A stretch of DNA of 64,000 bases, taken from Rhodococcus sp. ARC_M6. GTDB lineage: Bacteria > Actinomycetota > Actinomycetes > Mycobacteriales > Mycobacteriaceae. Position numbers and translations under genes: made by a program. Below, one piece after another: positions 1 through 64,000 of the stretch (within the stretch, counting starts at the first letter, position 1; the number at the start of each line of letters is the position of its first letter). The notes under the pieces were generated by a model. The model saw only the letters and a list, made by a program, of their open reading frames with translations, did not search any database and was not told the origin of the DNA. The stretch spans positions 1 to 64,000 of the forward strand of contig NZ_JALGQH010000018.1 of the NCBI RefSeq assembly GCF_022810305.1. Reading direction: 5' to 3'.

Positions 1-666
1 GCCACCAAATACCTCGGCGGACACGGCACCGCCGTCGCCGGCGTCATCGTCGACAGCGGCACCTTCGACTGGACCCAGGGCCGACACACCAACTTCACCA
101 CCCCCGACCCCAGCTACCACGGCGTCAAGTTCGCCGACCTCGGCGCACCCGCCTACGCCCTCAAAGCCCGCGTCCAACTGCTCCGCGACCTCGGCACCGC
201 CGTCGCACCCTTCAACGCGTTCCTCATCGCCCAAGGCATCGAAACCCTGTCCCTGCGCATCGAACGCCACGTCACCAACGCCCAACACGTCGCCGGTTTC
301 CTCGAAAACCACCCCACCGTCGCCTCCGTCTCCTACGCCGGACTGCCCTCCTCCCCCTGGTACGAACGCGGAAAGACCTTGACCCCCAAGGGCACCGGCG
401 CCATCGTCACCTTCGAACTATCCGGCGGCGTCGACGCCGGCAAGAAGTTCGTCAACGCCCTCACCCTGCACAGTCACGTCGCCAACATCGGTGACGTCCG
501 TTCCCTCGTCATCCACCCCGCGTCGACAACGCACTCGCAGCTCACCCCCGAAGAGCAGCTCGCTGCCGGCGTCACCCCCGGCCTGGTACGTCTCGCCGTC
601 GGTATCGAAGGTATCGACGACATCCTCGCCGACCTCGAAACCGGTTTGGCTGCAGCAGCTTCCTGA
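1..666 (+). CDS. metY: O-acetylhomoserine sulfhydrylase (C-terminal part)
   Basis: The reading frame is open from base 1 and stops at 664-666; the start lies left of the window. The visible 221 residues match the Cys/Met-metabolism PLP enzyme family. They open with ATKYLGGHG, where the lysine at codon 3 is the expected Schiff-base lysine for pyridoxal phosphate, and carry the C-terminal block GDVRSLVIHPASTTHSQL that is typical of MetY. The enzyme makes homocysteine from O-acetylhomoserine and sulfide in the cytosol. It is unrelated to the catabolic genes that follow and converges on them across a strong hairpin. MetB or MetZ would share the fold, but the long insert region around GTFDWTQGRH fits MetY best. 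Confidence 0.9.
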   Translation, partial: ATKYLGGHGTAVAGVIVDSGTFDWTQGRHTNFTTPDPSYHGVKFADLGAPAYALKARVQLLRDLGTAVAPFNAFLIAQGIETLSLRIERHVTNAQHVAGFLENHPTVASVSYAGLPSSPWYERGKTLTPKGTGAIVTFELSGGVDAGKKFVNALTLHSHVANIGDVRSLVIHPASTTHSQLTPEEQLAAGVTPGLVRLAVGIEGIDDILADLETGLAAAAS

Positions 667-678
667 TCAGCTACAACA

Positions 679-718
679 AAAAGCTCGGCCCTGACTCGAA
701 AGTCAGGGCCGAGCTTTT
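679..718. terminator. Bidirectional terminator between metY and hsaC
   Basis: Perfect 17-bp inverted repeat (679-695 and 702-718) with a 6-base loop. The arms begin with AAAA and end with TTTT, so each strand has a short T run after the GC stem. It sits 12 bases after the metY stop and 11 bases beyond the hsaC stop, serving both convergent units. Confidence 0.85.
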
Positions 719-729
719 GTCTGCGGAAA

Positions 730-1650
730 CTAGCTCTTGGGCGTGAACGCCGCAAGCGGTTCGGTACCGGTCCAGTCATGGCCCCAGTAGCTGTCCGCCG
801 TGATTTCCTCAGCGGTGTAATACGTTTCGTCGACTGACATGCCCTCGCAACCGAACTCGAGGTCCCAGCCACCCGGGGCCCGCACGTAGAACGAGACCAT
901 TTTGTCGTTCGTGTGGCGGCCCAATGTGGAGGAGATCGAAAAACCGAGCTTGGAAACGCGATCGAGTGCCTGACCGACGGCGTCGAGAGTCTCGGCCTCC
1001 ATCATCAGGTGCACCAGACCGGGCTCTTCGACCGGAGGCGCCGGGCACAGAGCCAGGCTGTGATGGCGAGTGTTGACACCCATGAACCGGACGCGACGAG
1101 CCGGCATCGGTGCATCGATGCCGCCGAGGCGGATGGAGCCACGCGGCAGGAAGCCGAGTACCTCGGTGTAGAAGGCGTAGGCCTCGTCGAACTTCGTAAC
1201 CGGAAGAACCACGTGCCCGAGGCCCTGATCGCCGGTGACAAAACGTCCACCGTGCGGGGTGACCAACGGGCTGTGATCGAGAACCGGTCCGAAGAAGATC
1301 TCGACGCGGTTGCCGTTGGGATCGTTGAACGCGATGACCTCTTCGGCGTCGCGGTAGCTGGCGTCGACGTCGGAAAGAACGTCGACCTCGACACCGGCCT
1401 TCTCGACTGCTTCGCGAACACGCTGGAGCGCGAACTGATCTCGCACCTCCCAGCCAACTGCGAGTGCCTTGTCCGACTCACCCGGCAGGACGATCAGGCG
1501 GCTGCGACGCTCGTCGAGGCGGAGGTAAAGTCCGTCCTCTTCCGGGCCACTGCCCACTGCGAGGCCGAGTCCGTCGACGACAAGCTCGCGCCAGCGAGCC
1601 ACGTCCTGCGTTTGGATCCTGAGATATCCCAGACCCCGAATTTCAGTCAT
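730..1650 (-). CDS. hsaC: Extradiol ring-cleavage dioxygenase, HsaC-like
   Basis: 306 residues, the usual length of type I extradiol dioxygenases (BphC/HsaC), built from two vicinal-oxygen-chelate domains. The Fe(II) ligands are visible as H146 (GLGHVVLP), H214 (GLVHLMME) and E265 (LEFGCEG); second-sphere H196, H246 and Y255 are also present. By family it should open the catecholic ring A of 3,4-dihydroxy-9,10-seconandrostatriene-dione (3,4-DHSA) by meta-cleavage. It is the last gene of the hsaE-hsaG-hsaF-hsaA-hsaC row, 34 bases after hsaA. The steroid assignment rests on the neighbours hsaA, hsaD and kstD; alone it could equally be a biphenyl-type dioxygenase. Confidence 0.88.
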   Translation of the reverse strand: MTEIRGLGYLRIQTQDVARWRELVVDGLGLAVGSGPEEDGLYLRLDERRSRLIVLPGESDKALAVGWEVRDQFALQRVREAVEKAGVEVDVLSDVDASYRDAEEVIAFNDPNGNRVEIFFGPVLDHSPLVTPHGGRFVTGDQGLGHVVLPVTKFDEAYAFYTEVLGFLPRGSIRLGGIDAPMPARRVRFMGVNTRHHSLALCPAPPVEEPGLVHLMMEAETLDAVGQALDRVSKLGFSISSTLGRHTNDKMVSFYVRAPGGWDLEFGCEGMSVDETYYTAEEITADSYWGHDWTGTEPLAAFTPKS

Positions 1651-1684
1651 GCCTAACCGTCCTAAGTTGGTAAAAGGGAGTGGA

Positions 1685-2863
1685 TCAGATCATCGAGCGG
1701 TGGATTCCCTGCGGTTCGCCACCGAGCTGCGTCAAGGTCGACGCGTGGAAGATCGATCCGGGCACGTGGATTGCGTGCGACAGACCGGCGTGAGCGTCAC
1801 GCCAGAATCGCTGCATCGGGGTCTTCAGCTGGAGAGCGCCGCCGCCGGAGCGTGCGAAGATCTCGTCCACGGCGCGAACTGCACGCCAAGCGGCAGCCGT
1901 CTGGGTGCGTCGGCCGATGGAGCGGAGTTCGAAGGAAACTTCCTGACCCTTCTCGGTCATGTCCCAGAAGCGGTCCACCGTCTCGAGGATCGCTGCACGA
2001 GAAGCGGCGATCTCCGCAGCAGCCTCACCGATGGCGAAGAGTACGTACGGATCTTCCTTGATCGGGACGCCGCTGACCGTCACACGCTCACGCTGCGCCG
2101 CAATGTTGCAGGCCAGTGCGCCTTCGGCGATACCGATCAGCGAAGAGGTGATACCGAGCGGGAAGATGCAGGAGAACGGGAACTTGTACAGGGTCTCCGT
2201 GCGTCCGGCTTCCTTCCAAGCCGTTCCGTCGTACACCTTGGAGGCGTCGATGGTGCGGTAGGTGGGGAGGAAAGCATCCTTGACGATGAGGTCCTTGGAG
2301 CCGGTTCCACGTAGGCCCACGACGTTCCAGCTGTCCTGGTCGATGTCGTAATCGCTGCGCGGGAGAAGCACGTGAAGGTGCTTCGGCGGCATCAGGGGAC
2401 GGCCGTTCTCGTCGCCGACCATGGCGCCGATCATGACCCAGTCGCAGTGATCGGTTCCCGAGGAGAAGGACCAGCGACCGTTGAGGATGTAACCACCGTC
2501 GACGGGCTTTGCGACGCCCATCGGTGCGTACGGGGAAGCCATCCAGGTGTCAGGGTTTTCGCCCCAAACCTCTTCCTGTGCCTTCTTGTCGAAGAACGCA
2601 AGCTCCCACGGGTGGACGCCGACGATGCCGCTGACCCAGCCGGTTGCACCGTCCATCGCACCGATAGCCATTGCCGTCTCGGCAAACTCGCGGGGGTGAG
2701 CTTCGAGCCCACCGAATTCCTTCGGCTGGAACATGCGGATGACGCCGGAATCGCGAAGACGCTTCGCGTTGCCGTCCGTCAGCTGCATGATCTTGTCGCC
2801 CTCGACGCCGCCTGCGCGGATCTCGTCGGCGAACTGAGAAATGTTGTCTAGAACCTGTCCCAT
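1685..2863 (-). CDS. hsaA: Flavin-dependent monooxygenase oxygenase component, HsaA-like
   Basis: 392 residues with acyl-CoA-dehydrogenase fold type C (N-terminal EFGGLEAHPREFAETAMAIG, middle WSFSSGTDHCDWVMIGA, C-terminal HAIHVPGSIFHASTLTQLGG). This is the length and layout of HsaA, the oxygenase that ortho-hydroxylates 3-HSA to 3,4-DHSA with reduced FMN supplied by HsaB. The histidine-rich C-terminal stretch matches where this family places its catalytic histidine. ATG start at 2863. It lies between hsaF and hsaC in one co-directional row. No flavin reductase (hsaB) is in the window, so the reductase must come from elsewhere in the genome. Confidence 0.87.
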   Translation of the reverse strand: MGQVLDNISQFADEIRAGGVEGDKIMQLTDGNAKRLRDSGVIRMFQPKEFGGLEAHPREFAETAMAIGAMDGATGWVSGIVGVHPWELAFFDKKAQEEVWGENPDTWMASPYAPMGVAKPVDGGYILNGRWSFSSGTDHCDWVMIGAMVGDENGRPLMPPKHLHVLLPRSDYDIDQDSWNVVGLRGTGSKDLIVKDAFLPTYRTIDASKVYDGTAWKEAGRTETLYKFPFSCIFPLGITSSLIGIAEGALACNIAAQRERVTVSGVPIKEDPYVLFAIGEAAAEIAASRAAILETVDRFWDMTEKGQEVSFELRSIGRRTQTAAAWRAVRAVDEIFARSGGGALQLKTPMQRFWRDAHAGLSHAIHVPGSIFHASTLTQLGGEPQGIHRSMI

Positions 2864-2902
2864 GATTTTCTTCGCTTTCTGGTATCGGTACCCGGCAAAT
2901 GC

Positions 2903-3931
2903 CTAGGCAGAAGTCTTCGCGGCAAGTCCAAGCGCGATTTCGATCAACTGATCTTCCTGCCCACCGACAAGCTTGCGACGACCGGCCTCGATAAGGATGG
3001 CCGCACCGGAAACTCCGTAACGCTTTGCGTGCGCGTCGGCGTGCTTGAGGAAGCTGGAGTAGACGCCCGCGTAACCCATGGTCAGCGAGAGACGATCCAA
3101 CTGGCATTCACCGTCCATGACTGGACGAACGACGTCTTCAGCGGCGTCGATGATTTTGAGAGTGTCGATACCCGTACGGATACCGAGCTTTTCGGTCACT
3201 GCCGCGAAGGCTTCAACCGGGGTGTTACCGGCACCGGCACCGAAACGACGGGTGGAGCCGTCGATCTGGAGTGCGCCGGCCTGAACTGCGAGCACGGAGT
3301 TTGCGACGCCGAGTCCGAGGTTCTCGTGTCCGTGGAAGCCGACCTGTGCGTCGCTGCCGAGTTCCGCGACGAGCGCGGAAACGCGGTCACTGACGTCATT
3401 GAGGATCAAGGCGCCGGCGGAGTCGACAACGTAGACGCACTGGCAACCGGCGTCGGCCATGATGCGAGCCTGTGCGGCCAGCTTCTCCGGCGTGGTGCTG
3501 TGCGACATCATCAGGAAGCCAACGGTTTCCAGACCGAGGTCGCGGGCCAGACCGAAGTGCTGGATGGAGATGTCGGCTTCGGTGCAATGCGTGGCGATAC
3601 GGCAGATGGATGCGCCGTTGTCCGCAGCCTCACGGATGTCGGACTGCACGCCCAGACCCGGGAGCATGAGGAAAGCGATCTTGGCCTGCTTCGCCGTGGC
3701 GACCGCAGCCTTGATCAGTTCCTGCTCCGGGGTGTGGCTGAACCCGTAGTTGAAGGACGAGCCGCCGAGGCCGTCGCCGTGGGTGACCTCGATGACCGGC
3801 ACGCCGGCCTCGTCGAGGGCGCCGACGATCGAACGGACGTGGTCAACGGTGAACTGGTGGCGCTTGGCGTGGGAACCGTCGCGCAGGGACGAATCGGTGA
3901 CCCGGATATCGAGGTCTGCACTGTAGGGCAT
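2903..3931 (-). CDS. hsaF: 4-hydroxy-2-oxovalerate aldolase (HsaF/BphI type)
   Basis: 342 residues, DmpG/BphI family TIM-barrel aldolase. Catalytic residues are visible: R17, D18 and H21 in [12 protein letters not shown], and metal ligands H200 and H202 in [10 protein letters not shown]. It cleaves 4-hydroxy-2-oxoacids to pyruvate and an aldehyde (propionaldehyde in the steroid pathway, acetaldehyde in the classical meta pathway) and normally forms a channelling complex with the acylating aldehyde dehydrogenase encoded just upstream (hsaG, gap 38 bases). C-terminal communication-domain residues are intact. The steroid role is inferred from context. Confidence 0.92.
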
Positions 3932-3969
3932 CGTCTTGATTTCCTTTTATGGAGAGATGAGTATTCGGG

Positions 3970-4872
3970 TCAGACGCGAGAAGCGAGCAAGGCTGTGGCG
4001 AAACTTTCGCCGACCTTTGTCGCCGCGGCCGTCATGATGTCGAGGTTGCCCGAGTACGGCGGCAGGAAGTCGCCCGCGCCCTCGACCTCGAGGAAGATGC
4101 CGACGCGTGCGAGGCCGCCGCTGATCGGTGTCGGGTCGTCGTACTGCGGTTCTGCGCGCAACCGGTATCCCGGCACGTAGGACTGAACTGCGGCGGCGAT
4201 CTCATGGATCGACTTGGTGATCGCGTCACGATCGGCGTCTGCCGGGATGGAGCAGAAGACGGTGTCCTTCATGAACATCGGCGGCTCGGCCGGGTTCAGG
4301 ATGATGATCGCCTTGCCCTTCTTGGCGCCACCGATGGTCTCGATCCCACGACTCGTGGTGATCGTGAACTCGTCGATGTTGGCGCGCGTGCCGGGGCCGG
4401 CCGACGGCGAAGCAACACTGGCCACGATCTCGGCGTAGGCAACCTCGACGACGCGGGAGACGGCGTAGACCATCGGGATGGTCGCCTGTCCGCCACACGT
4501 GATGAGGTTGACGTTGTGAGCGTCGAGGTGCGCTCCCATGTTCACGGCCGGGACCACTGCAGGTCCGATCGCTGCCGGGGTGAGGTCGACGGCCTGGATG
4601 CCCAGAGCCTGGTAGCGCGGCGCATTGGCGCGGTGCACGTACGCGGACGTTGCCTCGAAGATGATGTCGGGAAGCTCGTCCTGAGCGAGCAGCCAATCCA
4701 CACCGTCACCGCTGGCGGCAATGCCGTGATCGGCAGCGCGGCGCAGGCCTTCGCTGGTGGGATCGACGCCGATCATCCACTTGGGCTCGATGAGCTCGGA
4801 GCGAAGCAGCTTGTACATGAGATCGGTGCCGATGTTGCCCGGGCCGATGATCGCAGCGGAAACCTTGGTCAC
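3970..4872 (-). CDS. hsaG: Acylating acetaldehyde/propionaldehyde dehydrogenase (HsaG/BphJ type)
   Basis: 300 residues. The N-terminal Rossmann motif GPGNIGTDL (residues 10-18) binds NAD+, and C126 in [10 protein letters not shown] is the nucleophile that carries the acyl group to CoA. It forms the partner of the hsaF aldolase and converts the released aldehyde to acyl-CoA. Gap to hsaE upstream is only 11 bases, so hsaE, hsaG and hsaF are probably cotranscribed. Length and motifs are standard for the family; substrate preference cannot be told from sequence. Confidence 0.93.
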
Positions 4873-4883
4873 AGGTTCAGTCC

Positions 4884-5669
4884 TTACTTGAATTCTACTG
4901 TTACGGAGCCGATTTCACTGAAGTCAGCACGGAAGACATCGCCGGGGCGGGCATCGATCGCGCGGGTGCACGATCCGGGAAGGATCACGTGTCCAGCTTC
5001 GAGGCGCACACCGAAACTTGCAACCTTGCGCGCCAACCAGGCAACCGCCTTGGTCGGGTTGCCCAGGACAGCGGAGGCATCGCCACGCGCGATTTCCTCG
5101 TCACCCTGGAACAGGACTGCGGAGATGGAACCGATATCGACCTGCGAAGGAGCGATACGTCCCTGGCCGAGAATGACACCGGCCGAGGAAGCATTGTCCG
5201 CGATCGTATCGGCGAGACCGATCTTCCAGTCCTTGATACGCGAATCGATGAGTTCGATGCTCGGCACGATGTAGTCCGTCGCCGCCAGGACGTCTTCCTC
5301 GGTGCAATCCTCACCGGGGAGCGTCTTGCCGAGCACGTAGCCGATCTCGACCTCGATGCGCGGGTAGCAGAACGCTGCCGCGTCGATCGGGGTGCCCTCG
5401 GCGTACACCATGCTCGACAGCAGGTGACCGTAGTCGGGCTCGTCGACGCCCATCATCTTCTGCATGACCTCGGAAGACAGTCCGACCTTGTGGCCGTAGA
5501 CGGTTTCACCGGATTCGATGCGCTTGCGAATGTTGAGCAGTGCGATCTCGTAAGAATCAACGACGTCGATATCCGGGAAAGTACTGATCAGCGGGTCGAT
5601 CGGGGCGCGATCGCGCTCAGCAGCCCACAGAAGATTTGCGGCGGAAACTCGCTGCGAATCGCTGAGCAT
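4884..5669 (-). CDS. hsaE: 2-hydroxypenta-2,4-dienoate hydratase (HsaE/BphH type)
   Basis: 261 residues of the fumarylacetoacetase-fold 2-keto-4-pentenoate hydratase family, with the typical blocks [27 protein letters not shown] and [23 protein letters not shown]. It hydrates the 2-hydroxydienoate released by HsaD to the 4-hydroxy-2-oxoacid used by HsaF. ATG start at 5669 preceded by AGGAGGACGCG, a strong Shine-Dalgarno. It is the first gene after the hairpin at 5770-5822 and so probably begins its own transcript. An 8-bp palindrome TTGATCAA sits 40 bases upstream (5709-5716). Confidence 0.92.
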
Positions 5670-5769
5670 CGCGTCCTCCTGAAAAAATGTGCGGGAAAGG
5701 AAAATCTGTTGATCAAACGGTGGCAGGAACTGCGCCGAAGTGCAGAAACCCTTCCCGGTGAGTGGGAGC

Positions 5770-5822
5770 GGCCCCTGTGCGCCTTTTTGGTAGTGGGTAC
5801 TACCACAAGGCGCACAGGGGCC
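5770..5822. terminator. Long hairpin between kstD and hsaE
   Basis: Perfect 16-bp arms (5770-5785 and 5807-5822) with an inner GGTAG/CTACC stem, lying 8 bases after the kstD stop. It should end the hsaD-kstD transcript and separate it from hsaE onward. The outer stem shares CTGTGCGCCTT / AAGGCGCACAG with the hairpin at 12971-13016. Confidence 0.75.
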
Positions 5823-5829
5823 GAAGGCC

Positions 5830-7488
5830 CTACTTTGCTGCTACGTGGTTCGCAGCGATGTAACCGAAGACCATTGCGGGACCGATGGTCGCGCCGGCGC
5901 CGGCGTACTCGTTGCCCATGACGGACGCGGAAGTGTTACCGGTGGCGTAGAGACCGTCGATGATCGAGCCGTCTTCGCGGATGACACGGGCGGTGGCGTC
6001 GGTAATGAGGCCACCCTTGGTGCCGAGGTCGCCGGCTTCACAGCGGATCGCATAGAACGGTCCCTTGACGATTTCGTCGAGGTTCGGGTTCTTCATCGTC
6101 GGGTCGCCGTAGTACTGGTCGTAGGCGCTGTCGCCGCGACCGAAGTCCTCGTCCTTGCCGCTGCGGGCAAAGCCGTTGAACCGATCGACGGTGCCGAGCA
6201 GCTTGTCGGCCGGAACACCGATCTTCTCGGCGAGCTCACGCAGCGTGTCCGCCTTGTGAATGACACCCGAGTCGTAGAAGCCCTGGGGGAAGGGCATGTT
6301 CGGCAGAACCTGAGCGAACGGGTAGCGGTTCTTCGCCTTGGTGTCCATGACGAACCACGCCGGAACGTGTCCACCTTCGAGCTGGTCGTGCACGAAGTTG
6401 ACGTACGGCGACGACTCGTTGGTGAAGCGCTCACCCTTGGCGTTGATGATGATGGACGGCGGGATGCAACGCTCCGACACCAGCGGGATGACTGCGCCCA
6501 TCGGATGGAGCACAGACGGCATCCACCAAGCATCGTCCATGAGATCAACTGCAGCGCCGAGCTTCTGGCCCGCACGGATACCGTCGCCGGTGTTCTCGCG
6601 TGCACCGGCGCTGATGTTCGCGACGCCGTTCTCGGGCAGGTACTGCGCGCGCATCTCGTTGTTGTGGTCGAAGCCGCCGGTAGCCAGCAGCACGCCCTTA
6701 CGAGCGCCGATACGAACGGTCTTGCCGTCACGCTCAGCCAACACACCGACCACAGTTCCATGGTCGTCGACGATCATTTCGGTCATGGACGTCTTGAGCC
6801 ACAACGGAACTCCGGCGTCCTTGAGGACCATGCGCAGACGAGCAACCAGAGCGCGGCCGCCGGTGGACATGTGGCGGCGAAGAACCATGTTGGACGCAAC
6901 ACGCCACGCTGCAACCAGAGAAGCCTTGCGGCCCTTCCAGGTTCGCTTGACCATCGCCAGATCGTGGTAGTCCTTGGACGTGACCCACAGACCCAACGGG
7001 CCCTTCATGGAGTTGGGGCGCTGGTACTTCTCGTCTTCCTTCAGCGCACGCGTATCGAACGGCTTGCATTCGATGGTGCGACCGAGCGGACGTCCACCGT
7101 CGTACTCCGGGTGGTAATCCGAGTAGCCCTTGACCCAGTACAGCTTCATGTGGGGGCTCTTGTCGAGCAACTTCATCAACTCGGGTCCCTGATCGACGTA
7201 GGCGTCGAGACGGTCCGCGGAGATCTTGCCCTCGGTGATGATGTCGAGGTAGCGACGGATCGACTCACGTGAATCGCCGGCGCCCTTCTCGATGAGCGTC
7301 GGAGCGTTGGGAATCCAGATACCGCCGCCGGAGATCGCCGTCGAACCGCCGTACGTCTTACCCTTGTCGATGATGAGGGTGTCGAGCCCACGATCGGCCG
7401 CCGTGATGGCTGCGGACATACCGCCGCCGCCACTGCCGACCACCAGAAAGTCGACCTCGTGGTCGAACTTCACTGTGCCGCCTGTCAT
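5830..7488 (-). CDS. kstD: 3-ketosteroid delta1-dehydrogenase (KstD family flavoprotein)
   Basis: 552 residues. N-terminal FAD-binding Rossmann motif VGSGGGGMSA (17-26) and GGSTAISGGG. The catalytic residues known from R. erythropolis KstD1 have counterparts: Y125 (SDYHPE), Y362 (NESSPY), Y528 and G532 (NEYAGAG), with the same Tyr-to-Gly spacing of four. That supports 1,2-dehydrogenation of a 3-ketosteroid ring A using FAD. Its ATG shares one base with the hsaD stop, so the two are translationally coupled. Related delta4-(5alpha)-dehydrogenases and flavoprotein reductases share the fold, so the exact substrate (4-ene-3-one, bile-acid intermediate, 5alpha-steroid) is open. Confidence 0.87.
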   Translation of the reverse strand: MTGGTVKFDHEVDFLVVGSGGGGMSAAITAADRGLDTLIIDKGKTYGGSTAISGGGIWIPNAPTLIEKGAGDSRESIRRYLDIITEGKISADRLDAYVDQGPELMKLLDKSPHMKLYWVKGYSDYHPEYDGGRPLGRTIECKPFDTRALKEDEKYQRPNSMKGPLGLWVTSKDYHDLAMVKRTWKGRKASLVAAWRVASNMVLRRHMSTGGRALVARLRMVLKDAGVPLWLKTSMTEMIVDDHGTVVGVLAERDGKTVRIGARKGVLLATGGFDHNNEMRAQYLPENGVANISAGARENTGDGIRAGQKLGAAVDLMDDAWWMPSVLHPMGAVIPLVSERCIPPSIIINAKGERFTNESSPYVNFVHDQLEGGHVPAWFVMDTKAKNRYPFAQVLPNMPFPQGFYDSGVIHKADTLRELAEKIGVPADKLLGTVDRFNGFARSGKDEDFGRGDSAYDQYYGDPTMKNPNLDEIVKGPFYAIRCEAGDLGTKGGLITDATARVIREDGSIIDGLYATGNTSASVMGNEYAGAGATIGPAMVFGYIAANHVAAK

Positions 7489-8360
7489 TACTTGTTGCCT
7501 TCTGCACGGGTGAGGAAGGCCAGAACGGTTGCGACCCAGGCGTCACGGGCCTCGATCATCGTCCAGTGTCCACAGTTGGGGAAGATGTGAACTTCACCGT
7601 TGGGGATGTCGCGCATCGGCAGAATCGCCAAGTCGACAGGGCTGACGCGGTCGTCACGTCCCCAGGTGAGAAGCGTCGGAGCCTTGATCTTGTTGAGCTG
7701 CGCCCAGTACGGAACTGCGGTCGATGCAGCGGCGGCGGCGCCCATGGCGGCCATGGCCTTGCTGCTGTACATGCGACGCGCGATCTCGAGCGTCTTCGGC
7801 TCGGTTGCCAATGCCCAGCGCTCTTCGATCAGCTGCTCGGTCACGACAGCGGGGTCGAAGACCATCGACTTCAACCAGCGAACGAGAGACTCGCGGGAAG
7901 GATTGTCCGTGAACTCCATGAGGAGCTTGATGCCTTCACCGGGACCGGGCGAGAAGGTGTTCTTGCCCATGCCGCCGATGGTGACGAGCTTGCTCACTCG
8001 GTGCGGTTCGTCGATCGCAACCTTGGTGGCAACGATGCCGCCCATCGAGTTACCGATCATGTGGACGGGGCCGAGCCCGAGGCCGTCGAGGAACAGTCCG
8101 ACCGAAGCCTGGGCCATCATCATCGGATGGCCTTCGCCGGGATCGCTGACACCGAACCCGGGGAACTCGAGAACGTAGCAATGGAAGTGCTGGGCGAATT
8201 CCGCGAGAACACCGCGGTAGTTGCGCCAACCGGTCACGCCGGGGCCCGATCCGTGCAGCAGCAGCAACGGCGGGCCGTCGCCGGCCTCGTGGTAGCGAAG
8301 TACACCGAGATCGGTCTGCAGCTCTTTCAGAGTGTCCTCGTAGCTCAGTTCAGTCGTCAT
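7488..8360 (-). CDS. hsaD: Meta-cleavage product hydrolase (HsaD/BphD type)
   Basis: 290-residue alpha/beta hydrolase. Catalytic triad S105 (GNSMGG), D237 (WGRDDRVSP) and H265 (NCGHWTMIE), with the oxyanion stretch HGSGPG at 36-41 that is characteristic of C-C hydrolases. It should hydrolyse the ring-opened product 4,9-DSHA into DOHNAA and a 2-hydroxydienoate. First gene of the hsaD-kstD unit; the stop codon overlaps the kstD start by one base (TAATG). The 150 bases upstream (8361-8511) must carry its promoter, but I could not assign -35 and -10 boxes there. Confidence 0.88.
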   Translation of the reverse strand: MTTELSYEDTLKELQTDLGVLRYHEAGDGPPLLLLHGSGPGVTGWRNYRGVLAEFAQHFHCYVLEFPGFGVSDPGEGHPMMMAQASVGLFLDGLGLGPVHMIGNSMGGIVATKVAIDEPHRVSKLVTIGGMGKNTFSPGPGEGIKLLMEFTDNPSRESLVRWLKSMVFDPAVVTEQLIEERWALATEPKTLEIARRMYSSKAMAAMGAAAAASTAVPYWAQLNKIKAPTLLTWGRDDRVSPVDLAILPMRDIPNGEVHIFPNCGHWTMIEARDAWVATVLAFLTRAEGNK

Positions 8361-8455
8361 GCTGCAAACGTTGCCATCACCGCCGCTGAGCTGGTACTAA
8401 CCGTCCCGATCAGCGAGACAGTAAGGGGTGAATTCTATGCGTCGACACGACAAAC

Positions 8456-8495
8456 GGGTGTCGGCGGCGCAGAACTTCCTGCGCCGCCGATACCC
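8456..8495 (-). terminator. Hairpin after the solute-binding protein gene
   Basis: Arms 8456-8472 and 8479-8495 pair over 17 bp with one mismatch around a 6-base loop (GGCGCAG and CTGCGCC at the core). It lies 17 bases beyond the stop of the binding-protein gene that ends at 8512. No long T tract follows, so its efficiency is uncertain. Confidence 0.6.
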
Positions 8496-8511
8496 ACTCT
8501 GACTAGATGAT

Positions 8512-10134
8512 TCAGCTCTTCCAGACCTCGTCGAACAGCATGATGCTGTCGATGCTCTGCTGCAGTCCGTGAACGTTCTTGTTCCAGACATCGAAGTTCG
8601 GGACGTTGCCCCACACCTGCCACGGCACGGTCTCGTTGGCGCGCTCCTGAATCTTGGCGAGGACGGCTTTCTTGTCCTCGTCAGTGGTGGCGACACCGAG
8701 CTGATCGAGCAGAACGTCCATCTGAGCGTCCGAGTAGCCCGTGGCGTTGTTGCGTCCACCGGTCTTGATGCCGGTGTAGAGGCGCTCGAACGGATCCGCT
8801 TCCGGAAGACTGAGGGCACCCGTACTCATGTCGTAATCGTGGTCGACGTACATGCGCTTGACCAGATCACCGGCGCCGGTGACGTATTCGATCTGTGCAT
8901 CGAAGCCAACTGCATTGAGCATGGCCTGCACGCCCAGCGCAGTTGCCTGCGCCGACGGCTCCTGGATGGAGAGGAAGGTGATCTTGCCGTCGTAGCCCTC
9001 GGCCTTGGCCTGATCGAGCAGTTCCTTCGCCTTGGCCGGGTCGACACCGATCGGTGCGACGTCGTTGTGCCAACGCGAGGACTCTTGGAAGATTTCCTGA
9101 CCGGGCAGACCCTTGCCGTTGTTGACGCGGGTGTTCAGCGTCTCCGGGTCGATGGCAAGTGCCATCGCCTGCCGGACCTTGACATTCGAACCGGGGCGCC
9201 CCGGAGCCATGTTCACGTTCGAGATGTAACCGAGCGACGGGATGTCGATGAAGCCCGGGTTGCCGCTGTCGATCAGATCGAGGATCGGCGCGAGCGTACG
9301 CATGTACGCAGCGTCGATGCCGCCGGTCTTGAGAGCTTCAGCCGTCGGCTGAGCGCCGACGATGCTGATCAACTTGAGCTTGTCGACGTTCGGTGCGCCG
9401 CCGTAGTAGTCGGGACGCGCGGCCAGGACGAGTTCCACGTTGGGGGAGAAATTCTCGAGCGTGAAGGCACCGGCGCCGATCGGGGTGAACTGGTCACCCT
9501 TCTGAGCTGTCGGGGCGACGATCATGCCCGGTCCGGTGGCCAGCATCGACTGAATGCCAGTCCACGGATCGACGAGGTTGAAGACAACCGTCGTCGCGTC
9601 CGGAGTATCCATCGAGTCGACCTTGGCGGCCCAGAGGCTGGACTGCGGTCCCTTGTTGGTGACGTAGCGGGTGATGCTGTCGGTGACTGCCTTGGAGTCC
9701 AAAGGTGTTCCGTCGCTGAATGTCACGCCGTCACGAAGCTTCAATGTCCAAGTCTTGCTGTCGACGCTCGCCTCGAGCGACTCCGCCAACTGCGGGACGA
9801 ACTCCTGCTTGATGGGGTCGTAGCGCATCACGACGTCGTAGATCGCGCCGAGTTCGCTGCCACCGGTAGAACCGGCAACCTGCCCCTTGGCGGGATCGAG
9901 CGTCGTCACTGCCGCGTAGCCGCTGAATGTCAGCGTGCCACCTTTTGTGGGCGTGCCGGGATCAGCCTGTTCGTTGACCATGCCGATCTTGAGCGCGGAA
10001 CCCGATTCGACGGTTTCACCGCCGCCGCCGCCGCTGGAACCGTTGTCGGCGCAGGACGCCAGGAACATGCCGGCAGTAACTGCCAGGGTGACCGCGGTAA
10101 ACCCGCGGCGGTAACGAAGGGAACTACGATTCAT
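8512..10134 (-). CDS. ABC transporter family 5 solute-binding lipoprotein (orphan)
   Basis: 540 residues from the ATG at 10134, which has GGAGGAATTCGA directly upstream; an in-frame start 25 codons earlier lacks such a site. A twin-arginine-containing signal (RRGFTAVTLAVTAGMFLASC) ends in the lipobox LASC, so the protein should be lipid-anchored outside the membrane. A Gly/Ser linker leads into a DppA/OppA-type (SBP_bac_5) domain with LDPAKG near the start. No permease or ATPase gene is adjacent, so it must work with a remote transporter. Given the steroid neighbours, a bulky hydrophobic acid is a plausible ligand, but this is inference. Two palindromes 47-74 bases upstream look like its operator. 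Confidence 0.88.
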   Translation of the reverse strand: MNRSSLRYRRGFTAVTLAVTAGMFLASCADNGSSGGGGGETVESGSALKIGMVNEQADPGTPTKGGTLTFSGYAAVTTLDPAKGQVAGSTGGSELGAIYDVVMRYDPIKQEFVPQLAESLEASVDSKTWTLKLRDGVTFSDGTPLDSKAVTDSITRYVTNKGPQSSLWAAKVDSMDTPDATTVVFNLVDPWTGIQSMLATGPGMIVAPTAQKGDQFTPIGAGAFTLENFSPNVELVLAARPDYYGGAPNVDKLKLISIVGAQPTAEALKTGGIDAAYMRTLAPILDLIDSGNPGFIDIPSLGYISNVNMAPGRPGSNVKVRQAMALAIDPETLNTRVNNGKGLPGQEIFQESSRWHNDVAPIGVDPAKAKELLDQAKAEGYDGKITFLSIQEPSAQATALGVQAMLNAVGFDAQIEYVTGAGDLVKRMYVDHDYDMSTGALSLPEADPFERLYTGIKTGGRNNATGYSDAQMDVLLDQLGVATTDEDKKAVLAKIQERANETVPWQVWGNVPNFDVWNKNVHGLQQSIDSIMLFDEVWKS

Positions 10135-10180
10135 TCGAATTCCTCCAGAAGGTGATGTGATTCGACTGTCAATCACAAGG

Positions 10181-10208
10181 TGTTGCGCAACAAAGCTGTT
10201 GGACAACA
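10181..10208. promoter_or_regulatory. Tandem palindromic operator TGTTG-NN-CAACA
   Basis: TGTTGCGCAACA (10181-10192, a perfect 12-bp palindrome) is followed by TGTTGGACAACA (10197-10208), the same dyad with two central bases changed. The centres are 16 bp apart. The pair lies in the 385-bp gap between the IclR gene and the binding-protein gene, 47-74 bases before the latter's start. IclR regulators often bind such paired dyads, so IclR control is the obvious inference. The rest of the gap 10135-10519 shows no gene. Confidence 0.65.
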
Positions 10209-10519
10209 CAGGTTTGGCTTATGCGCCGAAGAATCTGTGTTCTACCGGGCGCCTCGGTCGACTCAGTCGACATCGTGATGCGATAACGATCCACTGACTG
10301 TCTAGCGCACTCGCCGCCACACAGTCGCGCCATTACCGGTGATCGAGATCTACGGGCACGACGGGCCTTCGTAAGGTCTCCAATGTGGTTGCAGCACAGG
10401 CACGCCGAACCATGAATGAATTTGCGGCAATTGTCCGAATCTATGAATTGCGAACCATGTTCAGGTGACACAGCTGAAGGTGATACCGCCACGGCGATAA
10501 CACCTGAACTACCGGAAAC

Positions 10520-11428
10520 TCAGATCCAGTGCTGAGTGGAAACAGCGAGGAGACGGTCCATCGTGTCAGCCGAGAAAGTATTGACGGGAACGGGCGGCGC
10601 CTTGCGTCCACGACGCGGGGCACCCAGCTCGGGGTACAGCGACCGCGAGACCTCACGGGCCGCGTCGACAACCAACGGTGCGACTCGCTCGAGCTGAGCA
10701 GTCCGCATGTCGCCACACAGGGCGATGCTGCCGACGGGGCCTTCGTGCCCACGAATCGCAGCGGCAACACAGGCCACTCCACGAGCCGATTCGCCGCGCT
10801 CGAACGCGAGACCACGACGCTGACGGATGCGGTTGAGTTCCTGATGCAGAACGCCGATCTCCGAGATGGTGTTCTCGGTACACCGCGGGAGGGTGGTACC
10901 GAAAAGGGCGTCGACCCGCTCCGGGTCGATCCACGCCAGCATCGCCTTGCCACCGGCCGTGGAGTGCGCAAGGGCACGGCCACCGACTCGCGACGGGAGT
11001 GCTGCAGCGAAACGTCCGCCGACCTTGTCGAGGTACACCGTTTCACGGCCGTCGAGGACAGAGAGGTGCACAACCATTCCGGTTTGCAGATGCAGTTCAT
11101 GCAGAAGCGGTGCCGCGGCTTCACGAATCTGGCTGTGGCCGCCGTCGCCGCCACCCAGTCCGAGTGCGCGTCGACCCAAGCAGTAGCCGAACGAGGCATG
11201 ATCGACCCAGTCGAGTTTGACGAGCTGATCGAGGATGCGGTGAACAGTGGAACGCGGAAGCTGCGTGCGGCACGCAACCTCTTCCAGCGTGAGCCGGGCA
11301 GCTCGACCGTCGAAGGCATCGAGAATGAGCGTCATCCGCTCGACCATCGACGGCGGCAGGTCCTTCTTGGCCGCAGTGTTGGCCGGCTGAACCGTGGTCA
11401 TTGTGTCGTCGATATCAACGATGGTCAT
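10520..11428 (-). CDS. IclR-family transcriptional regulator
   Basis: 302 residues. Winged helix-turn-helix at about 30-90 (ERMTLILDAF...LTLEEVACRTQLPRSTVHRILDQLVKLDWV), then an IclR effector domain (GGKAMLAW, GLAFERGESARGVACVAAAI). ATG at 11428 with GGGAGG five bases upstream. A C-terminal extension of about 35 residues (after RSLYPEL) is proline/arginine rich and unusual in the family. It is flanked by the binding-protein gene (same strand) and by the divergent LLM gene, and probably controls one or both, perhaps also the hsa genes. Confidence 0.9.
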   Translation of the reverse strand: MTIVDIDDTMTTVQPANTAAKKDLPPSMVERMTLILDAFDGRAARLTLEEVACRTQLPRSTVHRILDQLVKLDWVDHASFGYCLGRRALGLGGGDGGHSQIREAAAPLLHELHLQTGMVVHLSVLDGRETVYLDKVGGRFAAALPSRVGGRALAHSTAGGKAMLAWIDPERVDALFGTTLPRCTENTISEIGVLHQELNRIRQRRGLAFERGESARGVACVAAAIRGHEGPVGSIALCGDMRTAQLERVAPLVVDAAREVSRSLYPELGAPRRGRKAPPVPVNTFSADTMDRLLAVSTQHWI

Positions 11429-11443
11429 TGACGCCTCCCGGAA

Positions 11444-11461
11444 ACTGGAATTGATTCTAGT
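11444..11461. promoter_or_regulatory. KstR-like 18-bp dyad upstream of the IclR gene
   Basis: ACTGGAAT-TG-ATTCTAGT: the arms match at 7 of 8 positions. It lies 15 bases before the IclR start and 105 bases before the divergent LLM start, overlapping the likely promoter of the regulator. A second short dyad GTGAC-N10-GTCAC follows (11460-11479). The 18-bp dyad resembles the two boxes at 16502 and 16568, and more loosely the published KstR half-sites AAC/GTT. Confidence 0.55.
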
Positions 11462-11566
11462 GACTATAACCTAGGTCACAGCATCTGGGAAGCCGAGCCT
11501 CGCAAATCAGTCCCGATCACCGGAAAGTTGCCCCCTCACGAACGCTGCCACAGCTATAAACGCCCG

Positions 11567-12442
11567 ATGCACCTGGGAATCGTCACACCGGTCCTGATCC
11601 AGCACCCCAGCACCCGCTGCGAATGGGAGGCCACTGCCGACATCGAAGAGGTTGCGCAGATCGCCGAAACGGCCGACCGGCTCGGTTTTCACCACCTGAC
11701 CTGCAGCGAACACGTGGCAGTACCGGCCGAGATCGCCGAAGAACGCGGCGGAACCTACTGGGATCCACTAGCAACCCTCGGATATCTCGCCGCCCGGACA
11801 CGCAATATCCGCCTTGCCACGCAGGTGCTCGTCCTGGGATATCACCATCCGCTCGAGATCGCGAAGCGCTACGGAACCCTGGATCGCGTCAGCAACGGCC
11901 GACTCGTTCTGGGCCTCGGAGTCGGCACGCTAAAAGAAGAATTCGATCTCATAAATGCACCGTTCGCCGACCGTGGAGCACGCGCCGACGACGCCCTCGC
12001 AGCGCTGCGAGTCTCGCTGTCGAACCCCCGTCCGGAGTACCACGGCGAGTTCTACGACTACGCGGACTTCGTCGTGGAACCGCACGCCGTCCAGACCCGG
12101 GTACCACTGTGGATCGGCGGACGGACAAAGCGGTCTCTGCGCCGAGCAGTAACCCACGGCGACGGCTGGGTACCGTTCGGATTGCGCCTCTCGGAACTGA
12201 AGGACATGCTCGCCGCAGCGCCCCTCCCCGAGCGCTTCGACGTCATCCTGTCCACCGGCGCTCCCCTCGACCCACTTGGCGACGCCGAGCAGACCGTCCG
12301 CGCGCTGACTCGCGTTCGTGACGCCGGAGCGACCATCGCAAGCTCCTCGATCTCCGCGACAAGCGCTGATAATTTCAGCGATCAACTCGAAGAACTTCAC
12401 CGCATCGCCCTCACCGAGGGCATCGAATTCACCGCTTCCTGA
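11567..12442 (+). CDS. LLM-class F420-dependent oxidoreductase
   Basis: 291 residues, luciferase-like TIM barrel (MHLGIVTPVL; GFHHLTCSEHVAVP; LATQVLVLGYHHPLEIAKRYGTLDRVSNGRL). The GYHHP and NGRLVLGLGVG blocks are characteristic of the actinobacterial F420-dependent subgroup. I chose ATG 11567 because the homology begins there. No Shine-Dalgarno is seen, but TATAAA ends seven bases before the ATG, which would fit a leaderless mRNA. It probably reduces or oxygenates a catabolic intermediate; the substrate is unknown. An NTF2-like gene follows after 30 bases and is likely cotranscribed. Confidence 0.85.
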   Translation: MHLGIVTPVLIQHPSTRCEWEATADIEEVAQIAETADRLGFHHLTCSEHVAVPAEIAEERGGTYWDPLATLGYLAARTRNIRLATQVLVLGYHHPLEIAKRYGTLDRVSNGRLVLGLGVGTLKEEFDLINAPFADRGARADDALAALRVSLSNPRPEYHGEFYDYADFVVEPHAVQTRVPLWIGGRTKRSLRRAVTHGDGWVPFGLRLSELKDMLAAAPLPERFDVILSTGAPLDPLGDAEQTVRALTRVRDAGATIASSSISATSADNFSDQLEELHRIALTEGIEFTAS

Positions 12443-12472
12443 TTTATCCATTCCGTCTGTAAGGACTATCCG

Positions 12473-12964
12473 ATGACCGACTCCACATCACTGATCGAAT
12501 CCCTGCTTGCACGCGTCGAACTCCTCGAAGACAAGCTCGCCATCACCGAACTCCTGACCGCCTACAGCCCGGCCGTCGACAGCGGGTGCGCCGACGAGGT
12601 CGCGAACCTGTGGCTCGAAGACGGCGTCTACGACGTCGACACCGGAGCGATGCACGGCCGTGGCGAACTGCGCGCGATGGTCAAGAGCGACGCACATCAG
12701 CACTGGATCATGAACGGCGCCGCGCACATGATGACGCCGGCCCACATTCGTATCGACGGCAACAAGGCTGTCGCAACCTGCCATTCACAGTTGATCATCA
12801 AGGATCCCGAGAACCCCAAGGGCTTCAAGGTCCTGCGGATCACCGCCAACCGCTGGGAACTGGTCAAGAACGACGGTGAGTGGAAGGTCGAACTCCGCAC
12901 CAACAGCATCCTCGACGGACGCCCCCAGGCTCGCGCACTTCTCGCTGCCGGGGTGACGAGCTAG
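12473..12964 (+). CDS. NTF2/SnoaL-like protein
   Basis: 163 residues of the SnoaL_4 (NTF2-fold) type: helical start (ARVELLEDKLAITELLTAYSPAVDSG), then FW-like LWLEDGVYDVDTGAMHGRGEL and a C-terminal beta sheet. Proteins of this family act as small hydratases, isomerases or dehydratases, or bind hydrophobic ligands; delta5-3-ketosteroid isomerase has the same fold. The conserved tyrosine at AYSPAVD and a histidine at AAHMMTP could line the pocket. The second gene of the LLM unit, it ends at a strong hairpin. Two more NTF2-like genes occur in the window (19432, 51471). Confidence 0.82.
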   Translation: MTDSTSLIESLLARVELLEDKLAITELLTAYSPAVDSGCADEVANLWLEDGVYDVDTGAMHGRGELRAMVKSDAHQHWIMNGAAHMMTPAHIRIDGNKAVATCHSQLIIKDPENPKGFKVLRITANRWELVKNDGEWKVELRTNSILDGRPQARALLAAGVTS

Positions 12965-12970
12965 CTCCCT

Positions 12971-13016
12971 GCTGTGCGCCTTTATTAACCGCCGGCGGTA
13001 AATAAAGGCGCACAGC
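12971..13016 (+). terminator. Perfect 46-base hairpin after the NTF2-like gene
   Basis: Outer arms 12971-12986 and 13001-13016 are perfect 16-bp complements ending in AT pairs, and the middle ACCGCCGGCGGT is itself palindromic, so nearly the whole element folds. It starts 6 bases after the stop. The stem shares CTGTGCGCCTT with the hairpin at 5770-5822. Confidence 0.8.
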
Positions 13017-13046
13017 ACAGGACTCACCTTGAAAGTTCGGCCACCC

Positions 13047-13066
13047 GAACTCTATAGTTCATATAG
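13047..13066. promoter_or_regulatory. Dyads upstream of the Nramp gene
   Basis: GAAC-N6-GTTC (13047-13060) overlaps CTATA-GTTCA-TATAG (13052-13066), 41-60 bases before the chosen start of the Nramp gene. Mn/Fe transporters are usually repressed by MntR or DtxR-type proteins, but the sequence does not match the textbook IdeR/DtxR box, so the regulator is unknown. Confidence 0.4.
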
Positions 13067-13106
13067 TCGAATCATCTGGTTCGGCGTATGCGCGATCAGG
13101 AGTCCG

Positions 13107-14363
13107 ATGAGCATCCGTACGAGAGAATTGGCACAGCGCCCACGTCGGCGACCGAGTGGCAGATCCATCGCACTGCTCGGCCCGGCATTCGTAGCTGCCA
13201 TCGCGTATGTCGATCCCGGAAACGTTGCCGCCAACCTCACTGCCGGCGCCAAATACGGCTACCTCCTGATCTGGGTGCTGGTTCTCGCCAATGCCATGGC
13301 CGTCCTGGTGCAGTATCTGTCCGCGAAACTCGGCCTGGTCTCCGGAAAATCCTTGCCGGAGATGCTCGGTCAGCGTCTACGCAAGAACAACCGTCGCGCA
13401 TTCTGGTTGCAAGCCGAAACGATGGCGATCGCAACGGATGTCGCCGAGGTCATCGGCGGCGCCATCGCGCTCAACCTCCTGTTCAACGTCCCACTCTTTG
13501 TCGGCGGACTCATCACCGGCTGCGTGTCGATGGTCATTCTGATGATTCAAAGTAGGCGTGGCCAAAGGACTTTCGAGTTCGTTGTCATCGGACTTCTCGC
13601 GATCATCACGATCGGCTTCCTCACCGGCCTCGCCTTCACCGATGTCTCGGGCACCGACGCCGTCGCCGGCTTGGTTCCGCGATTCGAAGGCACCGAAACA
13701 GTGCTACTCGCCGCGAGCATGCTCGGGGCAACAGTCATGCCGCATGCCATCTACCTGCATTCCGCATTGGCACGAGATCGTCACGGCCACATCGAACCCG
13801 GGCCCCGGTTGCAGCGACTCCTGAAGATCACTCGCTGGGACGTCGTAATCGCGCTCATCATCGCCGGCACCGTGAACATCGGAATGCTGCTTCTCGCCGC
13901 ATCCGCGCTGCGCGGAGTTCCCGGAACGGACACCATCGACGGAGCCCATGCGGCAATCGAGAACTCCCTCGGCCCCGGAGTTGCCGTGGTGTTCGCGATC
14001 GGCCTGCTCGCATCGGGCCTGGCATCCACATCCGTCGGTTGCGCTGCCGGCGCCGAGATCATGCACGGCCTTCTTGCCATTCGCATTCCGGTGATCACTC
14101 GGCGGATCGTCACCCTCATCCCCGCTCTCATCGTCCTCGGACTGGGCGTCGACCCGACATTGGCACTCGTGCTGAGCCAAGTGGTGCTGAGCTTGTGCAT
14201 ACCGTTCGCGATCATCCCCCTCGTCCGGATGACCTCGGATCGCGAACTCATGGGCGATGCCCGCAATGCCCCCCTGACCACCGTGGCGGCCTGGCTCGCC
14301 GCCGGACTGATCGTCACGCTCAACGTTGCACTGCTGTATTTGACGGTCACCGGAACCGGCTGA
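13107..14363 (+). CDS. mntH: Nramp-family divalent metal (Mn2+) / H+ symporter
   Basis: 418 residues from ATG 13107, which has CAGGAG four bases upstream. About 11 transmembrane helices. The metal-binding TM1 motif DPGN is at residues 36-39 and the TM6 motif is present as MPHA in GATVMPHAIYLHSAL; TM8/TM11 helices are rich in Gly/Ser as in the family. MPHA instead of MPHN at the last position is seen in many bacterial MntH. It imports Mn2+, possibly Fe2+ or Cd2+, with protons. It stands alone between two terminators, independent of the catabolic units. Confidence 0.9.
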   Translation: MSIRTRELAQRPRRRPSGRSIALLGPAFVAAIAYVDPGNVAANLTAGAKYGYLLIWVLVLANAMAVLVQYLSAKLGLVSGKSLPEMLGQRLRKNNRRAFWLQAETMAIATDVAEVIGGAIALNLLFNVPLFVGGLITGCVSMVILMIQSRRGQRTFEFVVIGLLAIITIGFLTGLAFTDVSGTDAVAGLVPRFEGTETVLLAASMLGATVMPHAIYLHSALARDRHGHIEPGPRLQRLLKITRWDVVIALIIAGTVNIGMLLLAASALRGVPGTDTIDGAHAAIENSLGPGVAVVFAIGLLASGLASTSVGCAAGAEIMHGLLAIRIPVITRRIVTLIPALIVLGLGVDPTLALVLSQVVLSLCIPFAIIPLVRMTSDRELMGDARNAPLTTVAAWLAAGLIVTLNVALLYLTVTGTG

Positions 14364-14463
14364 CCACGCAATTCCGCACACAACTTCACCTGCCGTGCGG
14401 TTTTCCGCGGATCGACTCGACTTGTGCACCAAATTACCCAGATGCTCACCCCGGAAACACAAA

Positions 14464-14503
14464 AGTCACCCAGCGCGCCCCTCACAAAACGCGCTGGATG
14501 ACT
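14464..14503. terminator. Terminator between convergent mntH and fadD
   Basis: Arms 14464-14477 and 14490-14503 (14 bp, one mismatch, core CCAGCGCG/CGCGCTGG) around a 12-base loop rich in A. Located 100 bases after mntH and 17 bases beyond the fadD stop. Confidence 0.7.
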
Positions 14504-14519
14504 TCAGGTAATCGACGTG

Positions 14520-16115
14520 TTAGTTCGCTTGCTCCACCAGAGTTGCCTTGGCCCAGCGGTAGTCCGCCTTGCCGCTCGGGGAACGCATGATCGTCGGAAC
14601 GGTGACAACCGTGCGCGGGATCTTGTACCGAGCAACCTGCGTCGCGCAGTGCTCACCGATTTCTGCAGCATCGGGAACGTCGAAGCCCTCACGGGTGGTG
14701 ATGACAGCGGCGACGCGCTCGCCGAACTTCTCGTCCGGAACTCCGGCAACCAGAGCGTCGAGAACGGCCGGGTGGCTCTTGATGGCCTGCTCGATCTCCT
14801 CGGGGTACACCTTCTCGCCGCCGGTGTTGATGCACTGAGATCCGCGCCCCAACAACACGATCGAACCGTCAGCTTCGACGCGTCCGACGTCTCCGAGCAC
14901 CGACATGCGGACTCCGTCGACGATCGGGAACGTCGCGGCAGTCTTGACCGGGTCGTTGAAGTACCCGACCGGGACGTGGCCTGAGCGGGCGATGTATCCG
15001 GTGTCGGGAGATCCGGGCTCGAGCGGACGCATCCGCTCGTCGACCACGCGGGTCTCGTCACGAGCCGCGATACGCATCAAGCCGTCTTCGCCGATCTCGA
15101 TGTTGCCGTCGACACCCGACTCGGAGGAGCCGAAGCCGTCGCGGATGTTCAGGTTCGGAACAAGCGACTTCAACTGGTCACGCAAGGACAGGGAGAACAG
15201 CGCTCCGCCGGACGTCACCATTGCTACCGAGCTGAGATCGTAATCCGCACCGTTGGCTGCCAATTCGTCCGCGATCGGACGTGCCATCGCGTCGCCGACG
15301 ACGGTGATGGAGATGGCCTTCTCGGTTCCGGCGAGTTCGAGCGTCGTCTTGGCGTCGAACTTTGCCATCAAAATAGCGTTGGCGCCCATGAAGAATCCGG
15401 TGAACAGCGAGTACGACGCAGCGCCGTGCATGAGCGGTGCGGTGCTGAGCATGTTCATCGCGAAGACGTTCGGCACGGCGGTGTACAGCTCTTGCGCGGT
15501 GCGGTGCGGCGGACCGAACGGGTTGCCACCGGTCAGCGCGGCAAAGTAGAAGTCTTCGTGGCGCCACATGACGCCCTTGGGCATACCCGTGGTTCCGCCG
15601 GTGTAGATGATGAACAGGTCGTCTTCACTGCGCGCTCCGAAGCCACGCGAAGACGGCTGCGCCTGGGCGGCAGCTTCGTAACCGACGGTGTCGACGCCGT
15701 CGACGACGAGCGAATCCGGGTTGCCGACGACAACAACGTGCTTCACGTCGGGCGTTCCCGGGAGAACCGTCGCGACTGTGCCCGCAAATTCTTCGTCGAC
15801 GATCAGGGCTACCGACTTGGAATCGTTGTACAGGTACGTCAGCTCGGCATCGACGTAGCGGTAGTTCACGTTGATCGGAACTGCACGAATCTTGAGGCAG
15901 CCCAACAAACTTTCGACGTACTCGACGCTGTTGCGCATGTGAAGCGCGACGTGATCGCCCGGTCCGACTCCAGCGTTCGCCAGGTGGTGCGCGATGCGGT
16001 TGGATCCCTCGTCGAGTTCGACGTAGGTGCGGCGACGGCCGTCACAAACAAGTGCTGTGCGATCCGGAATCAAGTCCGTTACGCCCTCGTACAGATCTGC
16101 CAAATTCAGTGACAC
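14520..16115 (-). CDS. Acyl-CoA synthetase, FadD19-like
   Basis: 531 residues of the ANL adenylating superfamily. Phosphate-binding loop YTGGTTGMPKG, acyl-adenylate motif GFGSSE, linker motif GDVGRVEADGSIVLLGRGSQCINTGGEKVYPEEIE and catalytic lysine in SPSGKADYRW are all present. The N-terminus VSLNLADLYEGVTDLIPDRTAL begins exactly at GTG 16115, preceded by GGAAGGCACCATCA; the frame continues upstream but without homology. The closest recognised group is FadD19/FadD17, which activates sterol side-chain acids, but other carboxylic acids are possible. It is divergent from the SDR pair at 16649 and may share their operator region. Confidence 0.85.
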   Translation of the reverse strand: MSLNLADLYEGVTDLIPDRTALVCDGRRRTYVELDEGSNRIAHHLANAGVGPGDHVALHMRNSVEYVESLLGCLKIRAVPINVNYRYVDAELTYLYNDSKSVALIVDEEFAGTVATVLPGTPDVKHVVVVGNPDSLVVDGVDTVGYEAAAQAQPSSRGFGARSEDDLFIIYTGGTTGMPKGVMWRHEDFYFAALTGGNPFGPPHRTAQELYTAVPNVFAMNMLSTAPLMHGAASYSLFTGFFMGANAILMAKFDAKTTLELAGTEKAISITVVGDAMARPIADELAANGADYDLSSVAMVTSGGALFSLSLRDQLKSLVPNLNIRDGFGSSESGVDGNIEIGEDGLMRIAARDETRVVDERMRPLEPGSPDTGYIARSGHVPVGYFNDPVKTAATFPIVDGVRMSVLGDVGRVEADGSIVLLGRGSQCINTGGEKVYPEEIEQAIKSHPAVLDALVAGVPDEKFGERVAAVITTREGFDVPDAAEIGEHCATQVARYKIPRTVVTVPTIMRSPSGKADYRWAKATLVEQAN

Positions 16116-16501
16116 TGATGGTGCCTTCCATAATTTCAGGTCCGGCGCAATCGGCCGCCCTGACCGCGCTGTCTGTTTCGGTACTACTGCCTGATCCGGC
16201 GCATTACCGCCGCATCTAGGTCTTGAGCATTGCTGCCAGGAGCGCAGCAGATCCGCCTGTCGACCCACCCGAAGCCGCCAGCGCAGATCCTGCGCTGAGG
16301 ATCTCCAGCGACTGACTGGGGCGTGGATGCTTGTGTGCAGGTGAGTCGTTGAACATGGGCGCTCCGGGCAAAATCGGTGGTGACGCGGGTGCGTACGCTC
16401 CTAGTCGGCGCGTAACCCCAAGGTGGCATGACCCACCCGTGACCTACATCACCGCTCCCACTGACCGGGACTATCACATTTCCCGTGCACCATCTGTTCA
16501 A

Positions 16502-16524
16502 AACTAGAACTAATTCTGATTTTG
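16502..16524. promoter_or_regulatory. KstR-like operator repeat 1
   Basis: Contains CTAGAACTAATTCTGA, a dyad around AGAA-CTAA-TTCT. It is identical to the repeat at 16568-16590 at 18 of 23 positions, which suggests two copies of one protein-binding site. TAGAAC...TTCT recalls the KstR operator of actinobacterial steroid genes, though the right half is degenerate. Confidence 0.5.
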
Positions 16525-16567
16525 ATTTGGGTAGTTTTACGGAACCCCGCCCAAAACAGCTTCGGCA

Positions 16568-16590
16568 AATTAGAATGAATACTAATTTTC
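16568..16590. promoter_or_regulatory. KstR-like operator repeat 2
   Basis: Contains AATTAG-AATGAATA-CTAATT with perfect 6-bp arms. Located 59-81 bases before the SDR start and 66 bp from repeat 1, so the two sites fall on nearly the same face of the helix. Confidence 0.5.
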
Positions 16591-16648
16591 AGTGGACATC
16601 GTTCCAGCGGACATCAGTGTCACTGGCACAGGATCGAAGGAGCACGAC

Positions 16649-17587
16649 ATGACGCAATCACTGAGCTTGGAAGGCAAAGTTGCCGCAGTCACCGGCGCAG
16701 GCGCAGGCCTGGGCCGCGCGGAAGCACTCGGTCTCGCAGCAGCCGGAGCAGCCGTCATCGTCAACGACATGGGCCCTGCCGCCAACGACGTCGTCGACGA
16801 GATCAAGGCAGCCGGCGGACAGGCGATCGCCATCCTCGGTGACGTCTCCGATTGGTCACTCGGTGCTCGCTTCATCGAAGAGGGCGTCAAAAACTTCGGC
16901 TCCTTCGACATCCTCGTCAACAACGCAGGCATCCTGCGCGACAAGATGATCTTCAACCTGACCGAATCCGACTGGGACGACGTCATCCGCGTGCACCTCA
17001 AGGGTCACGCCGCAACTTCCCACGCAGCTGCTGTTCACTGGCGTGCAGCCAGCAAGGCAGCCGACGCTCCCGTCTACGGCCGCATCATCAACACCTCCTC
17101 CGAGGCATTCCTCTTCGGCTCCGCCGGACAGCCCAACTACTCCGCAGCCAAGGCCGGCATCACCGCGCTGACGCTCTCGAGTGCGGCAGGCCTCTCCCGC
17201 TACGGCGTCCGCACCAACGCCATCTGCCCCCGCGCCCGGACCGCAATGACGGCAGAAGCCTTCGGCGAGAACAACACCGGCACCGCGGGACTCGATCCGT
17301 TGGCACCCGAGCGCGTCGCAACGCTCGTCAGCTACCTGGCTTCGCCTGATTCCGACGAGATCAACGGACAGGTCTTTGTCGTCTACGGCAAGATGGTTGC
17401 ACTCATGGAGGCACCCAAGGTCGAGAACCGCTTCGACGCAGCCGGATCCGCCTTCACCGTCGAGGAGCTCGGCGGCCAGCTCACGTCCTACTTCTCCGGC
17501 CGTGGACCGTACGAGACCTACGCCGCCTACAGCATCGCCGGCCTCGAAAAGATTGCTCTCGCAGTCGACGAGACCGCAACCGTTTAA
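16649..17587 (+). CDS. Short-chain dehydrogenase (hydroxyacyl-CoA / 17beta-HSD4-like)
   Basis: 312 residues. NAD motif TGAGAGLGRAEALGL (about 15-29), NNAGILRD, catalytic serine in NTSSEA and YSAAK. I chose ATG 16649 because AAGGAG lies seven bases upstream; an earlier in-frame ATG adds 19 unconserved residues. The size above 300 and the tail KMVALMEAPKVENRF...FSGRGP match the actinobacterial SDRs related to the dehydrogenase domain of multifunctional enzyme 2, which oxidise 3-hydroxyacyl-CoA or 17-hydroxysteroids. First of two SDR genes read from the operator pair; divergent from the acyl-CoA synthetase, which suggests a shared beta-oxidation task. Confidence 0.85.
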   Translation: MTQSLSLEGKVAAVTGAGAGLGRAEALGLAAAGAAVIVNDMGPAANDVVDEIKAAGGQAIAILGDVSDWSLGARFIEEGVKNFGSFDILVNNAGILRDKMIFNLTESDWDDVIRVHLKGHAATSHAAAVHWRAASKAADAPVYGRIINTSSEAFLFGSAGQPNYSAAKAGITALTLSSAAGLSRYGVRTNAICPRARTAMTAEAFGENNTGTAGLDPLAPERVATLVSYLASPDSDEINGQVFVVYGKMVALMEAPKVENRFDAAGSAFTVEELGGQLTSYFSGRGPYETYAAYSIAGLEKIALAVDETATV

Positions 17588-17629
17588 TCAGCACCACCTA
17601 CGCAGTTTCACAAAAGAGGAGCGCATTTC

Positions 17630-18373
17630 ATGAGGTTGAACGGCAAGGTAGCAATCGTCACCGGCGGCGCCGGCGGAATCGGTCGCGCGATCACCCGAGT
17701 CTTCGCCCGTGAAGGCGCGAAGGTTCTGTTCGTCGACATCAATGACGAGCAGGGTCAGGCACTCGAGAAGGAACTTGCCGGCGCCGGCAAGTTCCTGAAC
17801 GTCGACCTCTCCGCGGCAGGTTCTGCCGAGCAGATCCGCGACGCCGCAGTCGAGGCGTTCGGCAGCGTTGACGTCCTGGTCAACAACGCTCACGCGTCTC
17901 GTCAGGCACCGCTGTTGGAGACCACCCAGGACATGTTCGACCTGTCCTTCAACACGGGCTTCTACCCCGTTGTCCACCTGATGCAGGCGTGCCACGACGA
18001 GTTGGCCAAGTCCAAGGGCTCGGTCATCAACTTCGCGTCGGGCTCCGGCCTGGATGGCATGCCCACCCAGACGTCGTACGCGGCAGCCAAGGAAGCAGTA
18101 CGCGGCCTCACTCGCGTCGTCGCCAATGAATGGGCGCCGGAAGGCATTCGAGTCAATGTGATCTGCCCGTTCGCCGCTACCGAGGGCGTCGTCAAGTGGC
18201 AGGAAATGTTCCCCGAGCGCGCCGCCGCGTCCATCGCCAAGGTTCCGCTGGGCCGCATCGGCGACCCCGAGACCGACATCGCACCCGTCGCAGTGTTCCT
18301 CGCAAGTGACGATTCCAAGTACATGACCGGCCAGACGTTGATGGCCGACGGCGGCAGCATCAAACTCCGCTGA
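17630..18373 (+). CDS. Short-chain dehydrogenase
   Basis: 247 residues, classical SDR: TGGAGGIGRA, NNAHASR in place of the usual NNAG, catalytic serine in FASGSGLDG, YAAAK with Tyr/Lys, and the C-terminal block MTGQTLMADGGSI. AAAAGAGGAGCGCATTTC provides the ribosome site. It follows the previous SDR after 42 bases, so one mRNA is likely. Substrate unknown; a hydroxyacyl-CoA or alcohol intermediate is expected from the neighbours. Confidence 0.87.
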   Translation: MRLNGKVAIVTGGAGGIGRAITRVFAREGAKVLFVDINDEQGQALEKELAGAGKFLNVDLSAAGSAEQIRDAAVEAFGSVDVLVNNAHASRQAPLLETTQDMFDLSFNTGFYPVVHLMQACHDELAKSKGSVINFASGSGLDGMPTQTSYAAAKEAVRGLTRVVANEWAPEGIRVNVICPFAATEGVVKWQEMFPERAAASIAKVPLGRIGDPETDIAPVAVFLASDDSKYMTGQTLMADGGSIKLR

Positions 18374-18379
18374 CACCAC

Positions 18380-18416
18380 CTCTTCTCGGTGGGTGTGCTC
18401 AGCCCACCGAGAAGAG
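18380..18416. terminator. Terminator overlapping the 3' end of the amidohydrolase gene
   Basis: Perfect 14-bp arms, CTCTTCTCGGTGGG (18380-18393) and its complement (18403-18416), with a 9-base loop. The right arm lies inside the last codons of the convergent amidohydrolase gene that stops at 18399, so coding sequence doubles as terminator. Confidence 0.75.
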
Positions 18417-19304
18417 CTTGGCAGCGTTGTCGTGCGCCACGGCCCGCAGCCACTCGTCACCCAGATCGAAACGTGTAAGTGCCTCCAGCGATTTCAGATA
18501 CGGGTACGGAATGTTGGGGAAATCGCTTCCGAACATGATTCGGTCCTGCATGTCGACCAGTCGCGGAATGTCAGCCTTCGGGAATGCGCCCTGCTCTTCG
18601 GTGAAGTCGGTGAACGCCATCGTCGTATCGAGTCGCACATTTCCGTATCCCTCTGCAAGATCGAGGAATTCACTGTACTCCGGCATGCCCATATGAGCGA
18701 TGATCAGCGACAATCTCGGGTAGCGCGCCAGCAACGACGCGATCCGATCCGGTCCGGTGTACGTCCCCGGCGCGGGTCCCGAACCACAGTGGATGACGAT
18801 GGGCGTTTCGGCGTCTTCGAGCTGTCCCCACACTTGATCGAGTAGCGGATCATTGGGCTCGTAATTGCCGACCTGGATGTGGGACTTGAAGATTCGAGCC
18901 CCCGACTCCAATGTCTTCCCGACGTACGTCCCCGCCGATTCCTCCGGATAGAACGTGGCTGTGTGTATGCAATCAGGCGTCTGCGCAGCAAATTCGACGG
19001 CCCATGAATTGAGCCACTCCGCCATCCCGGACTTGTGCGGGTAGATCATCGATGTGAAGGCGCGTACACCGAACTCGCGAAGTCGATGTACTCGTTCCTC
19101 TTCTGCCATGCGATAGGTGATGGGCCACGGCCGACCGATCAGCGGGCCCGCCGAATCGAAATAGCCCCACACCTTGTCCATCACACTCTTGGGCATGAAG
19201 TGGGTGTGTATGTCGATGAGTCCCGGCAACCCCAGTTCCTGCCAGAACGCGCGAACCTCGGCAATTTCCTGCGAGCCTGGAACTGAATCTGCTTCCGTGC
19301 ACAT
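18399..19304 (-). CDS. Amidohydrolase 2 family metal-dependent hydrolase/decarboxylase
   Basis: 301 residues from ATG 19304 (AAGGAGCG upstream). Metal-ligand motifs of the ACMSD-type TIM barrel are present: H33 and H35 in DIHTHF, IVIHCGSG, LIIAHMGMPEYS and GSDFPN. The family includes decarboxylases and lactone or ring hydrolases acting on aromatic or cyclic intermediates. The gene is divergent from an NTF2-like gene; the 127-bp gap holds the inverted repeat CGCTCG-N7-CGAGCG (19326-19344). The true reaction cannot be named from sequence. Confidence 0.83.
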   Translation of the reverse strand: MCTEADSVPGSQEIAEVRAFWQELGLPGLIDIHTHFMPKSVMDKVWGYFDSAGPLIGRPWPITYRMAEEERVHRLREFGVRAFTSMIYPHKSGMAEWLNSWAVEFAAQTPDCIHTATFYPEESAGTYVGKTLESGARIFKSHIQVGNYEPNDPLLDQVWGQLEDAETPIVIHCGSGPAPGTYTGPDRIASLLARYPRLSLIIAHMGMPEYSEFLDLAEGYGNVRLDTTMAFTDFTEEQGAFPKADIPRLVDMQDRIMFGSDFPNIPYPYLKSLEALTRFDLGDEWLRAVAHDNAAKLFSVG

Positions 19305-19431
19305 AAAAGAACGCTCCTTCTGTTTCGCTCGACCATACCGAGCGTCGTCGCGCTCACTGAGACCGGTGATTGACGGCAGCGCCCCGGCACCCGAGTGTGA
19401 AGGCATCTTGCCGATCATTGCTGGAGGTTGC

Positions 19432-19977
19432 ATGTCTCAGTCCGATTCCGACGTCGCGTCATCCCACCCCGCCGGGGAGCTCAGTCCCGTCGAGGAACTA
19501 CTCGCGATCGAGGAAATCAAGAGGGTCTTCTCAGCTCGCCTACGCTGCATGGACACCAAGCAGTGGCACATCTACCCGACTCTGCACACCGCGGACGTCG
19601 TCAGCGAGACCTGGGGCGGCCTGCCGGCAGACAAACAGCCCAAGACCGGTGACACTTCCAACCAGGTTGTCGGCATCGAAAAGCTCACCAATGCCATTCG
19701 CAACATGCTCGACGGCGAAATCCCCCTCACCACGGCGCACCACGCGCACATGCCCGAAATCGTGTTGACCTCCCCCACGACAGCCACGGGCGTCTGGGCA
19801 ATGGAAGACATGCTGTGGTGGAACGACGGCGAGAAAGAACTACACCTGCACGGCTACGGCCACTACCACGAGGAATACCGCAAAGAGGACGGCAAGTGGC
19901 TGATCAGCTACCGCACCCTCACCAGGTTGCGCGTCGACCAGGACCCCGGATTCTTCCGATTCATGAAAGCACTGTGA
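19432..19977 (+). CDS. NTF2/SnoaL-like protein
   Basis: 181 residues from ATG 19432, with CTGGAGG seven bases upstream. SnoaL_4-type: helix EELLAIEEIKRVFSARLRCMDTKQW, then beta strands with paired histidines in LTTAHHAHMPEIVL and HLHGYGHYHEEY. The tryptophan-rich stretch WAMEDMLWWNDG suits a hydrophobic pocket. Members act as small hydratases or isomerases in polyketide and steroid metabolism. It is followed after 5 bases by an Old Yellow Enzyme homologue, so the pair is probably one operon. Confidence 0.82.
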   Translation: MSQSDSDVASSHPAGELSPVEELLAIEEIKRVFSARLRCMDTKQWHIYPTLHTADVVSETWGGLPADKQPKTGDTSNQVVGIEKLTNAIRNMLDGEIPLTTAHHAHMPEIVLTSPTTATGVWAMEDMLWWNDGEKELHLHGYGHYHEEYRKEDGKWLISYRTLTRLRVDQDPGFFRFMKAL

Positions 19978-19982
19978 TTGAC

Positions 19983-21116
19983 ATGACCAACCCCCTGTTC
20001 CAGCCGCTGCGTATCCGTTCGCTCGAGCTTGCCAACCGCATCGTCATGTCCCCCATGACCCGCTCACGTTCGACCGACGGAGTTCCCGGCCAGGACGTAG
20101 CCGACTACTACAGTCGACGCGCTTCGGGCGGCACCGGCCTCATCGTCACCGAGGGAGTGGCCATCGATCACGCCACCGCGGTCGATCACGTCAACGTTCC
20201 CAACTTGCACACCCCCGAGGCACTGGCGGGCTGGCGCAAGGTTGTCGACGACGTCCACGCAGCCGGCGGCAAGATCGTTCCGCAGCTCTGGCACGTCGGC
20301 CCGCTGTGGGGCGCGATGATGCAGCTCGATCCCGAGCTCAAGCCGATGCGTCCGTCCGGCGAGTGGGGCCCGCTGGGCGTCACGTCGTACACGGCCGAAT
20401 ATGTCGAGCGCGCCCAGGCTGTCACCGAAGCGATGACCGAGCAGGACATCACCGACGTCATTGCCGCCTACGCTCGATCTGCAGTCAATGCACTCGAGGT
20501 CGGTTTCGACGGCATCGCCCTGCACGGTGGCCACGGTTACCTGCTCGACTCCTTCCTGTGGGAAGGCACCAACAAGCGCGACGACGCCTGGGGCGGCGAC
20601 ATCGAGCGTCGTACCAAGTTCCCCGTCGCCGTGGTCGCTGCGATCCGCGAAGCCGTCGGCCCCGATGTGCCGATCATCTACCGTTTCTCGCAGCACAAGC
20701 AGCAGGACTTCACCGCCAAGATCGCCGAGACCCCGGAAGAGCTGGGTGTCATTCTGGGCGCACTGGTCGACGCCGGAGTGGACGTTCTGGACGCCAGCAT
20801 CCGCCGCTTCGACGTCCCCGCTTTCGAAGGCAGCGATCTCTCGCTGGCAGGCTGGGCCAAGAAGCTGACCGGTGCGGTCACGATGGCCGTCGGCAGCGTC
20901 GGTCTCGGAAAGTCTCTGCGCGACAGCCGCATCGAGGGCTCTTCTCCCGTCGTGGACAATATCCCCGAACTGGAGAAGCGCATCGGTACCGGTGAGTTCG
21001 ATCTGATCGCAATCGGCCGCCTGCATCTTGCGGATCCGGCGTTGGCCACCACCCTGCGTGCCGGTGACCCGCTTCCCGCATTCGATCGTGCGGTCCATGA
21101 GGGCAGCTTGACCTAG
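19983..21116 (+). CDS. NADH:flavin oxidoreductase (Old Yellow Enzyme family)
   Basis: 377 residues, FMN TIM barrel: NPLFQPLRIRSLELANRIVMSPMTR, QLWHVGPLWG, HGGHGYLLDSFLWEGTNKRDDAWGG and IAIGRLHLADP. The proton-donor/substrate region HGGHGYLLDSF has the family pattern, while the NKR-D-WGG signature is intact. Such enzymes reduce activated C=C bonds of enones or enoates. I use ATG 19983; a GTG that overlaps the previous stop (19974) is possible and would couple the two genes. The N-terminal SPMTRSR and absence of a C-terminal [4Fe-4S] domain make it a simple OYE, not a dienoyl-CoA reductase. Confidence 0.88.
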   Translation: MTNPLFQPLRIRSLELANRIVMSPMTRSRSTDGVPGQDVADYYSRRASGGTGLIVTEGVAIDHATAVDHVNVPNLHTPEALAGWRKVVDDVHAAGGKIVPQLWHVGPLWGAMMQLDPELKPMRPSGEWGPLGVTSYTAEYVERAQAVTEAMTEQDITDVIAAYARSAVNALEVGFDGIALHGGHGYLLDSFLWEGTNKRDDAWGGDIERRTKFPVAVVAAIREAVGPDVPIIYRFSQHKQQDFTAKIAETPEELGVILGALVDAGVDVLDASIRRFDVPAFEGSDLSLAGWAKKLTGAVTMAVGSVGLGKSLRDSRIEGSSPVVDNIPELEKRIGTGEFDLIAIGRLHLADPALATTLRAGDPLPAFDRAVHEGSLT

Positions 21117-21120
21117 ACAC

Positions 21121-21687
21121 TCAGAAGAGTGTGAACAGATCTTCCGGTTCGATGGCCGTCGTGGACTTCTCCTTGTAGGAGGGGTTCACGACGGTCATCT
21201 CCTTTTTCACCGAAAGTTCAGCAGTCGGTACAGCAAGCGGCACCGACGCTATATCCCCGGAGACAATGGCGCGTGCGGCCTCGCCGGCCAATTTGTCAGC
21301 TACCTCGTTGTAGTGGTTGCCGACGTGTCCGCGAACCCAACGAAAACGCACCGGGCCAACGCGGTCGGTGATGACCCGGTCGATTCCCTGGACGAGTTCC
21401 AGATTCTTGACGGCACCGCCGCTCGCGGTTTTCCATCCCTTGCGCTTCCAACTCGGCAGCCACTCGGAGGCGCATTTGATGGCGTACTGCGAGTCGGATT
21501 CGATAAGCAGGGGCTCGTCGCCGGGGTGTGCGACAACAGCCTCGAACAAAGCCCGCAATTCTGCGATCTGATTTGTTCCGGATGATTCACCACCCGACAT
21601 GGTGGGACCCTCGTGATTGACCCAAGCCCAGCCGATAGCCCCGCCGGGGTTTCGTAGACAGGATCCGTCGGTGCTCACGATGATCAT
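21121..21687 (-). CDS. rnhA: Ribonuclease HI
   Basis: 188 residues from ATG 21687. Catalytic acidic residues D7 (STDGSC), E43 (QIAELRAL), D65 (ESDSQY) and D131 (VADKLAGEA), plus H121 (RGHVGNHYN), complete the DEDD set. It degrades RNA in RNA:DNA hybrids. Compared with the usual 150-residue enzyme it has an extra C-terminal tail of about 45 residues ending in EPEDLFTLF. It converges on the OYE gene with a 4-base gap and is divergent from the glycosylase gene. An upstream in-frame ATG would add 29 unconserved residues. Confidence 0.9.
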   Translation of the reverse strand: MIIVSTDGSCLRNPGGAIGWAWVNHEGPTMSGGESSGTNQIAELRALFEAVVAHPGDEPLLIESDSQYAIKCASEWLPSWKRKGWKTASGGAVKNLELVQGIDRVITDRVGPVRFRWVRGHVGNHYNEVADKLAGEAARAIVSGDIASVPLAVPTAELSVKKEMTVVNPSYKEKSTTAIEPEDLFTLF

Positions 21688-21761
21688 GGCTCGGACAATA
21701 CGTTGCCCCACCGACATATGCCTGAACGCGCGTCGACCAGGGTCTATACGCTTGCTACCAA

Positions 21762-22688
21762 ATGACGCCGTCACCGAGCGCCGACGAAGTCACCGTAACT
21801 TCGGCGCGACCACTCGATGCAGCGCTGACGCTCGGTCCGCATCAGCGCGGACCCGTCGACCCCACCCACCGGCGCACTGCGGACGGCGCGATCTGGCGAA
21901 CTTCCCGCCAACCGTCGGGCCCTGTGACCTATCGCATCACCCAATCCGACCGGCATACCGTCCGCGCTCAGGCTTGGGGGCCGGGCGCTAAGGAATTCCT
22001 CGGTAGCGTCGATGCTCTTCTCGGGGTCGATGACAACGCGGACGATTTTGCACCCGAGCATCCCAAGCTCGTCGAAGCTCACCGCCGATTCCCGCACCTA
22101 CGTATCGGCCGCACCGGCCGTGTCATGGAAGCTCTGGTGCCGGCGATCCTGGAGCAGCGAGTGCACGGCATCGACGCGTTTGCGGCGTGGCGCCGGCTGT
22201 CCACCAAATTCGGCGAACTTCCACCGGGCCCGGCCCCCGACGGAATGCGGGTGCCACTCACCGCGGATCAGTGGCGTTTGATGCCGTCATGGGAGTTTCA
22301 TCGTGCAAATGTGGATCCGGCACGATCGCGGACGATTGTTCAATGTGCTCGCGTCGCCGACCGTCTCGAAGAGGCATCGACCTTCACCCGTGCGGAAGCA
22401 ACACAGCGTTTGCGCACCGTCCCCGGCGTCGGAATCTGGACTGCCGCCGAGGTCGCCCAACGCGCATTCGGCGATTCCGACGCATTGTCGGTCGGTGACT
22501 ACCATCTGGCGTCCGTCATCGGTTGGTCGTTACTCGGTGAACCGATCGACGACGCACGGATGGTGGAGTACCTTGCTCCCCTACAACCACACCGGTATCG
22601 GGCCGTTCGACTCCTGCAAGCGAGTGGGCAAGCCGTCAAACCGAAATTCGGTCCCCGCACCGCAATCGCCGATCACCGTTGGCACTGA
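21762..22688 (+). CDS. HhH-GPD DNA glycosylase (AlkA/MpgII-like)
   Basis: 308 residues. The helix-hairpin-helix LRTVPGVGIWTAAEVAQRAFGDSDALSVGDYHLA ends in the catalytic aspartate of the GDYH motif. The upstream core VPAILEQRVHGIDAFAAWRRL is the substrate-pocket helix pair typical of 3-methyladenine glycosylase II. It excises alkylated bases in base-excision repair. There is no Fe-S cysteine cluster at the C-terminus, as in AlkA. Divergent from rnhA with a 74-bp gap and unrelated to the catabolic units. Confidence 0.86.
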   Translation: MTPSPSADEVTVTSARPLDAALTLGPHQRGPVDPTHRRTADGAIWRTSRQPSGPVTYRITQSDRHTVRAQAWGPGAKEFLGSVDALLGVDDNADDFAPEHPKLVEAHRRFPHLRIGRTGRVMEALVPAILEQRVHGIDAFAAWRRLSTKFGELPPGPAPDGMRVPLTADQWRLMPSWEFHRANVDPARSRTIVQCARVADRLEEASTFTRAEATQRLRTVPGVGIWTAAEVAQRAFGDSDALSVGDYHLASVIGWSLLGEPIDDARMVEYLAPLQPHRYRAVRLLQASGQAVKPKFGPRTAIADHRWH

Positions 22689-22758
22689 AGAAACGCGCCG
22701 GAAGACGAATGAGGATGGACGGTTTCAGTAGCAGCAGAGTCGGGTAGCCATTTCTCAC

Positions 22759-22785
22759 GACCCGTCGCGCGCTAGACGACGGGTC
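22759..22785 (+). terminator. Hairpin after the DNA glycosylase gene
   Basis: Perfect 9-bp arms GACCCGTCG and CGACGGGTC with a 9-base loop, 70 bases after the stop. No T tract follows, so it is only a candidate terminator. Confidence 0.5.
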
Positions 22786-22847
22786 CGCTTGTGCCCGAAC
22801 AGAAATTTTCATACTGAAGGTTCCACACAGACAGATTGGCCGTCCCC

Positions 22848-23258
22848 ATGAAACTGTCCCGAACTCTGACCATGACCGCGCTTGTTGTCGCGGCGGTAGG
22901 TACTGGCGCCGGAACTGCGGTTGCAGCTCCGAACGCGGCCTTCGATCCTTTGAACCCACCGGTGAGCACGAACAGTCAAGTTGCCGCGGCGCTCTTTCCC
23001 GGCAACAATCCGAAGCAAGTCGCGTTCGACACCATGGCAAATGAAGTCAACGCCGGCTGGAACAACGGCGGGATGCAGTCAACTCTCGGCGGCGCCGCGA
23101 TGGGCCTCGGGATCGGATGTGTGTCGATCTTCCCCAACTTCATCGCCGGATGCATCGTCGGTGGGGCAATCGGAACGGTGGTGGGCGCGGGTCAGGGCAT
23201 CATGAACGGCAATCCGAATGCGGCACCGGCAGTGCAGCAGTTTTTCGCCACACCTTGA
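22848..23258 (+). CDS. Small secreted protein of unknown function
   Basis: 136 residues from ATG 22848; a TTG four codons upstream is also in frame. A classic Sec signal (MKLSRTLTMTALVVAAVGTGAGTAVAAP) with cleavage after AVA gives a mature protein of about 110 residues. It contains a glycine-rich hydrophobic stretch (GGAAMGLGIGCVSIFPNFIAGCIVGGAIGTVVGAGQG) with two cysteines that could form a disulfide or a membrane-inserting hairpin. Small proteins of this kind are common in Rhodococcus and Mycobacterium; I recognise no function. It converges on the ArsR gene with one base between stops. Confidence 0.75.
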   Translation: MKLSRTLTMTALVVAAVGTGAGTAVAAPNAAFDPLNPPVSTNSQVAAALFPGNNPKQVAFDTMANEVNAGWNNGGMQSTLGGAAMGLGIGCVSIFPNFIAGCIVGGAIGTVVGAGQGIMNGNPNAAPAVQQFFATP

Positions 23259-23259
23259 C

Positions 23260-23679
23260 TCAGCGGTGGGAGTGACCCGAGTCGTCGAAATGCGTGTCGC
23301 CGAAATGCGTGTCGCCGAAATGCGTGTCGCCGAAATGCGTTGCGCCAATGGAGTGAAGCAACTGGTGAACGGTGTCTTCAGCCAGTTGGTAGCGCATGGA
23401 GCGGCCGTCTCGCGTTGCAGTCACCCACCCTTGGCTACGTAAAAGCCGAAGTGCGTGCGAGACAGCCGTTCCGCTCATTCCCAGTGCCACGGACAGGTCC
23501 GTGACACAGATCCCCGGTGCGTGGTGCAAACAGAGGAGAAGCCGAAGTCGATTGGCGTCGGACAGCAATTCGAAGCGGTTGGCCCACGTCGTTACGTCCA
23601 AACCCTCGAGGGCAGCCTGTGCTCGCCGAACATCTTCGATGTTCAGGGCTCCGCTGGAATCCTCTGTGCTTGAACTCAT
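23260..23679 (-). CDS. ArsR-family regulator with histidine-repeat tail
   Basis: 139 residues. Winged HTH at about 36-100 (RFELLSDANRLRLLLCLHH...VTDLSVALGMSGTAVSHALRLLRSQGWVTATRDGRSMRYQL). Possible metal ligands are C50, H52, H53 and C58 near helix 3 and H105 and H109 in the last helix. The C-terminus is THFGD repeated three times, then THFDDSGHSHR, giving histidines at 115, 120, 125, 130, 136 and 138. A Ni, Co or Zn sensor is likely by analogy with NmtR/KmtR, but the usual D-x-H pair in the last helix is not intact. No metal exporter is adjacent, so its targets lie elsewhere. Confidence 0.85.
   Translation of the reverse strand: MSSSTEDSSGALNIEDVRRAQAALEGLDVTTWANRFELLSDANRLRLLLCLHHAPGICVTDLSVALGMSGTAVSHALRLLRSQGWVTATRDGRSMRYQLAEDTVHQLLHSIGATHFGDTHFGDTHFGDTHFDDSGHSHR
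23286..23345 (-). repeat. 15-bp tandem repeat encoding the ArsR tail
   Basis: Four direct copies of a 15-bp unit (CGAAATGCGTGTCGC on the plus strand), three perfect and the last with two changes. Each unit encodes one five-residue THFGD step of the regulator. Copy number may vary between strains by replication slippage, changing the histidine count without shifting frame. Confidence 0.9.
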
Positions 23680-23731
23680 CAGCCGACCGCCTCCGTTGTG
23701 CTGTTACTCCGGAGTCTACCCAGCGTGAGAT

Positions 23732-24928
23732 TCAGACGGCTTCCACCACAGCGGCCAGACCCTGCCCACCACCGATACACATCGTCAGCAGCGCTTTTCC
23801 ACCGCCACGACGGCTGAGTTCGTGTAGTGCAGTGGTCGCCATTCTGGCTCCCGTCGCGCCGACGGGATGCCCGAGAGAAATTCCGGACCCGTTGACATTG
23901 AGCCGATCCAGATCTTCGAAGCCCCATTCCTTCACGACACCGAGAACCTGGCAGGCAAATGCCTCGTTCAACTCCACCAACTCGAAATCCGAGAAACTAC
24001 CACCCCGTCGAGCGAAGAGTTTCGAGACTGCCGCGACCGGGCCGAGACCCATCAACGACGGTTCACAACCTGCAGCAGCCCAGCTGTCCAGAAACCCGAT
24101 CGGTTCGAGACCCAACTCGTCCAAGCGATCCTCGGCAACCACCAACATCGCCGACGCGGCATCGTTTTGCTGACTTGCATTTCCAGCTGTGACAACACCA
24201 CCCGGTGTTACGGCCCGCAACCGTGAGAGTGCCTCCATCGACGTATCGTCGCGGATACCCTCGTCGGTACGAAACGCTGTGACATTACCCTTACGATCGG
24301 TCAGTTCCACCGAGACGATCTCGCTCTCGAAATGCCCGGAATCCCTTGCCGAAGCCGCCTTTCGGTGACTGTCGACCGCAAACTGATCGGACTGCTCTCG
24401 ACTGATACCGCAGCGCTGCGCGACGTTCTCGGCAGTTTCGATCATCCCGCTGATCTTGCCGAAACGCCACTCGGGCTGAGACCGCTCGCGCCCCCGATCG
24501 AGTCGGTCGAATAGTTGCAGCCCCCCGGATTTCGTTCCCCAGCGCGCACCCGTCGTATAGTGCTCGATCCCGCTCATGGATTCCACACCACCGGCAACGA
24601 CAACGTCGGCGGCACCGGTCTGCACCATCATCGCAGCGGTCACGATGGCCTGTAATCCTGTTCCACACCGGCGATCCGTCTGGAATCCGGCTACCGAAAT
24701 CGGCAGTCCGGCATCGAGTGCAGCCCAGCGACCGATGCACGGCGCCTCGGAATTGGCGTACGACTGCCCCATCGCAACATCATCGATGCGCGCCGGGTCA
24801 ATTCCGCTCCGTCGCACAGCTTCCTTGATGACGATGGATGCAAGGCTCTCGGCCGGCACATCACGCAGGCCACCACCGAAGCGGCCCACTGCGGTACGGA
24901 CCGGCGCAACCAGAGCTGCTCGTTTCAT
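23732..24928 (-). CDS. Acetyl-CoA acetyltransferase / 3-ketoacyl-CoA thiolase
   Basis: 398 residues from ATG 24928 (GAGGAT upstream). All thiolase residues are present: nucleophilic cysteine in TDRRCGTGLQA, histidine in GSGISLGHPVGATG and the second cysteine in MCIGGGQG. It catalyses the last step of beta-oxidation or its reversal in the cytosol. Downstream of the MaoC-hydratase gene on the same strand (gap 40 bases), and part of a run with the GntR regulator and an acyl-CoA dehydrogenase, so a dedicated beta-oxidation unit is likely. Confidence 0.9.
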   Translation of the reverse strand: MKRAALVAPVRTAVGRFGGGLRDVPAESLASIVIKEAVRRSGIDPARIDDVAMGQSYANSEAPCIGRWAALDAGLPISVAGFQTDRRCGTGLQAIVTAAMMVQTGAADVVVAGGVESMSGIEHYTTGARWGTKSGGLQLFDRLDRGRERSQPEWRFGKISGMIETAENVAQRCGISREQSDQFAVDSHRKAASARDSGHFESEIVSVELTDRKGNVTAFRTDEGIRDDTSMEALSRLRAVTPGGVVTAGNASQQNDAASAMLVVAEDRLDELGLEPIGFLDSWAAAGCEPSLMGLGPVAAVSKLFARRGGSFSDFELVELNEAFACQVLGVVKEWGFEDLDRLNVNGSGISLGHPVGATGARMATTALHELSRRGGGKALLTMCIGGGQGLAAVVEAV

Positions 24929-24968
24929 GGCTATCCTCGAATCGTGTTCGGTAAGTGTAAGAAAGGGG

Positions 24969-25421
24969 TCAAGCAACCAGCAGGCGGACGGTGTCTGCAA
25001 CCAGAGCAGGCTTTGACACGCCCTCGATTTCGATCGTGTATCGAACAACAAGATTGGCACCCTTTGCGGTGCGCTCAAAAGTGAGAATCTCGGCACCTGC
25101 GCGCACCGACGAGCCAACCTTGACCGGCGCGGGAAATCGAACCTTGTTGCTGCCGTAGTTGACTGCCATCGATACGCCGTCAACGCGCATCACCTGAGCG
25201 CCGAGAACCGGCAACAACGACAGCGTCAGATAGCCGTGGGCGATGGTACCGCCGTAGGGTCCCTGCGCCGCACGCTCGGGATCAATGTGAATCCACTGGT
25301 GATCTTCGGTCGCGTCGGCAAACTTGTCGACTCGTTCCTGGGTGACCGGCAACCACTCGCTGTATCCGAGATGCTCGCCTACTGCCGACTCGACATCGTC
25401 GATTCCGTTGAATACTCGCAT
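24969..25421 (-). CDS. MaoC-like (R)-enoyl-CoA hydratase
   Basis: 150 residues, single hot-dog domain. The hydratase-2 motif with catalytic Asp and His is visible in FADATEDHQWIHIDPERA, followed by GTIAHGYLTLSLLP. It hydrates trans-2-enoyl-CoA to the (R)-3-hydroxy form. Located between the GntR regulator and the thiolase on the same strand. The short size fits the stand-alone nodulation-protein-N-like subgroup. Confidence 0.9.
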   Translation of the reverse strand: MRVFNGIDDVESAVGEHLGYSEWLPVTQERVDKFADATEDHQWIHIDPERAAQGPYGGTIAHGYLTLSLLPVLGAQVMRVDGVSMAVNYGSNKVRFPAPVKVGSSVRAGAEILTFERTAKGANLVVRYTIEIEGVSKPALVADTVRLLVA

Positions 25422-25472
25422 GGTTTCTCCTGAAAAATTTTGGATGACAACAAGATGCCACCACGGAAACCG

Positions 25473-26219
25473 CTAGTGCGCACCCCGTCGTAGCGTCACT
25501 CGGTAGGTATACTGCTCGGGCAAGAAGTAACTCACCGACAATTCATTGGCCAGTCCGGCAGCGTTGGTATACAAGCGATCCACGCGCAACATCGCATGCC
25601 CGGGTTCACAATTCACGTCTCTGGCCACGTCAGCAGTGGCCGGGGCAACTGTAATCGACTGCGCCGCCTCGGTTATCGGGCTGTCGATCAGGGGCTCCAA
25701 CAAGCCGATCACGGTATAGGCGCTGACAGCGCCTGGCAGCATTTCGGGCGCGTCGACGATGTGACGTGCAACGGCTTCCGGCAAGTGCGCCGTGGTCTGC
25801 ACAAAGGGAATGCCTTCGTGAAACCTGCGAAACACCACGGTGTACACCACATCCGTATCCAGACGGAGCCTGCTTGCCGCTTCGATGTCCACGCGCCGAG
25901 TCAGTGGCGAGACCACTTCCATTGTCGTGTCCTTCGACAGGTTCATCAGGTCCTCGATGGAACCCAGATGACGCAGATACTGGCCGCTGTTCTCCGTCAC
26001 GAACGTGCCACGACCCGGAACCCGATACACGATGCCTTCGGAAACCAGGTCGTGGAATGCTCGTCGAACTGTCTGGCGGCTCACGCCGTGCTGCGCGGCC
26101 AGTTCCGATTCGGTGGGTAGCTGAAGGCCGTCGCGGTAAGTTCCGGCGGATATCTGCTGACGAAGCTCACGGGAGAGGCGTTGGTACGCCGGCTCCGTCT
26201 CTCTTTCCTTACCGCTCAT
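25473..26219 (-). CDS. GntR/HutC-family regulator
   Basis: 248 residues. Winged HTH at 12-75 (RLSRELRQQISAGTYRDGLQLPTESELAAQHGVSRQTVRRAFHDLVSEGIVYRVPGRGTFV) and a UTRA effector domain to the end. ATG at 26219, 31 bases after the acyl-CoA dehydrogenase stop, so it is probably cotranscribed with the acyl-CoA dehydrogenase upstream and the MaoC and thiolase genes downstream. It is a natural candidate to bind the mirrored sites at 27430 and 27583, but those do not have the textbook HutC GT-N-TA-N-AC form. Confidence 0.9.
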   Translation of the reverse strand: MSGKERETEPAYQRLSRELRQQISAGTYRDGLQLPTESELAAQHGVSRQTVRRAFHDLVSEGIVYRVPGRGTFVTENSGQYLRHLGSIEDLMNLSKDTTMEVVSPLTRRVDIEAASRLRLDTDVVYTVVFRRFHEGIPFVQTTAHLPEAVARHIVDAPEMLPGAVSAYTVIGLLEPLIDSPITEAAQSITVAPATADVARDVNCEPGHAMLRVDRLYTNAAGLANELSVSYFLPEQYTYRVTLRRGAH

Positions 26220-26250
26220 AGCATTCAGATTCTACTGGCTCACCGAGTGG

Positions 26251-27402
26251 TCACAGACCACCGCGCGCAACCAACTGCGCGACGATGACATTGCGCTGAA
26301 TTTCGTTGGTGCCCTCGCCCACGATCATGAGTGGAGCGTCCCGGAAGTAGCGTTCTACGTCGTATTCCGTCGAGTAACCGTAGCCACCGTGAATGCGGAC
26401 CGCAGACAACGCAATTTCCATGGCAACCTCGGAGGCGTACAGCTTGGCCATTCCAGCTTCCATGTCGCACCGCTCGCCACTGTCGTACATTTCCGCCGCG
26501 TGCCAGGTCAACTGGCGGGCGGCGGTCAGCTTGGTAGCCATGTCCGCCAGGTAGTTACCGATCGACTGGTGCTTCCAGATCGGCTTGCCGAAGCTTTCAC
26601 GCTGCTGGGCGTAGGCAAGTGAATCCTCGAGTGCAGCGGTCGCAACGCCGAGTGCCCGGCAGGCCACCTGGATACGGCCGGTTTCGAGACCCTTCATCAT
26701 CTGCCCGAAACCCTTGCCTGGCACGCCGCCGAGGATCGCGTTCTCGGAGATGCGGTAGTTGTCGAAGGACAACTCGCAGCTCTCGACACCCTTGTAGCCG
26801 AGCTTGGGGAGATCCCGCGAAACCGTGAGTCCTTCGCCCTGCTCGACCAAGACGATTGAGATCCCGGCATGCCTTGGGCTTGCCGAAGGATCCGTCTTGC
26901 ACAACAGTGCGATCACACCGGATCGCCGCGCATTGGTGATCCAGGTCTTTGCTCCGTTGATGACCAAATCAGTACCGTCGCTCTTGGCGTTTGTGGTCAT
27001 CGCCTGGAGATCCGAACCTCCGCTGGGCTCGGTGAGCGCCATCGTGGCACGAATCTCGCCGGTAGCCATCCGCGGCAGGTACTTCTGCTTCTGTTCTTCG
27101 GTACCGAACAGCGTGATCAGCTTGGCCACCACGGTGTGCCCGCCCATAGCACCGGACAGCGTCATCCAACCGCGAGCCAATTCCTGCGTCACCATCGCGT
27201 AGCAGGGCATCGATACCGGGGCTCCGCCGTACTCTTCGGGAATGGCAAGGCCGTAGATCCCGATCTGCTTCATCTGGTCGATCCACTTTTCGGGATATTC
27301 GTTTGCGTGCTCCACCTCCTGCACGGAGGGCTTGACCTCGCGGTCGATGAACGATCGCACTGTGTCGACCAGGAAGGTCTCTTCGTCGTTGAGCTTGAGC
27401 AT
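26251..27402 (-). CDS. Acyl-CoA dehydrogenase
   Basis: 383 residues, the standard length. FAD/substrate blocks MALTEPSGGSDLQAMTT and WITNARRSG, and the catalytic glutamate in VGEGTNEIQRNVI. It introduces the 2,3 double bond in an acyl-CoA, passing electrons to ETF. First gene of the minus-strand unit dehydrogenase-GntR-MaoC-thiolase; its promoter region is shared with the divergent CitE-like gene. Confidence 0.92.
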   Translation of the reverse strand: MLKLNDEETFLVDTVRSFIDREVKPSVQEVEHANEYPEKWIDQMKQIGIYGLAIPEEYGGAPVSMPCYAMVTQELARGWMTLSGAMGGHTVVAKLITLFGTEEQKQKYLPRMATGEIRATMALTEPSGGSDLQAMTTNAKSDGTDLVINGAKTWITNARRSGVIALLCKTDPSASPRHAGISIVLVEQGEGLTVSRDLPKLGYKGVESCELSFDNYRISENAILGGVPGKGFGQMMKGLETGRIQVACRALGVATAALEDSLAYAQQRESFGKPIWKHQSIGNYLADMATKLTAARQLTWHAAEMYDSGERCDMEAGMAKLYASEVAMEIALSAVRIHGGYGYSTEYDVERYFRDAPLMIVGEGTNEIQRNVIVAQLVARGGL

Positions 27403-27429
27403 GAATCCGCCTCGACATTGTGAAAAGTT

Positions 27430-27439
27430 TGTACGGCCA
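27430..27439 (-). promoter_or_regulatory. Mirrored site TGGCCGTACA, left copy
   Basis: TGGCCGTACA read on the minus strand, ending 27 bases before the acyl-CoA dehydrogenase start. An identical decamer stands at 27583-27592 facing the divergent gene, so both units carry the site at the same place and orientation. Confidence 0.5.
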
Positions 27440-27582
27440 TATTTAGCTATTGTTCGCCCTTTGTCAATACTTCGCCTTGACAGTCACCCACAACTGCTGC
27501 CAGCATCGTGTCAAAACCAGTGCAATTCTGGAAATAGCCACGCAATTTCAACCGATTCACGGCAACCCCCCATATTTTCAAC

Positions 27583-27592
27583 TGGCCGTACA
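27583..27592 (+). promoter_or_regulatory. Mirrored site TGGCCGTACA, right copy
   Basis: TGGCCGTACA on the plus strand, ending 30 bases before the GTG start of the CitE-like gene. Together with the copy at 27430 it brackets the 220-bp divergent promoter region, which otherwise holds no gene. Confidence 0.5.
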
Positions 27593-27622
27593 TTTGGGCC
27601 CTGATCGAGGTAATCGACACAC

Positions 27623-28498
27623 GTGACGAACAACGAGTACCGATCTGTCCGACGCCGTACCGCCCTGGTTACGCCCGGCAGCGACGAGCGAAAAGCACGC
27701 AAAGCGTTGAACTCGAACGCAGACGAGGTGATCCTCGATCTCGAAGACGCCGTCACCACAGCCAACAAACACACGGCCCGCGATCTCGTCGTCGAACTGG
27801 TTCGAGAGTTCGGCGCTTCCCGCGCCGTGTCCGTACGGGTCAACGGACCAACCACTCCGTGGTTCGAGGGCGACATGACCGCATGTGGCGCACTCGGCGA
27901 ATCCTTGACCAGCGCCATAGTCCCGAAGGTAGAGTCGCCCGAGGAACTTCTCGATGCGGAACGCCTTCTCTTAGCAGCGGGCGGAAACTCCGTCACCCTT
28001 CAAGCCCTCATCGAGACCCCGTTGGGTGTCTCCAACGTCGACACCGTCGCACGATCGACGACGCGCCTGCAATCCATCGTCATCGGATACGCGGATCTCG
28101 GTGCAGCACTGGGACGCTCACGTACCGCCCTCCCGGAGCACTGGCTGGCTGTCCAGGACAGAATTCTGATCGCCTGCCGTACTGCCGGCATCGCTGCCAT
28201 CGACGGCCCCTTTCTCGGAATCACCGACGACGACACGTTCCGCCACTCCGCAGCCTGGACCAGCGCGCTCGGATTCGACGGCAAGTGGGTCATCCACCCG
28301 GCGCAGATCGATTCTGCTACTGCGGCATTCACGCCGTCCGCCTCCGATGTCAACGACGCTCGACGCGTTCTCGACGCACTCCAAGAAGCCGAAGCTTCGG
28401 GCGCCGGCGCAGCGCAACTCGACGGCCAGATGCTCGACGAAGCCGTAGCCGTAGCAGCACGTCGCACACTCGCCCGAGCAGAAGGAGTCACCGCATGA
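27623..28498 (+). CDS. CitE-like (HpcH/HpaI) CoA-ester lyase
   Basis: 291 residues with GTG start at 27623. TIM-barrel motifs of the citrate-lyase beta-subunit-like family: LVTPGSDERKARKA (CoA phosphate contact), ADEVILDLEDAV (Mg ligand), ALIETPLGV (Mg-binding glutamate) and GFDGKWVIHPAQI. Family members cleave beta-hydroxyacyl-CoAs such as malyl-, citramalyl- or beta-methylmalyl-CoA. The next gene is a double hot-dog hydratase of the mesaconyl-CoA type and the one after is a class III CoA transferase; together these three suggest CoA activation, hydration and C-C cleavage of a branched dicarboxylic acid. That pathway is inference. Confidence 0.88.
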   Translation: MTNNEYRSVRRRTALVTPGSDERKARKALNSNADEVILDLEDAVTTANKHTARDLVVELVREFGASRAVSVRVNGPTTPWFEGDMTACGALGESLTSAIVPKVESPEELLDAERLLLAAGGNSVTLQALIETPLGVSNVDTVARSTTRLQSIVIGYADLGAALGRSRTALPEHWLAVQDRILIACRTAGIAAIDGPFLGITDDDTFRHSAAWTSALGFDGKWVIHPAQIDSATAAFTPSASDVNDARRVLDALQEAEASGAGAAQLDGQMLDEAVAVAARRTLARAEGVTA

Positions 28499-29493
28499 GC
28501 GAAAATTATGTCGGCGGACCGTATTTCAACGAGCTCGCCCACGGACAAATCTTCGACGAAGCTCCCGCCGTAACGCTGACGAGTGGACTCGCGGCCGCCC
28601 ATCAGGCCATCCTCGGTGACCGCCTGCGACTCTCCCTCGACTCACATCTCTCGACGGCAGTCACGGGCAGCGCTGCACCCGTTGCCAATCCAGGTTTGGT
28701 CACAGACATAGCGATCGGCCAGTCCACGGTGGTGACACACCACGTGAAGGCCAACCTGTTCTACCGCGGACTGCGTTTTCATCGTTTTCCCGTCCTCGGC
28801 GACACCTTGCATACGCGCACCGAAGTTGTCGGACTCCGAGAAAACTCATCGAAGCCCGGCCGAGCCCCCACAGGCCTTGCAGCACTACGGATGACGTCGA
28901 CGGACCAGAATGACAATACGGTTCTGGACTTCTATCGCTGTGCAATGCTGCCGCTCAACAGTAGCCCCGACGACTCGCGAGTTCGACACAACGATGATCT
29001 CTCTGCCATCGGGCCCGCCGTTGTCGCTCCCTACGTCTCACCTGACGGATGGAATCTCGATGTGTATCGAAACAAGGTTCCCGGCAAGCACTTCGAGCAG
29101 GCACTGGTTGGTTCGACCCACCGCAGCAGCGGCGACGTTGTCTCCAGCGCACCCGAACTCGCGCGCCTGAGCCTTAATATCGCAGCGACGCATCACGACG
29201 AGCGTGTCGGCGCCCAAGGCCGCCTGGTCTACGGTGGTCACACCATCGGGATCGCCCTCGCTCAGGCAACTCGGGCCCTCCCGAACATGGTCACCGTCCT
29301 CGGGTGGCATTCGTGTGATCACACCGGACCCGTCCACGAAGGTGACACCCTCACGAGCGAACTGCACGTCGCGAGCGCCACCCCTCTCGAACACGGGACT
29401 GCCGTCGAGCTTCGATCACTTGTATTCTCCCACAACAGCTCTGCCACCGACACTCCCGTCTTGGACTGGCGATTCACAGCTCTGATGGCATGA
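28495..29493 (+). CDS. Double hot-dog MaoC-type hydratase (mesaconyl-CoA hydratase-like)
   Basis: 332 residues; ATG at 28495 overlaps the previous stop in an ATGA. Two hot-dog halves: an N-terminal one (GGPYFNELAHGQIFDEAPAVTLTSG) and a C-terminal one with RLVYGGHTIGIALAQATRALPN. The layout resembles beta-methylmalyl-CoA dehydratase / mesaconyl-CoA hydratase. Coupling to the CitE-like lyase supports sequential action on a C4-C5 branched dicarboxyl-CoA, though other substrates are possible. Confidence 0.82.
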   Translation: MSENYVGGPYFNELAHGQIFDEAPAVTLTSGLAAAHQAILGDRLRLSLDSHLSTAVTGSAAPVANPGLVTDIAIGQSTVVTHHVKANLFYRGLRFHRFPVLGDTLHTRTEVVGLRENSSKPGRAPTGLAALRMTSTDQNDNTVLDFYRCAMLPLNSSPDDSRVRHNDDLSAIGPAVVAPYVSPDGWNLDVYRNKVPGKHFEQALVGSTHRSSGDVVSSAPELARLSLNIAATHHDERVGAQGRLVYGGHTIGIALAQATRALPNMVTVLGWHSCDHTGPVHEGDTLTSELHVASATPLEHGTAVELRSLVFSHNSSATDTPVLDWRFTALMA

Positions 29494-29513
29494 CCGACAA
29501 GCGAAGGACCATC

Positions 29514-30743
29514 ATGACGACTCAGAACACCTCCACCGGCCCGTTGGCAGGACTCCGTATCATCGAGATCTCGAGCTTCGTCGCGGCTCCCCTCTGCGGA
29601 CTGACGCTCTCCCAACTCGGTGCCGAGGTCATTCGAATCGATCCCATCGGGGGCGCTTCGGACTACAACCGTTGGCCGGTGACCGATCAGGGCGAGAGCA
29701 TCTACTGGACGGGCCTCAACAAGGGCAAGAAGTCACTCGCTGTGAACATGCGCTCAGACGATGGCCAGGCATTGGTTCAACAGTTGGTCACCGCCCCGGG
29801 CCCCGGCAACGGCATCTTGGTCACCAACGCGGGCGGGCGCGCATGGATGAGCCACGCCACCCTCGCCGCCCTGCGAGACGACGTCATCACCCTGGAAATT
29901 CTCGGGCGACGCGACGGCTCCCCGGGAGTCGACTACACCGTCAACGCCGGGTTGGGATTCCCGATGATGACCGGCCCCGCAGACCATGCCGGCGTCGTCA
30001 ATCACGTACTACCGGCTTGGGATATGGCCTGCGGTTTGCATGCGGCACTTGCGATTACATCTGCTGCGCGCAACCGAGACGCAACCGGCTCGGGGTCGCA
30101 GATCACGCTCCCGCTGGAAGATGTCGCGCTGGCCACCGCGGGGACACTCGGATATCTCACCGAAGTGCAAATCAACGGCCGGAGTCGCGAATTCGGCGGC
30201 AACGCCGTGTACGGCACCTACGGAATCGATTTTGTGACCAGCGACGACGAGCGTTTCATGCTCGTCGCCCTCACTACCCGGCATTTCCGTGACCTGACTG
30301 CGGTTACCGGCACAACCGTCGCCGTCGACGCCGTCGAATCCGCATTGGGCGCAGATTTCACTACGGAAGCTGACCGCTACAAACACCGCGACGTGCTCAC
30401 GGCACTCTTTTCCAGATGGTTCCGTGAGCATTCGGGTCCTGAAGTTGCTGCAGCCCTGGACAAGACGTCGGTACTTTTTGAGCGCTACCGCAGTTTCGTC
30501 GATGTTGTCGAATCCGGCGAACTCGAGAACAACCCGATGTTCTCACCTCTCGACCAACCCCGCATCGGCACCTATCTGGCGGCTGCCAATCCTGCGTCGT
30601 TCAACGGTGTCCACCTCGCCACCGGGGCAGCCTCAGCGGTCGGAGAAGATTCCGTCGCCGTCCTTGCCGACATCCTCGGACTGCCCTCCGAAGCGGCACT
30701 CGAACTTGTCGACCGCGGCATCATCGGAGCGTCGTCGACGTAG
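29514..30743 (+). CDS. Class III (CaiB/BaiF) CoA transferase
   Basis: 409 residues from ATG 29514 (GAAGGA upstream); an ATG at 29490 overlapping the previous stop is also possible. Rossmann-like N-terminus (LAGLRIIEISSFVAAPLCGLTLSQLGAEVIRID) and D170 in PAWDMACGL, the position of the aspartyl-CoA nucleophile. It would activate a carboxylic acid with CoA from an acyl-CoA donor, such as mesaconate or citramalate if the neighbour assignments are right. The GGxGDP-type motif is replaced by GFPMMTGPADH, seen in some subfamilies. Confidence 0.87.
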   Translation: MTTQNTSTGPLAGLRIIEISSFVAAPLCGLTLSQLGAEVIRIDPIGGASDYNRWPVTDQGESIYWTGLNKGKKSLAVNMRSDDGQALVQQLVTAPGPGNGILVTNAGGRAWMSHATLAALRDDVITLEILGRRDGSPGVDYTVNAGLGFPMMTGPADHAGVVNHVLPAWDMACGLHAALAITSAARNRDATGSGSQITLPLEDVALATAGTLGYLTEVQINGRSREFGGNAVYGTYGIDFVTSDDERFMLVALTTRHFRDLTAVTGTTVAVDAVESALGADFTTEADRYKHRDVLTALFSRWFREHSGPEVAAALDKTSVLFERYRSFVDVVESGELENNPMFSPLDQPRIGTYLAAANPASFNGVHLATGAASAVGEDSVAVLADILGLPSEAALELVDRGIIGASST

Positions 30744-30756
30744 GCTTCCTTCCGTG

Positions 30757-31626
30757 ATGGACATTCGCAGCGCGCAGTACCTCGTTACCGTCGTCGAGCA
30801 GGGCAGTGTGACTGCTGCTGCCGACGTACTGCGCATCTCTCAACCCTCGCTCTCACAGGCGATACGTGGCCTCGAGCGCACCCTCGGCACCACCTTGCTC
30901 AAACGTACGGCGCGTGGCGTTACGCCCACTCCAGTCGGGCTTGCTGTCGTGGCATCGGCCCGCAAGCTCCTTGCGGACGTCTTGCGGGCCGAAGACGCCG
31001 TCACTGCGGTTATCGAACTCCGCAAAGGTGAACTCTCACTAGCGGTTCAATCGGACCTCGCCATCGATCCGATAGCGAGGTTGACCGGCCGACTACACGC
31101 AGTTGCACCTGAAATCACGTTTTCGACTCTGGCTGCTGCGACTCCGCAAGAGGTACGTGCACTCGTACGGGATGGTTCCTGCGAGTTGGGTTTCGTCGAA
31201 CGGTCAACAAGTTCCGGCACATCGGATGCGCTGCGAGAGATCATGTTGGACGCGCAAGAAACTGTGCTGTCGATTCCTGCAGGTCTCGCTTCCGGACTGG
31301 CAGATCCCGTCCCACTCGAATCGGTCAAGGACCTGCCGATGATCGTGGAAGCCGTGACAACCGGACATGTCTATCTAGTCGGTCGCGCGGTGAAACTCGA
31401 GAATGTAGTTGTCGAGGTCACCGATCGCCTTGCAGTCCGCGAAATGGTTTCCCAAGGCGTCGGAATGGCCTTGCTGCCGCGGTCCATCGCCGAGCAGGAT
31501 TCGCCTGCATCCATCGCTCGGTCTCTTCATCCTCCAGTGACTCGCGAAACCATCTTGGTCCACCGCGACGGCGCATTGTCTCCGGCAGGTGCCGCCTTCG
31601 TCGACCAAGTGACGTCAGCCAGGTAG
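30757..31626 (+). CDS. LysR-family regulator
   Basis: 289 residues. N-terminal HTH IRSAQYLVTVVEQGSVTAAADVLRISQPSLSQAIRGLERTLGTTLLKR and a periplasmic-binding-fold effector domain. It starts 13 bases after the CoA transferase stop, so it is at the end of the plus-strand lyase-hydratase-transferase unit and may autoregulate that unit. Its last 12 bases overlap the 3' end of a second, convergent LysR gene. Confidence 0.9.
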   Translation: MDIRSAQYLVTVVEQGSVTAAADVLRISQPSLSQAIRGLERTLGTTLLKRTARGVTPTPVGLAVVASARKLLADVLRAEDAVTAVIELRKGELSLAVQSDLAIDPIARLTGRLHAVAPEITFSTLAAATPQEVRALVRDGSCELGFVERSTSSGTSDALREIMLDAQETVLSIPAGLASGLADPVPLESVKDLPMIVEAVTTGHVYLVGRAVKLENVVVEVTDRLAVREMVSQGVGMALLPRSIAEQDSPASIARSLHPPVTRETILVHRDGALSPAGAAFVDQVTSAR

Positions 31627-32511
31627 TCCGTGCACGAACAGGCGTCCCAGTGGGGAAAGACGCTGGGGATCGAACTCAATTCCGTAGGTCAGCGAAATCG
31701 GAGGTTCCACCGGATAGATGTCGGCACCCGATACTGCCGTGCGTTCTGCGAGCGAACGTTCGAGCAGTGCCATACCTAGTCCTTCGAGCACAAATGCGCC
31801 GACAGTCTCCCGTTGCGCCAGTTCGGTGGACATCCTCGTTCGTGCACCGGCGGCGTGCAGCGCCGACTCGATAACCAGACGGGCATGCGAATGCTTCTGT
31901 ACACCGACGACTGGAAGATTCGGCAACCCTGATACGGGTACCGACTGTCCGGCAACCGGTTTCATGCCATCAGGCCAAATATCTGAGGGTGCCTGGGAGG
32001 GCACTGCAAGCCAGTACTCGTTCACTCCGATCACCTGATTGGAGAGAGAGGACAGTTCTGGCGGCCAGTAGCTGAACACCAATTCGCAGGCACCGTCGGC
32101 GAGCGCATGCTCCGCAGTCATACCCTTCGGAAGATCACTGACCCTGACGGTGATACCCGGGCAGCGCATGCGGAAATCAGCCACAATACGGGCGACGGGC
32201 CCTTCCAGTCCGTGCGCGGCGGAGCAGATGTCCACGCGCCCCGTCGGGTCCGTCTCCAGACCGATTGCGGCATTGACTGCGGCGGCACTACTGCGCATCA
32301 TCTGGCGCGCGGGTCCGACCAATGCCCGTCCTGCGGATGTGAGCACCAATCCCCTCCCGACTCTATGGAAGAGTTCCACGCCGAGTTCACGTTCGAGGCC
32401 GCGAATCCCTTGCGACAATGACGGCTTGGTGACGGACATAGACTGCGCAGCCGTCGACAAAGACTCCCCGCCGGCAACGGCGAGGAAGTACTCGATCTGG
32501 CGTAGGTCCAC
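31615..32511 (-). CDS. LysR-family regulator
   Basis: 298 residues with GTG start at 32511. HTH LRQIEYFLAVAGGESLSTAAQSMSVTKPSLSQGIRGLERELGVELFHRVGRG, then a LysR substrate domain. It lies 16 bases downstream of the acyl-CoA dehydrogenase gene on the same strand. The unusual arrangement of two LysR genes overlapping tail to tail by 12 bases (31615-31626) suggests the two flanking gene sets were joined here, or that antisense transcription links them. Confidence 0.9.
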   Translation of the reverse strand: MDLRQIEYFLAVAGGESLSTAAQSMSVTKPSLSQGIRGLERELGVELFHRVGRGLVLTSAGRALVGPARQMMRSSAAAVNAAIGLETDPTGRVDICSAAHGLEGPVARIVADFRMRCPGITVRVSDLPKGMTAEHALADGACELVFSYWPPELSSLSNQVIGVNEYWLAVPSQAPSDIWPDGMKPVAGQSVPVSGLPNLPVVGVQKHSHARLVIESALHAAGARTRMSTELAQRETVGAFVLEGLGMALLERSLAERTAVSGADIYPVEPPISLTYGIEFDPQRLSPLGRLFVHGLPG

Positions 32512-32527
32512 GCCTCGACTTTACGGT

Positions 32528-33718
32528 TCAGTTGTAGGTACGCAACAATCCCTTGCTGATGATCTGCTTCTGAATATCGCTGGTGCCTTCGCCGATCAAC
32601 AGGAACGGCGCCTCGCGCATCAAACGCTCGATCTCGTATTCCTTCGAATACCCGTAGCCACCATGGATGCGGAAGCTGTCCTGAGTGACTTCCGAGCAGA
32701 ACTCACTGGCCAGGTACTTCGCCATACCGGCCGCCACGTCGTTACGCTCACCCGAATCCTTGAGCCTGGCAGCGTTGACCATCATCAGATGCGCTGCTTC
32801 GACTTTGGTGCCCATCTCGGCGATCCGGAATGCGATGGCTTGATGCTCCGCAATGGGCTTGCCGAAGGTCTCACGTTGCTTGGCGTACGTGACTGCCAGC
32901 TCGAACGCCCGCTGAGCGATACCGCACGCGCGAGCTGCAACGTTGACTCGACCCACCTCCACTCCGTCCATCATGTGGCGAAATCCCAACCCCGTTGTGC
33001 CACCGAGGACCTCGTCGGCACCGATTTCGAACCCGTCGAAGATCATCTCGGTGGTATCGATTCCCTTGTAGCCCATCTTCTCGAGCTTGCCCGGAATTGT
33101 CAGGCCCGGAAGGACTTCACCGAATCCAGCAGGCTTCTCGATGAGCAGCGTCGTCAGACTATTGTGCGCTTTCTCGGCGCCCTCATCCGTCTTCACGAGC
33201 ACTGCAACCAGTGTCGACGAACCGCCATTGGTAAGCCACATCTTCTGGCCGTTCACCACGTAATCACCGGATTCGCTACGACGCGCTCTGGTGGTGATTG
33301 CAGCGACGTCCGAGCCCAACGCCGGCTCTGACATCGAGAATGCGCCAGTGAGTTCACCGGTTGCGAGGCGCGGAAGATACTTCGCCTTCTGTTCTGGTGT
33401 TCCGTGAGCTGAAATCATATGCGCCACTATAAAATGTGTGTTGATGACACCGGATACGCTCATCCATCCGCGTGCCAGTTCCTCGACGCACAGGGCATAC
33501 GTGAGCAATGATTCTCCGATACCGCCGTACTCGGGGTCGATCGTCAACCCGAACAGACCCATGTCCTTCATCTGCTTCACGATCTCGGCGGGATAGGTAT
33601 CCGTGTGTTCGAGTTCTTGCGCTGCCGGAATCACCACACGATCGGCGAATTCCCGCACGGCACCGATGATGTCGCGCTGAGTTTCGGTCAATCCTGCTGT
33701 CTGCGCCAATCGCGTCAC
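32528..33718 (-). CDS. Acyl-CoA dehydrogenase
   Basis: 396 residues, GTG start at 33718. Standard domains: FSMSEPALGSDVAAITTRA, MWLTNGGSSTLVAVLVKTD, and catalytic glutamate in IGEGTSDIQKQII. It shares its layout with the dehydrogenase at 26251 but is clearly a separate paralogue. A 19-bp perfect inverted repeat lies 74 bases upstream. Followed by the LysR gene. Confidence 0.92.
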   Translation of the reverse strand: MTRLAQTAGLTETQRDIIGAVREFADRVVIPAAQELEHTDTYPAEIVKQMKDMGLFGLTIDPEYGGIGESLLTYALCVEELARGWMSVSGVINTHFIVAHMISAHGTPEQKAKYLPRLATGELTGAFSMSEPALGSDVAAITTRARRSESGDYVVNGQKMWLTNGGSSTLVAVLVKTDEGAEKAHNSLTTLLIEKPAGFGEVLPGLTIPGKLEKMGYKGIDTTEMIFDGFEIGADEVLGGTTGLGFRHMMDGVEVGRVNVAARACGIAQRAFELAVTYAKQRETFGKPIAEHQAIAFRIAEMGTKVEAAHLMMVNAARLKDSGERNDVAAGMAKYLASEFCSEVTQDSFRIHGGYGYSKEYEIERLMREAPFLLIGEGTSDIQKQIISKGLLRTYN

Positions 33719-33791
33719 TGCTTCACCTGTCCGTCGAAGGATATCTTCCGACCATTCAATCCCGCAGCGATAGGGCTGTCAAAGATCGCAA

Positions 33792-33810
33792 CCCATACGA
33801 TCCGTATGGG
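33792..33810. promoter_or_regulatory. 19-bp perfect palindrome CCCATACG-ATC-CGTATGGG
   Basis: Perfect 8-bp arms around ATC, 74 bases before the acyl-CoA dehydrogenase start and overlapping the first ATG of the thiolase remnant (33806). The length and symmetry suit a TetR- or GntR-type operator. Confidence 0.6.
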
Positions 33811-34462
33811 AAAAACAATGCCCGATCAGGGGTTCTTCGACGACGAGATCATCCCCGTCACTGTCCCGTCGCGACGTGGTGACCCGAAAATTGTTACCCA
33901 CGATGAACATCCGCGTCGCGACATAGCGCTAGCCGATCTTGCTGCACTTCGCCCGATCCGGAGCCGCGTCGACTCCGAAGCGACTGTGACAGCCGGCAAT
34001 GCCTGCGGACAGAACGACGCTGGCGCTGCGGCAATCGTCACCACACCGGAGAATTCCGAGCGGCTCGGATTGCGTCCCTTCGCCAAACTGGTCAGCTGGG
34101 GCGTGGCCGGCGTCGAGCCGAACCGCATGGGCATCGGCACCGTTCCTGCTGTCGCCAAAGCACTTTCGCGAACTGATCTGCAACTCTCCGACATCGATCT
34201 GATCGAGGTCAACGAAGCGTTTGCGGCCCAGGTCCTGGCGTGCGCAAAAGTCTGGGACCTCAGCGAGGCAGACTTGCGAGAGCGGTTCAATGTCAACGGT
34301 TCCGGCATCTCCCTCGGCCATCCCGTCGGTGCCACCGGTGGACGAATTCTCGCGAATCTCCTGCGGGAACTCGATCGACGCCAAGGACGCTACGGAATCG
34401 AAACGATGTGCATCGGTGGGGGACAAGGAATCGCCGCGGTTTTCGAGAATCTGCGACGGTAG
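33806..34462 (+). pseudogene. Thiolase remnant lacking the N-terminal half
   Basis: The frame encodes 218 residues that match only the second half of a thiolase: FFDDEIIPVTVPSRRGDPKIV, TVTAGNACGQNDAGAAA, EVNEAFAAQVLA, NVNGSGISLGHPVGATGG and MCIGGGQG. The N-terminal domain with the nucleophilic cysteine is missing; a complete homologue at 23732 has about 180 more residues in front. No thiolase coding is found upstream on this strand up to 33600. The remaining frame is undamaged and has ATGs at 33806 and 33818, so a half-protein could still be made, but it should not work as a thiolase alone. Confidence 0.82.
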
Positions 34463-34466
34463 CAAA

Positions 34467-35531
34467 CTATTCGGCGGTGATCTGATCGATCAGTCCCCAT
34501 TCCAGGGCCCGGTCGACATTGATTGCGGTGCCGGAAACAAACAGGTGATAGGCACGCCAGCGCCCGATCCTACGCGGAATCGATACTGTGCCACCGGCTC
34601 CCGGGATCAAACCCATTCCGATCTCCGGGAGCCGGAACACCGTACTTGGATGAGCACGGATGGCGTGCGCAAACGCCGGCACTTCGATCCCCGCACCGAC
34701 ACAACTGCCGTGGACGTGCACTTCGATTCGATCAGCCAGTCGCGCCATCAAACGCGCCGCCCCGGCTCGGGTCCGAATCAGGTGTGCGATAGCCAGATCC
34801 GGAGTGGTCCCGAACTCGTCGAGATCACCGCCGGCGGAGAACGACGGACCCGCCCCATCGAGCAAGACCTTCTCGATACTGGAATCCATCAATGCAAGTT
34901 GCAGTGCTGCCACCAGCCCGTCACGCACCTGTGCGCCGTAGGCATTGCGCCGTTCCGGACGGTTGAGTGTGATGTGCAGCAACGCATCACGACGATCGAT
35001 CAATACCGGTTCCTGAGGTGCCGGAGGAGGCAGTGGCCTCGGTCCGCGACCCTCGAGCCACCGACGAAAATCAGGGGTGCCCAGCAATGTCGAGTACGCC
35101 AGCGACTCCACGTCGAGGGCGGCGGGGATGGACAGAGTCTCCCCCATCCGCAAGACCTGGGATGCCACAACTGATGCATACGGATTCTCGTGGAAGCGTT
35201 CGAAGACAACTGCCAACTCGGCATCAAGATCGTCGACGCTGACGAACTCCCGAATTTCTGAGTCCGAGTACGCCGCGACGGTGGTGTCGAGTGCCTGAGC
35301 AAGTGTTCTGGTCGCAGTATCGGGAGCACTGGTACAGCGGCCGACGACAACACGATCACACTCGAGCACCTTGGCTGCAGCAGCCACTGCGACGGCCTCG
35401 GACATAGGCTGATCCAGATCTATAATCATCACTGCGTCGTCGAGAGCACCACCCTCGGCGAGAATCGGATGATCGAGCGCTCCGTCGAGAACATCTTGGG
35501 GAGATAACAAGCGAACCTGATCGACCATCAT
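34467..35531 (-). CDS. Two-domain enoyl-CoA hydratase/isomerase
   Basis: 354 residues. The C-terminal part (about 175-354) is a crotonase domain: ITLNRPERRNAYGAQVRDGL, oxyanion-hole SAGGDLDEF, VHGSCVGAGIEVPAFAHAI and RLPEIGMGLIPGAGG with the catalytic glutamate. The first 165 residues look like a degenerate crotonase-like domain ending in AYSTLLGTPDFRRWLEGRGPRPLPPP, a proline-rich linker. Such fusions are uncommon. It stops 4 bases from the end of the convergent thiolase remnant. Confidence 0.82.
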   Translation of the reverse strand: MMVDQVRLLSPQDVLDGALDHPILAEGGALDDAVMIIDLDQPMSEAVAVAAAAKVLECDRVVVGRCTSAPDTATRTLAQALDTTVAAYSDSEIREFVSVDDLDAELAVVFERFHENPYASVVASQVLRMGETLSIPAALDVESLAYSTLLGTPDFRRWLEGRGPRPLPPPAPQEPVLIDRRDALLHITLNRPERRNAYGAQVRDGLVAALQLALMDSSIEKVLLDGAGPSFSAGGDLDEFGTTPDLAIAHLIRTRAGAARLMARLADRIEVHVHGSCVGAGIEVPAFAHAIRAHPSTVFRLPEIGMGLIPGAGGTVSIPRRIGRWRAYHLFVSGTAINVDRALEWGLIDQITAE

Positions 35532-35618
35532 CGTCCTTCACATGTCTGGGCACCGAATAGCTGCCCCGAGTACGGGATTGCCGGTCCGGTAATACTTTTC
35601 GGAGTGTAACATCGAGTG

Positions 35619-36806
35619 ATGTTTACCTGGCCGGGCGCTGCGAACGAGGATCTCCGGGTACTCGATTGGCTCAGCAGCGGAATCGTGCCACTCACAGGAT
35701 CGCCGGGGCAGCCACCTCGGATTCCGCCGGGCAATGCTGCCACTCTGGCGCGAAGCCTCGGCACATTCGTCAACAAGGACATCGACGGAGCGCGCCTGCT
35801 ATCCGAACGTGCTGCCTTCACCGGTTTTACACGCAACGGAGCGATTTCTGTCGGCGGCAGTTGCCGTATCCTTCCAACGCTCGACGGATGGGCTGCGGTT
35901 TCCTGTGCCAGACCGGACGACCCGGTCTTGTTGGGTGCGTTGATCTCCTCGAATCTCACCGGCGACCCGTGGCCCGCAGTCAGCACATGGTTGTCGGAGA
36001 ATCCCGGAAGCGAACTGGCTGAGCGAGCAGCACTGCTCGGGTTGGCGGGCGCCCCGATCGCCCCCGCACAAGTGCCGGTTCCCTCCCCAACCACTCGACG
36101 TTCAGTTGACGGTGCCCTCGTGGTCGATTTCAGCGCACTCTGGGCAGGTCCGCTGTGCGCTCACCTGTTGGGGGCGGCCGGAGCAAGGGTGGTGAAGGTG
36201 GAAACGGCGACCAGACCGGACGGGGCGAGGCAGGGAAACATCGAGTTCTATTCGCTGCTGCACGCCGGGCATGAGTCCGTCGTCCTTGATCCGAGCACCA
36301 CTGCCGGAAGGTCCGCGATGGCCGCACTAGTGGAGTGCGCTGACATCGTGATCGAAGCCTCTCGGCCGCGTGCACTGGCAGGTTTCGGACTCGATGCCAA
36401 CGCTGCGGTCGCGTCCGGGACCACCTGGATTTCCATCACAGCGGCCGGACGAGACTCTCCGCGAATCGGTTTCGGCGACGACATTGCCGCGTCGAGTGGC
36501 CTGATCGCACATGACGGGGCGGGTACTCCGGTCTTTGTCGGCGACGCAATTGCCGATCCTCTGACCGGACTTCTTGCAGCGGCACTGGCAATGTCCGAAA
36601 CTCCATCCGGAGCAGGGTATCTCTGGGATATTTCGATGGCGGGACTCATAGCATCCACACTTCCCACCCACCCGGCCACCAAGATTCAGGGATACGACCC
36701 CAGATCCGTTGCTCTGCCGTGTAAGCGGGCAAGTACCGGCACCGCGCCGCCTTCCGGAGCCGACACTGAATCAGTTCTTCGCGCCCTCAGGATCGAGGTC
36801 CCGTGA
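35619..36806 (+). CDS. CaiB/BaiF CoA transferase-like protein with swapped domain order
   Basis: 395 residues; GTG 35616 immediately before ATG 35619 is also possible. Residues from about 150 on match the usual CaiB N-terminus (LVVDFSALWAGPLCAHLLGAAGARVVKVE) and reach the catalytic aspartate in FVGDAIADPLTGLLAAALAMS. The first 140 residues (RILPTLDGWAAVSCARPDDPVLL) resemble the small domain that normally lies in the middle of CaiB proteins. The order therefore appears circularly permuted. Its stop overlaps the GTG of the amidohydrolase, so the two are coupled. Confidence 0.75.
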   Translation: MFTWPGAANEDLRVLDWLSSGIVPLTGSPGQPPRIPPGNAATLARSLGTFVNKDIDGARLLSERAAFTGFTRNGAISVGGSCRILPTLDGWAAVSCARPDDPVLLGALISSNLTGDPWPAVSTWLSENPGSELAERAALLGLAGAPIAPAQVPVPSPTTRRSVDGALVVDFSALWAGPLCAHLLGAAGARVVKVETATRPDGARQGNIEFYSLLHAGHESVVLDPSTTAGRSAMAALVECADIVIEASRPRALAGFGLDANAAVASGTTWISITAAGRDSPRIGFGDDIAASSGLIAHDGAGTPVFVGDAIADPLTGLLAAALAMSETPSGAGYLWDISMAGLIASTLPTHPATKIQGYDPRSVALPCKRASTGTAPPSGADTESVLRALRIEVP

Positions 36807-38170
36807 GTGACCTCATCATTGCCAACTGCACTATCGAAGCTGTTCCCGGACTTGATATTCGAATCGGAGATGGACTGATCGCCGAGATCGGATACAACCT
36901 CGAGCGCGGCAGCGAGGCGGTGCTCGATGCCGAAGATAATGACGTCATTCCCGGATTGTGTGATCACCACATCCATCTCCACGCTCTGGCCGCACGGCGA
37001 GCGTCCGTCGAATGCGGTCCACCGTTCGTCCGGAGTTCGACAGAACTTGCTGCAGCACTGCATAGTTCACCGGGAGCCAATGGATGGATACGCGGAGTCG
37101 GTTACTTCGAATCGGCTTCCGGAGAACTCGACCGGGATCAACTCGATCGTCTTCACAGTGCTCGCCCGGTCCGTATTCAACACCGCAGTGGCGCTCTGTG
37201 GATTCTGAACACAGCCGGCGTCGAAGCAACTGGACTGGAACAGGCTGATCACCCCGGCGTCGAGCGGGACAGCGCCGGTCGACCAACCGGACGTGTGTGG
37301 CGAGCCGACGCCTGGCTTCGTGATCAGATTCCCGGGAACGCTCCCCCGTCACTGAAAGCCGTCGGGTCCGAGCTTGCCGCCCTCGGCATCACGTCCGTCA
37401 CCGATGCAACTCCAGACCTCGATGCGGATGGCATTGCCTCGATCTCTGAAGCAGTATCCAAACGTGAACTAACACAACGGGTGCATCTTCTTGGCGCTCC
37501 CTTAGGGAGCGGACAGTTCTCGGATCGACTGACGGTGGGGCCGTACAAGATCGTGCTTGCAGATTCCGGACTGCCAGACCTCGACGAATTGGCTCGAACA
37601 ATCACAGCGTGCCACGGCGCCGGTCGAGCAATAGCGGCGCATAGTGTCAGTCGCGAAGCGCTCCTGATTCTGTTGTCCGTCCTCCGCGAGGTAGGCACAA
37701 TCAGGGGTGACCGCGTCGAACACGGGGCACTGATTCCCGCTGAGTCCGTCGAGGAAATCCACCGCCTCGGGTTGACTGTGGTTACTCAACCCGGGTTCAT
37801 AGCCGACCGCGGCGACGACTACCTCGAACACGTCGACCCGATGGATATCAACGATCTCTACCGTTGCCGGTCTCTGCTCGATTCATCTGTGCCAGTTGCC
37901 TTTTCCAGCGATGCACCCTACGGACCATTAGACCCCTGGACGGTGATAGCAGCTGCCCAATCGCGAACGACGCCCGCCGACGTTGTTCTGGGTGGCGAAG
38001 AGTCCGTCGACTATGACAGTGCGCTCGACGCCTACCTCGGAGAGCCGAATGATCCAGGCGGCCCGCCGCGCCGAGTTGTCGTGGGCGCGTCGGGCGACCT
38101 GGTTGTCTTGACCAAGTCACGGCCTCCAACAGTGTTGGCGACCGTAATAGGCGGTAGACAGGTCTACTGA
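36803..38170 (+). CDS. Amidohydrolase 3 family metal-dependent hydrolase
   Basis: 455 residues, GTG start overlapping the previous stop (GTGA). N-terminal composite beta domain, then VIPGLCDHHIHLHALA (metal-binding H56/H58 region), IAAHSVS, VEHGAL and FSSDAPYGPLDPW, typical of the YtcJ-like amidohydrolase 3 family. Usual substrates are amides, cyclic imides or N-formyl compounds. Coupling to a CoA transferase suggests it produces or opens a precursor acid. Convergent with the SDR gene, 8 bases apart. Confidence 0.85.
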   Translation: MSDLIIANCTIEAVPGLDIRIGDGLIAEIGYNLERGSEAVLDAEDNDVIPGLCDHHIHLHALAARRASVECGPPFVRSSTELAAALHSSPGANGWIRGVGYFESASGELDRDQLDRLHSARPVRIQHRSGALWILNTAGVEATGLEQADHPGVERDSAGRPTGRVWRADAWLRDQIPGNAPPSLKAVGSELAALGITSVTDATPDLDADGIASISEAVSKRELTQRVHLLGAPLGSGQFSDRLTVGPYKIVLADSGLPDLDELARTITACHGAGRAIAAHSVSREALLILLSVLREVGTIRGDRVEHGALIPAESVEEIHRLGLTVVTQPGFIADRGDDYLEHVDPMDINDLYRCRSLLDSSVPVAFSSDAPYGPLDPWTVIAAAQSRTTPADVVLGGEESVDYDSALDAYLGEPNDPGGPPRRVVVGASGDLVVLTKSRPPTVLATVIGGRQVY

Positions 38171-38178
38171 GGAGGGCC

Positions 38179-38919
38179 TTAGATGTGACGCCCCCCGGTG
38201 ATTTCCAAGACCGTACCCGTCATATAGCTCGACAGATCGCTGGCCAGAAAGAGGACCACTGACGCAACCTCGGATGGTTCTGCAGCGCGACCCATCGGAA
38301 TCTCGGCCAGTTTCTCGTTCCAAATTCGTTCCGGCATTGCCTCGGTCATCGGCGTGCGGACCAATCCCGGCTGGATGGCGTTGACTCGAACATTCTTGAA
38401 GGCAACCTCTTTCGCTGCTGCCTTGGTCAGACCGACAATTCCGGCTTTGGCTGCGGAATAGTTGGTCTGACCCAACAAGCCGACCTTGCCCGAGATAGAC
38501 GAGACGTTGACGATGGCACCGGTTTCCCGCTCACGCATACGGGCCGCCGCAGCACGAGTGCCATTCCAGGCCCCCTTGAGGTGGACTGCGATGACGTCGT
38601 CGAACTGCTCTTCGGTCATCTTGCGCATGGTTGCATCGCGGGTCATTCCGGCGTTGTTCACCATGATATCGATCGGCCCGAAAGCAGATTCGGCAAGATC
38701 AATCATCGCCTCGACCTGAGCGAATTTCCTTACGTCACAAGATGCGAAGCAGGCAACCGAGTCACCACCGAGTTCAGCGACGGCTGCGGTGCCTATACTC
38801 TCGTTGATGTCGCCGATCACCACCGTGGCGCCTTCCTTGATGAAGGTGCGGGCAATTTCGAGCCCGATCCCCTGTGCGCCGCCGGTTACTACCGCTACTT
38901 TGCCGTCCAGCATTCCCAT
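38179..38919 (-). CDS. FabG-like short-chain dehydrogenase
   Basis: 246 residues. [23 protein letters not shown], catalytic serine in [15 protein letters not shown] and the FabG-type tail [14 protein letters not shown]. Probably a 3-hydroxyacyl-CoA dehydrogenase of the neighbouring beta-oxidation genes. It is 44 bases downstream of the acyl-CoA dehydrogenase gene on the same strand. Confidence 0.89.
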
Positions 38920-38963
38920 GTCTACTCCATTTGTCAGTGAGAAAAAATCCGCGCAAGAACCTG

Positions 38964-40151
38964 TCAGCGCAGTGCTTGCTTCTTCGCTTGGGACACAAGA
39001 CCGCCGCCCAGAATCAACCGCTGAATTTCGCTGGTTCCCTCGTAGAGGCGCAGCAGTCGCACTTCACGATAGATCCGTTCGACAGGAACTCCACGCATGT
39101 ATCCGCTACCGCCGTGAATCTGCACGGCGAGGTCTGCAACCTTGCCCACCATTTCGGTGCAGAAGAGCTTTGCTGCGGAAGGCCCGAGACGTCGATCTTC
39201 GCCGCTGACATAGCGCGCCGCTACCTCCCGAACCATTGCCCGTCCCGCCATCACACCTGCCTGTTGGTCTGCAAGCATCGCCTGCACCAGTTGGAAGTCG
39301 CCGATCGCCGTTCCGCCTTGTTCGGTAGCGACGGAGAATGCCACAGATTCGTCCAGCGCACGCTGCGCTGCACCAACCGAGAGCGCAGCGATATGTACTC
39401 GACCGCGAGCCAACGACGTCATCGCCGCCCGATATCCGGTGTCCTCATCGCCGCCGACCAGTGCGGACCTCGGCACACGAATGTTGTCGAAGCTAACTTC
39501 GGCGGTCCACGCGCCTTCCTGTCCCATCTTGTGGTCCTTAGGCCCCACGACAACACCAGGCGTGTCTGCCGGTACGAGGAAGACCGCAATACCCGGTCCG
39601 CGCGAATCAGCCGGCCGAGTTCGCGCGAAGACAACGAACAACTGCGCGAGCGGAGCATTGGTGATGAAACGCTTACTACCGTCGATCACCCAATCGGAAC
39701 CATCGGACACTGCCTTCGTTCGAAGTCCCGCAGGATTCGAACCGGCACCTGATTCAGTCAGCGCAAAGGAGGCTACGACGTCGCCTGCTGCGATTCTTTC
39801 GAGCCACAACGATTTCTGCTCGTCGGTACCGAATCCGACCAGGACCTGACCCGCGATGCCATTGTTGGTGCCGAACATCGATCGAAGGGCCAGAGACGTG
39901 TATCCGAACTCCATCGCCAGTTCGACATCTTGGGTGAGATCGAGACCCAATCCACCCCATTCCTGAGGGATCGCGTAACCGAAGAGTCCGATGTCCGCAG
40001 CCTTCTTGCGGATATCCGCTGGAATTGCATCGGTGTCTGCTATCTCCTGCTCGCGCGGGACGACTTCCTTCCGGATGAACTCCCGTGCAGTCGCCAAGAT
40101 ATCCGCAAAATCTTCCGAGTCGACCTGCATTTCACCACTCACCTTGCTCAT
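38964..40151 (-). CDS. Acyl-CoA dehydrogenase (paralogue of the 56223 gene)
   Basis: 395 residues from ATG 40151; another ATG four codons upstream (40163) is possible. [35 protein letters not shown] and catalytic glutamate in [13 protein letters not shown]. It is very similar along its whole length to the dehydrogenase at 56223-57413, roughly four in five residues by eye, so the two are recent paralogues on either side of the island. Followed by a FabG-like SDR. Confidence 0.9.
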
Positions 40152-40307
40152 CCGTGCCCACATCTTCGGCCGTACCTACGAAATCAATTGTCGGCAAATC
40201 AAATTCGCCGACGGCAACGATGTCCGCCAGTTGCGGAGCCCGTCGGTGTCTGCGAAGACAGTCAATACCGCCCGGTACACGGAGTCAAAGTTCAAATCCT
40301 TAACCAT

Positions 40308-40343
40308 CGGTATGGCAGAACCTATGCAGATTCCGCCATACCG
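40308..40343 (-). terminator. Hairpin after the downstream binding-protein gene
   Basis: Perfect 9-bp arms CGGTATGGC (40308-40316) and GCCATACCG (40335-40343) with an 18-base loop, 20 bases beyond the stop at 40364. The gap 40152-40363 contains no gene otherwise. Confidence 0.6.
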
Positions 40344-40363
40344 CGTTCAACGGCTCTCGGGGC

Positions 40364-41383
40364 CTACTTGATCAGAATTGCCTGCTCGTATGTAACCTTG
40401 GGCTCCGGCTTGAGCACCTCGACGGCAGTGAGCGCATCGACTGTTCGCTGAAAATCGGCCGGCGAAATCGCCGCATCCAGCACTGCGAAGTTTTCGCGAA
40501 TCCGATCGACGGCTTCAGCCGGGACATCCTTACCGACAGCATCGACGATCAGCTTGTTTACAGCCGCTGCGTTTGCCGGATCGTTCATGTAGTCGTATGC
40601 CTTGCTCATCGCGGAGCAGAAGGATGCCGATGTCTGCGGATTCGCTTCTACCCAGCTACGCCGGCTCTGCCAGAACGCGCCCAAGAGCTGATAATTCGGG
40701 AGGTTGCCTGAGAGCTCGGCCAGCTCGATCGCATCGCCCTTGGCTACGAGCGTCTCCGACGTGGGAGTTACGACCATGGCTGCATCGACCTGACCTGTGA
40801 TCAGAGCGGCCTGAGCGGTGCTGCCCGAACCGATGTTGACCAACGTGTAGTCACCGTCGTTCAACCCGAAGGAGGCCAGCGTCTTCACCATGAGATTCGA
40901 GGTACCGGTGCCGGCAGCGGCAGGCATACCGAGCGTCTTACCGCGAAGCGACTTCAGGACGTCTTCGGCGCTCGCCCCGGTTGCCGCGGACGGCAAGCTC
41001 GAGCCCTTGGGTGCAACGATCGATGTCGGCACCGGACCGGAACCGCCGCACGATCCAACCGCGTCCTGTCCCTGCTGCACCGCGGCCAGAACCTGACTTG
41101 GCGACGAAGCTCCGAAATCCTCGACGCCACTTGCCAAAAGCTGGTTGTGCCCCATTCCAGACGGAGCTGGACTGACAGTTACTTCGATTTTCCCGTCAGC
41201 GAAGTAACCTTCCTGCTCCGCTGCAGCCAACGGGATTCCCCAGATCCCGCCGGGCGTAACCGACACATTGACCTTTGCCGCCGAGCCGTCAGTGGTATCC
41301 CCGGTACCGGCGTCGCTACCGCAAGCAACCAAGGACAGACCCAACAACGCAGCAGTGGACATCCGAACTAGACCTGCACGCAT
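40364..41383 (-). CDS. ABC solute-binding lipoprotein, NMT1/SsuA type (copy 1)
   Basis: 339 residues from ATG 41383 (GGAGG seven bases upstream). Short signal with lipobox LVACGS, so it is lipid-anchored. The mature part has the NMT1/THI5-like signatures VSVTPGGIWGIPLAAAEQEGYF, GKTLGMPAAAGTGTSNLMVKTLASFGL and WQSRRSWVEANP. Such proteins bring sulfonates, nitrate, taurine, pyrimidine precursors or aromatic acids to a permease. It is a clear paralogue of the protein at 43470 and belongs with the permease and ATPase between them. An operator-type dyad lies 52 bases upstream, so it may have its own promoter. Confidence 0.88.
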   Translation of the reverse strand: MRAGLVRMSTAALLGLSLVACGSDAGTGDTTDGSAAKVNVSVTPGGIWGIPLAAAEQEGYFADGKIEVTVSPAPSGMGHNQLLASGVEDFGASSPSQVLAAVQQGQDAVGSCGGSGPVPTSIVAPKGSSLPSAATGASAEDVLKSLRGKTLGMPAAAGTGTSNLMVKTLASFGLNDGDYTLVNIGSGSTAQAALITGQVDAAMVVTPTSETLVAKGDAIELAELSGNLPNYQLLGAFWQSRRSWVEANPQTSASFCSAMSKAYDYMNDPANAAAVNKLIVDAVGKDVPAEAVDRIRENFAVLDAAISPADFQRTVDALTAVEVLKPEPKVTYEQAILIK

Positions 41384-41434
41384 CGCCAACCTCCAAATTT
41401 CAGTGAACCTGAACAGAGTGGCCAGGTATGAGAT

Positions 41435-41452
41435 TAATCATAATCATGATTA
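41435..41452. promoter_or_regulatory. Island operator site A
   Basis: TAATCAT-AATC-ATGATTA: perfect 7-bp arms with a 4-base centre, 52 bases before the binding-protein start at 41383. One of seven sites with a WRTC centre flanked by AT in the 40-63 kb region. Confidence 0.65.
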
Positions 41453-41504
41453 GTGAATATTCAAGTGTTTCAACATAATTCGATGAAGAATTATCAAGCA
41501 AAGA

Positions 41505-41529
41505 GGCCGGCTCCATAAAGGAACCGGCC
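41505..41529 (-). terminator. Terminator after the permease gene
   Basis: GGCCGGCTCC (41505-41514) and GGAACCGGCC (41520-41529) pair with one mismatch around ATAAA, 26 bases beyond the permease stop. It separates the permease gene from the downstream binding-protein gene. Confidence 0.7.
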
Positions 41530-41554
41530 CCGGAGTGTCCGTCTGAAAACTGTG

Positions 41555-42403
41555 TCAGTTCTGCCAGCGAAGCAACCAGCGTTCGAACTTGCTCGAACCG
41601 ATACTGGCCACCGTCGCAATGGTCACCAGCACGATCAGGACTGCAAAAACGTAGTCGATCTGGAATTCACTGCTGTATCGCACAATGTCTTGACCCAGGC
41701 CGTTCTTTGCCGCGATCATCTCACTCGCGATCACACCCAGGATCGCGTACGTGATTGCCAGACGCAAGCCGGCAAAGATCGTCGGAACTGCTGACGGCAG
41801 AATCACTTTCGTCATCATCTTCTGTCGGTTCAGCCCGACGACCTTGGCCATGGTCATCTGATCACGATCTACACCCTTGACTGCGGATCGAGAGTTCTCC
41901 ACGAGCAGGAAGAACACGATCGACACACCCATCACGACTTTGGAAGTGTTTGTCAGACCAAACCAGGCGACGAACAACGGAGCCAAGGCAATTCGCGGAA
42001 CTGCGTTGAGTGGGACGAGGAACGGACTGAACACGCGATCCAGAAACTCGTTGGTGCCGATCAAACAACCCACAACGATTCCGGATACGGAACCGATGAC
42101 AAACGACTGGACCACCGCAGTCAGAGTTGCACCCGCCGAAACACGCATCTGTTTCGACGTCACGTAATCGATCAATGCGCCCCACACCGCGCTCGGCTGG
42201 CTGACGAACAGTGCGTTCGCCCAACCCTTGTTGACAGCAACTTCCCACAGGATCAGGAAGCCGACCACAATCACGAATTGCGTGGCAAGGATGCCTGCTG
42301 TGAACTTCGACGGTCGCCAGAATCGTTTCGACTTCGTCACCGGCGCAGCGTGACTGCGTGTCGCGGGTACTGCAGTCACCGTGGTTTCCAATTGTGTACT
42401 CAT
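41555..42403 (-). CDS. ABC transporter permease (SsuC/TauC type)
   Basis: 282 residues with about six transmembrane segments and the EAA-type cytoplasmic loop (VDRDQMTMAKVVGLNRQKMMTKVILPSAVPTIFAGLRLAI) that docks to the ATPase. A 35-residue charged N-terminus precedes the first helix. It lies 46 bases downstream of the ATPase gene. The family imports sulfonates, nitrate or aromatic acids; the ligand depends on the two adjacent binding proteins. Confidence 0.9.
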   Translation of the reverse strand: MSTQLETTVTAVPATRSHAAPVTKSKRFWRPSKFTAGILATQFVIVVGFLILWEVAVNKGWANALFVSQPSAVWGALIDYVTSKQMRVSAGATLTAVVQSFVIGSVSGIVVGCLIGTNEFLDRVFSPFLVPLNAVPRIALAPLFVAWFGLTNTSKVVMGVSIVFFLLVENSRSAVKGVDRDQMTMAKVVGLNRQKMMTKVILPSAVPTIFAGLRLAITYAILGVIASEMIAAKNGLGQDIVRYSSEFQIDYVFAVLIVLVTIATVASIGSSKFERWLLRWQN

Positions 42404-42449
42404 TCGCTATTTCCGATCTGTCTCGCCGGTGCGGGCTGTGAGTTGCCCG

Positions 42450-43337
42450 TTAGTCTGTGGGTGTTTCACTACGCCCGACGGCGCCTTCGAGTTGAGTGAA
42501 CAGCTCGTGCTGCAACTCGCGGAATCGCTCGGTGAAGATGATCTCGTCAATCAGATGTGCTCGCGGACGCGGAAGATCGATGAGAAGATCCGTCGCAATT
42601 CGCCCGGGGCTCGGAAGCATCACGATGACACGGTCTGCAAGCACTGTCGCTTCCTGCAGGTCATGAGTGACCAGGAAGACTGTTCGCTTGGTATCACCGT
42701 TCTCGTCGAGATCGTTCTCCCAGATTCGCAGGAACTCGCCCTGCATGTGGAGTCGAGTCCGCGCATCGAGTGCCGCGAACGGTTCATCCATCAACAACAT
42801 TGTGGGGTCGGACGCCATCGTCCGTGCAATCGCCACACGCTGACGCATACCCTGCGACAGTTGCGACGGAAATTGCTTCTCCTTGCCAGCCAAACCGACC
42901 ATCGCAAGCATCTCGTCGGCACGCTTCTTACGTTCTCCCGCAGGAACATTGCGCGCTTCCAGCGGAAGTGAAACGTTCTTCCGGGCGGTGCGCCAAGGAA
43001 GAAGCGAATCTCGCGCGAACATGTACCCGAGATCGAAGTTCGGCGATTTGGGTGTGCTCCCCGAAAGGAACACTTTTCCACCCGTGGGCGCGGCCAAACC
43101 CGCCGCCATGTTCAGCAACGTGGTCTTGCCACAACCACTGGCTCCCACAATCGCAATGAACTGACCGGCCGGAACCTCGAAACTGACGTTGTCCAGGGCA
43201 ACGAATTCGGCTGTACCACCCGAGCCCCCATAGACCTGCGACACGTTCTCGAACTTGAGAATGGAGTCGCGTACGGGCTTGACACGCTGTTCGTCGGTCA
43301 TGGTTACATCCGATTGCCTGCTGTACAGATCTGTCAT
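42450..43337 (-). CDS. ABC transporter ATPase (SsuB/TauB type)
   Basis: 295 residues from ATG 43337; an ATG 12 codons later (43301) is also possible. Walker [11 protein letters not shown]-loop region, signature LSQGMRQR, Walker [12 protein letters not shown] and H-loop VTHD are intact. It energises the import system with the permease at 41555. C-terminal tail of about 40 residues without recognised domain. Confidence 0.92.
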
Positions 43338-43469
43338 CTCATTCTCGATCCACTTCGGGTTCCGAATCCGTCGACGCTCGACGGGCGTATGCATACACAC
43401 ACATTGAGGCTGGCGTTCGATTCCTCTTCACCGACGAATGTCATTGGTTCGCAGGCGAATCTCGAACAA

Positions 43470-44495
43470 CTACTTGGCTACAAGTACTGCTTGTTCGTAC
43501 GTCACCTTCGGTTCGGCCGCGAGCACACCGAGCGCAGTAAGACCATCGATGGTTTTCTGCATTTCCGGTTCGGCAAGCTCAGCCGTCAGTACCGAGAAGT
43601 TCTCCCGAATCTGATCGACTGCCGATGCAGCGGTATTGCTACCGACTGCGTCGATGACATAGTCGTTCACTGCGTCCTTGTTCGCCGGATCCTGCAGGAA
43701 CTTGTACGCATCCGACATGGCCGCACAGAATCCACTCTCCGCCTTGGGGTTCTCCTCGACCCAAGAGCGCCGGCTCTGCCACACACCACCGATAAACTGG
43801 TAGTTCTCCATATCGTCGGACAGATACGTAAGCTCGATCGCATCTCCATTGCCGACGACGGTTTCCGCAGTCGGGGTTGCTGCCATCGCCGCATCCACCT
43901 GCTTCGAAATCAGCGCGGCTTGCGCTGTAGTACCGGAACCGATGTTGACGAGGGTGTAGTCACCTTCGTTCAACCCCACGCCCGCCAGTGTCTGCACCAT
44001 AAGGTTTGACGTTCCCGTGCCCGCAGCAGCAGGCATTCCGAGGGTTTTGCCCTTGAGCGCTTTGAGAACATCAACACTGGTTGCGCCCGACACGGCCGTC
44101 GGGAGTCCGCTGCCGATCGGCGCGACAATAGCCGTCGGTGTATGCGAATTTCCTCCGCAAGAAATAACGGCGTCTTGGCCCTGTTGAATTGCAGCAAGCG
44201 CTTGGCTTGGCGACGAAGGGCCGAAATCCTCTACACCGCTTGCTAATAGCTGATTGTGACCCATGCCCGATGGCGACGGCGACACCGTTACATCTACACC
44301 GGCCGCATCGAAGAAGCCTTCCGCCTTCGCCACTGCGATCGGAATCCCCCACACCGTACCCGGAGTCACGGAAACGTTGATCTTCGCGAGTGAACCATCG
44401 GTTGTGTCGCCGGTGGCACCACCGTCACTCCCGCATGCGACCAACGACAGTCCGAGCAGGGCCACGCCCGACAATCGCGCCAGATGAGCACGCAT
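43470..44495 (-). CDS. ABC solute-binding lipoprotein, NMT1/SsuA type (copy 2)
   Basis: 341 residues; ATG 44495 with CCGGAGG upstream. Lipobox LVACGS. Nearly the same framework as the copy at 40364 (VSVTPGTVWGIPIAVAKAEGFFDAAGVDVTVSPSPSGMGHNQLLASGVEDFGPSSPSQ). Differences cluster in loops such as NSHTPTAIVAPIGSG and YLSDDMENYQFIGGVW, which line the ligand cleft, so the two may bind related but distinct ligands. First gene of the transporter row, with an operator-type dyad 57 bases upstream. Confidence 0.89.
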   Translation of the reverse strand: MRAHLARLSGVALLGLSLVACGSDGGATGDTTDGSLAKINVSVTPGTVWGIPIAVAKAEGFFDAAGVDVTVSPSPSGMGHNQLLASGVEDFGPSSPSQALAAIQQGQDAVISCGGNSHTPTAIVAPIGSGLPTAVSGATSVDVLKALKGKTLGMPAAAGTGTSNLMVQTLAGVGLNEGDYTLVNIGSGTTAQAALISKQVDAAMAATPTAETVVGNGDAIELTYLSDDMENYQFIGGVWQSRRSWVEENPKAESGFCAAMSDAYKFLQDPANKDAVNDYVIDAVGSNTAASAVDQIRENFSVLTAELAEPEMQKTIDGLTALGVLAAEPKVTYEQAVLVAK

Positions 44496-44551
44496 TTTTC
44501 AACCTCCGGATAGATGTGAAACAAGTCATAACGAAGACGTACTTATGCGAT

Positions 44552-44569
44552 TAATCATAGTCATGAATC
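44552..44569. promoter_or_regulatory. Island operator site B
   Basis: TAATCAT-AGTC-ATGAATC, 57 bases before the binding-protein start at 44495. The left arm and centre equal site A except for one base; the right arm is partly degenerate. Confidence 0.6.
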
Positions 44570-44679
44570 GGTGGTCGTCAATACCTGATCAGGAATTCGC
44601 AAATCTGGCCTTCATAGGCCGAAACGGCGACACGACGGCATGCCACCAGTGTCAAGCCCGCATCAAGACTGTCGGGAAC

Positions 44680-44889
44680 CTACACGCCAGGTCTGGCAAC
44701 CAAGGCGATCGCCAACTCGGGACAAGCATTGACGGCAGTCACGGCATCATCATGCAATTCAGCGGGAACCTCGAAGGTGGTCCCGCCCTCTGCCACGAAG
44801 CCTTCCTCGTCGTCGGACAACAACGACGGAACCTCGCCATAGCAACGCCCGTGCCCCATGCACTTACTTTTGTCGATAGTCAGGTACAT
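44680..44889 (-). CDS. [3Fe-4S] ferredoxin
   Basis: 69 residues. C10, C16 and C56 with H13 in the second-cysteine position (CMGHGRC ... ACP) give the CxxHxxC(n)CP pattern of actinobacterial P450 ferredoxins. It should pass electrons from a reductase to the P450 encoded one base upstream. No ferredoxin reductase gene is in the window. Confidence 0.93.
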   Translation of the reverse strand: MYLTIDKSKCMGHGRCYGEVPSLLSDDEEGFVAEGGTTFEVPAELHDDAVTAVNACPELAIALVARPGV

Positions 44890-44890
44890 G

Positions 44891-46087
44891 TCAGACGTCC
44901 CATTCCAAAGGCAGTGCCGTCAAAGTAAGTTGGGCGCCACGCTCGGTCAGCTCGGCATCTCCTGCGAGCCGATACTCAGGGATTCGTTTATGCCACTCTT
45001 CGAGCACCACCGCCAGTTCCAATCTGGCCAGATGCATTCCGATACAGCGATGAGGTCCGGCACCGAACGCCAGGTGCTGGTTGAGCCCTTGACGATCCAG
45101 AATGAACTTGTCGGGTTCGGGGAACTTCTCGGGATCGCGATTGGCAGACCCGATGCCAAGCCAGACGACGTCTCGTTCCGCCAGTTCGAGTCCATGAAAC
45201 TCGGTGTCGGCCTGGACTCTACGACCCGCTTGAATCACCAGGGGGTACATCCGGATGAACTCTTCCACCGCGCTGCGGCAGAGTGTCGGATCCTCGACCA
45301 GCAGTCTCCGGTCCTCAGCATTTTCGGCCAGATGCGCGAAGATATATCCCAAGGCTGACCGCGTCGTGTCGAGTCCGGCGAGCATCAGGGACATACAGAT
45401 CAGGAGAATATCGTCCTGAGTGATGCCATCATCATCGATCTGCGCTTGGACCAACCTGGTAAGAAGGTCCTCCTTGGGGTCACGCGGGTTCTGACGACGC
45501 TCGTTCACCGCCTGATCGAAGTAGGCCAGGATCTTGTTCTTGGGTTCGTCGACATCCGGCCCGTATCCGGCCAACATAGCGTTGAGCATGTCTTCGCTCC
45601 ACGGGACGAAGAACTCACCGTCGCTGACGGGAAGGCCGAGCAGTGTCAGAAAGATGTCCGTCGGATATCGAATCGCGAACTCCGCGACGAAGTTACAGTT
45701 ACCTTGTGGCCGCAGCTCTTCAATCAGTTCGATGCAGCGCGCGTGAGCAAGCTCTTCCATTCGCTTGACCGCAGCCGGCGCAAAAAAGGGGTTGATGACC
45801 TTTCTCAACTTGGCATGCTCGTCACCGTTAAGGTCCTGCGGCAAGAGACGCAAGGTCGTGTCCGGGTACAGAGCGGACCGAGACTCAGTCGTCCACTCCT
45901 GATGCTTCTGAAAACCTTCCAGTACGTCCTGGTACCGGGTCAGCATCCAGAAGCCGTTCTCGTTGGTGTCGTTGAAATGAAAACGGGCCGAATCGCGCTC
46001 CGCGTCGAGAAGTGCGTAATGCCCGTAGATTTCGGATTTCTCAGCATATCGATTGTGACTGACCGGGCAATCCTGGACGGTGTTCAT
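44891..46087 (-). CDS. Cytochrome P450
   Basis: 398 residues from ATG 46087 (GAGAGGATCTCG upstream). I-helix AGLDTTRS, ExxR in EEFIRM, and heme loop FGAGPHRCIGMHLAR with C348 as thiolate ligand. The soluble class I type suits the ferredoxin gene next door. The N-terminus MNTVQDCPVSHNRY is short, as in bacterial CYPs. It presumably hydroxylates the starting substrate of the island, for example a terpenoid or alicyclic acid; the family number cannot be assigned by eye. Confidence 0.93.
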   Translation of the reverse strand: MNTVQDCPVSHNRYAEKSEIYGHYALLDAERDSARFHFNDTNENGFWMLTRYQDVLEGFQKHQEWTTESRSALYPDTTLRLLPQDLNGDEHAKLRKVINPFFAPAAVKRMEELAHARCIELIEELRPQGNCNFVAEFAIRYPTDIFLTLLGLPVSDGEFFVPWSEDMLNAMLAGYGPDVDEPKNKILAYFDQAVNERRQNPRDPKEDLLTRLVQAQIDDDGITQDDILLICMSLMLAGLDTTRSALGYIFAHLAENAEDRRLLVEDPTLCRSAVEEFIRMYPLVIQAGRRVQADTEFHGLELAERDVVWLGIGSANRDPEKFPEPDKFILDRQGLNQHLAFGAGPHRCIGMHLARLELAVVLEEWHKRIPEYRLAGDAELTERGAQLTLTALPLEWDV

Positions 46088-46452
46088 CGAGATCCTCTCT
46101 GTGTGGGTCGATCCGATGCAAGCAATCACTCTGCCAGCACCACTGCTGGTCTTGAAGGAAATCTCGTCGACCACCAGAGAGCTCAATGCGAACGGCGGCA
46201 AGAAGGTGACTGCGAGCAACGCCTCGAACCGTCTAACCAGTTAGTGACGTGCGGCACTATAATGATTATCATCATTGATGATCGCGGGGCTGTCAAGGGA
46301 CGTCGGAATCAACGCGCGAATTTCGGGACTGAAACGCACTCGCTCAACACCGCGCCGACAATGCTGCTGTTACCAAACAAGATTCGACTGAAGTCGATTG
46401 TGAACAGCACTTCGAACAGGTCGGCCATCGGCCACATCCGGTCGCCGCCTTG
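46088..46452. other. 365-bp gap between the LLM gene and the P450 gene
   Basis: No gene is evident. It must carry the promoter of the P450-ferredoxin unit and contains one island operator at 46260-46277, 173 bases before the P450 start. The rest shows nothing I can interpret. Confidence 0.6.
46260..46277. promoter_or_regulatory. Island operator site C
   Basis: TAATGAT-TATC-ATCATTG with perfect inner 6-bp arms AATGAT/ATCATT. Same 7-4-7 architecture and TATC centre as the site at 57461. Confidence 0.6.
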
Positions 46453-47475
46453 TCACGCTGACTCGACGCGTTGTGCAGCCGACCGATAGCCCAGCTCCTC
46501 AAGCTTCGGCAACACCTCGGACGCGAACAGTTCCAGGCTGCGCCAGCCGTGTTCTGGCGGCAAGCCGCCCATCAGAGGCTGGAACATCAACTCCGAATCG
46601 ATACCGCGCTCGACACACAGATCGACACACTGCCCCGGCGTCACTACGACAAAGTGTTTCTGCTCCTTCAATTCCTCGAGCGTCTCGACGAACGGGTAGG
46701 TGGTCGTTCCGACTCCACGTTCCTTGGCCCACTGCGCATTCGAGTTGGTCGTGTAGAGCAGGTGCGGTGCCAGAATCGGCCAATCACGGTCCGGATCATC
46801 GGTGACAAAAAGGAACAGTGGTCCGGGGTTCGGCGGCCGAGGAGGAATCGGCAGTCCCAACTTCCGTCGTTCCTCGTTGTAGATTGCATACAGTCCGTCC
46901 TTGTCGCCGGCGGGCATGTAGTTGTCCCCCAGCTTGGCAGCGCGGCGCGCCGACGCCTCAGCCGAACCACCGATGTAGATCGGCGGTCGCGGGCTCCGCA
47001 CCGGCGTCGGACGAACTCGCACGGTCTTGCCTCGGTACTCGAACGGTTCTCCAGTCCAGGCTTTTTCGAGTATTCCGATCGTTTCCTCGAGAATCTTCAC
47101 GCGGCGCGCGCGCGGAATCTCAAACATCTCGTACTCACTGTCGCGGTAGCCGATGCCCATCGTCATCTCGATACGTCCCGAGCTGATGATGTCCAGGGTC
47201 GCGAGATCCTCAGCCAACCTCAGGGGATTGTGTAATACCGCGACAAGTGCTGAGAAGTGAATGTTCATCCGCTCGGTACGGGCCGCGATGGCCGAACCCT
47301 GGATCAGCGGCGAGGCACAGTAGCCGTCCTCTGCGCCATGATGCTCGGCAAGAAAGACGGTCTCGAAGCCGAGTTTGTCCGCCCAGTCGCACTGGTCGAT
47401 CGCAGCCTTGTACAGCTCGGCGACCGGGGCCCCGATCGAAGGCGCACGCATGTCGTAACGCAGTGAAAGTCTCAT
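46453..47475 (-). CDS. LLM-class flavin/F420-dependent oxidoreductase
   Basis: 340 residues. Luciferase-like barrel with LAEHHGAEDGYCASPLIQGSAIAART, NPLRLAEDLATLDIISSGRIEMTMGIGYRDSEYEMF and PRPPIYIGGSAEASARRAA. Third gene of the minus-strand row thiolase-fold, DUF35, LLM, with a 48-base gap. It is distinct from the LLM gene at 11567. Substrate unknown; oxidation or Baeyer-Villiger type insertion on a ketone is possible in this family. Confidence 0.87.
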   Translation of the reverse strand: MRLSLRYDMRAPSIGAPVAELYKAAIDQCDWADKLGFETVFLAEHHGAEDGYCASPLIQGSAIAARTERMNIHFSALVAVLHNPLRLAEDLATLDIISSGRIEMTMGIGYRDSEYEMFEIPRARRVKILEETIGILEKAWTGEPFEYRGKTVRVRPTPVRSPRPPIYIGGSAEASARRAAKLGDNYMPAGDKDGLYAIYNEERRKLGLPIPPRPPNPGPLFLFVTDDPDRDWPILAPHLLYTTNSNAQWAKERGVGTTTYPFVETLEELKEQKHFVVVTPGQCVDLCVERGIDSELMFQPLMGGLPPEHGWRSLELFASEVLPKLEELGYRSAAQRVESA

Positions 47476-47523
47476 GAAATTACCGCACTTTCTGGTGATG
47501 TTCGAAAGATCTCTGGGGATGCG

Positions 47524-47967
47524 TCAGCTGGCATCCACTGAAAATGTCGGCAGCGTGTGAGTCTCGAACTTGTTGGGCGAGAGCGTCACCCGCGCTCCGA
47601 TAACGGGGTCTGCACTTCCCGGTCCGACCAGGACGGTGACCAACCGAATGCCAGGCGTCTCGTCCAGTTCGACTAGTGCGACGGTATACGGCGGATTGCT
47701 ACCCGATGGCAGAAATGCGCGTTCGACCCTCGTGAAGGTGAAGATCGTGCCGTGACCATCCACGTCTCGCCATTCGAGTTCTCCGGGGTGACCGCACGGC
47801 CGGCCTGCCAAGGGATACCACTGCCATATGCCACAATCCGGGCAAGCAGGAAGAGCGATACAGCCTCGCTCGACCGCATCCCAGAATCCGACCAGCTCGG
47901 AAATATCTTGGGGCGGAGGGAAATTCGGAACTCCGGTCACTACACAACCGGCACTGGAGTCAGTCAT
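47524..47967 (-). CDS. DUF35 OB-fold protein with zinc ribbon
   Basis: 147 residues. Rubredoxin-like zinc ribbon CPDC...PCGH at about 42-60 followed by an OB-fold (HGTIFTFTRVERAF, PYTVALVELDETPGIRLVTVL). DUF35 proteins are obligate partners of thiolase-fold proteins and bind the CoA part; ChsH2 with Ltp2 is the steroid example. It starts one base after the stop of the thiolase-fold gene, supporting a two-protein complex. Confidence 0.9.
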   Translation of the reverse strand: MTDSSAGCVVTGVPNFPPPQDISELVGFWDAVERGCIALPACPDCGIWQWYPLAGRPCGHPGELEWRDVDGHGTIFTFTRVERAFLPSGSNPPYTVALVELDETPGIRLVTVLVGPGSADPVIGARVTLSPNKFETHTLPTFSVDAS

Positions 47968-47968
47968 G

Positions 47969-49114
47969 TCAGCGATCCTTCGTCAAGATGAGCGTCGCAT
48001 GTTCCGGACCACCGAGTGCCGCGATGAGCGCGGTCTCGGCACCGTCGACCTGCGCTTCGCCTCGGGTCCCTCGAAGCTGGCGGACACCTTCGATCACATG
48101 CACGATCCCGGGGATGTAGGCATACGACATATGACCGCCGTTCGTATTGACCGGCATTGTTCCTCCGGGAGCCGTATTTCCATCTGCAGCGAAGGCGAAT
48201 CCCTCACCCCGGCCACAGAATCCGAGATCCTCGAGTTGGATCGCCTGCGAAATACTGAAGCAGTCGTAGATCTCGGCGACATCGATATCCGATACCGACA
48301 GTCCAGCGTCGGCAAAAGCGATCGGCCCCGATCTGGAAGAACCGAACGAGAGCATGTCAGCCTTCTGAGTGAAGAAACTAGTCATCGTCGTCTCCACGGA
48401 CGTGACTCCCACACCGGCGATCAGCACCGGTGGGTTTGCCAGATCACGTGCCCGCTCGACCGAGGTCACGATGACAGCGCCGGCCCCATCAGTGATCAGG
48501 CAACAGTCCGCGACGCGGAGTGGTGAGGCCACCATCGGGCTGGCCAGGTAATCGTCCTGGGTCATCGGTTGACGCTTCTGCGCGCCCGGAGTGATCTGCG
48601 CCCAAGCTCGGTTTGATCGCGCGATGGAGCCTAAATCCTCTGGCGCAACGCCGTATTCATGGCAATACCGCTGCGCCCACGCCGCAAAGTACGTAGGTTG
48701 GCCGTACCACCCGAAGGGCATTTCCAGACTCGCCTTGATCGGATCCCGCGCGTGATATCCGTACGGACCACCGGGTTTCGATCCCATGTAGCCGTAGTAA
48801 ACGAGCACGGTCTCCGCCTGACCGGCGTTGATAACCGCTTTGGCCAGCGCGACGGCCGCGAGAGGTCCTGCGCCTGCAGGAATTCCGGGTGACGCCGTAA
48901 ATTTCCGATCTACACCCAAAGCTGTAGCGATCTCGTCGGCATTGAATGTCGAACCTGCCGGAATGACGCCGTCTATGTCGCTCGCGGTCATACCCGCGTC
49001 ACGCATTGCCGTCCGACTTGCCTCGATCATCAGCGCATCCACAGAGCGGTCGAGACCACGACCGAACTCCGATTCACCCACACCGACGACGGCAACATTC
49101 GCCCTATTGCTCAC
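47969..49114 (-). CDS. Thiolase-fold protein of the SCP2/Ltp2 type (aldolase-like)
   Basis: 381 residues from GTG 49114 (GGAGG six bases upstream). Family blocks VAVVGVGESEFGRG, YDCFSISQAIQLEDLGFCG and NTNGGHMSYAYIPGIVHVIEGVRQLRG. The usual nucleophilic cysteine is absent: the corresponding stretch reads VLVYYGYMGSKPGG. Cysteine-free members such as Ltp2 are retro-aldolases that cleave 3-hydroxyacyl-CoA side chains together with a DUF35 partner, which is encoded next. I therefore infer C-C cleavage of a tertiary 3-hydroxyacyl-CoA, not thiolysis. Confidence 0.87.
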   Translation of the reverse strand: MSNRANVAVVGVGESEFGRGLDRSVDALMIEASRTAMRDAGMTASDIDGVIPAGSTFNADEIATALGVDRKFTASPGIPAGAGPLAAVALAKAVINAGQAETVLVYYGYMGSKPGGPYGYHARDPIKASLEMPFGWYGQPTYFAAWAQRYCHEYGVAPEDLGSIARSNRAWAQITPGAQKRQPMTQDDYLASPMVASPLRVADCCLITDGAGAVIVTSVERARDLANPPVLIAGVGVTSVETTMTSFFTQKADMLSFGSSRSGPIAFADAGLSVSDIDVAEIYDCFSISQAIQLEDLGFCGRGEGFAFAADGNTAPGGTMPVNTNGGHMSYAYIPGIVHVIEGVRQLRGTRGEAQVDGAETALIAALGGPEHATLILTKDR

Positions 49115-49142
49115 AGTCCACCTCCGGAACGCCACACTACGG

Positions 49143-49160
49143 TATTCATGATAATAGTCA
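49143..49160. promoter_or_regulatory. Island operator site E
   Basis: Minus strand TGACTAT-TATC-ATGAATA, 29 bases before the thiolase-fold gene start. Arms are degenerate but the core AT-TATC-AT is kept. The 311-bp divergent gap 49115-49425 has no gene. Confidence 0.5.
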
Positions 49161-49328
49161 CACTGAATCTTGCGGGGGCGCTGGATCACGCCGGCCAACG
49201 ACCGACTCGGGTCACCGGACATTTCACAGGCGCGCCGAGCCTGCCGCCCGCAACGTCCATCTGGGGTGACGGCCGACACAGCCGAAGCCAGTAGCGACCA
49301 TAGCAGTACATCGCACTCGATGTGACGA

Positions 49329-49346
49329 TATTCATGACAATGGTTA
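49329..49346. promoter_or_regulatory. Island operator site F
   Basis: Minus strand TAACCAT-TGTC-ATGAATA; arms match at 5 of 7 positions. It lies 80 bases before the phosphotransferase gene start, so each divergent unit has its own site. Confidence 0.55.
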
Positions 49347-49425
49347 GTATCTATGGGTAGTGTCACGAATACTCGACGACAAGTGCCGCCTTGCGGCAAT
49401 TCGATGACGAACAGAGGTGAGTTGG

Positions 49426-50472
49426 GTGGATAACTCGAGCGTGGTGGACATGGACCGTCTGACGTCCTGGATGGACGAGAACGGAATCGGGACAGGTCCT
49501 GTGACCGACGTCGTCGAACTTGCCGGCGGCACACAGAACATCCTCATTCGATTTTCTCGTGGCGGACAAGACCTCGTATTCCGTCGACCTCCACTACACA
49601 AGCGCAAGAACAGCGACGAGACCATGCGTCGAGAGGCTGTGGTGCTGGCAGGACTCGCGGACAGCGACGTTCCACACCCCCGCCTCATCGCCTCGTGCGA
49701 CGACCACGACGTTCTCGGATGCCAGTTCTTCATCATGGAAGCAATCACCGGCTTCACGGCCACCTCCGAGGTACCGGACACTCTCGCGACTTCACTCGAT
49801 CAACAACACGACATGGGTCTGTCGATGATCGATGCATTGGCAGCGCTGGGGCGCATCGACCCCGAGACGGCCGGTGTTTCAAACCTCGGTCGTGCGGACG
49901 GATGGCTCGAGAGGCAAGTAGCCAAGTGGCGGAAGCAACTCGATTCGTATTCCGAACTGGAAGGGTGGCCAGGTTCCTCGGGTTTGCCCGACATTGATCG
50001 ACTGGGCGTCTGGCTCCAGGCCCATCGACCACAAGACTGGCAGCCCGGACTGATCCACGGCGACTTCCATTTCGGCAACGTCATGTTCCGACTCGATGTA
50101 CCGAAAGTAGCCGCAATCATCGACTGGGAACTCGCGACGATCGGCGATCCGCTGCTCGACCTCGGACACCTTCTCGCGACGTGGCCCAACGAAACGGAAC
50201 GCCGGACGATCGGCCTGGCTAAAGCCCTGCCTGGATTACCCACGCGCGACGAACTTATTGCGCAGTACTCGCAGGGAAGCACCCGCGACCTGAGCAACGT
50301 CGACTGGTATCAAGCGTTGGCCTGCTACCGCTTGGGCATCCTGCTTGAAGGAACATACGCCCGATCCTGCGCCGGCAAGGCTGCCGCAGATCTGGGCAAG
50401 CGTCTGCATCTGACCGCGGAATCGCTTATAGAGCAAGGTCTGAGCATCGTCGATCGAACCCACGTCGGCTGA
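49426..50472 (+). CDS. Aminoglycoside phosphotransferase-fold kinase (ACAD10/11-like)
   Basis: 348 residues from GTG 49426 (GAGGTGAG upstream); GTG 49417 is an alternative. Kinase motifs LIHGDFHFGNVMF (catalytic loop) and AAIIDWELATIGDPLLDLGHLL (metal-binding Asp). The group near acyl-CoA dehydrogenases resembles the N-terminal kinase of human ACAD10/11, which phosphorylates 4-hydroxyacyl-CoA to allow its dehydration and beta-oxidation. The island's acyl-CoA dehydrogenase at 56223 could be the partner. The same fold also contains true antibiotic kinases, which the context does not favour. Confidence 0.85.
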   Translation: MDNSSVVDMDRLTSWMDENGIGTGPVTDVVELAGGTQNILIRFSRGGQDLVFRRPPLHKRKNSDETMRREAVVLAGLADSDVPHPRLIASCDDHDVLGCQFFIMEAITGFTATSEVPDTLATSLDQQHDMGLSMIDALAALGRIDPETAGVSNLGRADGWLERQVAKWRKQLDSYSELEGWPGSSGLPDIDRLGVWLQAHRPQDWQPGLIHGDFHFGNVMFRLDVPKVAAIIDWELATIGDPLLDLGHLLATWPNETERRTIGLAKALPGLPTRDELIAQYSQGSTRDLSNVDWYQALACYRLGILLEGTYARSCAGKAAADLGKRLHLTAESLIEQGLSIVDRTHVG

Positions 50473-50513
50473 GCGTCGATCGCCCATCCCGAGCACCCCT
50501 GAAAGGACTTCCC

Positions 50514-51410
50514 ATGACTGACTACAAGTACATCAAGTACGAGACGATCGACGACGGAACAATTGCACGAATCTCCCTCGATCGTCCACGTACCAGAAAT
50601 GCTCAAAACCGCGGTCTTCTAATAGAACTCGGTGAGGCGTTCGCACATGCCGAAGCTGATGACACCGTCCGCGTCATCATTCTCAGTGGCGAGGGCCCCG
50701 CATTCTCCTCGGGTCACGATCTCGGATCTTCCGAGGCCAATGCCGAACGTAATCCTGGACCTGATCAGCACGTCAGCTTCCAGTGCAACGGAGCCACCAA
50801 GGAAGGCCTGGAGCCGCGCCTGCACCAGGAATGGCACTACTACTACGAGAACACCCGCCGGTGGCGAAATCTCCGTAAGATCACCATTGCGCAGGTTCAC
50901 GGCAACGTGTTCTCCGCTGCGCTGATGCTCGCGTGGTCTTGCGACTTCATCGTCGCTGCGGAGAACACCGAGTTTGCCGATGTCGTCGCCACCCGTTTGG
51001 GCATGTGCGGGGTCGAATACTTCGGCCACCCGTGGGAGTTCGGACCGCGCAAGGCGAAAGAACTTCTGCTGACTGGCGATTCGATCACCGCCGAAGACGC
51101 ACTCGGACTGGGCATGGTCACCAAGATCTTCAGCACAGACGAAATCTCCGAGCGCACAGAAGAATTCGCTCGACGTATCGCCAAGGTACCAACGATGGCC
51201 GCATTGCTGGTCAAGGAATCGGTCAATCAGTCCGTCGACGCGATGGGCTTCTCGACCGCTCTCGATGCCTGCTTCACAATTCACCAACTCAACCATGCAC
51301 AGTGGACCGTCCTCTCCGGCGGAGCCTCCCCCATCGGAACCCCCGAACTCGGGCTTCCAGATTGGAAGAACGCGCCGCCGACCCGGCGGGCAGATCCCCG
51401 CATGCCGTAG
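50514..51410 (+). CDS. Enoyl-CoA hydratase/isomerase family protein
   Basis: 298 residues, longer than the usual 260 because of an insert (SSEANAERNPGPDQHVSFQCNGATKEGLEPRLHQEWHYYYENTRRWRNL). Oxyanion-hole motifs SSGHDLG and VHGNVFSAALMLAWSCDFIVA. In place of the normal PEI-x-x-G region it has MCGVEYFGHPWEFGPRKAKELLLTGD, characteristic of an actinobacterial crotonase subgroup. AAAGGA gives the ribosome site; 41 bases after the kinase gene, so one mRNA is likely. Confidence 0.87.
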   Translation: MTDYKYIKYETIDDGTIARISLDRPRTRNAQNRGLLIELGEAFAHAEADDTVRVIILSGEGPAFSSGHDLGSSEANAERNPGPDQHVSFQCNGATKEGLEPRLHQEWHYYYENTRRWRNLRKITIAQVHGNVFSAALMLAWSCDFIVAAENTEFADVVATRLGMCGVEYFGHPWEFGPRKAKELLLTGDSITAEDALGLGMVTKIFSTDEISERTEEFARRIAKVPTMAALLVKESVNQSVDAMGFSTALDACFTIHQLNHAQWTVLSGGASPIGTPELGLPDWKNAPPTRRADPRMP

Positions 51411-51421
51411 GGCTCGCAATA

Positions 51422-51462
51422 GTGCTGCGCCCGTTGGGAACCACCCCCGGCGGACGCAGCAC
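51422..51462. terminator. Terminator between convergent crotonase and NTF2-like genes
   Basis: GTGCTGCG (51422-51429) and CGCAGCAC (51455-51462) with three further pairs after one mismatch. Located 11 bases after the crotonase stop and 8 bases beyond the NTF2-like stop, so it serves both. Confidence 0.65.
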
Positions 51463-51470
51463 CGTGCCGT

Positions 51471-51950
51471 TTACGACCGGTCGCGGCGCGGCCAACCCTG
51501 ATTCAGATTGCCGTTGAAATGCATCTCGATGACCATCGACGAAAACAATGCCTGGCCCTCGTTCACCAGCACCGTGTCGCGATAGAGGCCCCACCCTAGT
51601 CGGGACGCATCGTCGTCCCGACCGATATACGTGAAGTACGCCTCGATCTCGACCACCCCGTCGCCCGCCGACGCCACGTTCGGCAGTGCAATGAAGTGTC
51701 GCTTCTCCGAAGGGTCGAACGACGGCACTGTTCGGTAGAAATCTGCAATCGCATCGTGCCCCTTGTACTCTCCACGCCCGGTGCTCAATATTCCGTCCGC
51801 AGTAAACAACCCGGCAACCAACTCTGGCACCGGATTATCCAAAGCCGCCGCATATCGGTGCAGCAGTCCTGTTGCCGCAGTGCAGTCTTCGAGTCGCCGA
51901 AGCCTAGCCTCCACATCGTCCATCCTGGTCGCGATGTCGCCATCCGTCAT
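51471..51950 (-). CDS. NTF2/SnoaL-like protein
   Basis: 159 residues from ATG 51950; the frame is open for 27 more codons upstream without homology, and ATG 51923 is also possible. SnoaL_4-type: VEARLRRLEDCTAATGLLHRYAAALDN, LFTADGILSTGRGEYKGHDAIADFY and histidine HFIALPNV. Role as a small isomerase, dehydratase or ligand-binding protein is inferred from the fold. Divergent from the SDR gene at 52158. Confidence 0.8.
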   Translation of the reverse strand: MTDGDIATRMDDVEARLRRLEDCTAATGLLHRYAAALDNPVPELVAGLFTADGILSTGRGEYKGHDAIADFYRTVPSFDPSEKRHFIALPNVASAGDGVVEIEAYFTYIGRDDDASRLGWGLYRDTVLVNEGQALFSSMVIEMHFNGNLNQGWPRRDRS

Positions 51951-52157
51951 CAAGTCGTCCAATCTCGCGCATAGTCTTCTCGAACATGGCCGCCGGGGGC
52001 ATCCGCAAAGAATCGCTGATTGACCCACCACTACCTATGTCCTAGATTATATTAATAGTTATCATTTAATTGTCCATGCAACGAGCAGATCATCGAATGT
52101 GCGAAATCTTTCGATCGCGCCGTGCGACGCGACAGCCACCGCCGCGAGAGGAACACG

Positions 52158-52994
52158 ATGGACGACCGCTTTATCGGCCGAGTAGCAGTGATCACCGGAG
52201 GCGCCGGGGGCATCGGCGAGGCCACCGTGCGCGGACTACATGCGGAAGGCGCATCGGTCGTCATCGCCGATATTCAGGACGCGCCCGGGCAATCGCTGGC
52301 AGCAGAACTCGGCGACAGGGCTGTATTTCTCCGGACCGACGTTTCGCAGGAGTCCGATGTTGCAGCCGCCGTAGACGCCGCTGTCACTCGATTCGGCCAG
52401 CTAGACATCATGTTCAACAATGCGGGCGTGATGGGAACTCTCGGCCCGATCGAAACCACCAGTATCGACGACGCAGACCTGACGATCGCCATCAATCTCC
52501 GAAGTGTCATCTCAGGAATGAAGCATGCGGCCCGCGTCATGAAGCCCCGTCGTAGTGGAATTATTCTCTCCACCTCGAGCCCGGCAGGAATGCTCGGCGG
52601 AGTCGGACCGCACGTATACAGTGCCACCAAGGCGGCTGTCATCGGGATCTCCAATTCTGTTGCAGCGGAACTTCGCCCATTCAATATTCGGGTCAACACC
52701 GTCGTGCCCGGCGCCGTCGTCTCCCCGATGACAGCCAGCCTGGTGGCCGACGGCCCGGATCACCTCGAGCAGGCGCTCCAGACGATGAGTGGCACCTCCT
52801 TGATGGGCCGCCCACTGCTCCCCGCCGACGTTGCAGCCGCCGCACTGTATCTGGCCAGCGACGCTGCGGCATTCGTCACCGGCGTCACCCTGCCGGTCGA
52901 CGCAGGAATGACCGGAGCGATCGGCCAATCCCCGTTCGCCACTGGCAAATACGAGCAATCCGTCACCGTATTCGAAGCCGGCCGACGAACATAG
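52158..52994 (+). CDS. Short-chain dehydrogenase
   Basis: 278 residues from ATG 52158 (GAGAGGAACACG upstream). TGGAGGIGEAT, NNAGVMG, STSSPAG with catalytic serine and YSATK. The tail AGMTGAIGQSPFATGKYEQSVTVFEAGRRT is longer than in FabG. NAD specificity is suggested by the aspartate in VVIADIQDA. Probably oxidises a secondary alcohol of the island pathway. Promoter region 51951-52157 is AT-rich. Confidence 0.88.
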   Translation: MDDRFIGRVAVITGGAGGIGEATVRGLHAEGASVVIADIQDAPGQSLAAELGDRAVFLRTDVSQESDVAAAVDAAVTRFGQLDIMFNNAGVMGTLGPIETTSIDDADLTIAINLRSVISGMKHAARVMKPRRSGIILSTSSPAGMLGGVGPHVYSATKAAVIGISNSVAAELRPFNIRVNTVVPGAVVSPMTASLVADGPDHLEQALQTMSGTSLMGRPLLPADVAAAALYLASDAAAFVTGVTLPVDAGMTGAIGQSPFATGKYEQSVTVFEAGRRT

Positions 52995-53061
52995 TTTCAC
53001 ATCTCACCGTTCTTGCAGCACCCCCGTATGTTGCACGATGTCAGCTGAAGGAGAAGTACGT

Positions 53062-53850
53062 ATGTTGGACGGAAAGCGCATCCTGGTAACCGGAGCCGCC
53101 CAGGGCATGGGGCGCGAGATCGCCATCGAGGCCGCGCGGCAAGGTGCCGAATACGTCAGCGTTGCGGACCGCAACCTCGACGGTGCAAAAGAAGCTGCGG
53201 ATGAAATCGAGAAGCTCGGAATCGGAGCACAGGCAATCGACGTCGACCTCGCGAATTCCGACGAGATCCGCGCGATGATCGAGCAGGCCGTTGCCGGAGG
53301 CGGCGGTCTCGACACCCTGATCAACAATGCCGGGGTCATGGAAGGTGCTTTCACTGCAGATACCAGCTTCGAAGATCTTCCAGAAGACGTGTGGGACAAA
53401 GTATTCGACATCAATGTCAAGTCCATCTGGTTGGCCACCAAATTCGCGGCACCTCACCTGCGTGCATCGGGTCGCGGCCCTTCGGTGATCAATGCCGCGT
53501 CCGTGGCCGGCATGGTCGGATACGTGTCGACCGCTTACCCGGCGAGCAAGGCCGCCGTCATCCAGCTGACCCGCACCACCGCAGTCGCGTTGTCGCCTGA
53601 GATCCGTTGCAATGCATTCTGCCCCGGTTCTATCGCTACCCCGATGAGCGATGCCTTCCTCGCGTCTGCGCCCGACTACGACGCTCAGCTGCAACGAATG
53701 ACCGGGGCGCACTTGATTCCCCGATTCGGCACATCCGGTGAGATAGCTAAGGTCGTCGCCTTCTTGGCCTCGGATGCAGCATCCTTCTTGACCGGTGTAA
53801 TCCTTCCGATCGACGGCGGAACCACTGCCTGGCGCGGATTGCGCAACTGA
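53062..53850 (+). CDS. Short-chain dehydrogenase
   Basis: 262 residues from ATG 53062, with AAGGAGA eight bases upstream. TGAAQGMGREIA, NNAGVMEGAF, NAASVAG with catalytic serine, YPASK, and tail FLTGVILPIDGGTTAWRGLRN. NAD-type aspartate in VADRNL. Follows the previous SDR by 67 bases and probably shares its mRNA. Confidence 0.88.
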   Translation: MLDGKRILVTGAAQGMGREIAIEAARQGAEYVSVADRNLDGAKEAADEIEKLGIGAQAIDVDLANSDEIRAMIEQAVAGGGGLDTLINNAGVMEGAFTADTSFEDLPEDVWDKVFDINVKSIWLATKFAAPHLRASGRGPSVINAASVAGMVGYVSTAYPASKAAVIQLTRTTAVALSPEIRCNAFCPGSIATPMSDAFLASAPDYDAQLQRMTGAHLIPRFGTSGEIAKVVAFLASDAASFLTGVILPIDGGTTAWRGLRN

Positions 53851-53919
53851 GCAAGGTTGTCTGACCGTCAGACCCGAGATTGTCAGACACGGCGGATCCG
53901 CCGAAAGTGGGACGCAACA

Positions 53920-53963
53920 AACCGAGTGCCGGTCTGCCCTTGAGGGTGGACCGGCACTCGGTT
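53920..53963. terminator. Terminator between convergent SDR and GntR genes
   Basis: Perfect 15-bp arms AACCGAGTGCCGGTC (53920-53934) and its complement (53949-53963) with a 14-base loop that itself contains CCCTTGAGGG. The arm ends supply AA/TT on both strands. Confidence 0.8.
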
Positions 53964-54031
53964 GTCGATACTGACGACGATTGCGAGATCTTCTCCGATA
54001 TGTCGGATGAAATCTGTTGCGTTCTAACGCA

Positions 54032-54772
54032 TCAGTCGCGCCCACCCCACGCGATCGGGGTGTCGAGCAACTCCGGGTAATGTTTGGTGTCGTAACGCCA
54101 GATGCCGGCAATATGTTCTTCCATCGCCGTCAACGCCGCAACTGGATCCCCATCGGCCACCGCAAGATAGATCTTCTCGTGGATATCGCAGGTCGCGACG
54201 CGGCTACGCATGGGATACTCCATGCCCATTGCCGAACCGTCGAGCATGTCGAGCAGCGCATGTATGAGGTAAGCGAAGAGGACATTTCCTGAACCCTGCG
54301 CGACCGTGTCATGGAAGACCCGGCTCATCTCCACGAAGATCTGTTCGTCGTCGAGGTTGGCCCGTTGATGTTCGACGCAATGCTTGAGCGCCACCAATTG
54401 CTCGTCGCTAATCCGTTCCGCCGCAAGCTTGGCCATCATCGGCTCGAGCGCTGTACGCGCTTCGACGATCGTTCGAAACGGAGCGCTCTCGAACTGCAGC
54501 AGCAGCGTGATTGCCGTGCCGAGCGCAGCGCTGTCCGGTTGCTGAACAATCGGACCACCACCTGGCCCCGGTTTGAGTGCAAGCACTCCTTGCAATTCCA
54601 GGAACCGCAGCGACTCCCGGAGCGTGCCACGTCCAACTTCGTATTCCTCGAGCATCACTCGCTCAGGCGGCAACCGATCACCGACCTTGTTGCCGCGGCG
54701 GTTGATATCTTCAACGATCCGCTGCGCGACAAGCATCGCAGTCTTCTGCGGACGCAATGTTGCCCGTACCAC
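54032..54772 (-). CDS. GntR/FCD-family regulator
   Basis: 246 residues, GTG start at 54772. Winged HTH at about 14-72 (LVAQRIVEDINRRGNKVGDRLPPERVMLEEYEVGRGTLRESLRFLELQGVLAL) and an all-helical FCD domain with histidines in FHDTV, DIHEKI and EEHI that probably hold a metal for acid-ligand binding. It is the only regulator encoded between 40 and 64 kb, which makes it the first candidate to control the seven island operators. TTGAT-G-ATCAA lies 105 bases upstream (54877-54887) and could be an autoregulatory variant. Confidence 0.9.
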   Translation of the reverse strand: MVRATLRPQKTAMLVAQRIVEDINRRGNKVGDRLPPERVMLEEYEVGRGTLRESLRFLELQGVLALKPGPGGGPIVQQPDSAALGTAITLLLQFESAPFRTIVEARTALEPMMAKLAAERISDEQLVALKHCVEHQRANLDDEQIFVEMSRVFHDTVAQGSGNVLFAYLIHALLDMLDGSAMGMEYPMRSRVATCDIHEKIYLAVADGDPVAALTAMEEHIAGIWRYDTKHYPELLDTPIAWGGRD

Positions 54773-55017
54773 TACACACCTCCACTAGCCACGATCTCCC
54801 GACCAGGAGTACGAAAATGGCAATTCCTGACTATGTTTACCTCATCGTACGGCGCATCACAACGTAATCGATGCAATTGATGATCAACGTCGTAAATCGC
54901 CCATACGGTTCGCGGCACAGACCACACTCACACCCGTCGTCCGCCGCTCACTCCCGCGTTGACGCGAAGATTCTTGAACGCCATTCCCCTTTGCCGCTGC
55001 CTGAATTGGCAATAAAG

Positions 55018-56220
55018 TTACTGCACGATGCCCGACGAGCGCATCGCCTCGATCTGCTCAGCGGAGCGTCCCAGCGAACCGAGAATGGCATCCGTCTGCT
55101 CGCCCAACGCCGGCACCGCGTCCATTCGCATCTCCACATCCGAGAAAGTCATCGGTGGCAGCACTCCCCGAATCGGGCCGGCTTCGGTGCTTACCTCTCG
55201 CCACCGATCCCGCTCCTCGAGTTGCGGATGCGCCAGGAGCGCCTTCATGTCGTTGAGCTGCGCAGCCGGAACACCAGCCTGTGCCAGCTTGTCGTCGAGG
55301 TCGGCCGTCTTGAACTCGCGGGTCAACTCCGCCACGAGAGCATCGACCTCACCGCGATGCTGAACGCGAAGAATGTTGGTGGCGAACCGCGGATGCTCCG
55401 CCAGATCTGGTCGCCCGAACACCTCTGCAACCAACTGCGTCCATCCACGATCGTTCTGCACGCCGATCAGGATCTGCCCGTCAGCAGTCGGGTACGCGTC
55501 GTACGGCGCGATCGAGGCGTGACTGAGGCCCATCCGCTTGATCTGTGTGTCCTGGTACATCTGCATATACATCGGATGACCCAGCCATTCCACCGTGGCG
55601 TCGAACATCGCGACGTCGATCGTGGCACCCGCACCGGTGCGTTCCCGACGGAACAGCGCCGCCTGCACCGATGTCAACGCATACAACCCTGCGGCGATAT
55701 CAGATGCGGGAACACCTGTCTTGGTTGCGGTTTCAGGCGTCCCGGTGATCGAGCACAGACCGGTCTCCGCCTGCACCAGCATGTCGTAAGCCTTACGATC
55801 CTTGAGCGGCCCTGCAGTGCCGTAACCGGTCATGTTCACGACGATCAGTTCCTGGTGGTCGGCGCGCAGCGCATCCGCGCCGAGCCCGAGACGTTCCGCT
55901 GCACCGGGCGCGAAGTTCTGGATGAACACATCTGCCGAAGCGATCAGATCGATGATCGCCGCGCGTCCCTGCTCCGATTTGAGGTCGACGCAGATCGACT
56001 CCTTGTTCCGGTTCAGCCACACGAAGTGCGAAGCCAACCCGTGTACGGCCGCATCGTAGTTTCGGGCGAAGTCGCCTTCCCCGATGCGTTCGACCTTGAT
56101 CACGCGCGCGCCGAGGTCGGCGAGGTGACGACTGGCGATGGGAGCTGCGACAGCCTGCTCGAGGCTTACAACCGTGACACCTTCGAGCGGCAGACCTGTG
56201 GAAGTTGCAGTATCCGACAT
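55018..56220 (-). CDS. Class III (CaiB/BaiF) CoA transferase
   Basis: 400 residues from ATG 56220, two bases after the acyl-CoA dehydrogenase stop. N-terminal LEGVTVVSLEQAVAAPIASRHLADLGARVIKVE, DLKSEQGR, and the catalytic aspartate D174 in GVPASDIAAGLY. Unlike the proteins at 29514 and 35619 this one has the canonical domain order and motifs. It activates the island's carboxylic acid with CoA, with an acyl-CoA as donor. The 245 bases downstream (54773-55017) hold no gene. Confidence 0.91.
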   Translation of the reverse strand: MSDTATSTGLPLEGVTVVSLEQAVAAPIASRHLADLGARVIKVERIGEGDFARNYDAAVHGLASHFVWLNRNKESICVDLKSEQGRAAIIDLIASADVFIQNFAPGAAERLGLGADALRADHQELIVVNMTGYGTAGPLKDRKAYDMLVQAETGLCSITGTPETATKTGVPASDIAAGLYALTSVQAALFRRERTGAGATIDVAMFDATVEWLGHPMYMQMYQDTQIKRMGLSHASIAPYDAYPTADGQILIGVQNDRGWTQLVAEVFGRPDLAEHPRFATNILRVQHRGEVDALVAELTREFKTADLDDKLAQAGVPAAQLNDMKALLAHPQLEERDRWREVSTEAGPIRGVLPPMTFSDVEMRMDAVPALGEQTDAILGSLGRSAEQIEAMRSSGIVQ

Positions 56221-56222
56221 GA

Positions 56223-57413
56223 TCAACGCCCCGTTCCGGCGGCGGCAACCTTCTTGGCCTGGTTAACCAGACCGCCACCGATGATCAGGCGTTGAATCTC
56301 GCTGGTGCCTTCGTACAGGCGCAGCAGACGCACGTCACGGTAGATACGTTCGACCGGCATCTCTCGCATGTATCCACTACCACCGTGGATCTGCACGGCG
56401 AGATCAGCTGCCTTCCCGACCATTTCGGTGCAGAAGAGCTTCACGGCCGAGGGCCCGATCCGACGATCCTCCCCGGAGACATAGCGCGCCGCCACCTCAC
56501 GGACCATCGCCCGACCGGCCATCACACCGGTCGCGATGTCGGCGATCATCGCTTGAACCAATTGGAAGTCCCCGATCGCAGTACCACCCTGCGTCACTGT
56601 CGCGGCGTATGCGACTGCTTCGTCGAGTGCACGCTGTGCCGAGCCGACAGACAACGCTGCGATGTGCACGCGGCCGCGAGCCAGCGAGGTCATCGCCGCG
56701 CGGTAACCCACGTCCTCGTTGCCACCCACGAGAGCTGAATTCGGCACTCGCACATCGGTGAAATGCACGTCAGCCGTCCAGGCGCCTTCTTGCCCCATCT
56801 TGCGATCCTTCGGGGAGACCTGCACGCCTTCAGCGTCGGCCGGGACCAGGAACACCGCAATGCCCGTACCGTTCGCGTCCGCTGGACGCGTGCGAGCAAA
56901 CACTACGAACAGGTCCGCGAGTGGGGCATTGGTGATGAACCGCTTCTCTCCGGAGATCACCCAATCATCGCCCTCGTGTACGGCCTTGGTTCGCAGCCCC
57001 GCCGGGTTGGAACCCGCGCCGGGTTCGGTGAGCGCAAATGAGGCCACGACATCTCCGGATGCAATGCCCTCGAGCCACTGCTGCTTCTGCTCATCAGTAC
57101 CGAAGTTGACCAGAACCTGGCCGGCGATGCCGTTGTTAGTGCCGAACATGGATCGCAATGACAGCGAGGTGTATCCGAACTCCATTGCGAGTTCGACATC
57201 CTGCGTCAGATCCAGTCCCAGGCCACCCCATTCCTGTGGAATGGCATACCCGAAAAGGCCCATCGCGGCGGCATTCTTACGAATGTCCTCCGGAATACTG
57301 TCGGTGTCGGCGATCTCCTGTTCACGCGGAACAACGCCCTTTCGGATGAACTCACGTGTCTGTCCCAGGATGTCTACAAAATCTTCCGGACCGACTGCAC
57401 TACCTGATGTCAT
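56223..57413 (-). CDS. Acyl-CoA dehydrogenase (paralogue of the 38964 gene)
   Basis: 396 residues from ATG 57413; GAGGAG lies about ten bases upstream. [35 protein letters not shown], catalytic glutamate in [13 protein letters not shown]. Close paralogue of the dehydrogenase at 38964 along its entire length. The frame extends 200 codons further upstream, but that part overlaps the divergent SDR gene and is not coding. It heads a two-gene unit with the CoA transferase, consistent with activation followed by desaturation. Confidence 0.91.
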   Translation of the reverse strand: MTSGSAVGPEDFVDILGQTREFIRKGVVPREQEIADTDSIPEDIRKNAAAMGLFGYAIPQEWGGLGLDLTQDVELAMEFGYTSLSLRSMFGTNNGIAGQVLVNFGTDEQKQQWLEGIASGDVVASFALTEPGAGSNPAGLRTKAVHEGDDWVISGEKRFITNAPLADLFVVFARTRPADANGTGIAVFLVPADAEGVQVSPKDRKMGQEGAWTADVHFTDVRVPNSALVGGNEDVGYRAAMTSLARGRVHIAALSVGSAQRALDEAVAYAATVTQGGTAIGDFQLVQAMIADIATGVMAGRAMVREVAARYVSGEDRRIGPSAVKLFCTEMVGKAADLAVQIHGGSGYMREMPVERIYRDVRLLRLYEGTSEIQRLIIGGGLVNQAKKVAAAGTGR

Positions 57414-57456
57414 ACTCGCAATACTCCTCACAGTGCCTGCCTGTGTCAATGGATTG

Positions 57457-57482
57457 TATAGATTGATTATCATCAATCTATA
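57457..57482. promoter_or_regulatory. Island operator site D (extended palindrome)
   Basis: Perfect 11-bp arms TATAGATTGAT (57457-57467) and ATCAATCTATA (57472-57482) around TATC, the strongest of the seven island sites. It lies 44 bases before the dehydrogenase start and 22 bases before the divergent SDR start, so one bound protein could control both. Confidence 0.75.
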
Positions 57483-57504
57483 ACACGTACGAGAGGAACC
57501 ATCG

Positions 57505-58296
57505 ATGAGTACCACTGGACGTTTGGCCGGGAAAACCGCTTTGATCACCGGTGCGGGCTCAGGCCTCGGCCGAGCCACTGCGCTTCGCTTCGCAGAAGAA
57601 GGAGCCGCAGTAGCCTGCGTCGACCTGAACCTCACTGCTGCACAAGCAGTTACACAGGAAATCCGAGAGAGAGGGGGGCGCGCGATTGGTCTCGCGGCCG
57701 ATGTTTCCTCCTCTGCCGACTCCGAAAAGATGGTGTCCGACGCCATCGAGCAACTCGGCCGGGTAGATATCCTGTTCGCCAACGCCGGCGTTGCCGGCAC
57801 CGGCAACGCCGCCGACATCAGCGAGGACCTGTGGGACAAGGTCATCGATATCAATCTCAAGGGTGTCTGGCTCTCAGCGAAATACGTTCTGCCCCATATG
57901 ATCGAACGCGGCGAAGGCGTGATCATCAACCAGGCCAGCATGGGTGGCCTGGTTGGGATCAACGGAATTTTCCCGTACACGGCAGCGAAGGGTGGCGTCA
58001 TAGCGATGACCAAACAGATGGCAGTCACCTACGGTCCCAACGGGGTTCGTGTCAACGCAATCTGCCCGGGCACAATTCCCACACCCCTCGTCTATCGCTC
58101 GAGAGAAGAGCGCGGCGATGCCCCGGCGAACGCCGATCACTCAGCAAAGGACGCCGAAGTGTCCAAGCGCTTCCCGCTGCAGCGTCTCGGCACCCCGGAT
58201 GACGTCGCAAACCTCGCGCTCTTCCTGGCCAGCGACGAGGCTAATTGGGTCACTGGTTCGATCTACGCCGTCGACGGTGGCCGTAGCGCCGCCTGA
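57505..58296 (+). CDS. Short-chain dehydrogenase
   Basis: 263 residues; ATG 57505 with GAGAGGAACC upstream. TGAGSGLGRATA, ANAGVAG, NQASMGG with catalytic serine, YTAAK, tail VTGSIYAVDGGRSAA. The aspartate in ACVDLNL indicates NAD. Divergent from the dehydrogenase-transferase unit and sharing operator D. Stands alone before a strong terminator. Confidence 0.89.
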   Translation: MSTTGRLAGKTALITGAGSGLGRATALRFAEEGAAVACVDLNLTAAQAVTQEIRERGGRAIGLAADVSSSADSEKMVSDAIEQLGRVDILFANAGVAGTGNAADISEDLWDKVIDINLKGVWLSAKYVLPHMIERGEGVIINQASMGGLVGINGIFPYTAAKGGVIAMTKQMAVTYGPNGVRVNAICPGTIPTPLVYRSREERGDAPANADHSAKDAEVSKRFPLQRLGTPDDVANLALFLASDEANWVTGSIYAVDGGRSAA

Positions 58297-58312
58297 ACCG
58301 ACTCTCCGATAG

Positions 58313-58351
58313 CGAATGAGGCGGTATCCGCTACGGACACCGCCTCATTCG
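58313..58351. terminator. Terminator between two convergent SDR genes
   Basis: Perfect 13-bp arms CGAATGAGGCGGT (58313-58325) and its complement (58339-58351), loop 13 bases, 16 bases after one SDR stop and 18 bases beyond the other. Confidence 0.8.
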
Positions 58352-58369
58352 GCAGTCGATGTTGCAGAG

Positions 58370-59143
58370 TTACTGCGCGGTGAGTCCGCCGTCGGCGGCC
58401 AGCGTGGAACCGGTGATGTAAGACGCCTCGTCGGAGAGCAGGAACGAAATGATCGATGCCATCTCCGCCGGTTCAGCGCGCCGCGCAAGCGGAGTCTGAG
58501 CTAAGGCAGTGCTGGTTACGCCACCCACTTCACGCGCCTTTTGGGCCAATGGCGTATCTACGACACCCGGGCACAGGCAATTCGCTCGAATATTCTTGTC
58601 CGCGTACCCGATAGCCACCGAGCGAGTCAGCCCCACGACTCCGGCCTTGGACGCGTCGTAGCTGGGAGTGTTTTTGTTGGCCGAGATCAACGAGGCCACT
58701 GACCCGATCGTGACAACGCTGCCCCCGCCGGCCCTCTCCATGTGAGGGAGGGCGAATTTCAATACCAGGAACGAACCCGTCAGGTTGATCCGGATCACCG
58801 AATCCCAGTCCTCGAAAGCCATTTCACCGGCGAGCGAAGAGCGTGCAATTCCAGCACAGGTGACTGCTCCGTCGATACCGCCAAGGTGCTCGGCAACGGT
58901 GGCAGTCGCTGCCGATACCGATGATTCGTCGCCAACGTCGCACTTCACACCGATCGCAACACCTCCGGCAGCCGTGATCTGTGCCGCCAGTGCCTGCGCG
59001 CCCGCTTCGTCGATATCCAGGATGCCGATTGCAGCCCCCTCGTCCACCAGGCGGGCAATCGCCGCAGCACCGATGCCACCGACTCCGCCGCTGACGACAA
59101 TCCGTCGTCCGAGATGCCGATCCTTCGTAATCTTCTGCATCAC
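58370..59143 (-). CDS. Short-chain dehydrogenase
   Basis: 257 residues; two consecutive ATGs at 59143 and 59140. SGGVGGIGAAAI, TCAGIARSS instead of NNAG, IGSVASL with catalytic serine, YDASK, tail ITGSTLAADGGLTAQ. The aspartates in ILDIDEA suggest NAD. It follows the mycofactocin-type SDR by 6 bases, so the two are cotranscribed and perhaps act on successive alcohols. Confidence 0.87.
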   Translation of the reverse strand: MMQKITKDRHLGRRIVVSGGVGGIGAAAIARLVDEGAAIGILDIDEAGAQALAAQITAAGGVAIGVKCDVGDESSVSAATATVAEHLGGIDGAVTCAGIARSSLAGEMAFEDWDSVIRINLTGSFLVLKFALPHMERAGGGSVVTIGSVASLISANKNTPSYDASKAGVVGLTRSVAIGYADKNIRANCLCPGVVDTPLAQKAREVGGVTSTALAQTPLARRAEPAEMASIISFLLSDEASYITGSTLAADGGLTAQ

Positions 59144-59149
59144 AATCTC

Positions 59150-59980
59150 TTAACTGACCCGGAGGCCACAGTCGACGGGCAGGGATACGCCAGTGACGAA
59201 GCGGGCTTCATCGGAGGCAAGGTACAGGACGGCATGGCTGATGTCTTCGGGTTCGACCCAGGCTGTGTCGAGAGGATTGCGACCACGTGCCCGCTCGCGC
59301 AGGTCCTCGATCGTGGGGTTTTCCTTGTCCGGGTTGAATACTCGCAAAGTGGAGTCACTGAACAGCATCGCGGTACCCACGTTGCCGGGGTGGACGGTGT
59401 TGACGCGAATCTTGTGCGGACCGAATTCGTTGGCCAGGGTTTTCATCAGACCTTCGACGCCGCTCTTGGATGCGTTGTAGTGCGCGACATTTGCCGAACC
59501 CTTGAACGTCACGGCCGAGGAGGTCAACACGATCGAGCCGCCCTTGCCCGCCTTGATCATATGGGGCGCGGTCGCTTTGACCGTGCGCCAGACACCGGTC
59601 AGGTTGATGTCGATCATGTCCTGCCACTCGTCCGTGGACAGATCAAGCGTCGGGATACAACCACAGACACCGGCGTTGGCACTGACGATATCGATGCCGC
59701 CGAATGCCTCGACCGCGTCGTTCGCGACTGCATTCATGCCATCCTGGTCACGGACGTCGACCTTGCGAATGAGGACCCGACGCCCGAGTTCCTTGACCAG
59801 TCGCTCGGTTTCACGCAGATCATCCTCGGTCGCCATCGCATATTCGAGCGAACTGATGTCTTCACACGCGTCGGTGGCGACTATGTCGGCACCTTCCGCA
59901 GCGAGACGCAGAGCATGCGAACGTCCCTGCCCACGTGCCGCTCCGGTGATGAATGCAACTTTGCCTGCTACTCGTCCCAT
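59150..59980 (-). CDS. Mycofactocin-coupled short-chain dehydrogenase
   Basis: 276 residues; ATG 59980 with GAAGGATC upstream. N-terminus VAGKVAFITGAARGQGRSHALRLAAEGADIVATDACEDI, an insert EYAMATEDDLRETERLVKELGRRVL, DVRDQDGM, ANAGVCG, TSSAV and YNASK are hallmarks of the subfamily that keeps its NAD bound and passes electrons to mycofactocin. The organism should therefore carry an mft locus elsewhere. Such enzymes oxidise alcohols like carveol, which hints at a terpenoid or alicyclic substrate. Confidence 0.9.
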   Translation of the reverse strand: MGRVAGKVAFITGAARGQGRSHALRLAAEGADIVATDACEDISSLEYAMATEDDLRETERLVKELGRRVLIRKVDVRDQDGMNAVANDAVEAFGGIDIVSANAGVCGCIPTLDLSTDEWQDMIDINLTGVWRTVKATAPHMIKAGKGGSIVLTSSAVTFKGSANVAHYNASKSGVEGLMKTLANEFGPHKIRVNTVHPGNVGTAMLFSDSTLRVFNPDKENPTIEDLRERARGRNPLDTAWVEPEDISHAVLYLASDEARFVTGVSLPVDCGLRVS

Positions 59981-60088
59981 TACTGATCCTTCACTATTTC
60001 AGTTGACAGAAATTTTCCATGTCAGTCGGTGACGAGGGCTATCGAATCATCCGGCTGACCATCTTTCAGTGACGCACTACATGACTCA

Positions 60089-60976
60089 CTAGCCGGTCAG
60101 ACTCAGCAGCCGAGCCGGGTTGTCACACGCCATGGTGCGCAGATCGGTCTCCGACACACCCTCGTCCCAGAGCGCATTTATGTAGCTCTGCAGTCCTGCA
60201 CCGGGCTTCGGAACATTACAACTCCAGCCGTAATCGGTGGACACAACTGCCCGGTCCGGCCCGATCAGCTTGATCGCTTCGATCACATTGCCGAACGAGG
60301 ACGGAGCACCCATGCAGGTGTGAGCGGTCAACTCGATGAACGCGCCCAGGTCGGCAAGCTCCAGGGTCTCCTGAACATTCAGCCGGGGTCCTGTCGTTTC
60401 ATGCATGGCATGCGTGACCAACAGGTTTCCGCGCGAACCGAATTCACGCGACACGGCAAAATGTTCCGCCTTCGAGATATGACCGGTAGCGAGGACTCCC
60501 CCGTGTTCGATCACGAGATCCATGATTGTCCGAACCTCGGGAAGGAGTTCGCCGTCGTTGTCGACTACACGCAAACCCTCGGTGATACCGAAGAACTTCT
60601 CCACCGTGACCGGCGCATCCTGCTGTGCCGAGATCGTGGGAAGCCACACCACCTGGGCTCCGTTGCGCAGCGCCACCTCCACCGCGTGTGGATTCAACCC
60701 GCCCACTGGATGATCACAGCAGATACCGGCAATGGTACGAACCCCGGGGACTGCCTTGTTGGCGAGGTACGCGGCTGTCGTCGAAGGAAATTCGTGGGCT
60801 TTCAATACGATTGCCTTCATTCCCAGTGTTTCCGCCTCGGCCGCAGCCTCGATCGGGTCCACACTGTGCGGCACCTTCGCGAGCTTTTCTACGAGCGGCT
60901 CCGGGCCGAAATGGCAATGCATATCAATCGCGTCTTCCAAATGAATGGGAGAGGATCCCGAATCACGTTGCGCCAT
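60089..60976 (-). CDS. DUF6282-type metal-dependent hydrolase
   Basis: 295 residues. Metal-binding AIDMHCHFGPEPL (H20, H22), ATGHISKAEH, THAMHETTGPRL and VSTDYGW give the histidine/aspartate set of an amidohydrolase-like barrel. Members of this poorly studied family occur in catabolic clusters, where ring or lactone opening is suspected. It lies 108 bases downstream-facing from the mycofactocin SDR and upstream of it on the same strand, so it may be in that transcript. Reaction unknown. Confidence 0.78.
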   Translation of the reverse strand: MAQRDSGSSPIHLEDAIDMHCHFGPEPLVEKLAKVPHSVDPIEAAAEAETLGMKAIVLKAHEFPSTTAAYLANKAVPGVRTIAGICCDHPVGGLNPHAVEVALRNGAQVVWLPTISAQQDAPVTVEKFFGITEGLRVVDNDGELLPEVRTIMDLVIEHGGVLATGHISKAEHFAVSREFGSRGNLLVTHAMHETTGPRLNVQETLELADLGAFIELTAHTCMGAPSSFGNVIEAIKLIGPDRAVVSTDYGWSCNVPKPGAGLQSYINALWDEGVSETDLRTMACDNPARLLSLTG

Positions 60977-61020
60977 ATGCTGCTACTCCATTCCATTACA
61001 TGGATATCGAAATACGAAAG

Positions 61021-61063
61021 CCCGAGCCTGGTTCACACGTTGTGAGTGCGAACCCGACTCGGG
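61021..61063 (-). terminator. Terminator after the TRAP binding-protein gene
   Basis: CCCGAG-N3-GGTTC (61021-61034) pairs with GAACC-N3-CTCGGG (61050-61063), 38 bases beyond the stop at 61101. Interrupted stem, loop 15 bases. Confidence 0.6.
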
Positions 61064-61100
61064 AGTTCATCCAAGACTCATATCAGCGCCGCTTGTTCGA

Positions 61101-62384
61101 TCAGGAAGGCCGATTAGGGAGCAGGACCTCTTCGTAGAACTTGTCCACGAATGGGCCGATGTCAATCTTGCCTGGTGCATACCAGTCAGCGAAGCCGTTG
61201 TAGTCAGTCTCGTTGGTGTATCCGAGCTCGGTGACGATCTTGGACCACTTGTCAGCGAGTTCCTTGGCATTGGCTGCGAACTGTGCACCGTCCTCGAAGG
61301 TGGAATTCTTCGACACATCCGCCAGGATGCCGGCGTTGGTCTCCTGCAACTTCGCACGAAGTGCTGGATCGAATGCCTGCACCGAGCCACCTGCTGCCCG
61401 TACTGCCTGAACTGCCTCAACCGTAATCGGCCAGATCTTGTCTTCAATGCTGCCAGAGATGAAGGTCTCCATGCGATCCCAGAGCAACTGTTGCGCCACC
61501 AAAGGCAGTCCGTCCCAGACGCCTTGGTTGATAACCATGTTTCCGGTCGGCACCGCCAAGCCTGCATCGGGGTCGATGACGACCTGATGTGCGGCCTCGA
61601 TAAATCCGCCCAAGATTCCCACAGCCGGACTCGACATGCTGCAGTCAATTACACCGCGCTGAAGTGCTTCGTACAGTTCGGTGTAGGCCACCGAAGTTGC
61701 GTTGCCACCTATCGACTTCACCTGCTGCGTCCCCGCGGTGTTGCCCACCGAGATGTTGGCGCCGTTGATTTCGGAAGGCGTGATCCGTTCCTTCGTACAG
61801 AACAGCGCATTCACGCCGGCATTGTAGGACGGAAACATCAGCTTCATGCCCTTGTCTTCGAATTCCGCGACTATCTCGGGAGTATTGAAGGCAAGTTCAG
61901 GTGCCCATGCGTTGGACTGCAAGGTACCGGTCACGACCGATTGATCCGAGAGGACACTGGTTTCAAGTAGCGCCGCCGTGGCCGGGAATTCCTTGGGCTC
62001 ATAGATTGCGACAACCTGACCGATGTCGAGACGTCCGTCCCGCACCGCGTCATCGATCTGAGCGGCCTTGGCAATAGCGTCCGAGTACGCAATATCGAAC
62101 TTGATCTTGCCGTCGGACCATTCCTCGACAGACTTCAGGTAGTTCTCCAAAAATGCACCTGCGGTCGATCCCGCTGCGCCCGGCGATTGGGTGTGGAGCG
62201 TGATCTGGTCGATGTCCGCGAAAGCAGCCTGGTACTCCTCCTTGGAAGCCCCGTATGACAGTCCTTCGCCACTCCCTGAATTGCCGCCACCGGATTCAGC
62301 ACAACCTGTGAGAGCAATAGCCCCCACAGTTGCCAGGGCACCGAAACGCAACAACGCCTTCGGCTTGTCCTCGAACATCCTCAC
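61101..62384 (-). CDS. TRAP transporter solute-binding protein (DctP), lipoprotein
   Basis: 427 residues, starting at GTG 62384, which has AAGGAG five bases upstream; ATG two codons later is too close to any ribosome site. Lipobox LTGC, a lipid anchor that is unusual because most DctP proteins are soluble periplasmic but is expected in an actinobacterium. The domain has the DctP pattern (LHTQSPGAAGSTAGAFLENYLKSVEEWSDGKIKFDIAYSDAIAKAAQIDDAVRDGRLDIGQ, VAYTELYEALQRGVIDCSM). It delivers an organic acid to the DctM permease encoded to the right. One SDR gene separates them; no small DctQ subunit is seen before the window ends. Confidence 0.88.
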   Translation of the reverse strand: MRMFEDKPKALLRFGALATVGAIALTGCAESGGGNSGSGEGLSYGASKEEYQAAFADIDQITLHTQSPGAAGSTAGAFLENYLKSVEEWSDGKIKFDIAYSDAIAKAAQIDDAVRDGRLDIGQVVAIYEPKEFPATAALLETSVLSDQSVVTGTLQSNAWAPELAFNTPEIVAEFEDKGMKLMFPSYNAGVNALFCTKERITPSEINGANISVGNTAGTQQVKSIGGNATSVAYTELYEALQRGVIDCSMSSPAVGILGGFIEAAHQVVIDPDAGLAVPTGNMVINQGVWDGLPLVAQQLLWDRMETFISGSIEDKIWPITVEAVQAVRAAGGSVQAFDPALRAKLQETNAGILADVSKNSTFEDGAQFAANAKELADKWSKIVTELGYTNETDYNGFADWYAPGKIDIGPFVDKFYEEVLLPNRPS

Positions 62385-62506
62385 AGGGACTCCTTCATCG
62401 CGGTCCGACCTGGACCTGTATCACTTAGAGGTTCTATTCATCCGCAGCGCAACCAAGGCACATGCGGACAGCGACGCACGGCATCCATTTCACGTGATTC
62501 GCCTCA

Positions 62507-62524
62507 CTTACATGACAATCATGC
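62507..62524. promoter_or_regulatory. Island operator site G
   Basis: Minus strand GCATGAT-TGTC-ATGTAAG, containing the inverted repeat CATGA-CAA-TCATG (62511-62523). It shares nine consecutive bases CATGACAAT with the site at 49329. Located 123 bases before the TRAP binding-protein start; the palindrome GAATAATTATTC (62557-62568) lies further upstream. No gene in 62385-62676. Confidence 0.5.
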
Positions 62525-62676
62525 GTCTAGATTGCCGGAAAGTCAAGAATTGATGCGAATAATTATTCTACTTACGGATCCATCGGCCAATCGTCTCGCC
62601 GCATGCCAAAAGGGTACCGAATCCATAGAGGATCCCGCACCCTTCAGCAGATCGAATCATGTTGGTGCACTGATGT

Positions 62677-63462
62677 TTATTCGGCGGTAACGCCACCGTC
62701 GACAAGAATGGCCTGACCGGTCACGTACGACGCGTCGGAGGATGCCAGGAAGGCGACGACCGAGGCGATCTCCTCCGGCTCACCGTATCGGCCGAGTGGC
62801 ACGGACAGCGGCTTCGACGGGTTCTTCACTTGCCCCGTGGTGGGTACGAGCGCCGCGGTATTGGCGGTGAGGTTGGTCTTGACGGCACCTGGGCACACGC
62901 TGTTCACGCGAATTCCCTTGGGCGCGTACTCGACAGCAAGCGTTTGAGTCAGCATCTTCACACCGCCCTTCGACGCACGGTAGGGCGCCAAGCCACCCTG
63001 GGTGGCCACGAATGACGAAGTCGATCCGCATGTGACGATCGATCCACGACCTGCCTGCACCATCGACGGCAGACAAGCCTGAATTGCAAAGAACGTGCCA
63101 TTGAGATTGATGTCGAGGACGTTTTGCCACTCTACAATCGGATACTCGTGACTGTCGACGCGGGCACCACTGACGCCAGCAGCGGTAAAGACGATGCTGA
63201 TGGCCCCGAATTGCTCCACAACCTGCGAAGCGATTGATTGCAGCGCATCACTATCGCGCACATCTGCTCCGAAGGCCACGGCAGTTCCACCCTGCGATGC
63301 GATTTCATCAACCGTACGCTCGGCCGCATCTTTGTGGACATCGATCACGGCCACGCGTGCACCTTCCGCAGCGAGACGTAGTGCCGAAGATGCGCCAATT
63401 CCCGAACCTCCACCGGTCACGAATGCAATCTCACCTTCGAGCCTGCGCACTGTCATCGTCAT
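62677..63462 (-). CDS. Short-chain dehydrogenase
   Basis: 261 residues; ATG 63462. TGGGSGIGASSA, TAAGVSG in place of NNAG, TCGSTSS with catalytic serine, YRASK, tail VTGQAILVDGGVTAE. The aspartate in AVIDVHK points to NAD. It sits between the TRAP permease gene and the TRAP binding-protein gene on the same strand, so it is tied to metabolism of the imported acid. Confidence 0.88.
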   Translation of the reverse strand: MTMTVRRLEGEIAFVTGGGSGIGASSALRLAAEGARVAVIDVHKDAAERTVDEIASQGGTAVAFGADVRDSDALQSIASQVVEQFGAISIVFTAAGVSGARVDSHEYPIVEWQNVLDINLNGTFFAIQACLPSMVQAGRGSIVTCGSTSSFVATQGGLAPYRASKGGVKMLTQTLAVEYAPKGIRVNSVCPGAVKTNLTANTAALVPTTGQVKNPSKPLSVPLGRYGEPEEIASVVAFLASSDASYVTGQAILVDGGVTAE

Positions 63463-63555
63463 TGAAATCTCCCATTCATCGATCTTCGTGACTCTGCCCT
63501 ACCTGCGGGCCTTTCCTAACTGCATCCGGAACGAATTCACCACCGCGACAAGGTT

Positions 63556-64000
63556 TTAACCTGCGCCTCGATCAGGAAGGAAAGTGGCGATCTCCGGGAA
63601 GAAGATCAGGATCAGGATCACGATCACCGCCATGGGCAGGAACCACCCGGCAGCGACAAAAACATCCTTGAGAGAAATCGGAGTACCAAGGTTGACTTTG
63701 GGATCCTTGACCAGTGAGTGCACGATCATCGACAGAATTCCCACCGGCGGGCTGATCACGGCGAGTTCACACATGAAGACGACAAACGCGCCGTACCAGA
63801 GTAGTGAAATATCCAGGGTGGCCAACGTCGGGATCAGAATCGGCACGGTCAGAACCATCATCGCCAGCGAGTCCATGAACGCACCGAGGAAGAGATACAC
63901 GACCATCATCATCAGGAGGAACTGCACACGTCCGAGATTCATATCGGCGACGAGGTCGGCGAATCCGTTGCTGATGCCGGTCAGGGTCATCATGCGCGAG
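63556..64000 (-). CDS. dctM: TRAP transporter large permease DctM (C-terminal part)
   Basis: The frame enters from the right edge and ends at 63556; 147 residues are visible. Hydrophobic segments LLMMMVVYLFLGAFMDSLAMMVLTVPILIP, YGAFVVFMCELAVISPPVGILSMIV and FLPMAVIVILILIFFPEIATFLP are the conserved C-terminal helices of DctM, including the GAFMDSLAMMVLTVPI motif. It moves the acid bound by DctP using an ion gradient. The start, and any dctQ gene, lie beyond the window. Confidence 0.9.
   Translation of the reverse strand, partial: SRMMTLTGISNGFADLVADMNLGRVQFLLMMMVVYLFLGAFMDSLAMMVLTVPILIPTLATLDISLLWYGAFVVFMCELAVISPPVGILSMIVHSLVKDPKVNLGTPISLKDVFVAAGWFLPMAVIVILILIFFPEIATFLPDRGAG

Follow-up and report, generated by a model that had tools for sequence, protein, structure and literature searches.

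Gene content of the island and its predicted operator sites

The window, i.e., the whole stretch of 64,000 nucleotides that was analysed, lies on contig C11 of the soil bacterium Rhodococcus sp. ARC_M6 (G000, 6.34 Mb) and carries a catabolic island, which extends beyond the window as far as about 82 kb and has further sites there. The units relevant here are as follows:

40364-44495, minus strand: NMT1-type ABC uptake genes (two binding proteins, permease, ATPase; Pfam)
44680-49114, minus strand: ferredoxin (Fer4 single-cluster), P450, LLM, DUF35/ChsH2 C-terminal OB fold and thiolase (Pfam, gene calls)
49426-51410, plus strand: APH-type kinase and crotonase (Pfam)
54032-54772, minus strand: GntR1, FadR-type regulator, predicted binder (PF00392 and PF07729; AF2 model)
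55018-58296: CaiB CoA-transferase and acyl-CoA dehydrogenase (minus), divergent SDR (plus; profile searches)
61101-62378, minus strand: TRAP binding protein DctP (PF03480)

An 18-base switch precedes about ten transcription units of this one island. In the list of predicted operators below, scores refer either to a matrix built from the seven sites of the original prediction (7-site) or to a matrix learned from foreign loci (foreign), and identities are those with the counterpart in R. globerulus (G003):

41435-41452, plus strand: before NMT1-type binding protein gene a (40364-41383, minus); foreign 26.2; 16/18
44552-44569, plus strand: before NMT1-type binding protein gene b (43470-44495, minus); foreign 17.7; 18/18
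46260-46277, plus strand: before P450-ferredoxin; foreign 25.3; 18/18, flanks just 52% identical
49143-49160, minus strand: before thiolase-DUF35-LLM; foreign 17.8; 17/18
49329-49346, minus strand: before APH-type kinase-crotonase; foreign 21.6; 16/18
57461-57478, plus strand: common to the divergent acyl-CoA dehydrogenase-CaiB and SDR units; foreign 15.9; 18/18, flanks 90%
62507-62524, minus strand: weak, before TRAP DctP; 7-site 19.3, foreign below 9; 18/18
62548-62565, minus strand: 41 bp away from 62507 and weaker, with TCGC as core; 7-site 15.7, foreign 11.5; 17/18
54822-54839, minus strand: degenerate, before the GntR1 gene; 7-site 15.3, foreign 14.7; 18/18
52050-52067, plus strand: doubtful, between the divergent SnoaL and SDR genes; 7-site 12.4, foreign 13.1; no G003 counterpart scoring at least 11

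All seven 18-bp dyads of the original prediction were found at their coordinates, and all seven keep the AT-WRTC-AT core in a single orientation. The count of seven proved too low, as 54822, 62548 and the sites past the window on C11 (71253/71259, 71367 and 80071) add to it. The proposed 7-WRTC-7 form is right as to the 7-4-7 arms and too narrow as to the four-base core, where AAGC, ACGC and GCGC also occur; the arms are good in five dyads and weaker in 49143 (TGACTAT) and 62507 (GCATGAT/ATGTAAG). An equally good description of the motif is AT recurring every third base. Gaps from site edge to start codon, given as 22-173 bases, came out close by at 26-172 bases, a range that assumes ATG 46087 as the P450 start, where the gene caller chose TTG 46219 (site gap 40). 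No site had been noted before 40 kb, in line with the matrix: no position in 1-40 kb reaches a 7-site score of 16, the top value being 15.8 at 35417, within coding sequence. The site before the kinase gene has equivalents elsewhere, namely next to the kinase gene in Gordonia locus L040 and in 5/7 Nocardia loci.

Clustering in the genome and resemblance to Zur boxes

With up to one mismatch, ATNATWRTCATNAW has 42 matches in the own genome against 4 for the reversed control; its exact matches number six, five of which (four sites) are on C11 between 41 and 72 kb. The six matches of TAATSATWRTCATSAWTA with up to two mismatches (five sites) all fall inside the island, and a second 18-mer consensus scan under the same tolerance placed 8 of its 9 matches there. 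In the multi-genome 18-mer scan, which provides individual matches partway into G023 and totals for G024-G027, the matches of the consensus with up to two mismatches in G000 and G003 are confined to the islands, among the matches listed. The motif thus behaves as the local regulon that had been proposed, clustering at the island with background elsewhere in the whole-genome scan. A genome-wide regulon was rejected: among the matches listed, those with up to three mismatches outside the island are background and Zur look-alikes only.

Actinobacterial Zur/Fur boxes are indeed AT-rich dyads with ATGAT...ATCAT-like halves and turned up as look-alikes, and Zur is presumably present in all these genomes. 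Fur/Zur-type boxes, the targets of zinc or iron repressors, likewise have AT every third base around ATGATWATCAT, yet it is very improbable that the island sites belong to this type. Two of the five look-alikes looked up outside GntR-subfamily islands are plausible Zur boxes, i.e., C10:105930 of G000, before a ribosomal L28/S14/S18 cluster (7-site 19.2), and C1:6011110 of G010, in a ZnuA/ABC-3 cluster (7-site 22.0, foreign 18.7); the former, though, scores just 9.6 by the foreign matrix. G at position 5, completing the ATGATWRTCAT palindrome, occurs in 3/7 window sites and in 53% of 83 collected 18-mers, whereas the other four window sites (3 C, 1 T) break the palindrome yet keep the 7-4-7 arms. 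Zur/Fur boxes moreover differ in symmetry centre and targets and do not track the GntR subfamily as the clustering does, genomes without the subfamily, G001 and G002 for example, having no 18-mer match with up to two mismatches. Membership of the Zur regulon was likewise rejected, since no island gene named by Pfam is a zinc gene and the mycobacterial Zur consensus core, in the available part of its source, differs ([T/C]GA[A/T]AA[T/C][A/C/G][A/G]TT[T/G][T/C]C; PMC7174638).

Conservation in R. globerulus and direction of control

Orthologous islands keeping the genes without the motif would have been contrary to the original prediction; the closest orthologous island, that of R. globerulus, retains the sites as 12 pairs. 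In these, 207/216 site bases (95.8%) are identical against 985/1440 flanking bases (68.4%), a figure for the sites that is biased upward because the 12 pairs were chosen as matches in both species.

The dyads had been read as the sites by which a regulator switches the genes on. The operator, by contrast, covers the -10 element in three promoters readable in both species, namely those of the two NMT1-type binding protein genes and DctP, the only ones with a -35/-10 pair whose -10 lies in the site in both. These are TTGAAT-16-TATGAT at 41435 (-10 within the site), TTGACG-16-TATGAT at 44552 and TTGACT-17-CATGAT at 62507, the last two in this form in both species. This position suggests repression that a ligand would lift. 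More broadly, occurrences of TTGAC on the gene strand are most frequent 21-30 bp ahead of the site centre, with 29 cases against 0-5 in any other 10-bp bin, and -35/-10 pairs of this kind in 205 flanks number 27 on the gene strand versus 18 on the opposite one, random points giving 1/228. Repression by -10 overlap is only moderately supported by these data, because just three promoters are concerned and 18 opposite-strand pairs stand beside the 27. Activation by GntR1/GntR2, as one way to read "switches on", is unlikely: 8 of the 12 tested G000 site-gene pairs are without readable -35/-10 overlap, as activation would allow, and against it speak the upstream TTGAC, the three promoters with -10 inside the site, and the single site 57461, common to the two genes that diverge from a 91-bp intergenic region.

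The regulators GntR1 and GntR2

GntR1 combines an N-terminal GntR winged HTH (PF00392, above cut-off at 43 bits; the model shows HTH and wing) with a C-terminal FCD domain (PF07729, 86.6 bits; Foldseek matches to FCD regulators). Seven C-terminal helices characterise the FadR group and six the VanR group; the GntR1 model has seven (81-94, 100-120, 123-138, 143-160, 164-179, 188-206 and 210-231). Its nearest solved relatives are 2di3, 6az6 and NanR 6on4. Among its best 25 NCBIfam models, GntR1 reached the cut-off of none of the named families NanR, LldR, PdhR and FadR, the best scores being 106.2 for NanR (cut-off 260) and 74 for LldR (cut-off 311). The FCD metal site is Asp-His-His-His; in 34 aligned members the three His are invariant and the Asp four residues before the first His is absent (Asn 25, Ser 8, Ile 1). 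Gly occupies residue 49 in 33/34 and the PGP wing is present in 33-34 of 34.

The same island holds a paralog, GntR2 (C11:80239-80979), 60% identical to GntR1, with a near-identical recognition helix and its own weak site alongside. The notion of one regulator is thereby left unproven, as the two island paralogs share the recognition helix; GntR1, and probably GntR2 too, would bind the island sites.

Site 54822 is a candidate autoregulatory operator of GntR1. A foreign-matrix site lies within 350 bp upstream in 11/11 GntR1 orthologs of other species, these sites being partly in the training set of that matrix; by the 7-site matrix the same 11 score 11.7-21.4 and one reaches 14. Autoregulation is not general, given that 24 (foreign matrix) or 10 (7-site) of 78 foreign loci carry a site in the 350 bp preceding their GntR gene.

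Co-occurrence with a GntR subfamily in actinobacteria

Of 121 relatives of the GntR/FCD protein encoded in the window, the loci of the best 80 were taken, and the foreign set comprises 78 of them, without the window and R. globerulus; loci and flanks are related sequences rather than independent samples. The de novo motif from the 78 foreign loci is the same dyad, and the matrix learned there recovers 6/7 window sites, each at 15.9 or more, with no match of at least 12 in 400 kb of control. A first free EM run (up to 400 sites) gave only period-3 AT and CG patterns; the final runs were hard top-50 and size-matched. The unseeded search returned the dyad from the foreign GntR loci and not from the random loci, and did so again with size-matched sets, in 3/3 subsamples. 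Counts by the foreign matrix on the 78 loci are circular because it was trained there; the 7-site matrix was therefore relied on for these, and the foreign one for G000, G003 and controls. The 7-site matrix has 78 intergenic matches of at least 14 in 147 kb of intergenic DNA of the foreign loci (50/78 loci), versus none in 46 kb of intergenic DNA of 20 random Rhodococcus loci, which had four coding matches in 400 kb. Around 30 relatives of another GntR+FCD regulator, one 7-site match and no foreign match were found in 109 kb; the subfamily's own 281 kb yielded 26 and 56, respectively, of which the second count is circular. The consensus is AT-rich and of low complexity; that AT-rich dyads arose here by chance, the region being of mixed composition, is nevertheless a negligible prospect, contradicted by the reversed-pattern controls, the random loci, the footprint and the independently learned motif.

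It is a rather remote prospect that a different regulator, encoded elsewhere, controls catabolic genes that are near this GntR subfamily by happenstance. Binding by GntR1 is a prediction, and 18/80 loci (best 80 of 121) have the GntR gene and no site by either matrix, including all 7 Herbidospora loci, although the Herbidospora recognition helix looks unchanged. Conversely, a foreign-matrix site precedes the GntR gene in all the GntR1 orthologs, and GntR, the selection criterion, is the only family in 80/80 loci (best 80 of 121), the next being in 52 and 42, so that no second gene family is common to all; among the 62 site-bearing loci, 24 are without the Thiol_3 family and 17 without the SDR family. 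Herbidospora has a TAATCATGCGCATCGATT-like candidate site, whose core may be GCGC.

The original choice of the 54032-54772 GntR protein as likely binder is thus borne out as far as motif and subfamily travel together across actinobacteria. The same switch accompanies GntR relatives in many actinobacteria and very probably reflects a real regulator-operator system. Together, the computed sites, clustering, conservation and regulator co-occurrence make it highly likely that a distinct actinobacterial FadR-type (GntR/FCD) subfamily uses the dyads as operators, probably in repression; the foreign score of 62507, below 9, counts against this reading. As to binding, direction of control and ligand, we infer the following: a dimer would bind xxATSAT-N4-ATSATxx (about TAATSATWRTCATSAWTA), which in several cases overlaps the -10 region, ahead of the units responsible for uptake, attack by P450, CoA-ester oxidation and cleavage, and would block RNA polymerase, with GntR1 autoregulated; a pathway acid or its CoA ester would bind the FCD domain and cause release. 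A wider reading has about even chances: an undescribed subfamily, with its GRGTLRE helix and PGPGGGP wing, would read the phased AT dyad, and numerous actinobacterial genera would use this pair as a movable switch for acyl-CoA catabolic islands of varied kinds; the two paralogs here would read the same operators, and the island would therefore integrate two ligands.

Relation to known operators and the substrate

In Rhodococcus, acyl-CoA and thiolase genes are also governed by KstR and KstR2, TetR-family regulators of steroid regulons whose operators are not known to take the form seen in the island. The likeness is rather to the FadR subfamily (LldR, PdhR, NanR, FadR), with GntR winged HTH, FCD domain and a dimer-sized dyad near promoters. 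According to the available part of PMC4494728, 2di3 is LldR of C. glutamicum and the FadR-subfamily consensus operator is a TKGT/ACMA palindrome. This box occurs in 0/13 own and 0/128 collected sites, and bare GT-N2-3-AC in 3/13 and 17/128; GntR1 is therefore a FadR-subfamily member by sequence whose presumed operator is non-canonical. The same source, in that part, gives other non-canonical operators, namely NanR TGGTATAW repeats and BioR TTATMKATAA (PMC4494728), a precedent for leaving the TKGT/ACMA form, although their sequences, symmetry and pathways differ from those of the island. A literature search judged by titles and abstract openings, most subscription papers lying outside it, found neither operator nor subfamily. 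The matrix predicts targets of a widespread regulator subfamily without a name and marks out catabolic regulons, and a FadR-type recognition mode without the TKGT/ACMA box may help rules linking GntR helices to operators.

The NCBIfam models passed at cut-off (20 proteins, best 25 models each) are general and name no pathway, e.g., enoyl-CoA hydratase, FabG-type SDR, acetyl-CoA acyltransferase and fatty acyl-CoA synthetase. The P450 matches CYP143, CYP101J2, CYP125 reconstructions and camphor P450s in the PDB with similar scores, so that terpenoid, alicyclic and steroid substrates are indistinguishable. With its P450, thiolase-DUF35, CaiB and kinase-crotonase units and two transporters under the predicted switch, the substrate could be searched for by a single inducer screen. 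In the available part of PMC11889516, an R. globerulus strain grows on eucalypt oil and attacks 1,8-cineole and p-cymene with CYP176A1 and CYP108N12; these are P450s other than that of the island.

Sites of the operator family in the island

Each of the seven 18-bp dyads reported for the catabolic island, i.e., at 41435, 44552, 46260, 49143, 49329, 57461 and 62507, was found at its coordinate in the window and, once aligned in one orientation, all share the core AT-WRTC-AT. The stated absence of sites before 40 kb was borne out, as the first 40 kb hold no score of at least 16 with the matrix built from these dyads (seven-site matrix), the top value being 15.8 at 35417, within a gene. The figure of seven was nonetheless too low, since the island extends beyond the window's end on the same contig (C11, numbered as the window) and further sites occur in and past the window, namely:

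54822, inside the window: upstream of the GntR gene
62548, inside the window: 41 bp from 62507
71253/71259 and 71367, past the window: upstream of a second DUF35-thiolase pair
80071, past the window, weak: between an acyl-CoA ligase gene and a second GntR gene

A doubtful site at 52050 has no counterpart scoring at least 11 in R. globerulus (G003), a relative with an orthologous island. Past the window, a weak dyad at 65808, upstream of the TRAP DctQ gene, does have a counterpart there, and the regulon may reach the TRAP membrane subunits.

The expected clustering was recovered in the genome (6,339,790 bases, 134 contigs, with the window as C11:1-64000). The pattern ATNATWRTCATNAW with at most one mismatch gave 42 matches vs. 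4 for its reverse; five of the six exact matches, corresponding to four sites, lie on C11 at 41-72 kb and one on C10. With TAATSATWRTCATSAWTA and at most two mismatches, all six matches (one site being counted on both strands) fall in the island, as do all five of R. globerulus in the orthologous island; among the matches listed for the other 26 genus genomes, G005 and G008 have one each and G007, G009 and G010 two each, one of those in G007 being on the same contig as its GntR relative. A second consensus, closer to the motif learned from foreign loci (see below), was scanned with at most two and at most three mismatches. At two, the own genome gave nine matches, all but one (on C14) in the island, and R. 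globerulus ten, all but two (on C2) in its island; three-mismatch matches are scattered genome-wide, the own genome totalling 47 vs. 25 for the reversed control.

In the orthologous island, the sites are kept along with the genes: over 12 site pairs scoring in both species, a selection that biases toward conservation, 207 of 216 site bases are identical vs. 985 of 1440 in the 60-bp flanks. At 46260, all 18 site bases are kept with flanks 52% identical; because its flanks are 90% identical, 57461 alone provides little evidence.

The dyad follows a GntR subfamily

The gene at 54032-54772 (minus strand), predicted to encode the operator-binding protein, has GntR and FCD domains (GntR1) and is 94% identical in R. 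globerulus. At E 1e-30, the own genome holds only two members of the subfamily, the second (C11:80239-80979, also GntR and FCD, 60% identical to GntR1) standing at the island's far end, past the window. Since the recognition helix GRGTLRESLRFLELQG differs between the paralogs at a single residue (T50 to V), both may, judging from sequence, be able to bind the operator. Relatives of GntR1 match in 9 of 28 genus genomes, and genome contigs yielded 121, the best 80 of which (47-94% identical) were used; these come from Rhodococcus, Gordonia, Nocardia, Dietzia, Nocardioides, Pimelobacter, Actinomadura, Acrocarpospora, Herbidospora, Microbacterium and others.

The seven-site matrix, built without any data from these loci, was applied to the 78 loci that do not come from R. 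globerulus. At a threshold of 14, it gave 96 matches, of which 78 are intergenic, spread over 50 of the loci; a control set of 20 random loci of Rhodococcus (400 kb) gave 4 matches, none intergenic. With the matrix columns reversed, the 80 loci gave 4 matches instead of 106. Counted from the GntR start, match density peaks 2-6 kb downstream. When intergenic DNA of the 78 loci was made non-redundant and searched without a seed, the dyad came out as top motif (its 50 best sites averaging 27.2), random loci reaching only 14.2, mainly with CG-rich patterns; on size-matched DNA it was recovered in all three subsamples (25.5-26.4 vs. 16.3-16.7 in controls). The matrix learned in this way, i.e., without the window or R. 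globerulus (foreign matrix), finds in C11 1-104 kb the sites 41435 (26.2), 46260 (25.3), 71367 (23.4), 71259 (21.8), 49329 (21.6), 49143 (17.8), 44552 (17.7), 57461 (15.9) and 54822 (14.7), 62507 scoring below 9. At a threshold of 14, it has no match in 1-40 kb, ten in 40-82 kb, none in 82-104 kb and none in the 400-kb control set.

The loci of 30 relatives of a different FCD regulator found in the genus (C11:94463-95191, GntR and FCD; 109 kb) gave one match with the seven-site matrix and none with the foreign matrix; the subfamily loci (281 kb) gave 26 and 56, respectively, in 39 of 78 loci, the count of 56 being circular. Across the 80 loci, only GntR, the fetch criterion, is present in all, followed by the SDR (52) and thiolase (42) families. 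An intergenic site is found by either matrix in 62 of the 80 loci and by neither in 18, including all seven of Herbidospora, where a related TAATCATGCGCATCGATT-like dyad stands upstream of the GntR gene in six of seven loci with a score of only 7-12. These Herbidospora dyads (L049, L050, L052, L053, L056, L060) have similar arms and a GCGC core, and are alike between species.

All 11 orthologs of GntR1 from other species (L040-L048, L073, L109; 73-84% identical) have a site (TAAACATAATCATAGATT and similar) upstream of the GntR gene, scoring 19.6-23.8 with the foreign matrix, partly trained on them. With the seven-site matrix, these sites score 11.7-21.4, and a single one reaches 14. When all 78 foreign loci are considered, 24 have an upstream site scoring at least 14 with the foreign matrix and 10 with the seven-site matrix. 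The kinase gene has a neighbouring site not only in the Rhodococcus island but also in the Gordonia locus and, among the seven Nocardia loci, in five.

Operator form, Zur look-alikes and promoters

The 83 distinct 18-mers have arms close to TAATSAT and ATRRTTT, with A2, T7, T10 and A12 at 90-100%, and a variable core (AAGC, ACGC, TCGC and GCGC are seen). Another reading of the operator, as AT at every third base, explains its resemblance to Fur/Zur boxes. Among five outside matches inspected, three show no visible Zur-type context and two do (Pfam), namely:

G000 C10:105930 (L035:8931), own genome: look-alike dyad upstream of ribosomal L28/S14/S18 genes
G010 C1:6011110 (L121), genus genome: look-alike dyad in a ZnuA/ABC-3 cluster

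Both are probably Zur boxes; they score 9.6 and 18.7 with the foreign and 19.2 and 22.0 with the seven-site matrix, respectively. As for the island sites, position 5 reads C, C, G, T, C, G and G, so that four of seven are without the G that a palindrome of Zur type, with its centre at position 8, would need, and the Zur consensus published for mycobacteria is different from the operator (PMC7174638).

Site centres lie at a median of 70 bp from the start codon, counting distances up to 260 bp. On the gene strand upstream of the sites, TTGAC peaks at 21-30 bp from the centre, in 29 of 205 flanks vs. 0-5 per other 10-bp bin, these flanks being related sequences with divergent genes counted twice. 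The two NMT1-type binding-protein genes behind 41435 and 44552 and the DctP gene behind 62507 have, in both species, a -35/-10 pair with the -10 within the operator; by a strict rule, most other site-gene pairs have none. Since the 205 flanks give 27 pairs on the gene strand vs. 18 on the opposite one (random points 1 of 228), the direction of control is only moderately supported. Repression through blocking of RNA polymerase would be the simplest reading, and a ligand of the FCD domain would lift it.

The regulator, known systems and island character

The AlphaFold model of GntR1 (mean pLDDT 89.1) comprises a winged HTH and seven C-terminal helices, and Foldseek retrieves FCD regulators including 6az6, NanR 6on4 and 2di3. 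Over 34 aligned members, a Gly directly follows the conserved Arg 48 in 33, the PGP wing is nearly invariant and three His are invariant. Asp is the usual residue of FCD metal sites, whereas that position is here Asn, Ser or Ile. Unlike the FadR-subfamily operators, whose consensus is given as TKGT/ACMA (PMC4494728), the 13 own and 128 collected sites all lack this motif, bare GT-N2-3-AC being present in 3 and 17, respectively; the same source describes exceptions, among them NanR and BioR (PMC4494728).

A GntR operator with a local catabolic regulon is of a kind already known. In the open-licence papers searched, no description of the operator or of the regulator subfamily was found; to that extent, the subfamily is undescribed, as are its distribution and non-canonical operator. 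The island is accessory: of 28 genus genomes, only 2 have a match to its thiolase at E 1e-80. It also holds an internal duplication, the two NMT1-type binding-protein genes sharing 69% DNA identity over 300 bp (41043-41341 vs. 44152-44453), and a DUF6282 protein (60089-60976) 94% identical in R. globerulus. An APH-type kinase (49426-50472) adjoins a crotonase (50514-51410), a pair that we take to be reminiscent of 4-hydroxyacyl-CoA phosphorylation routes.
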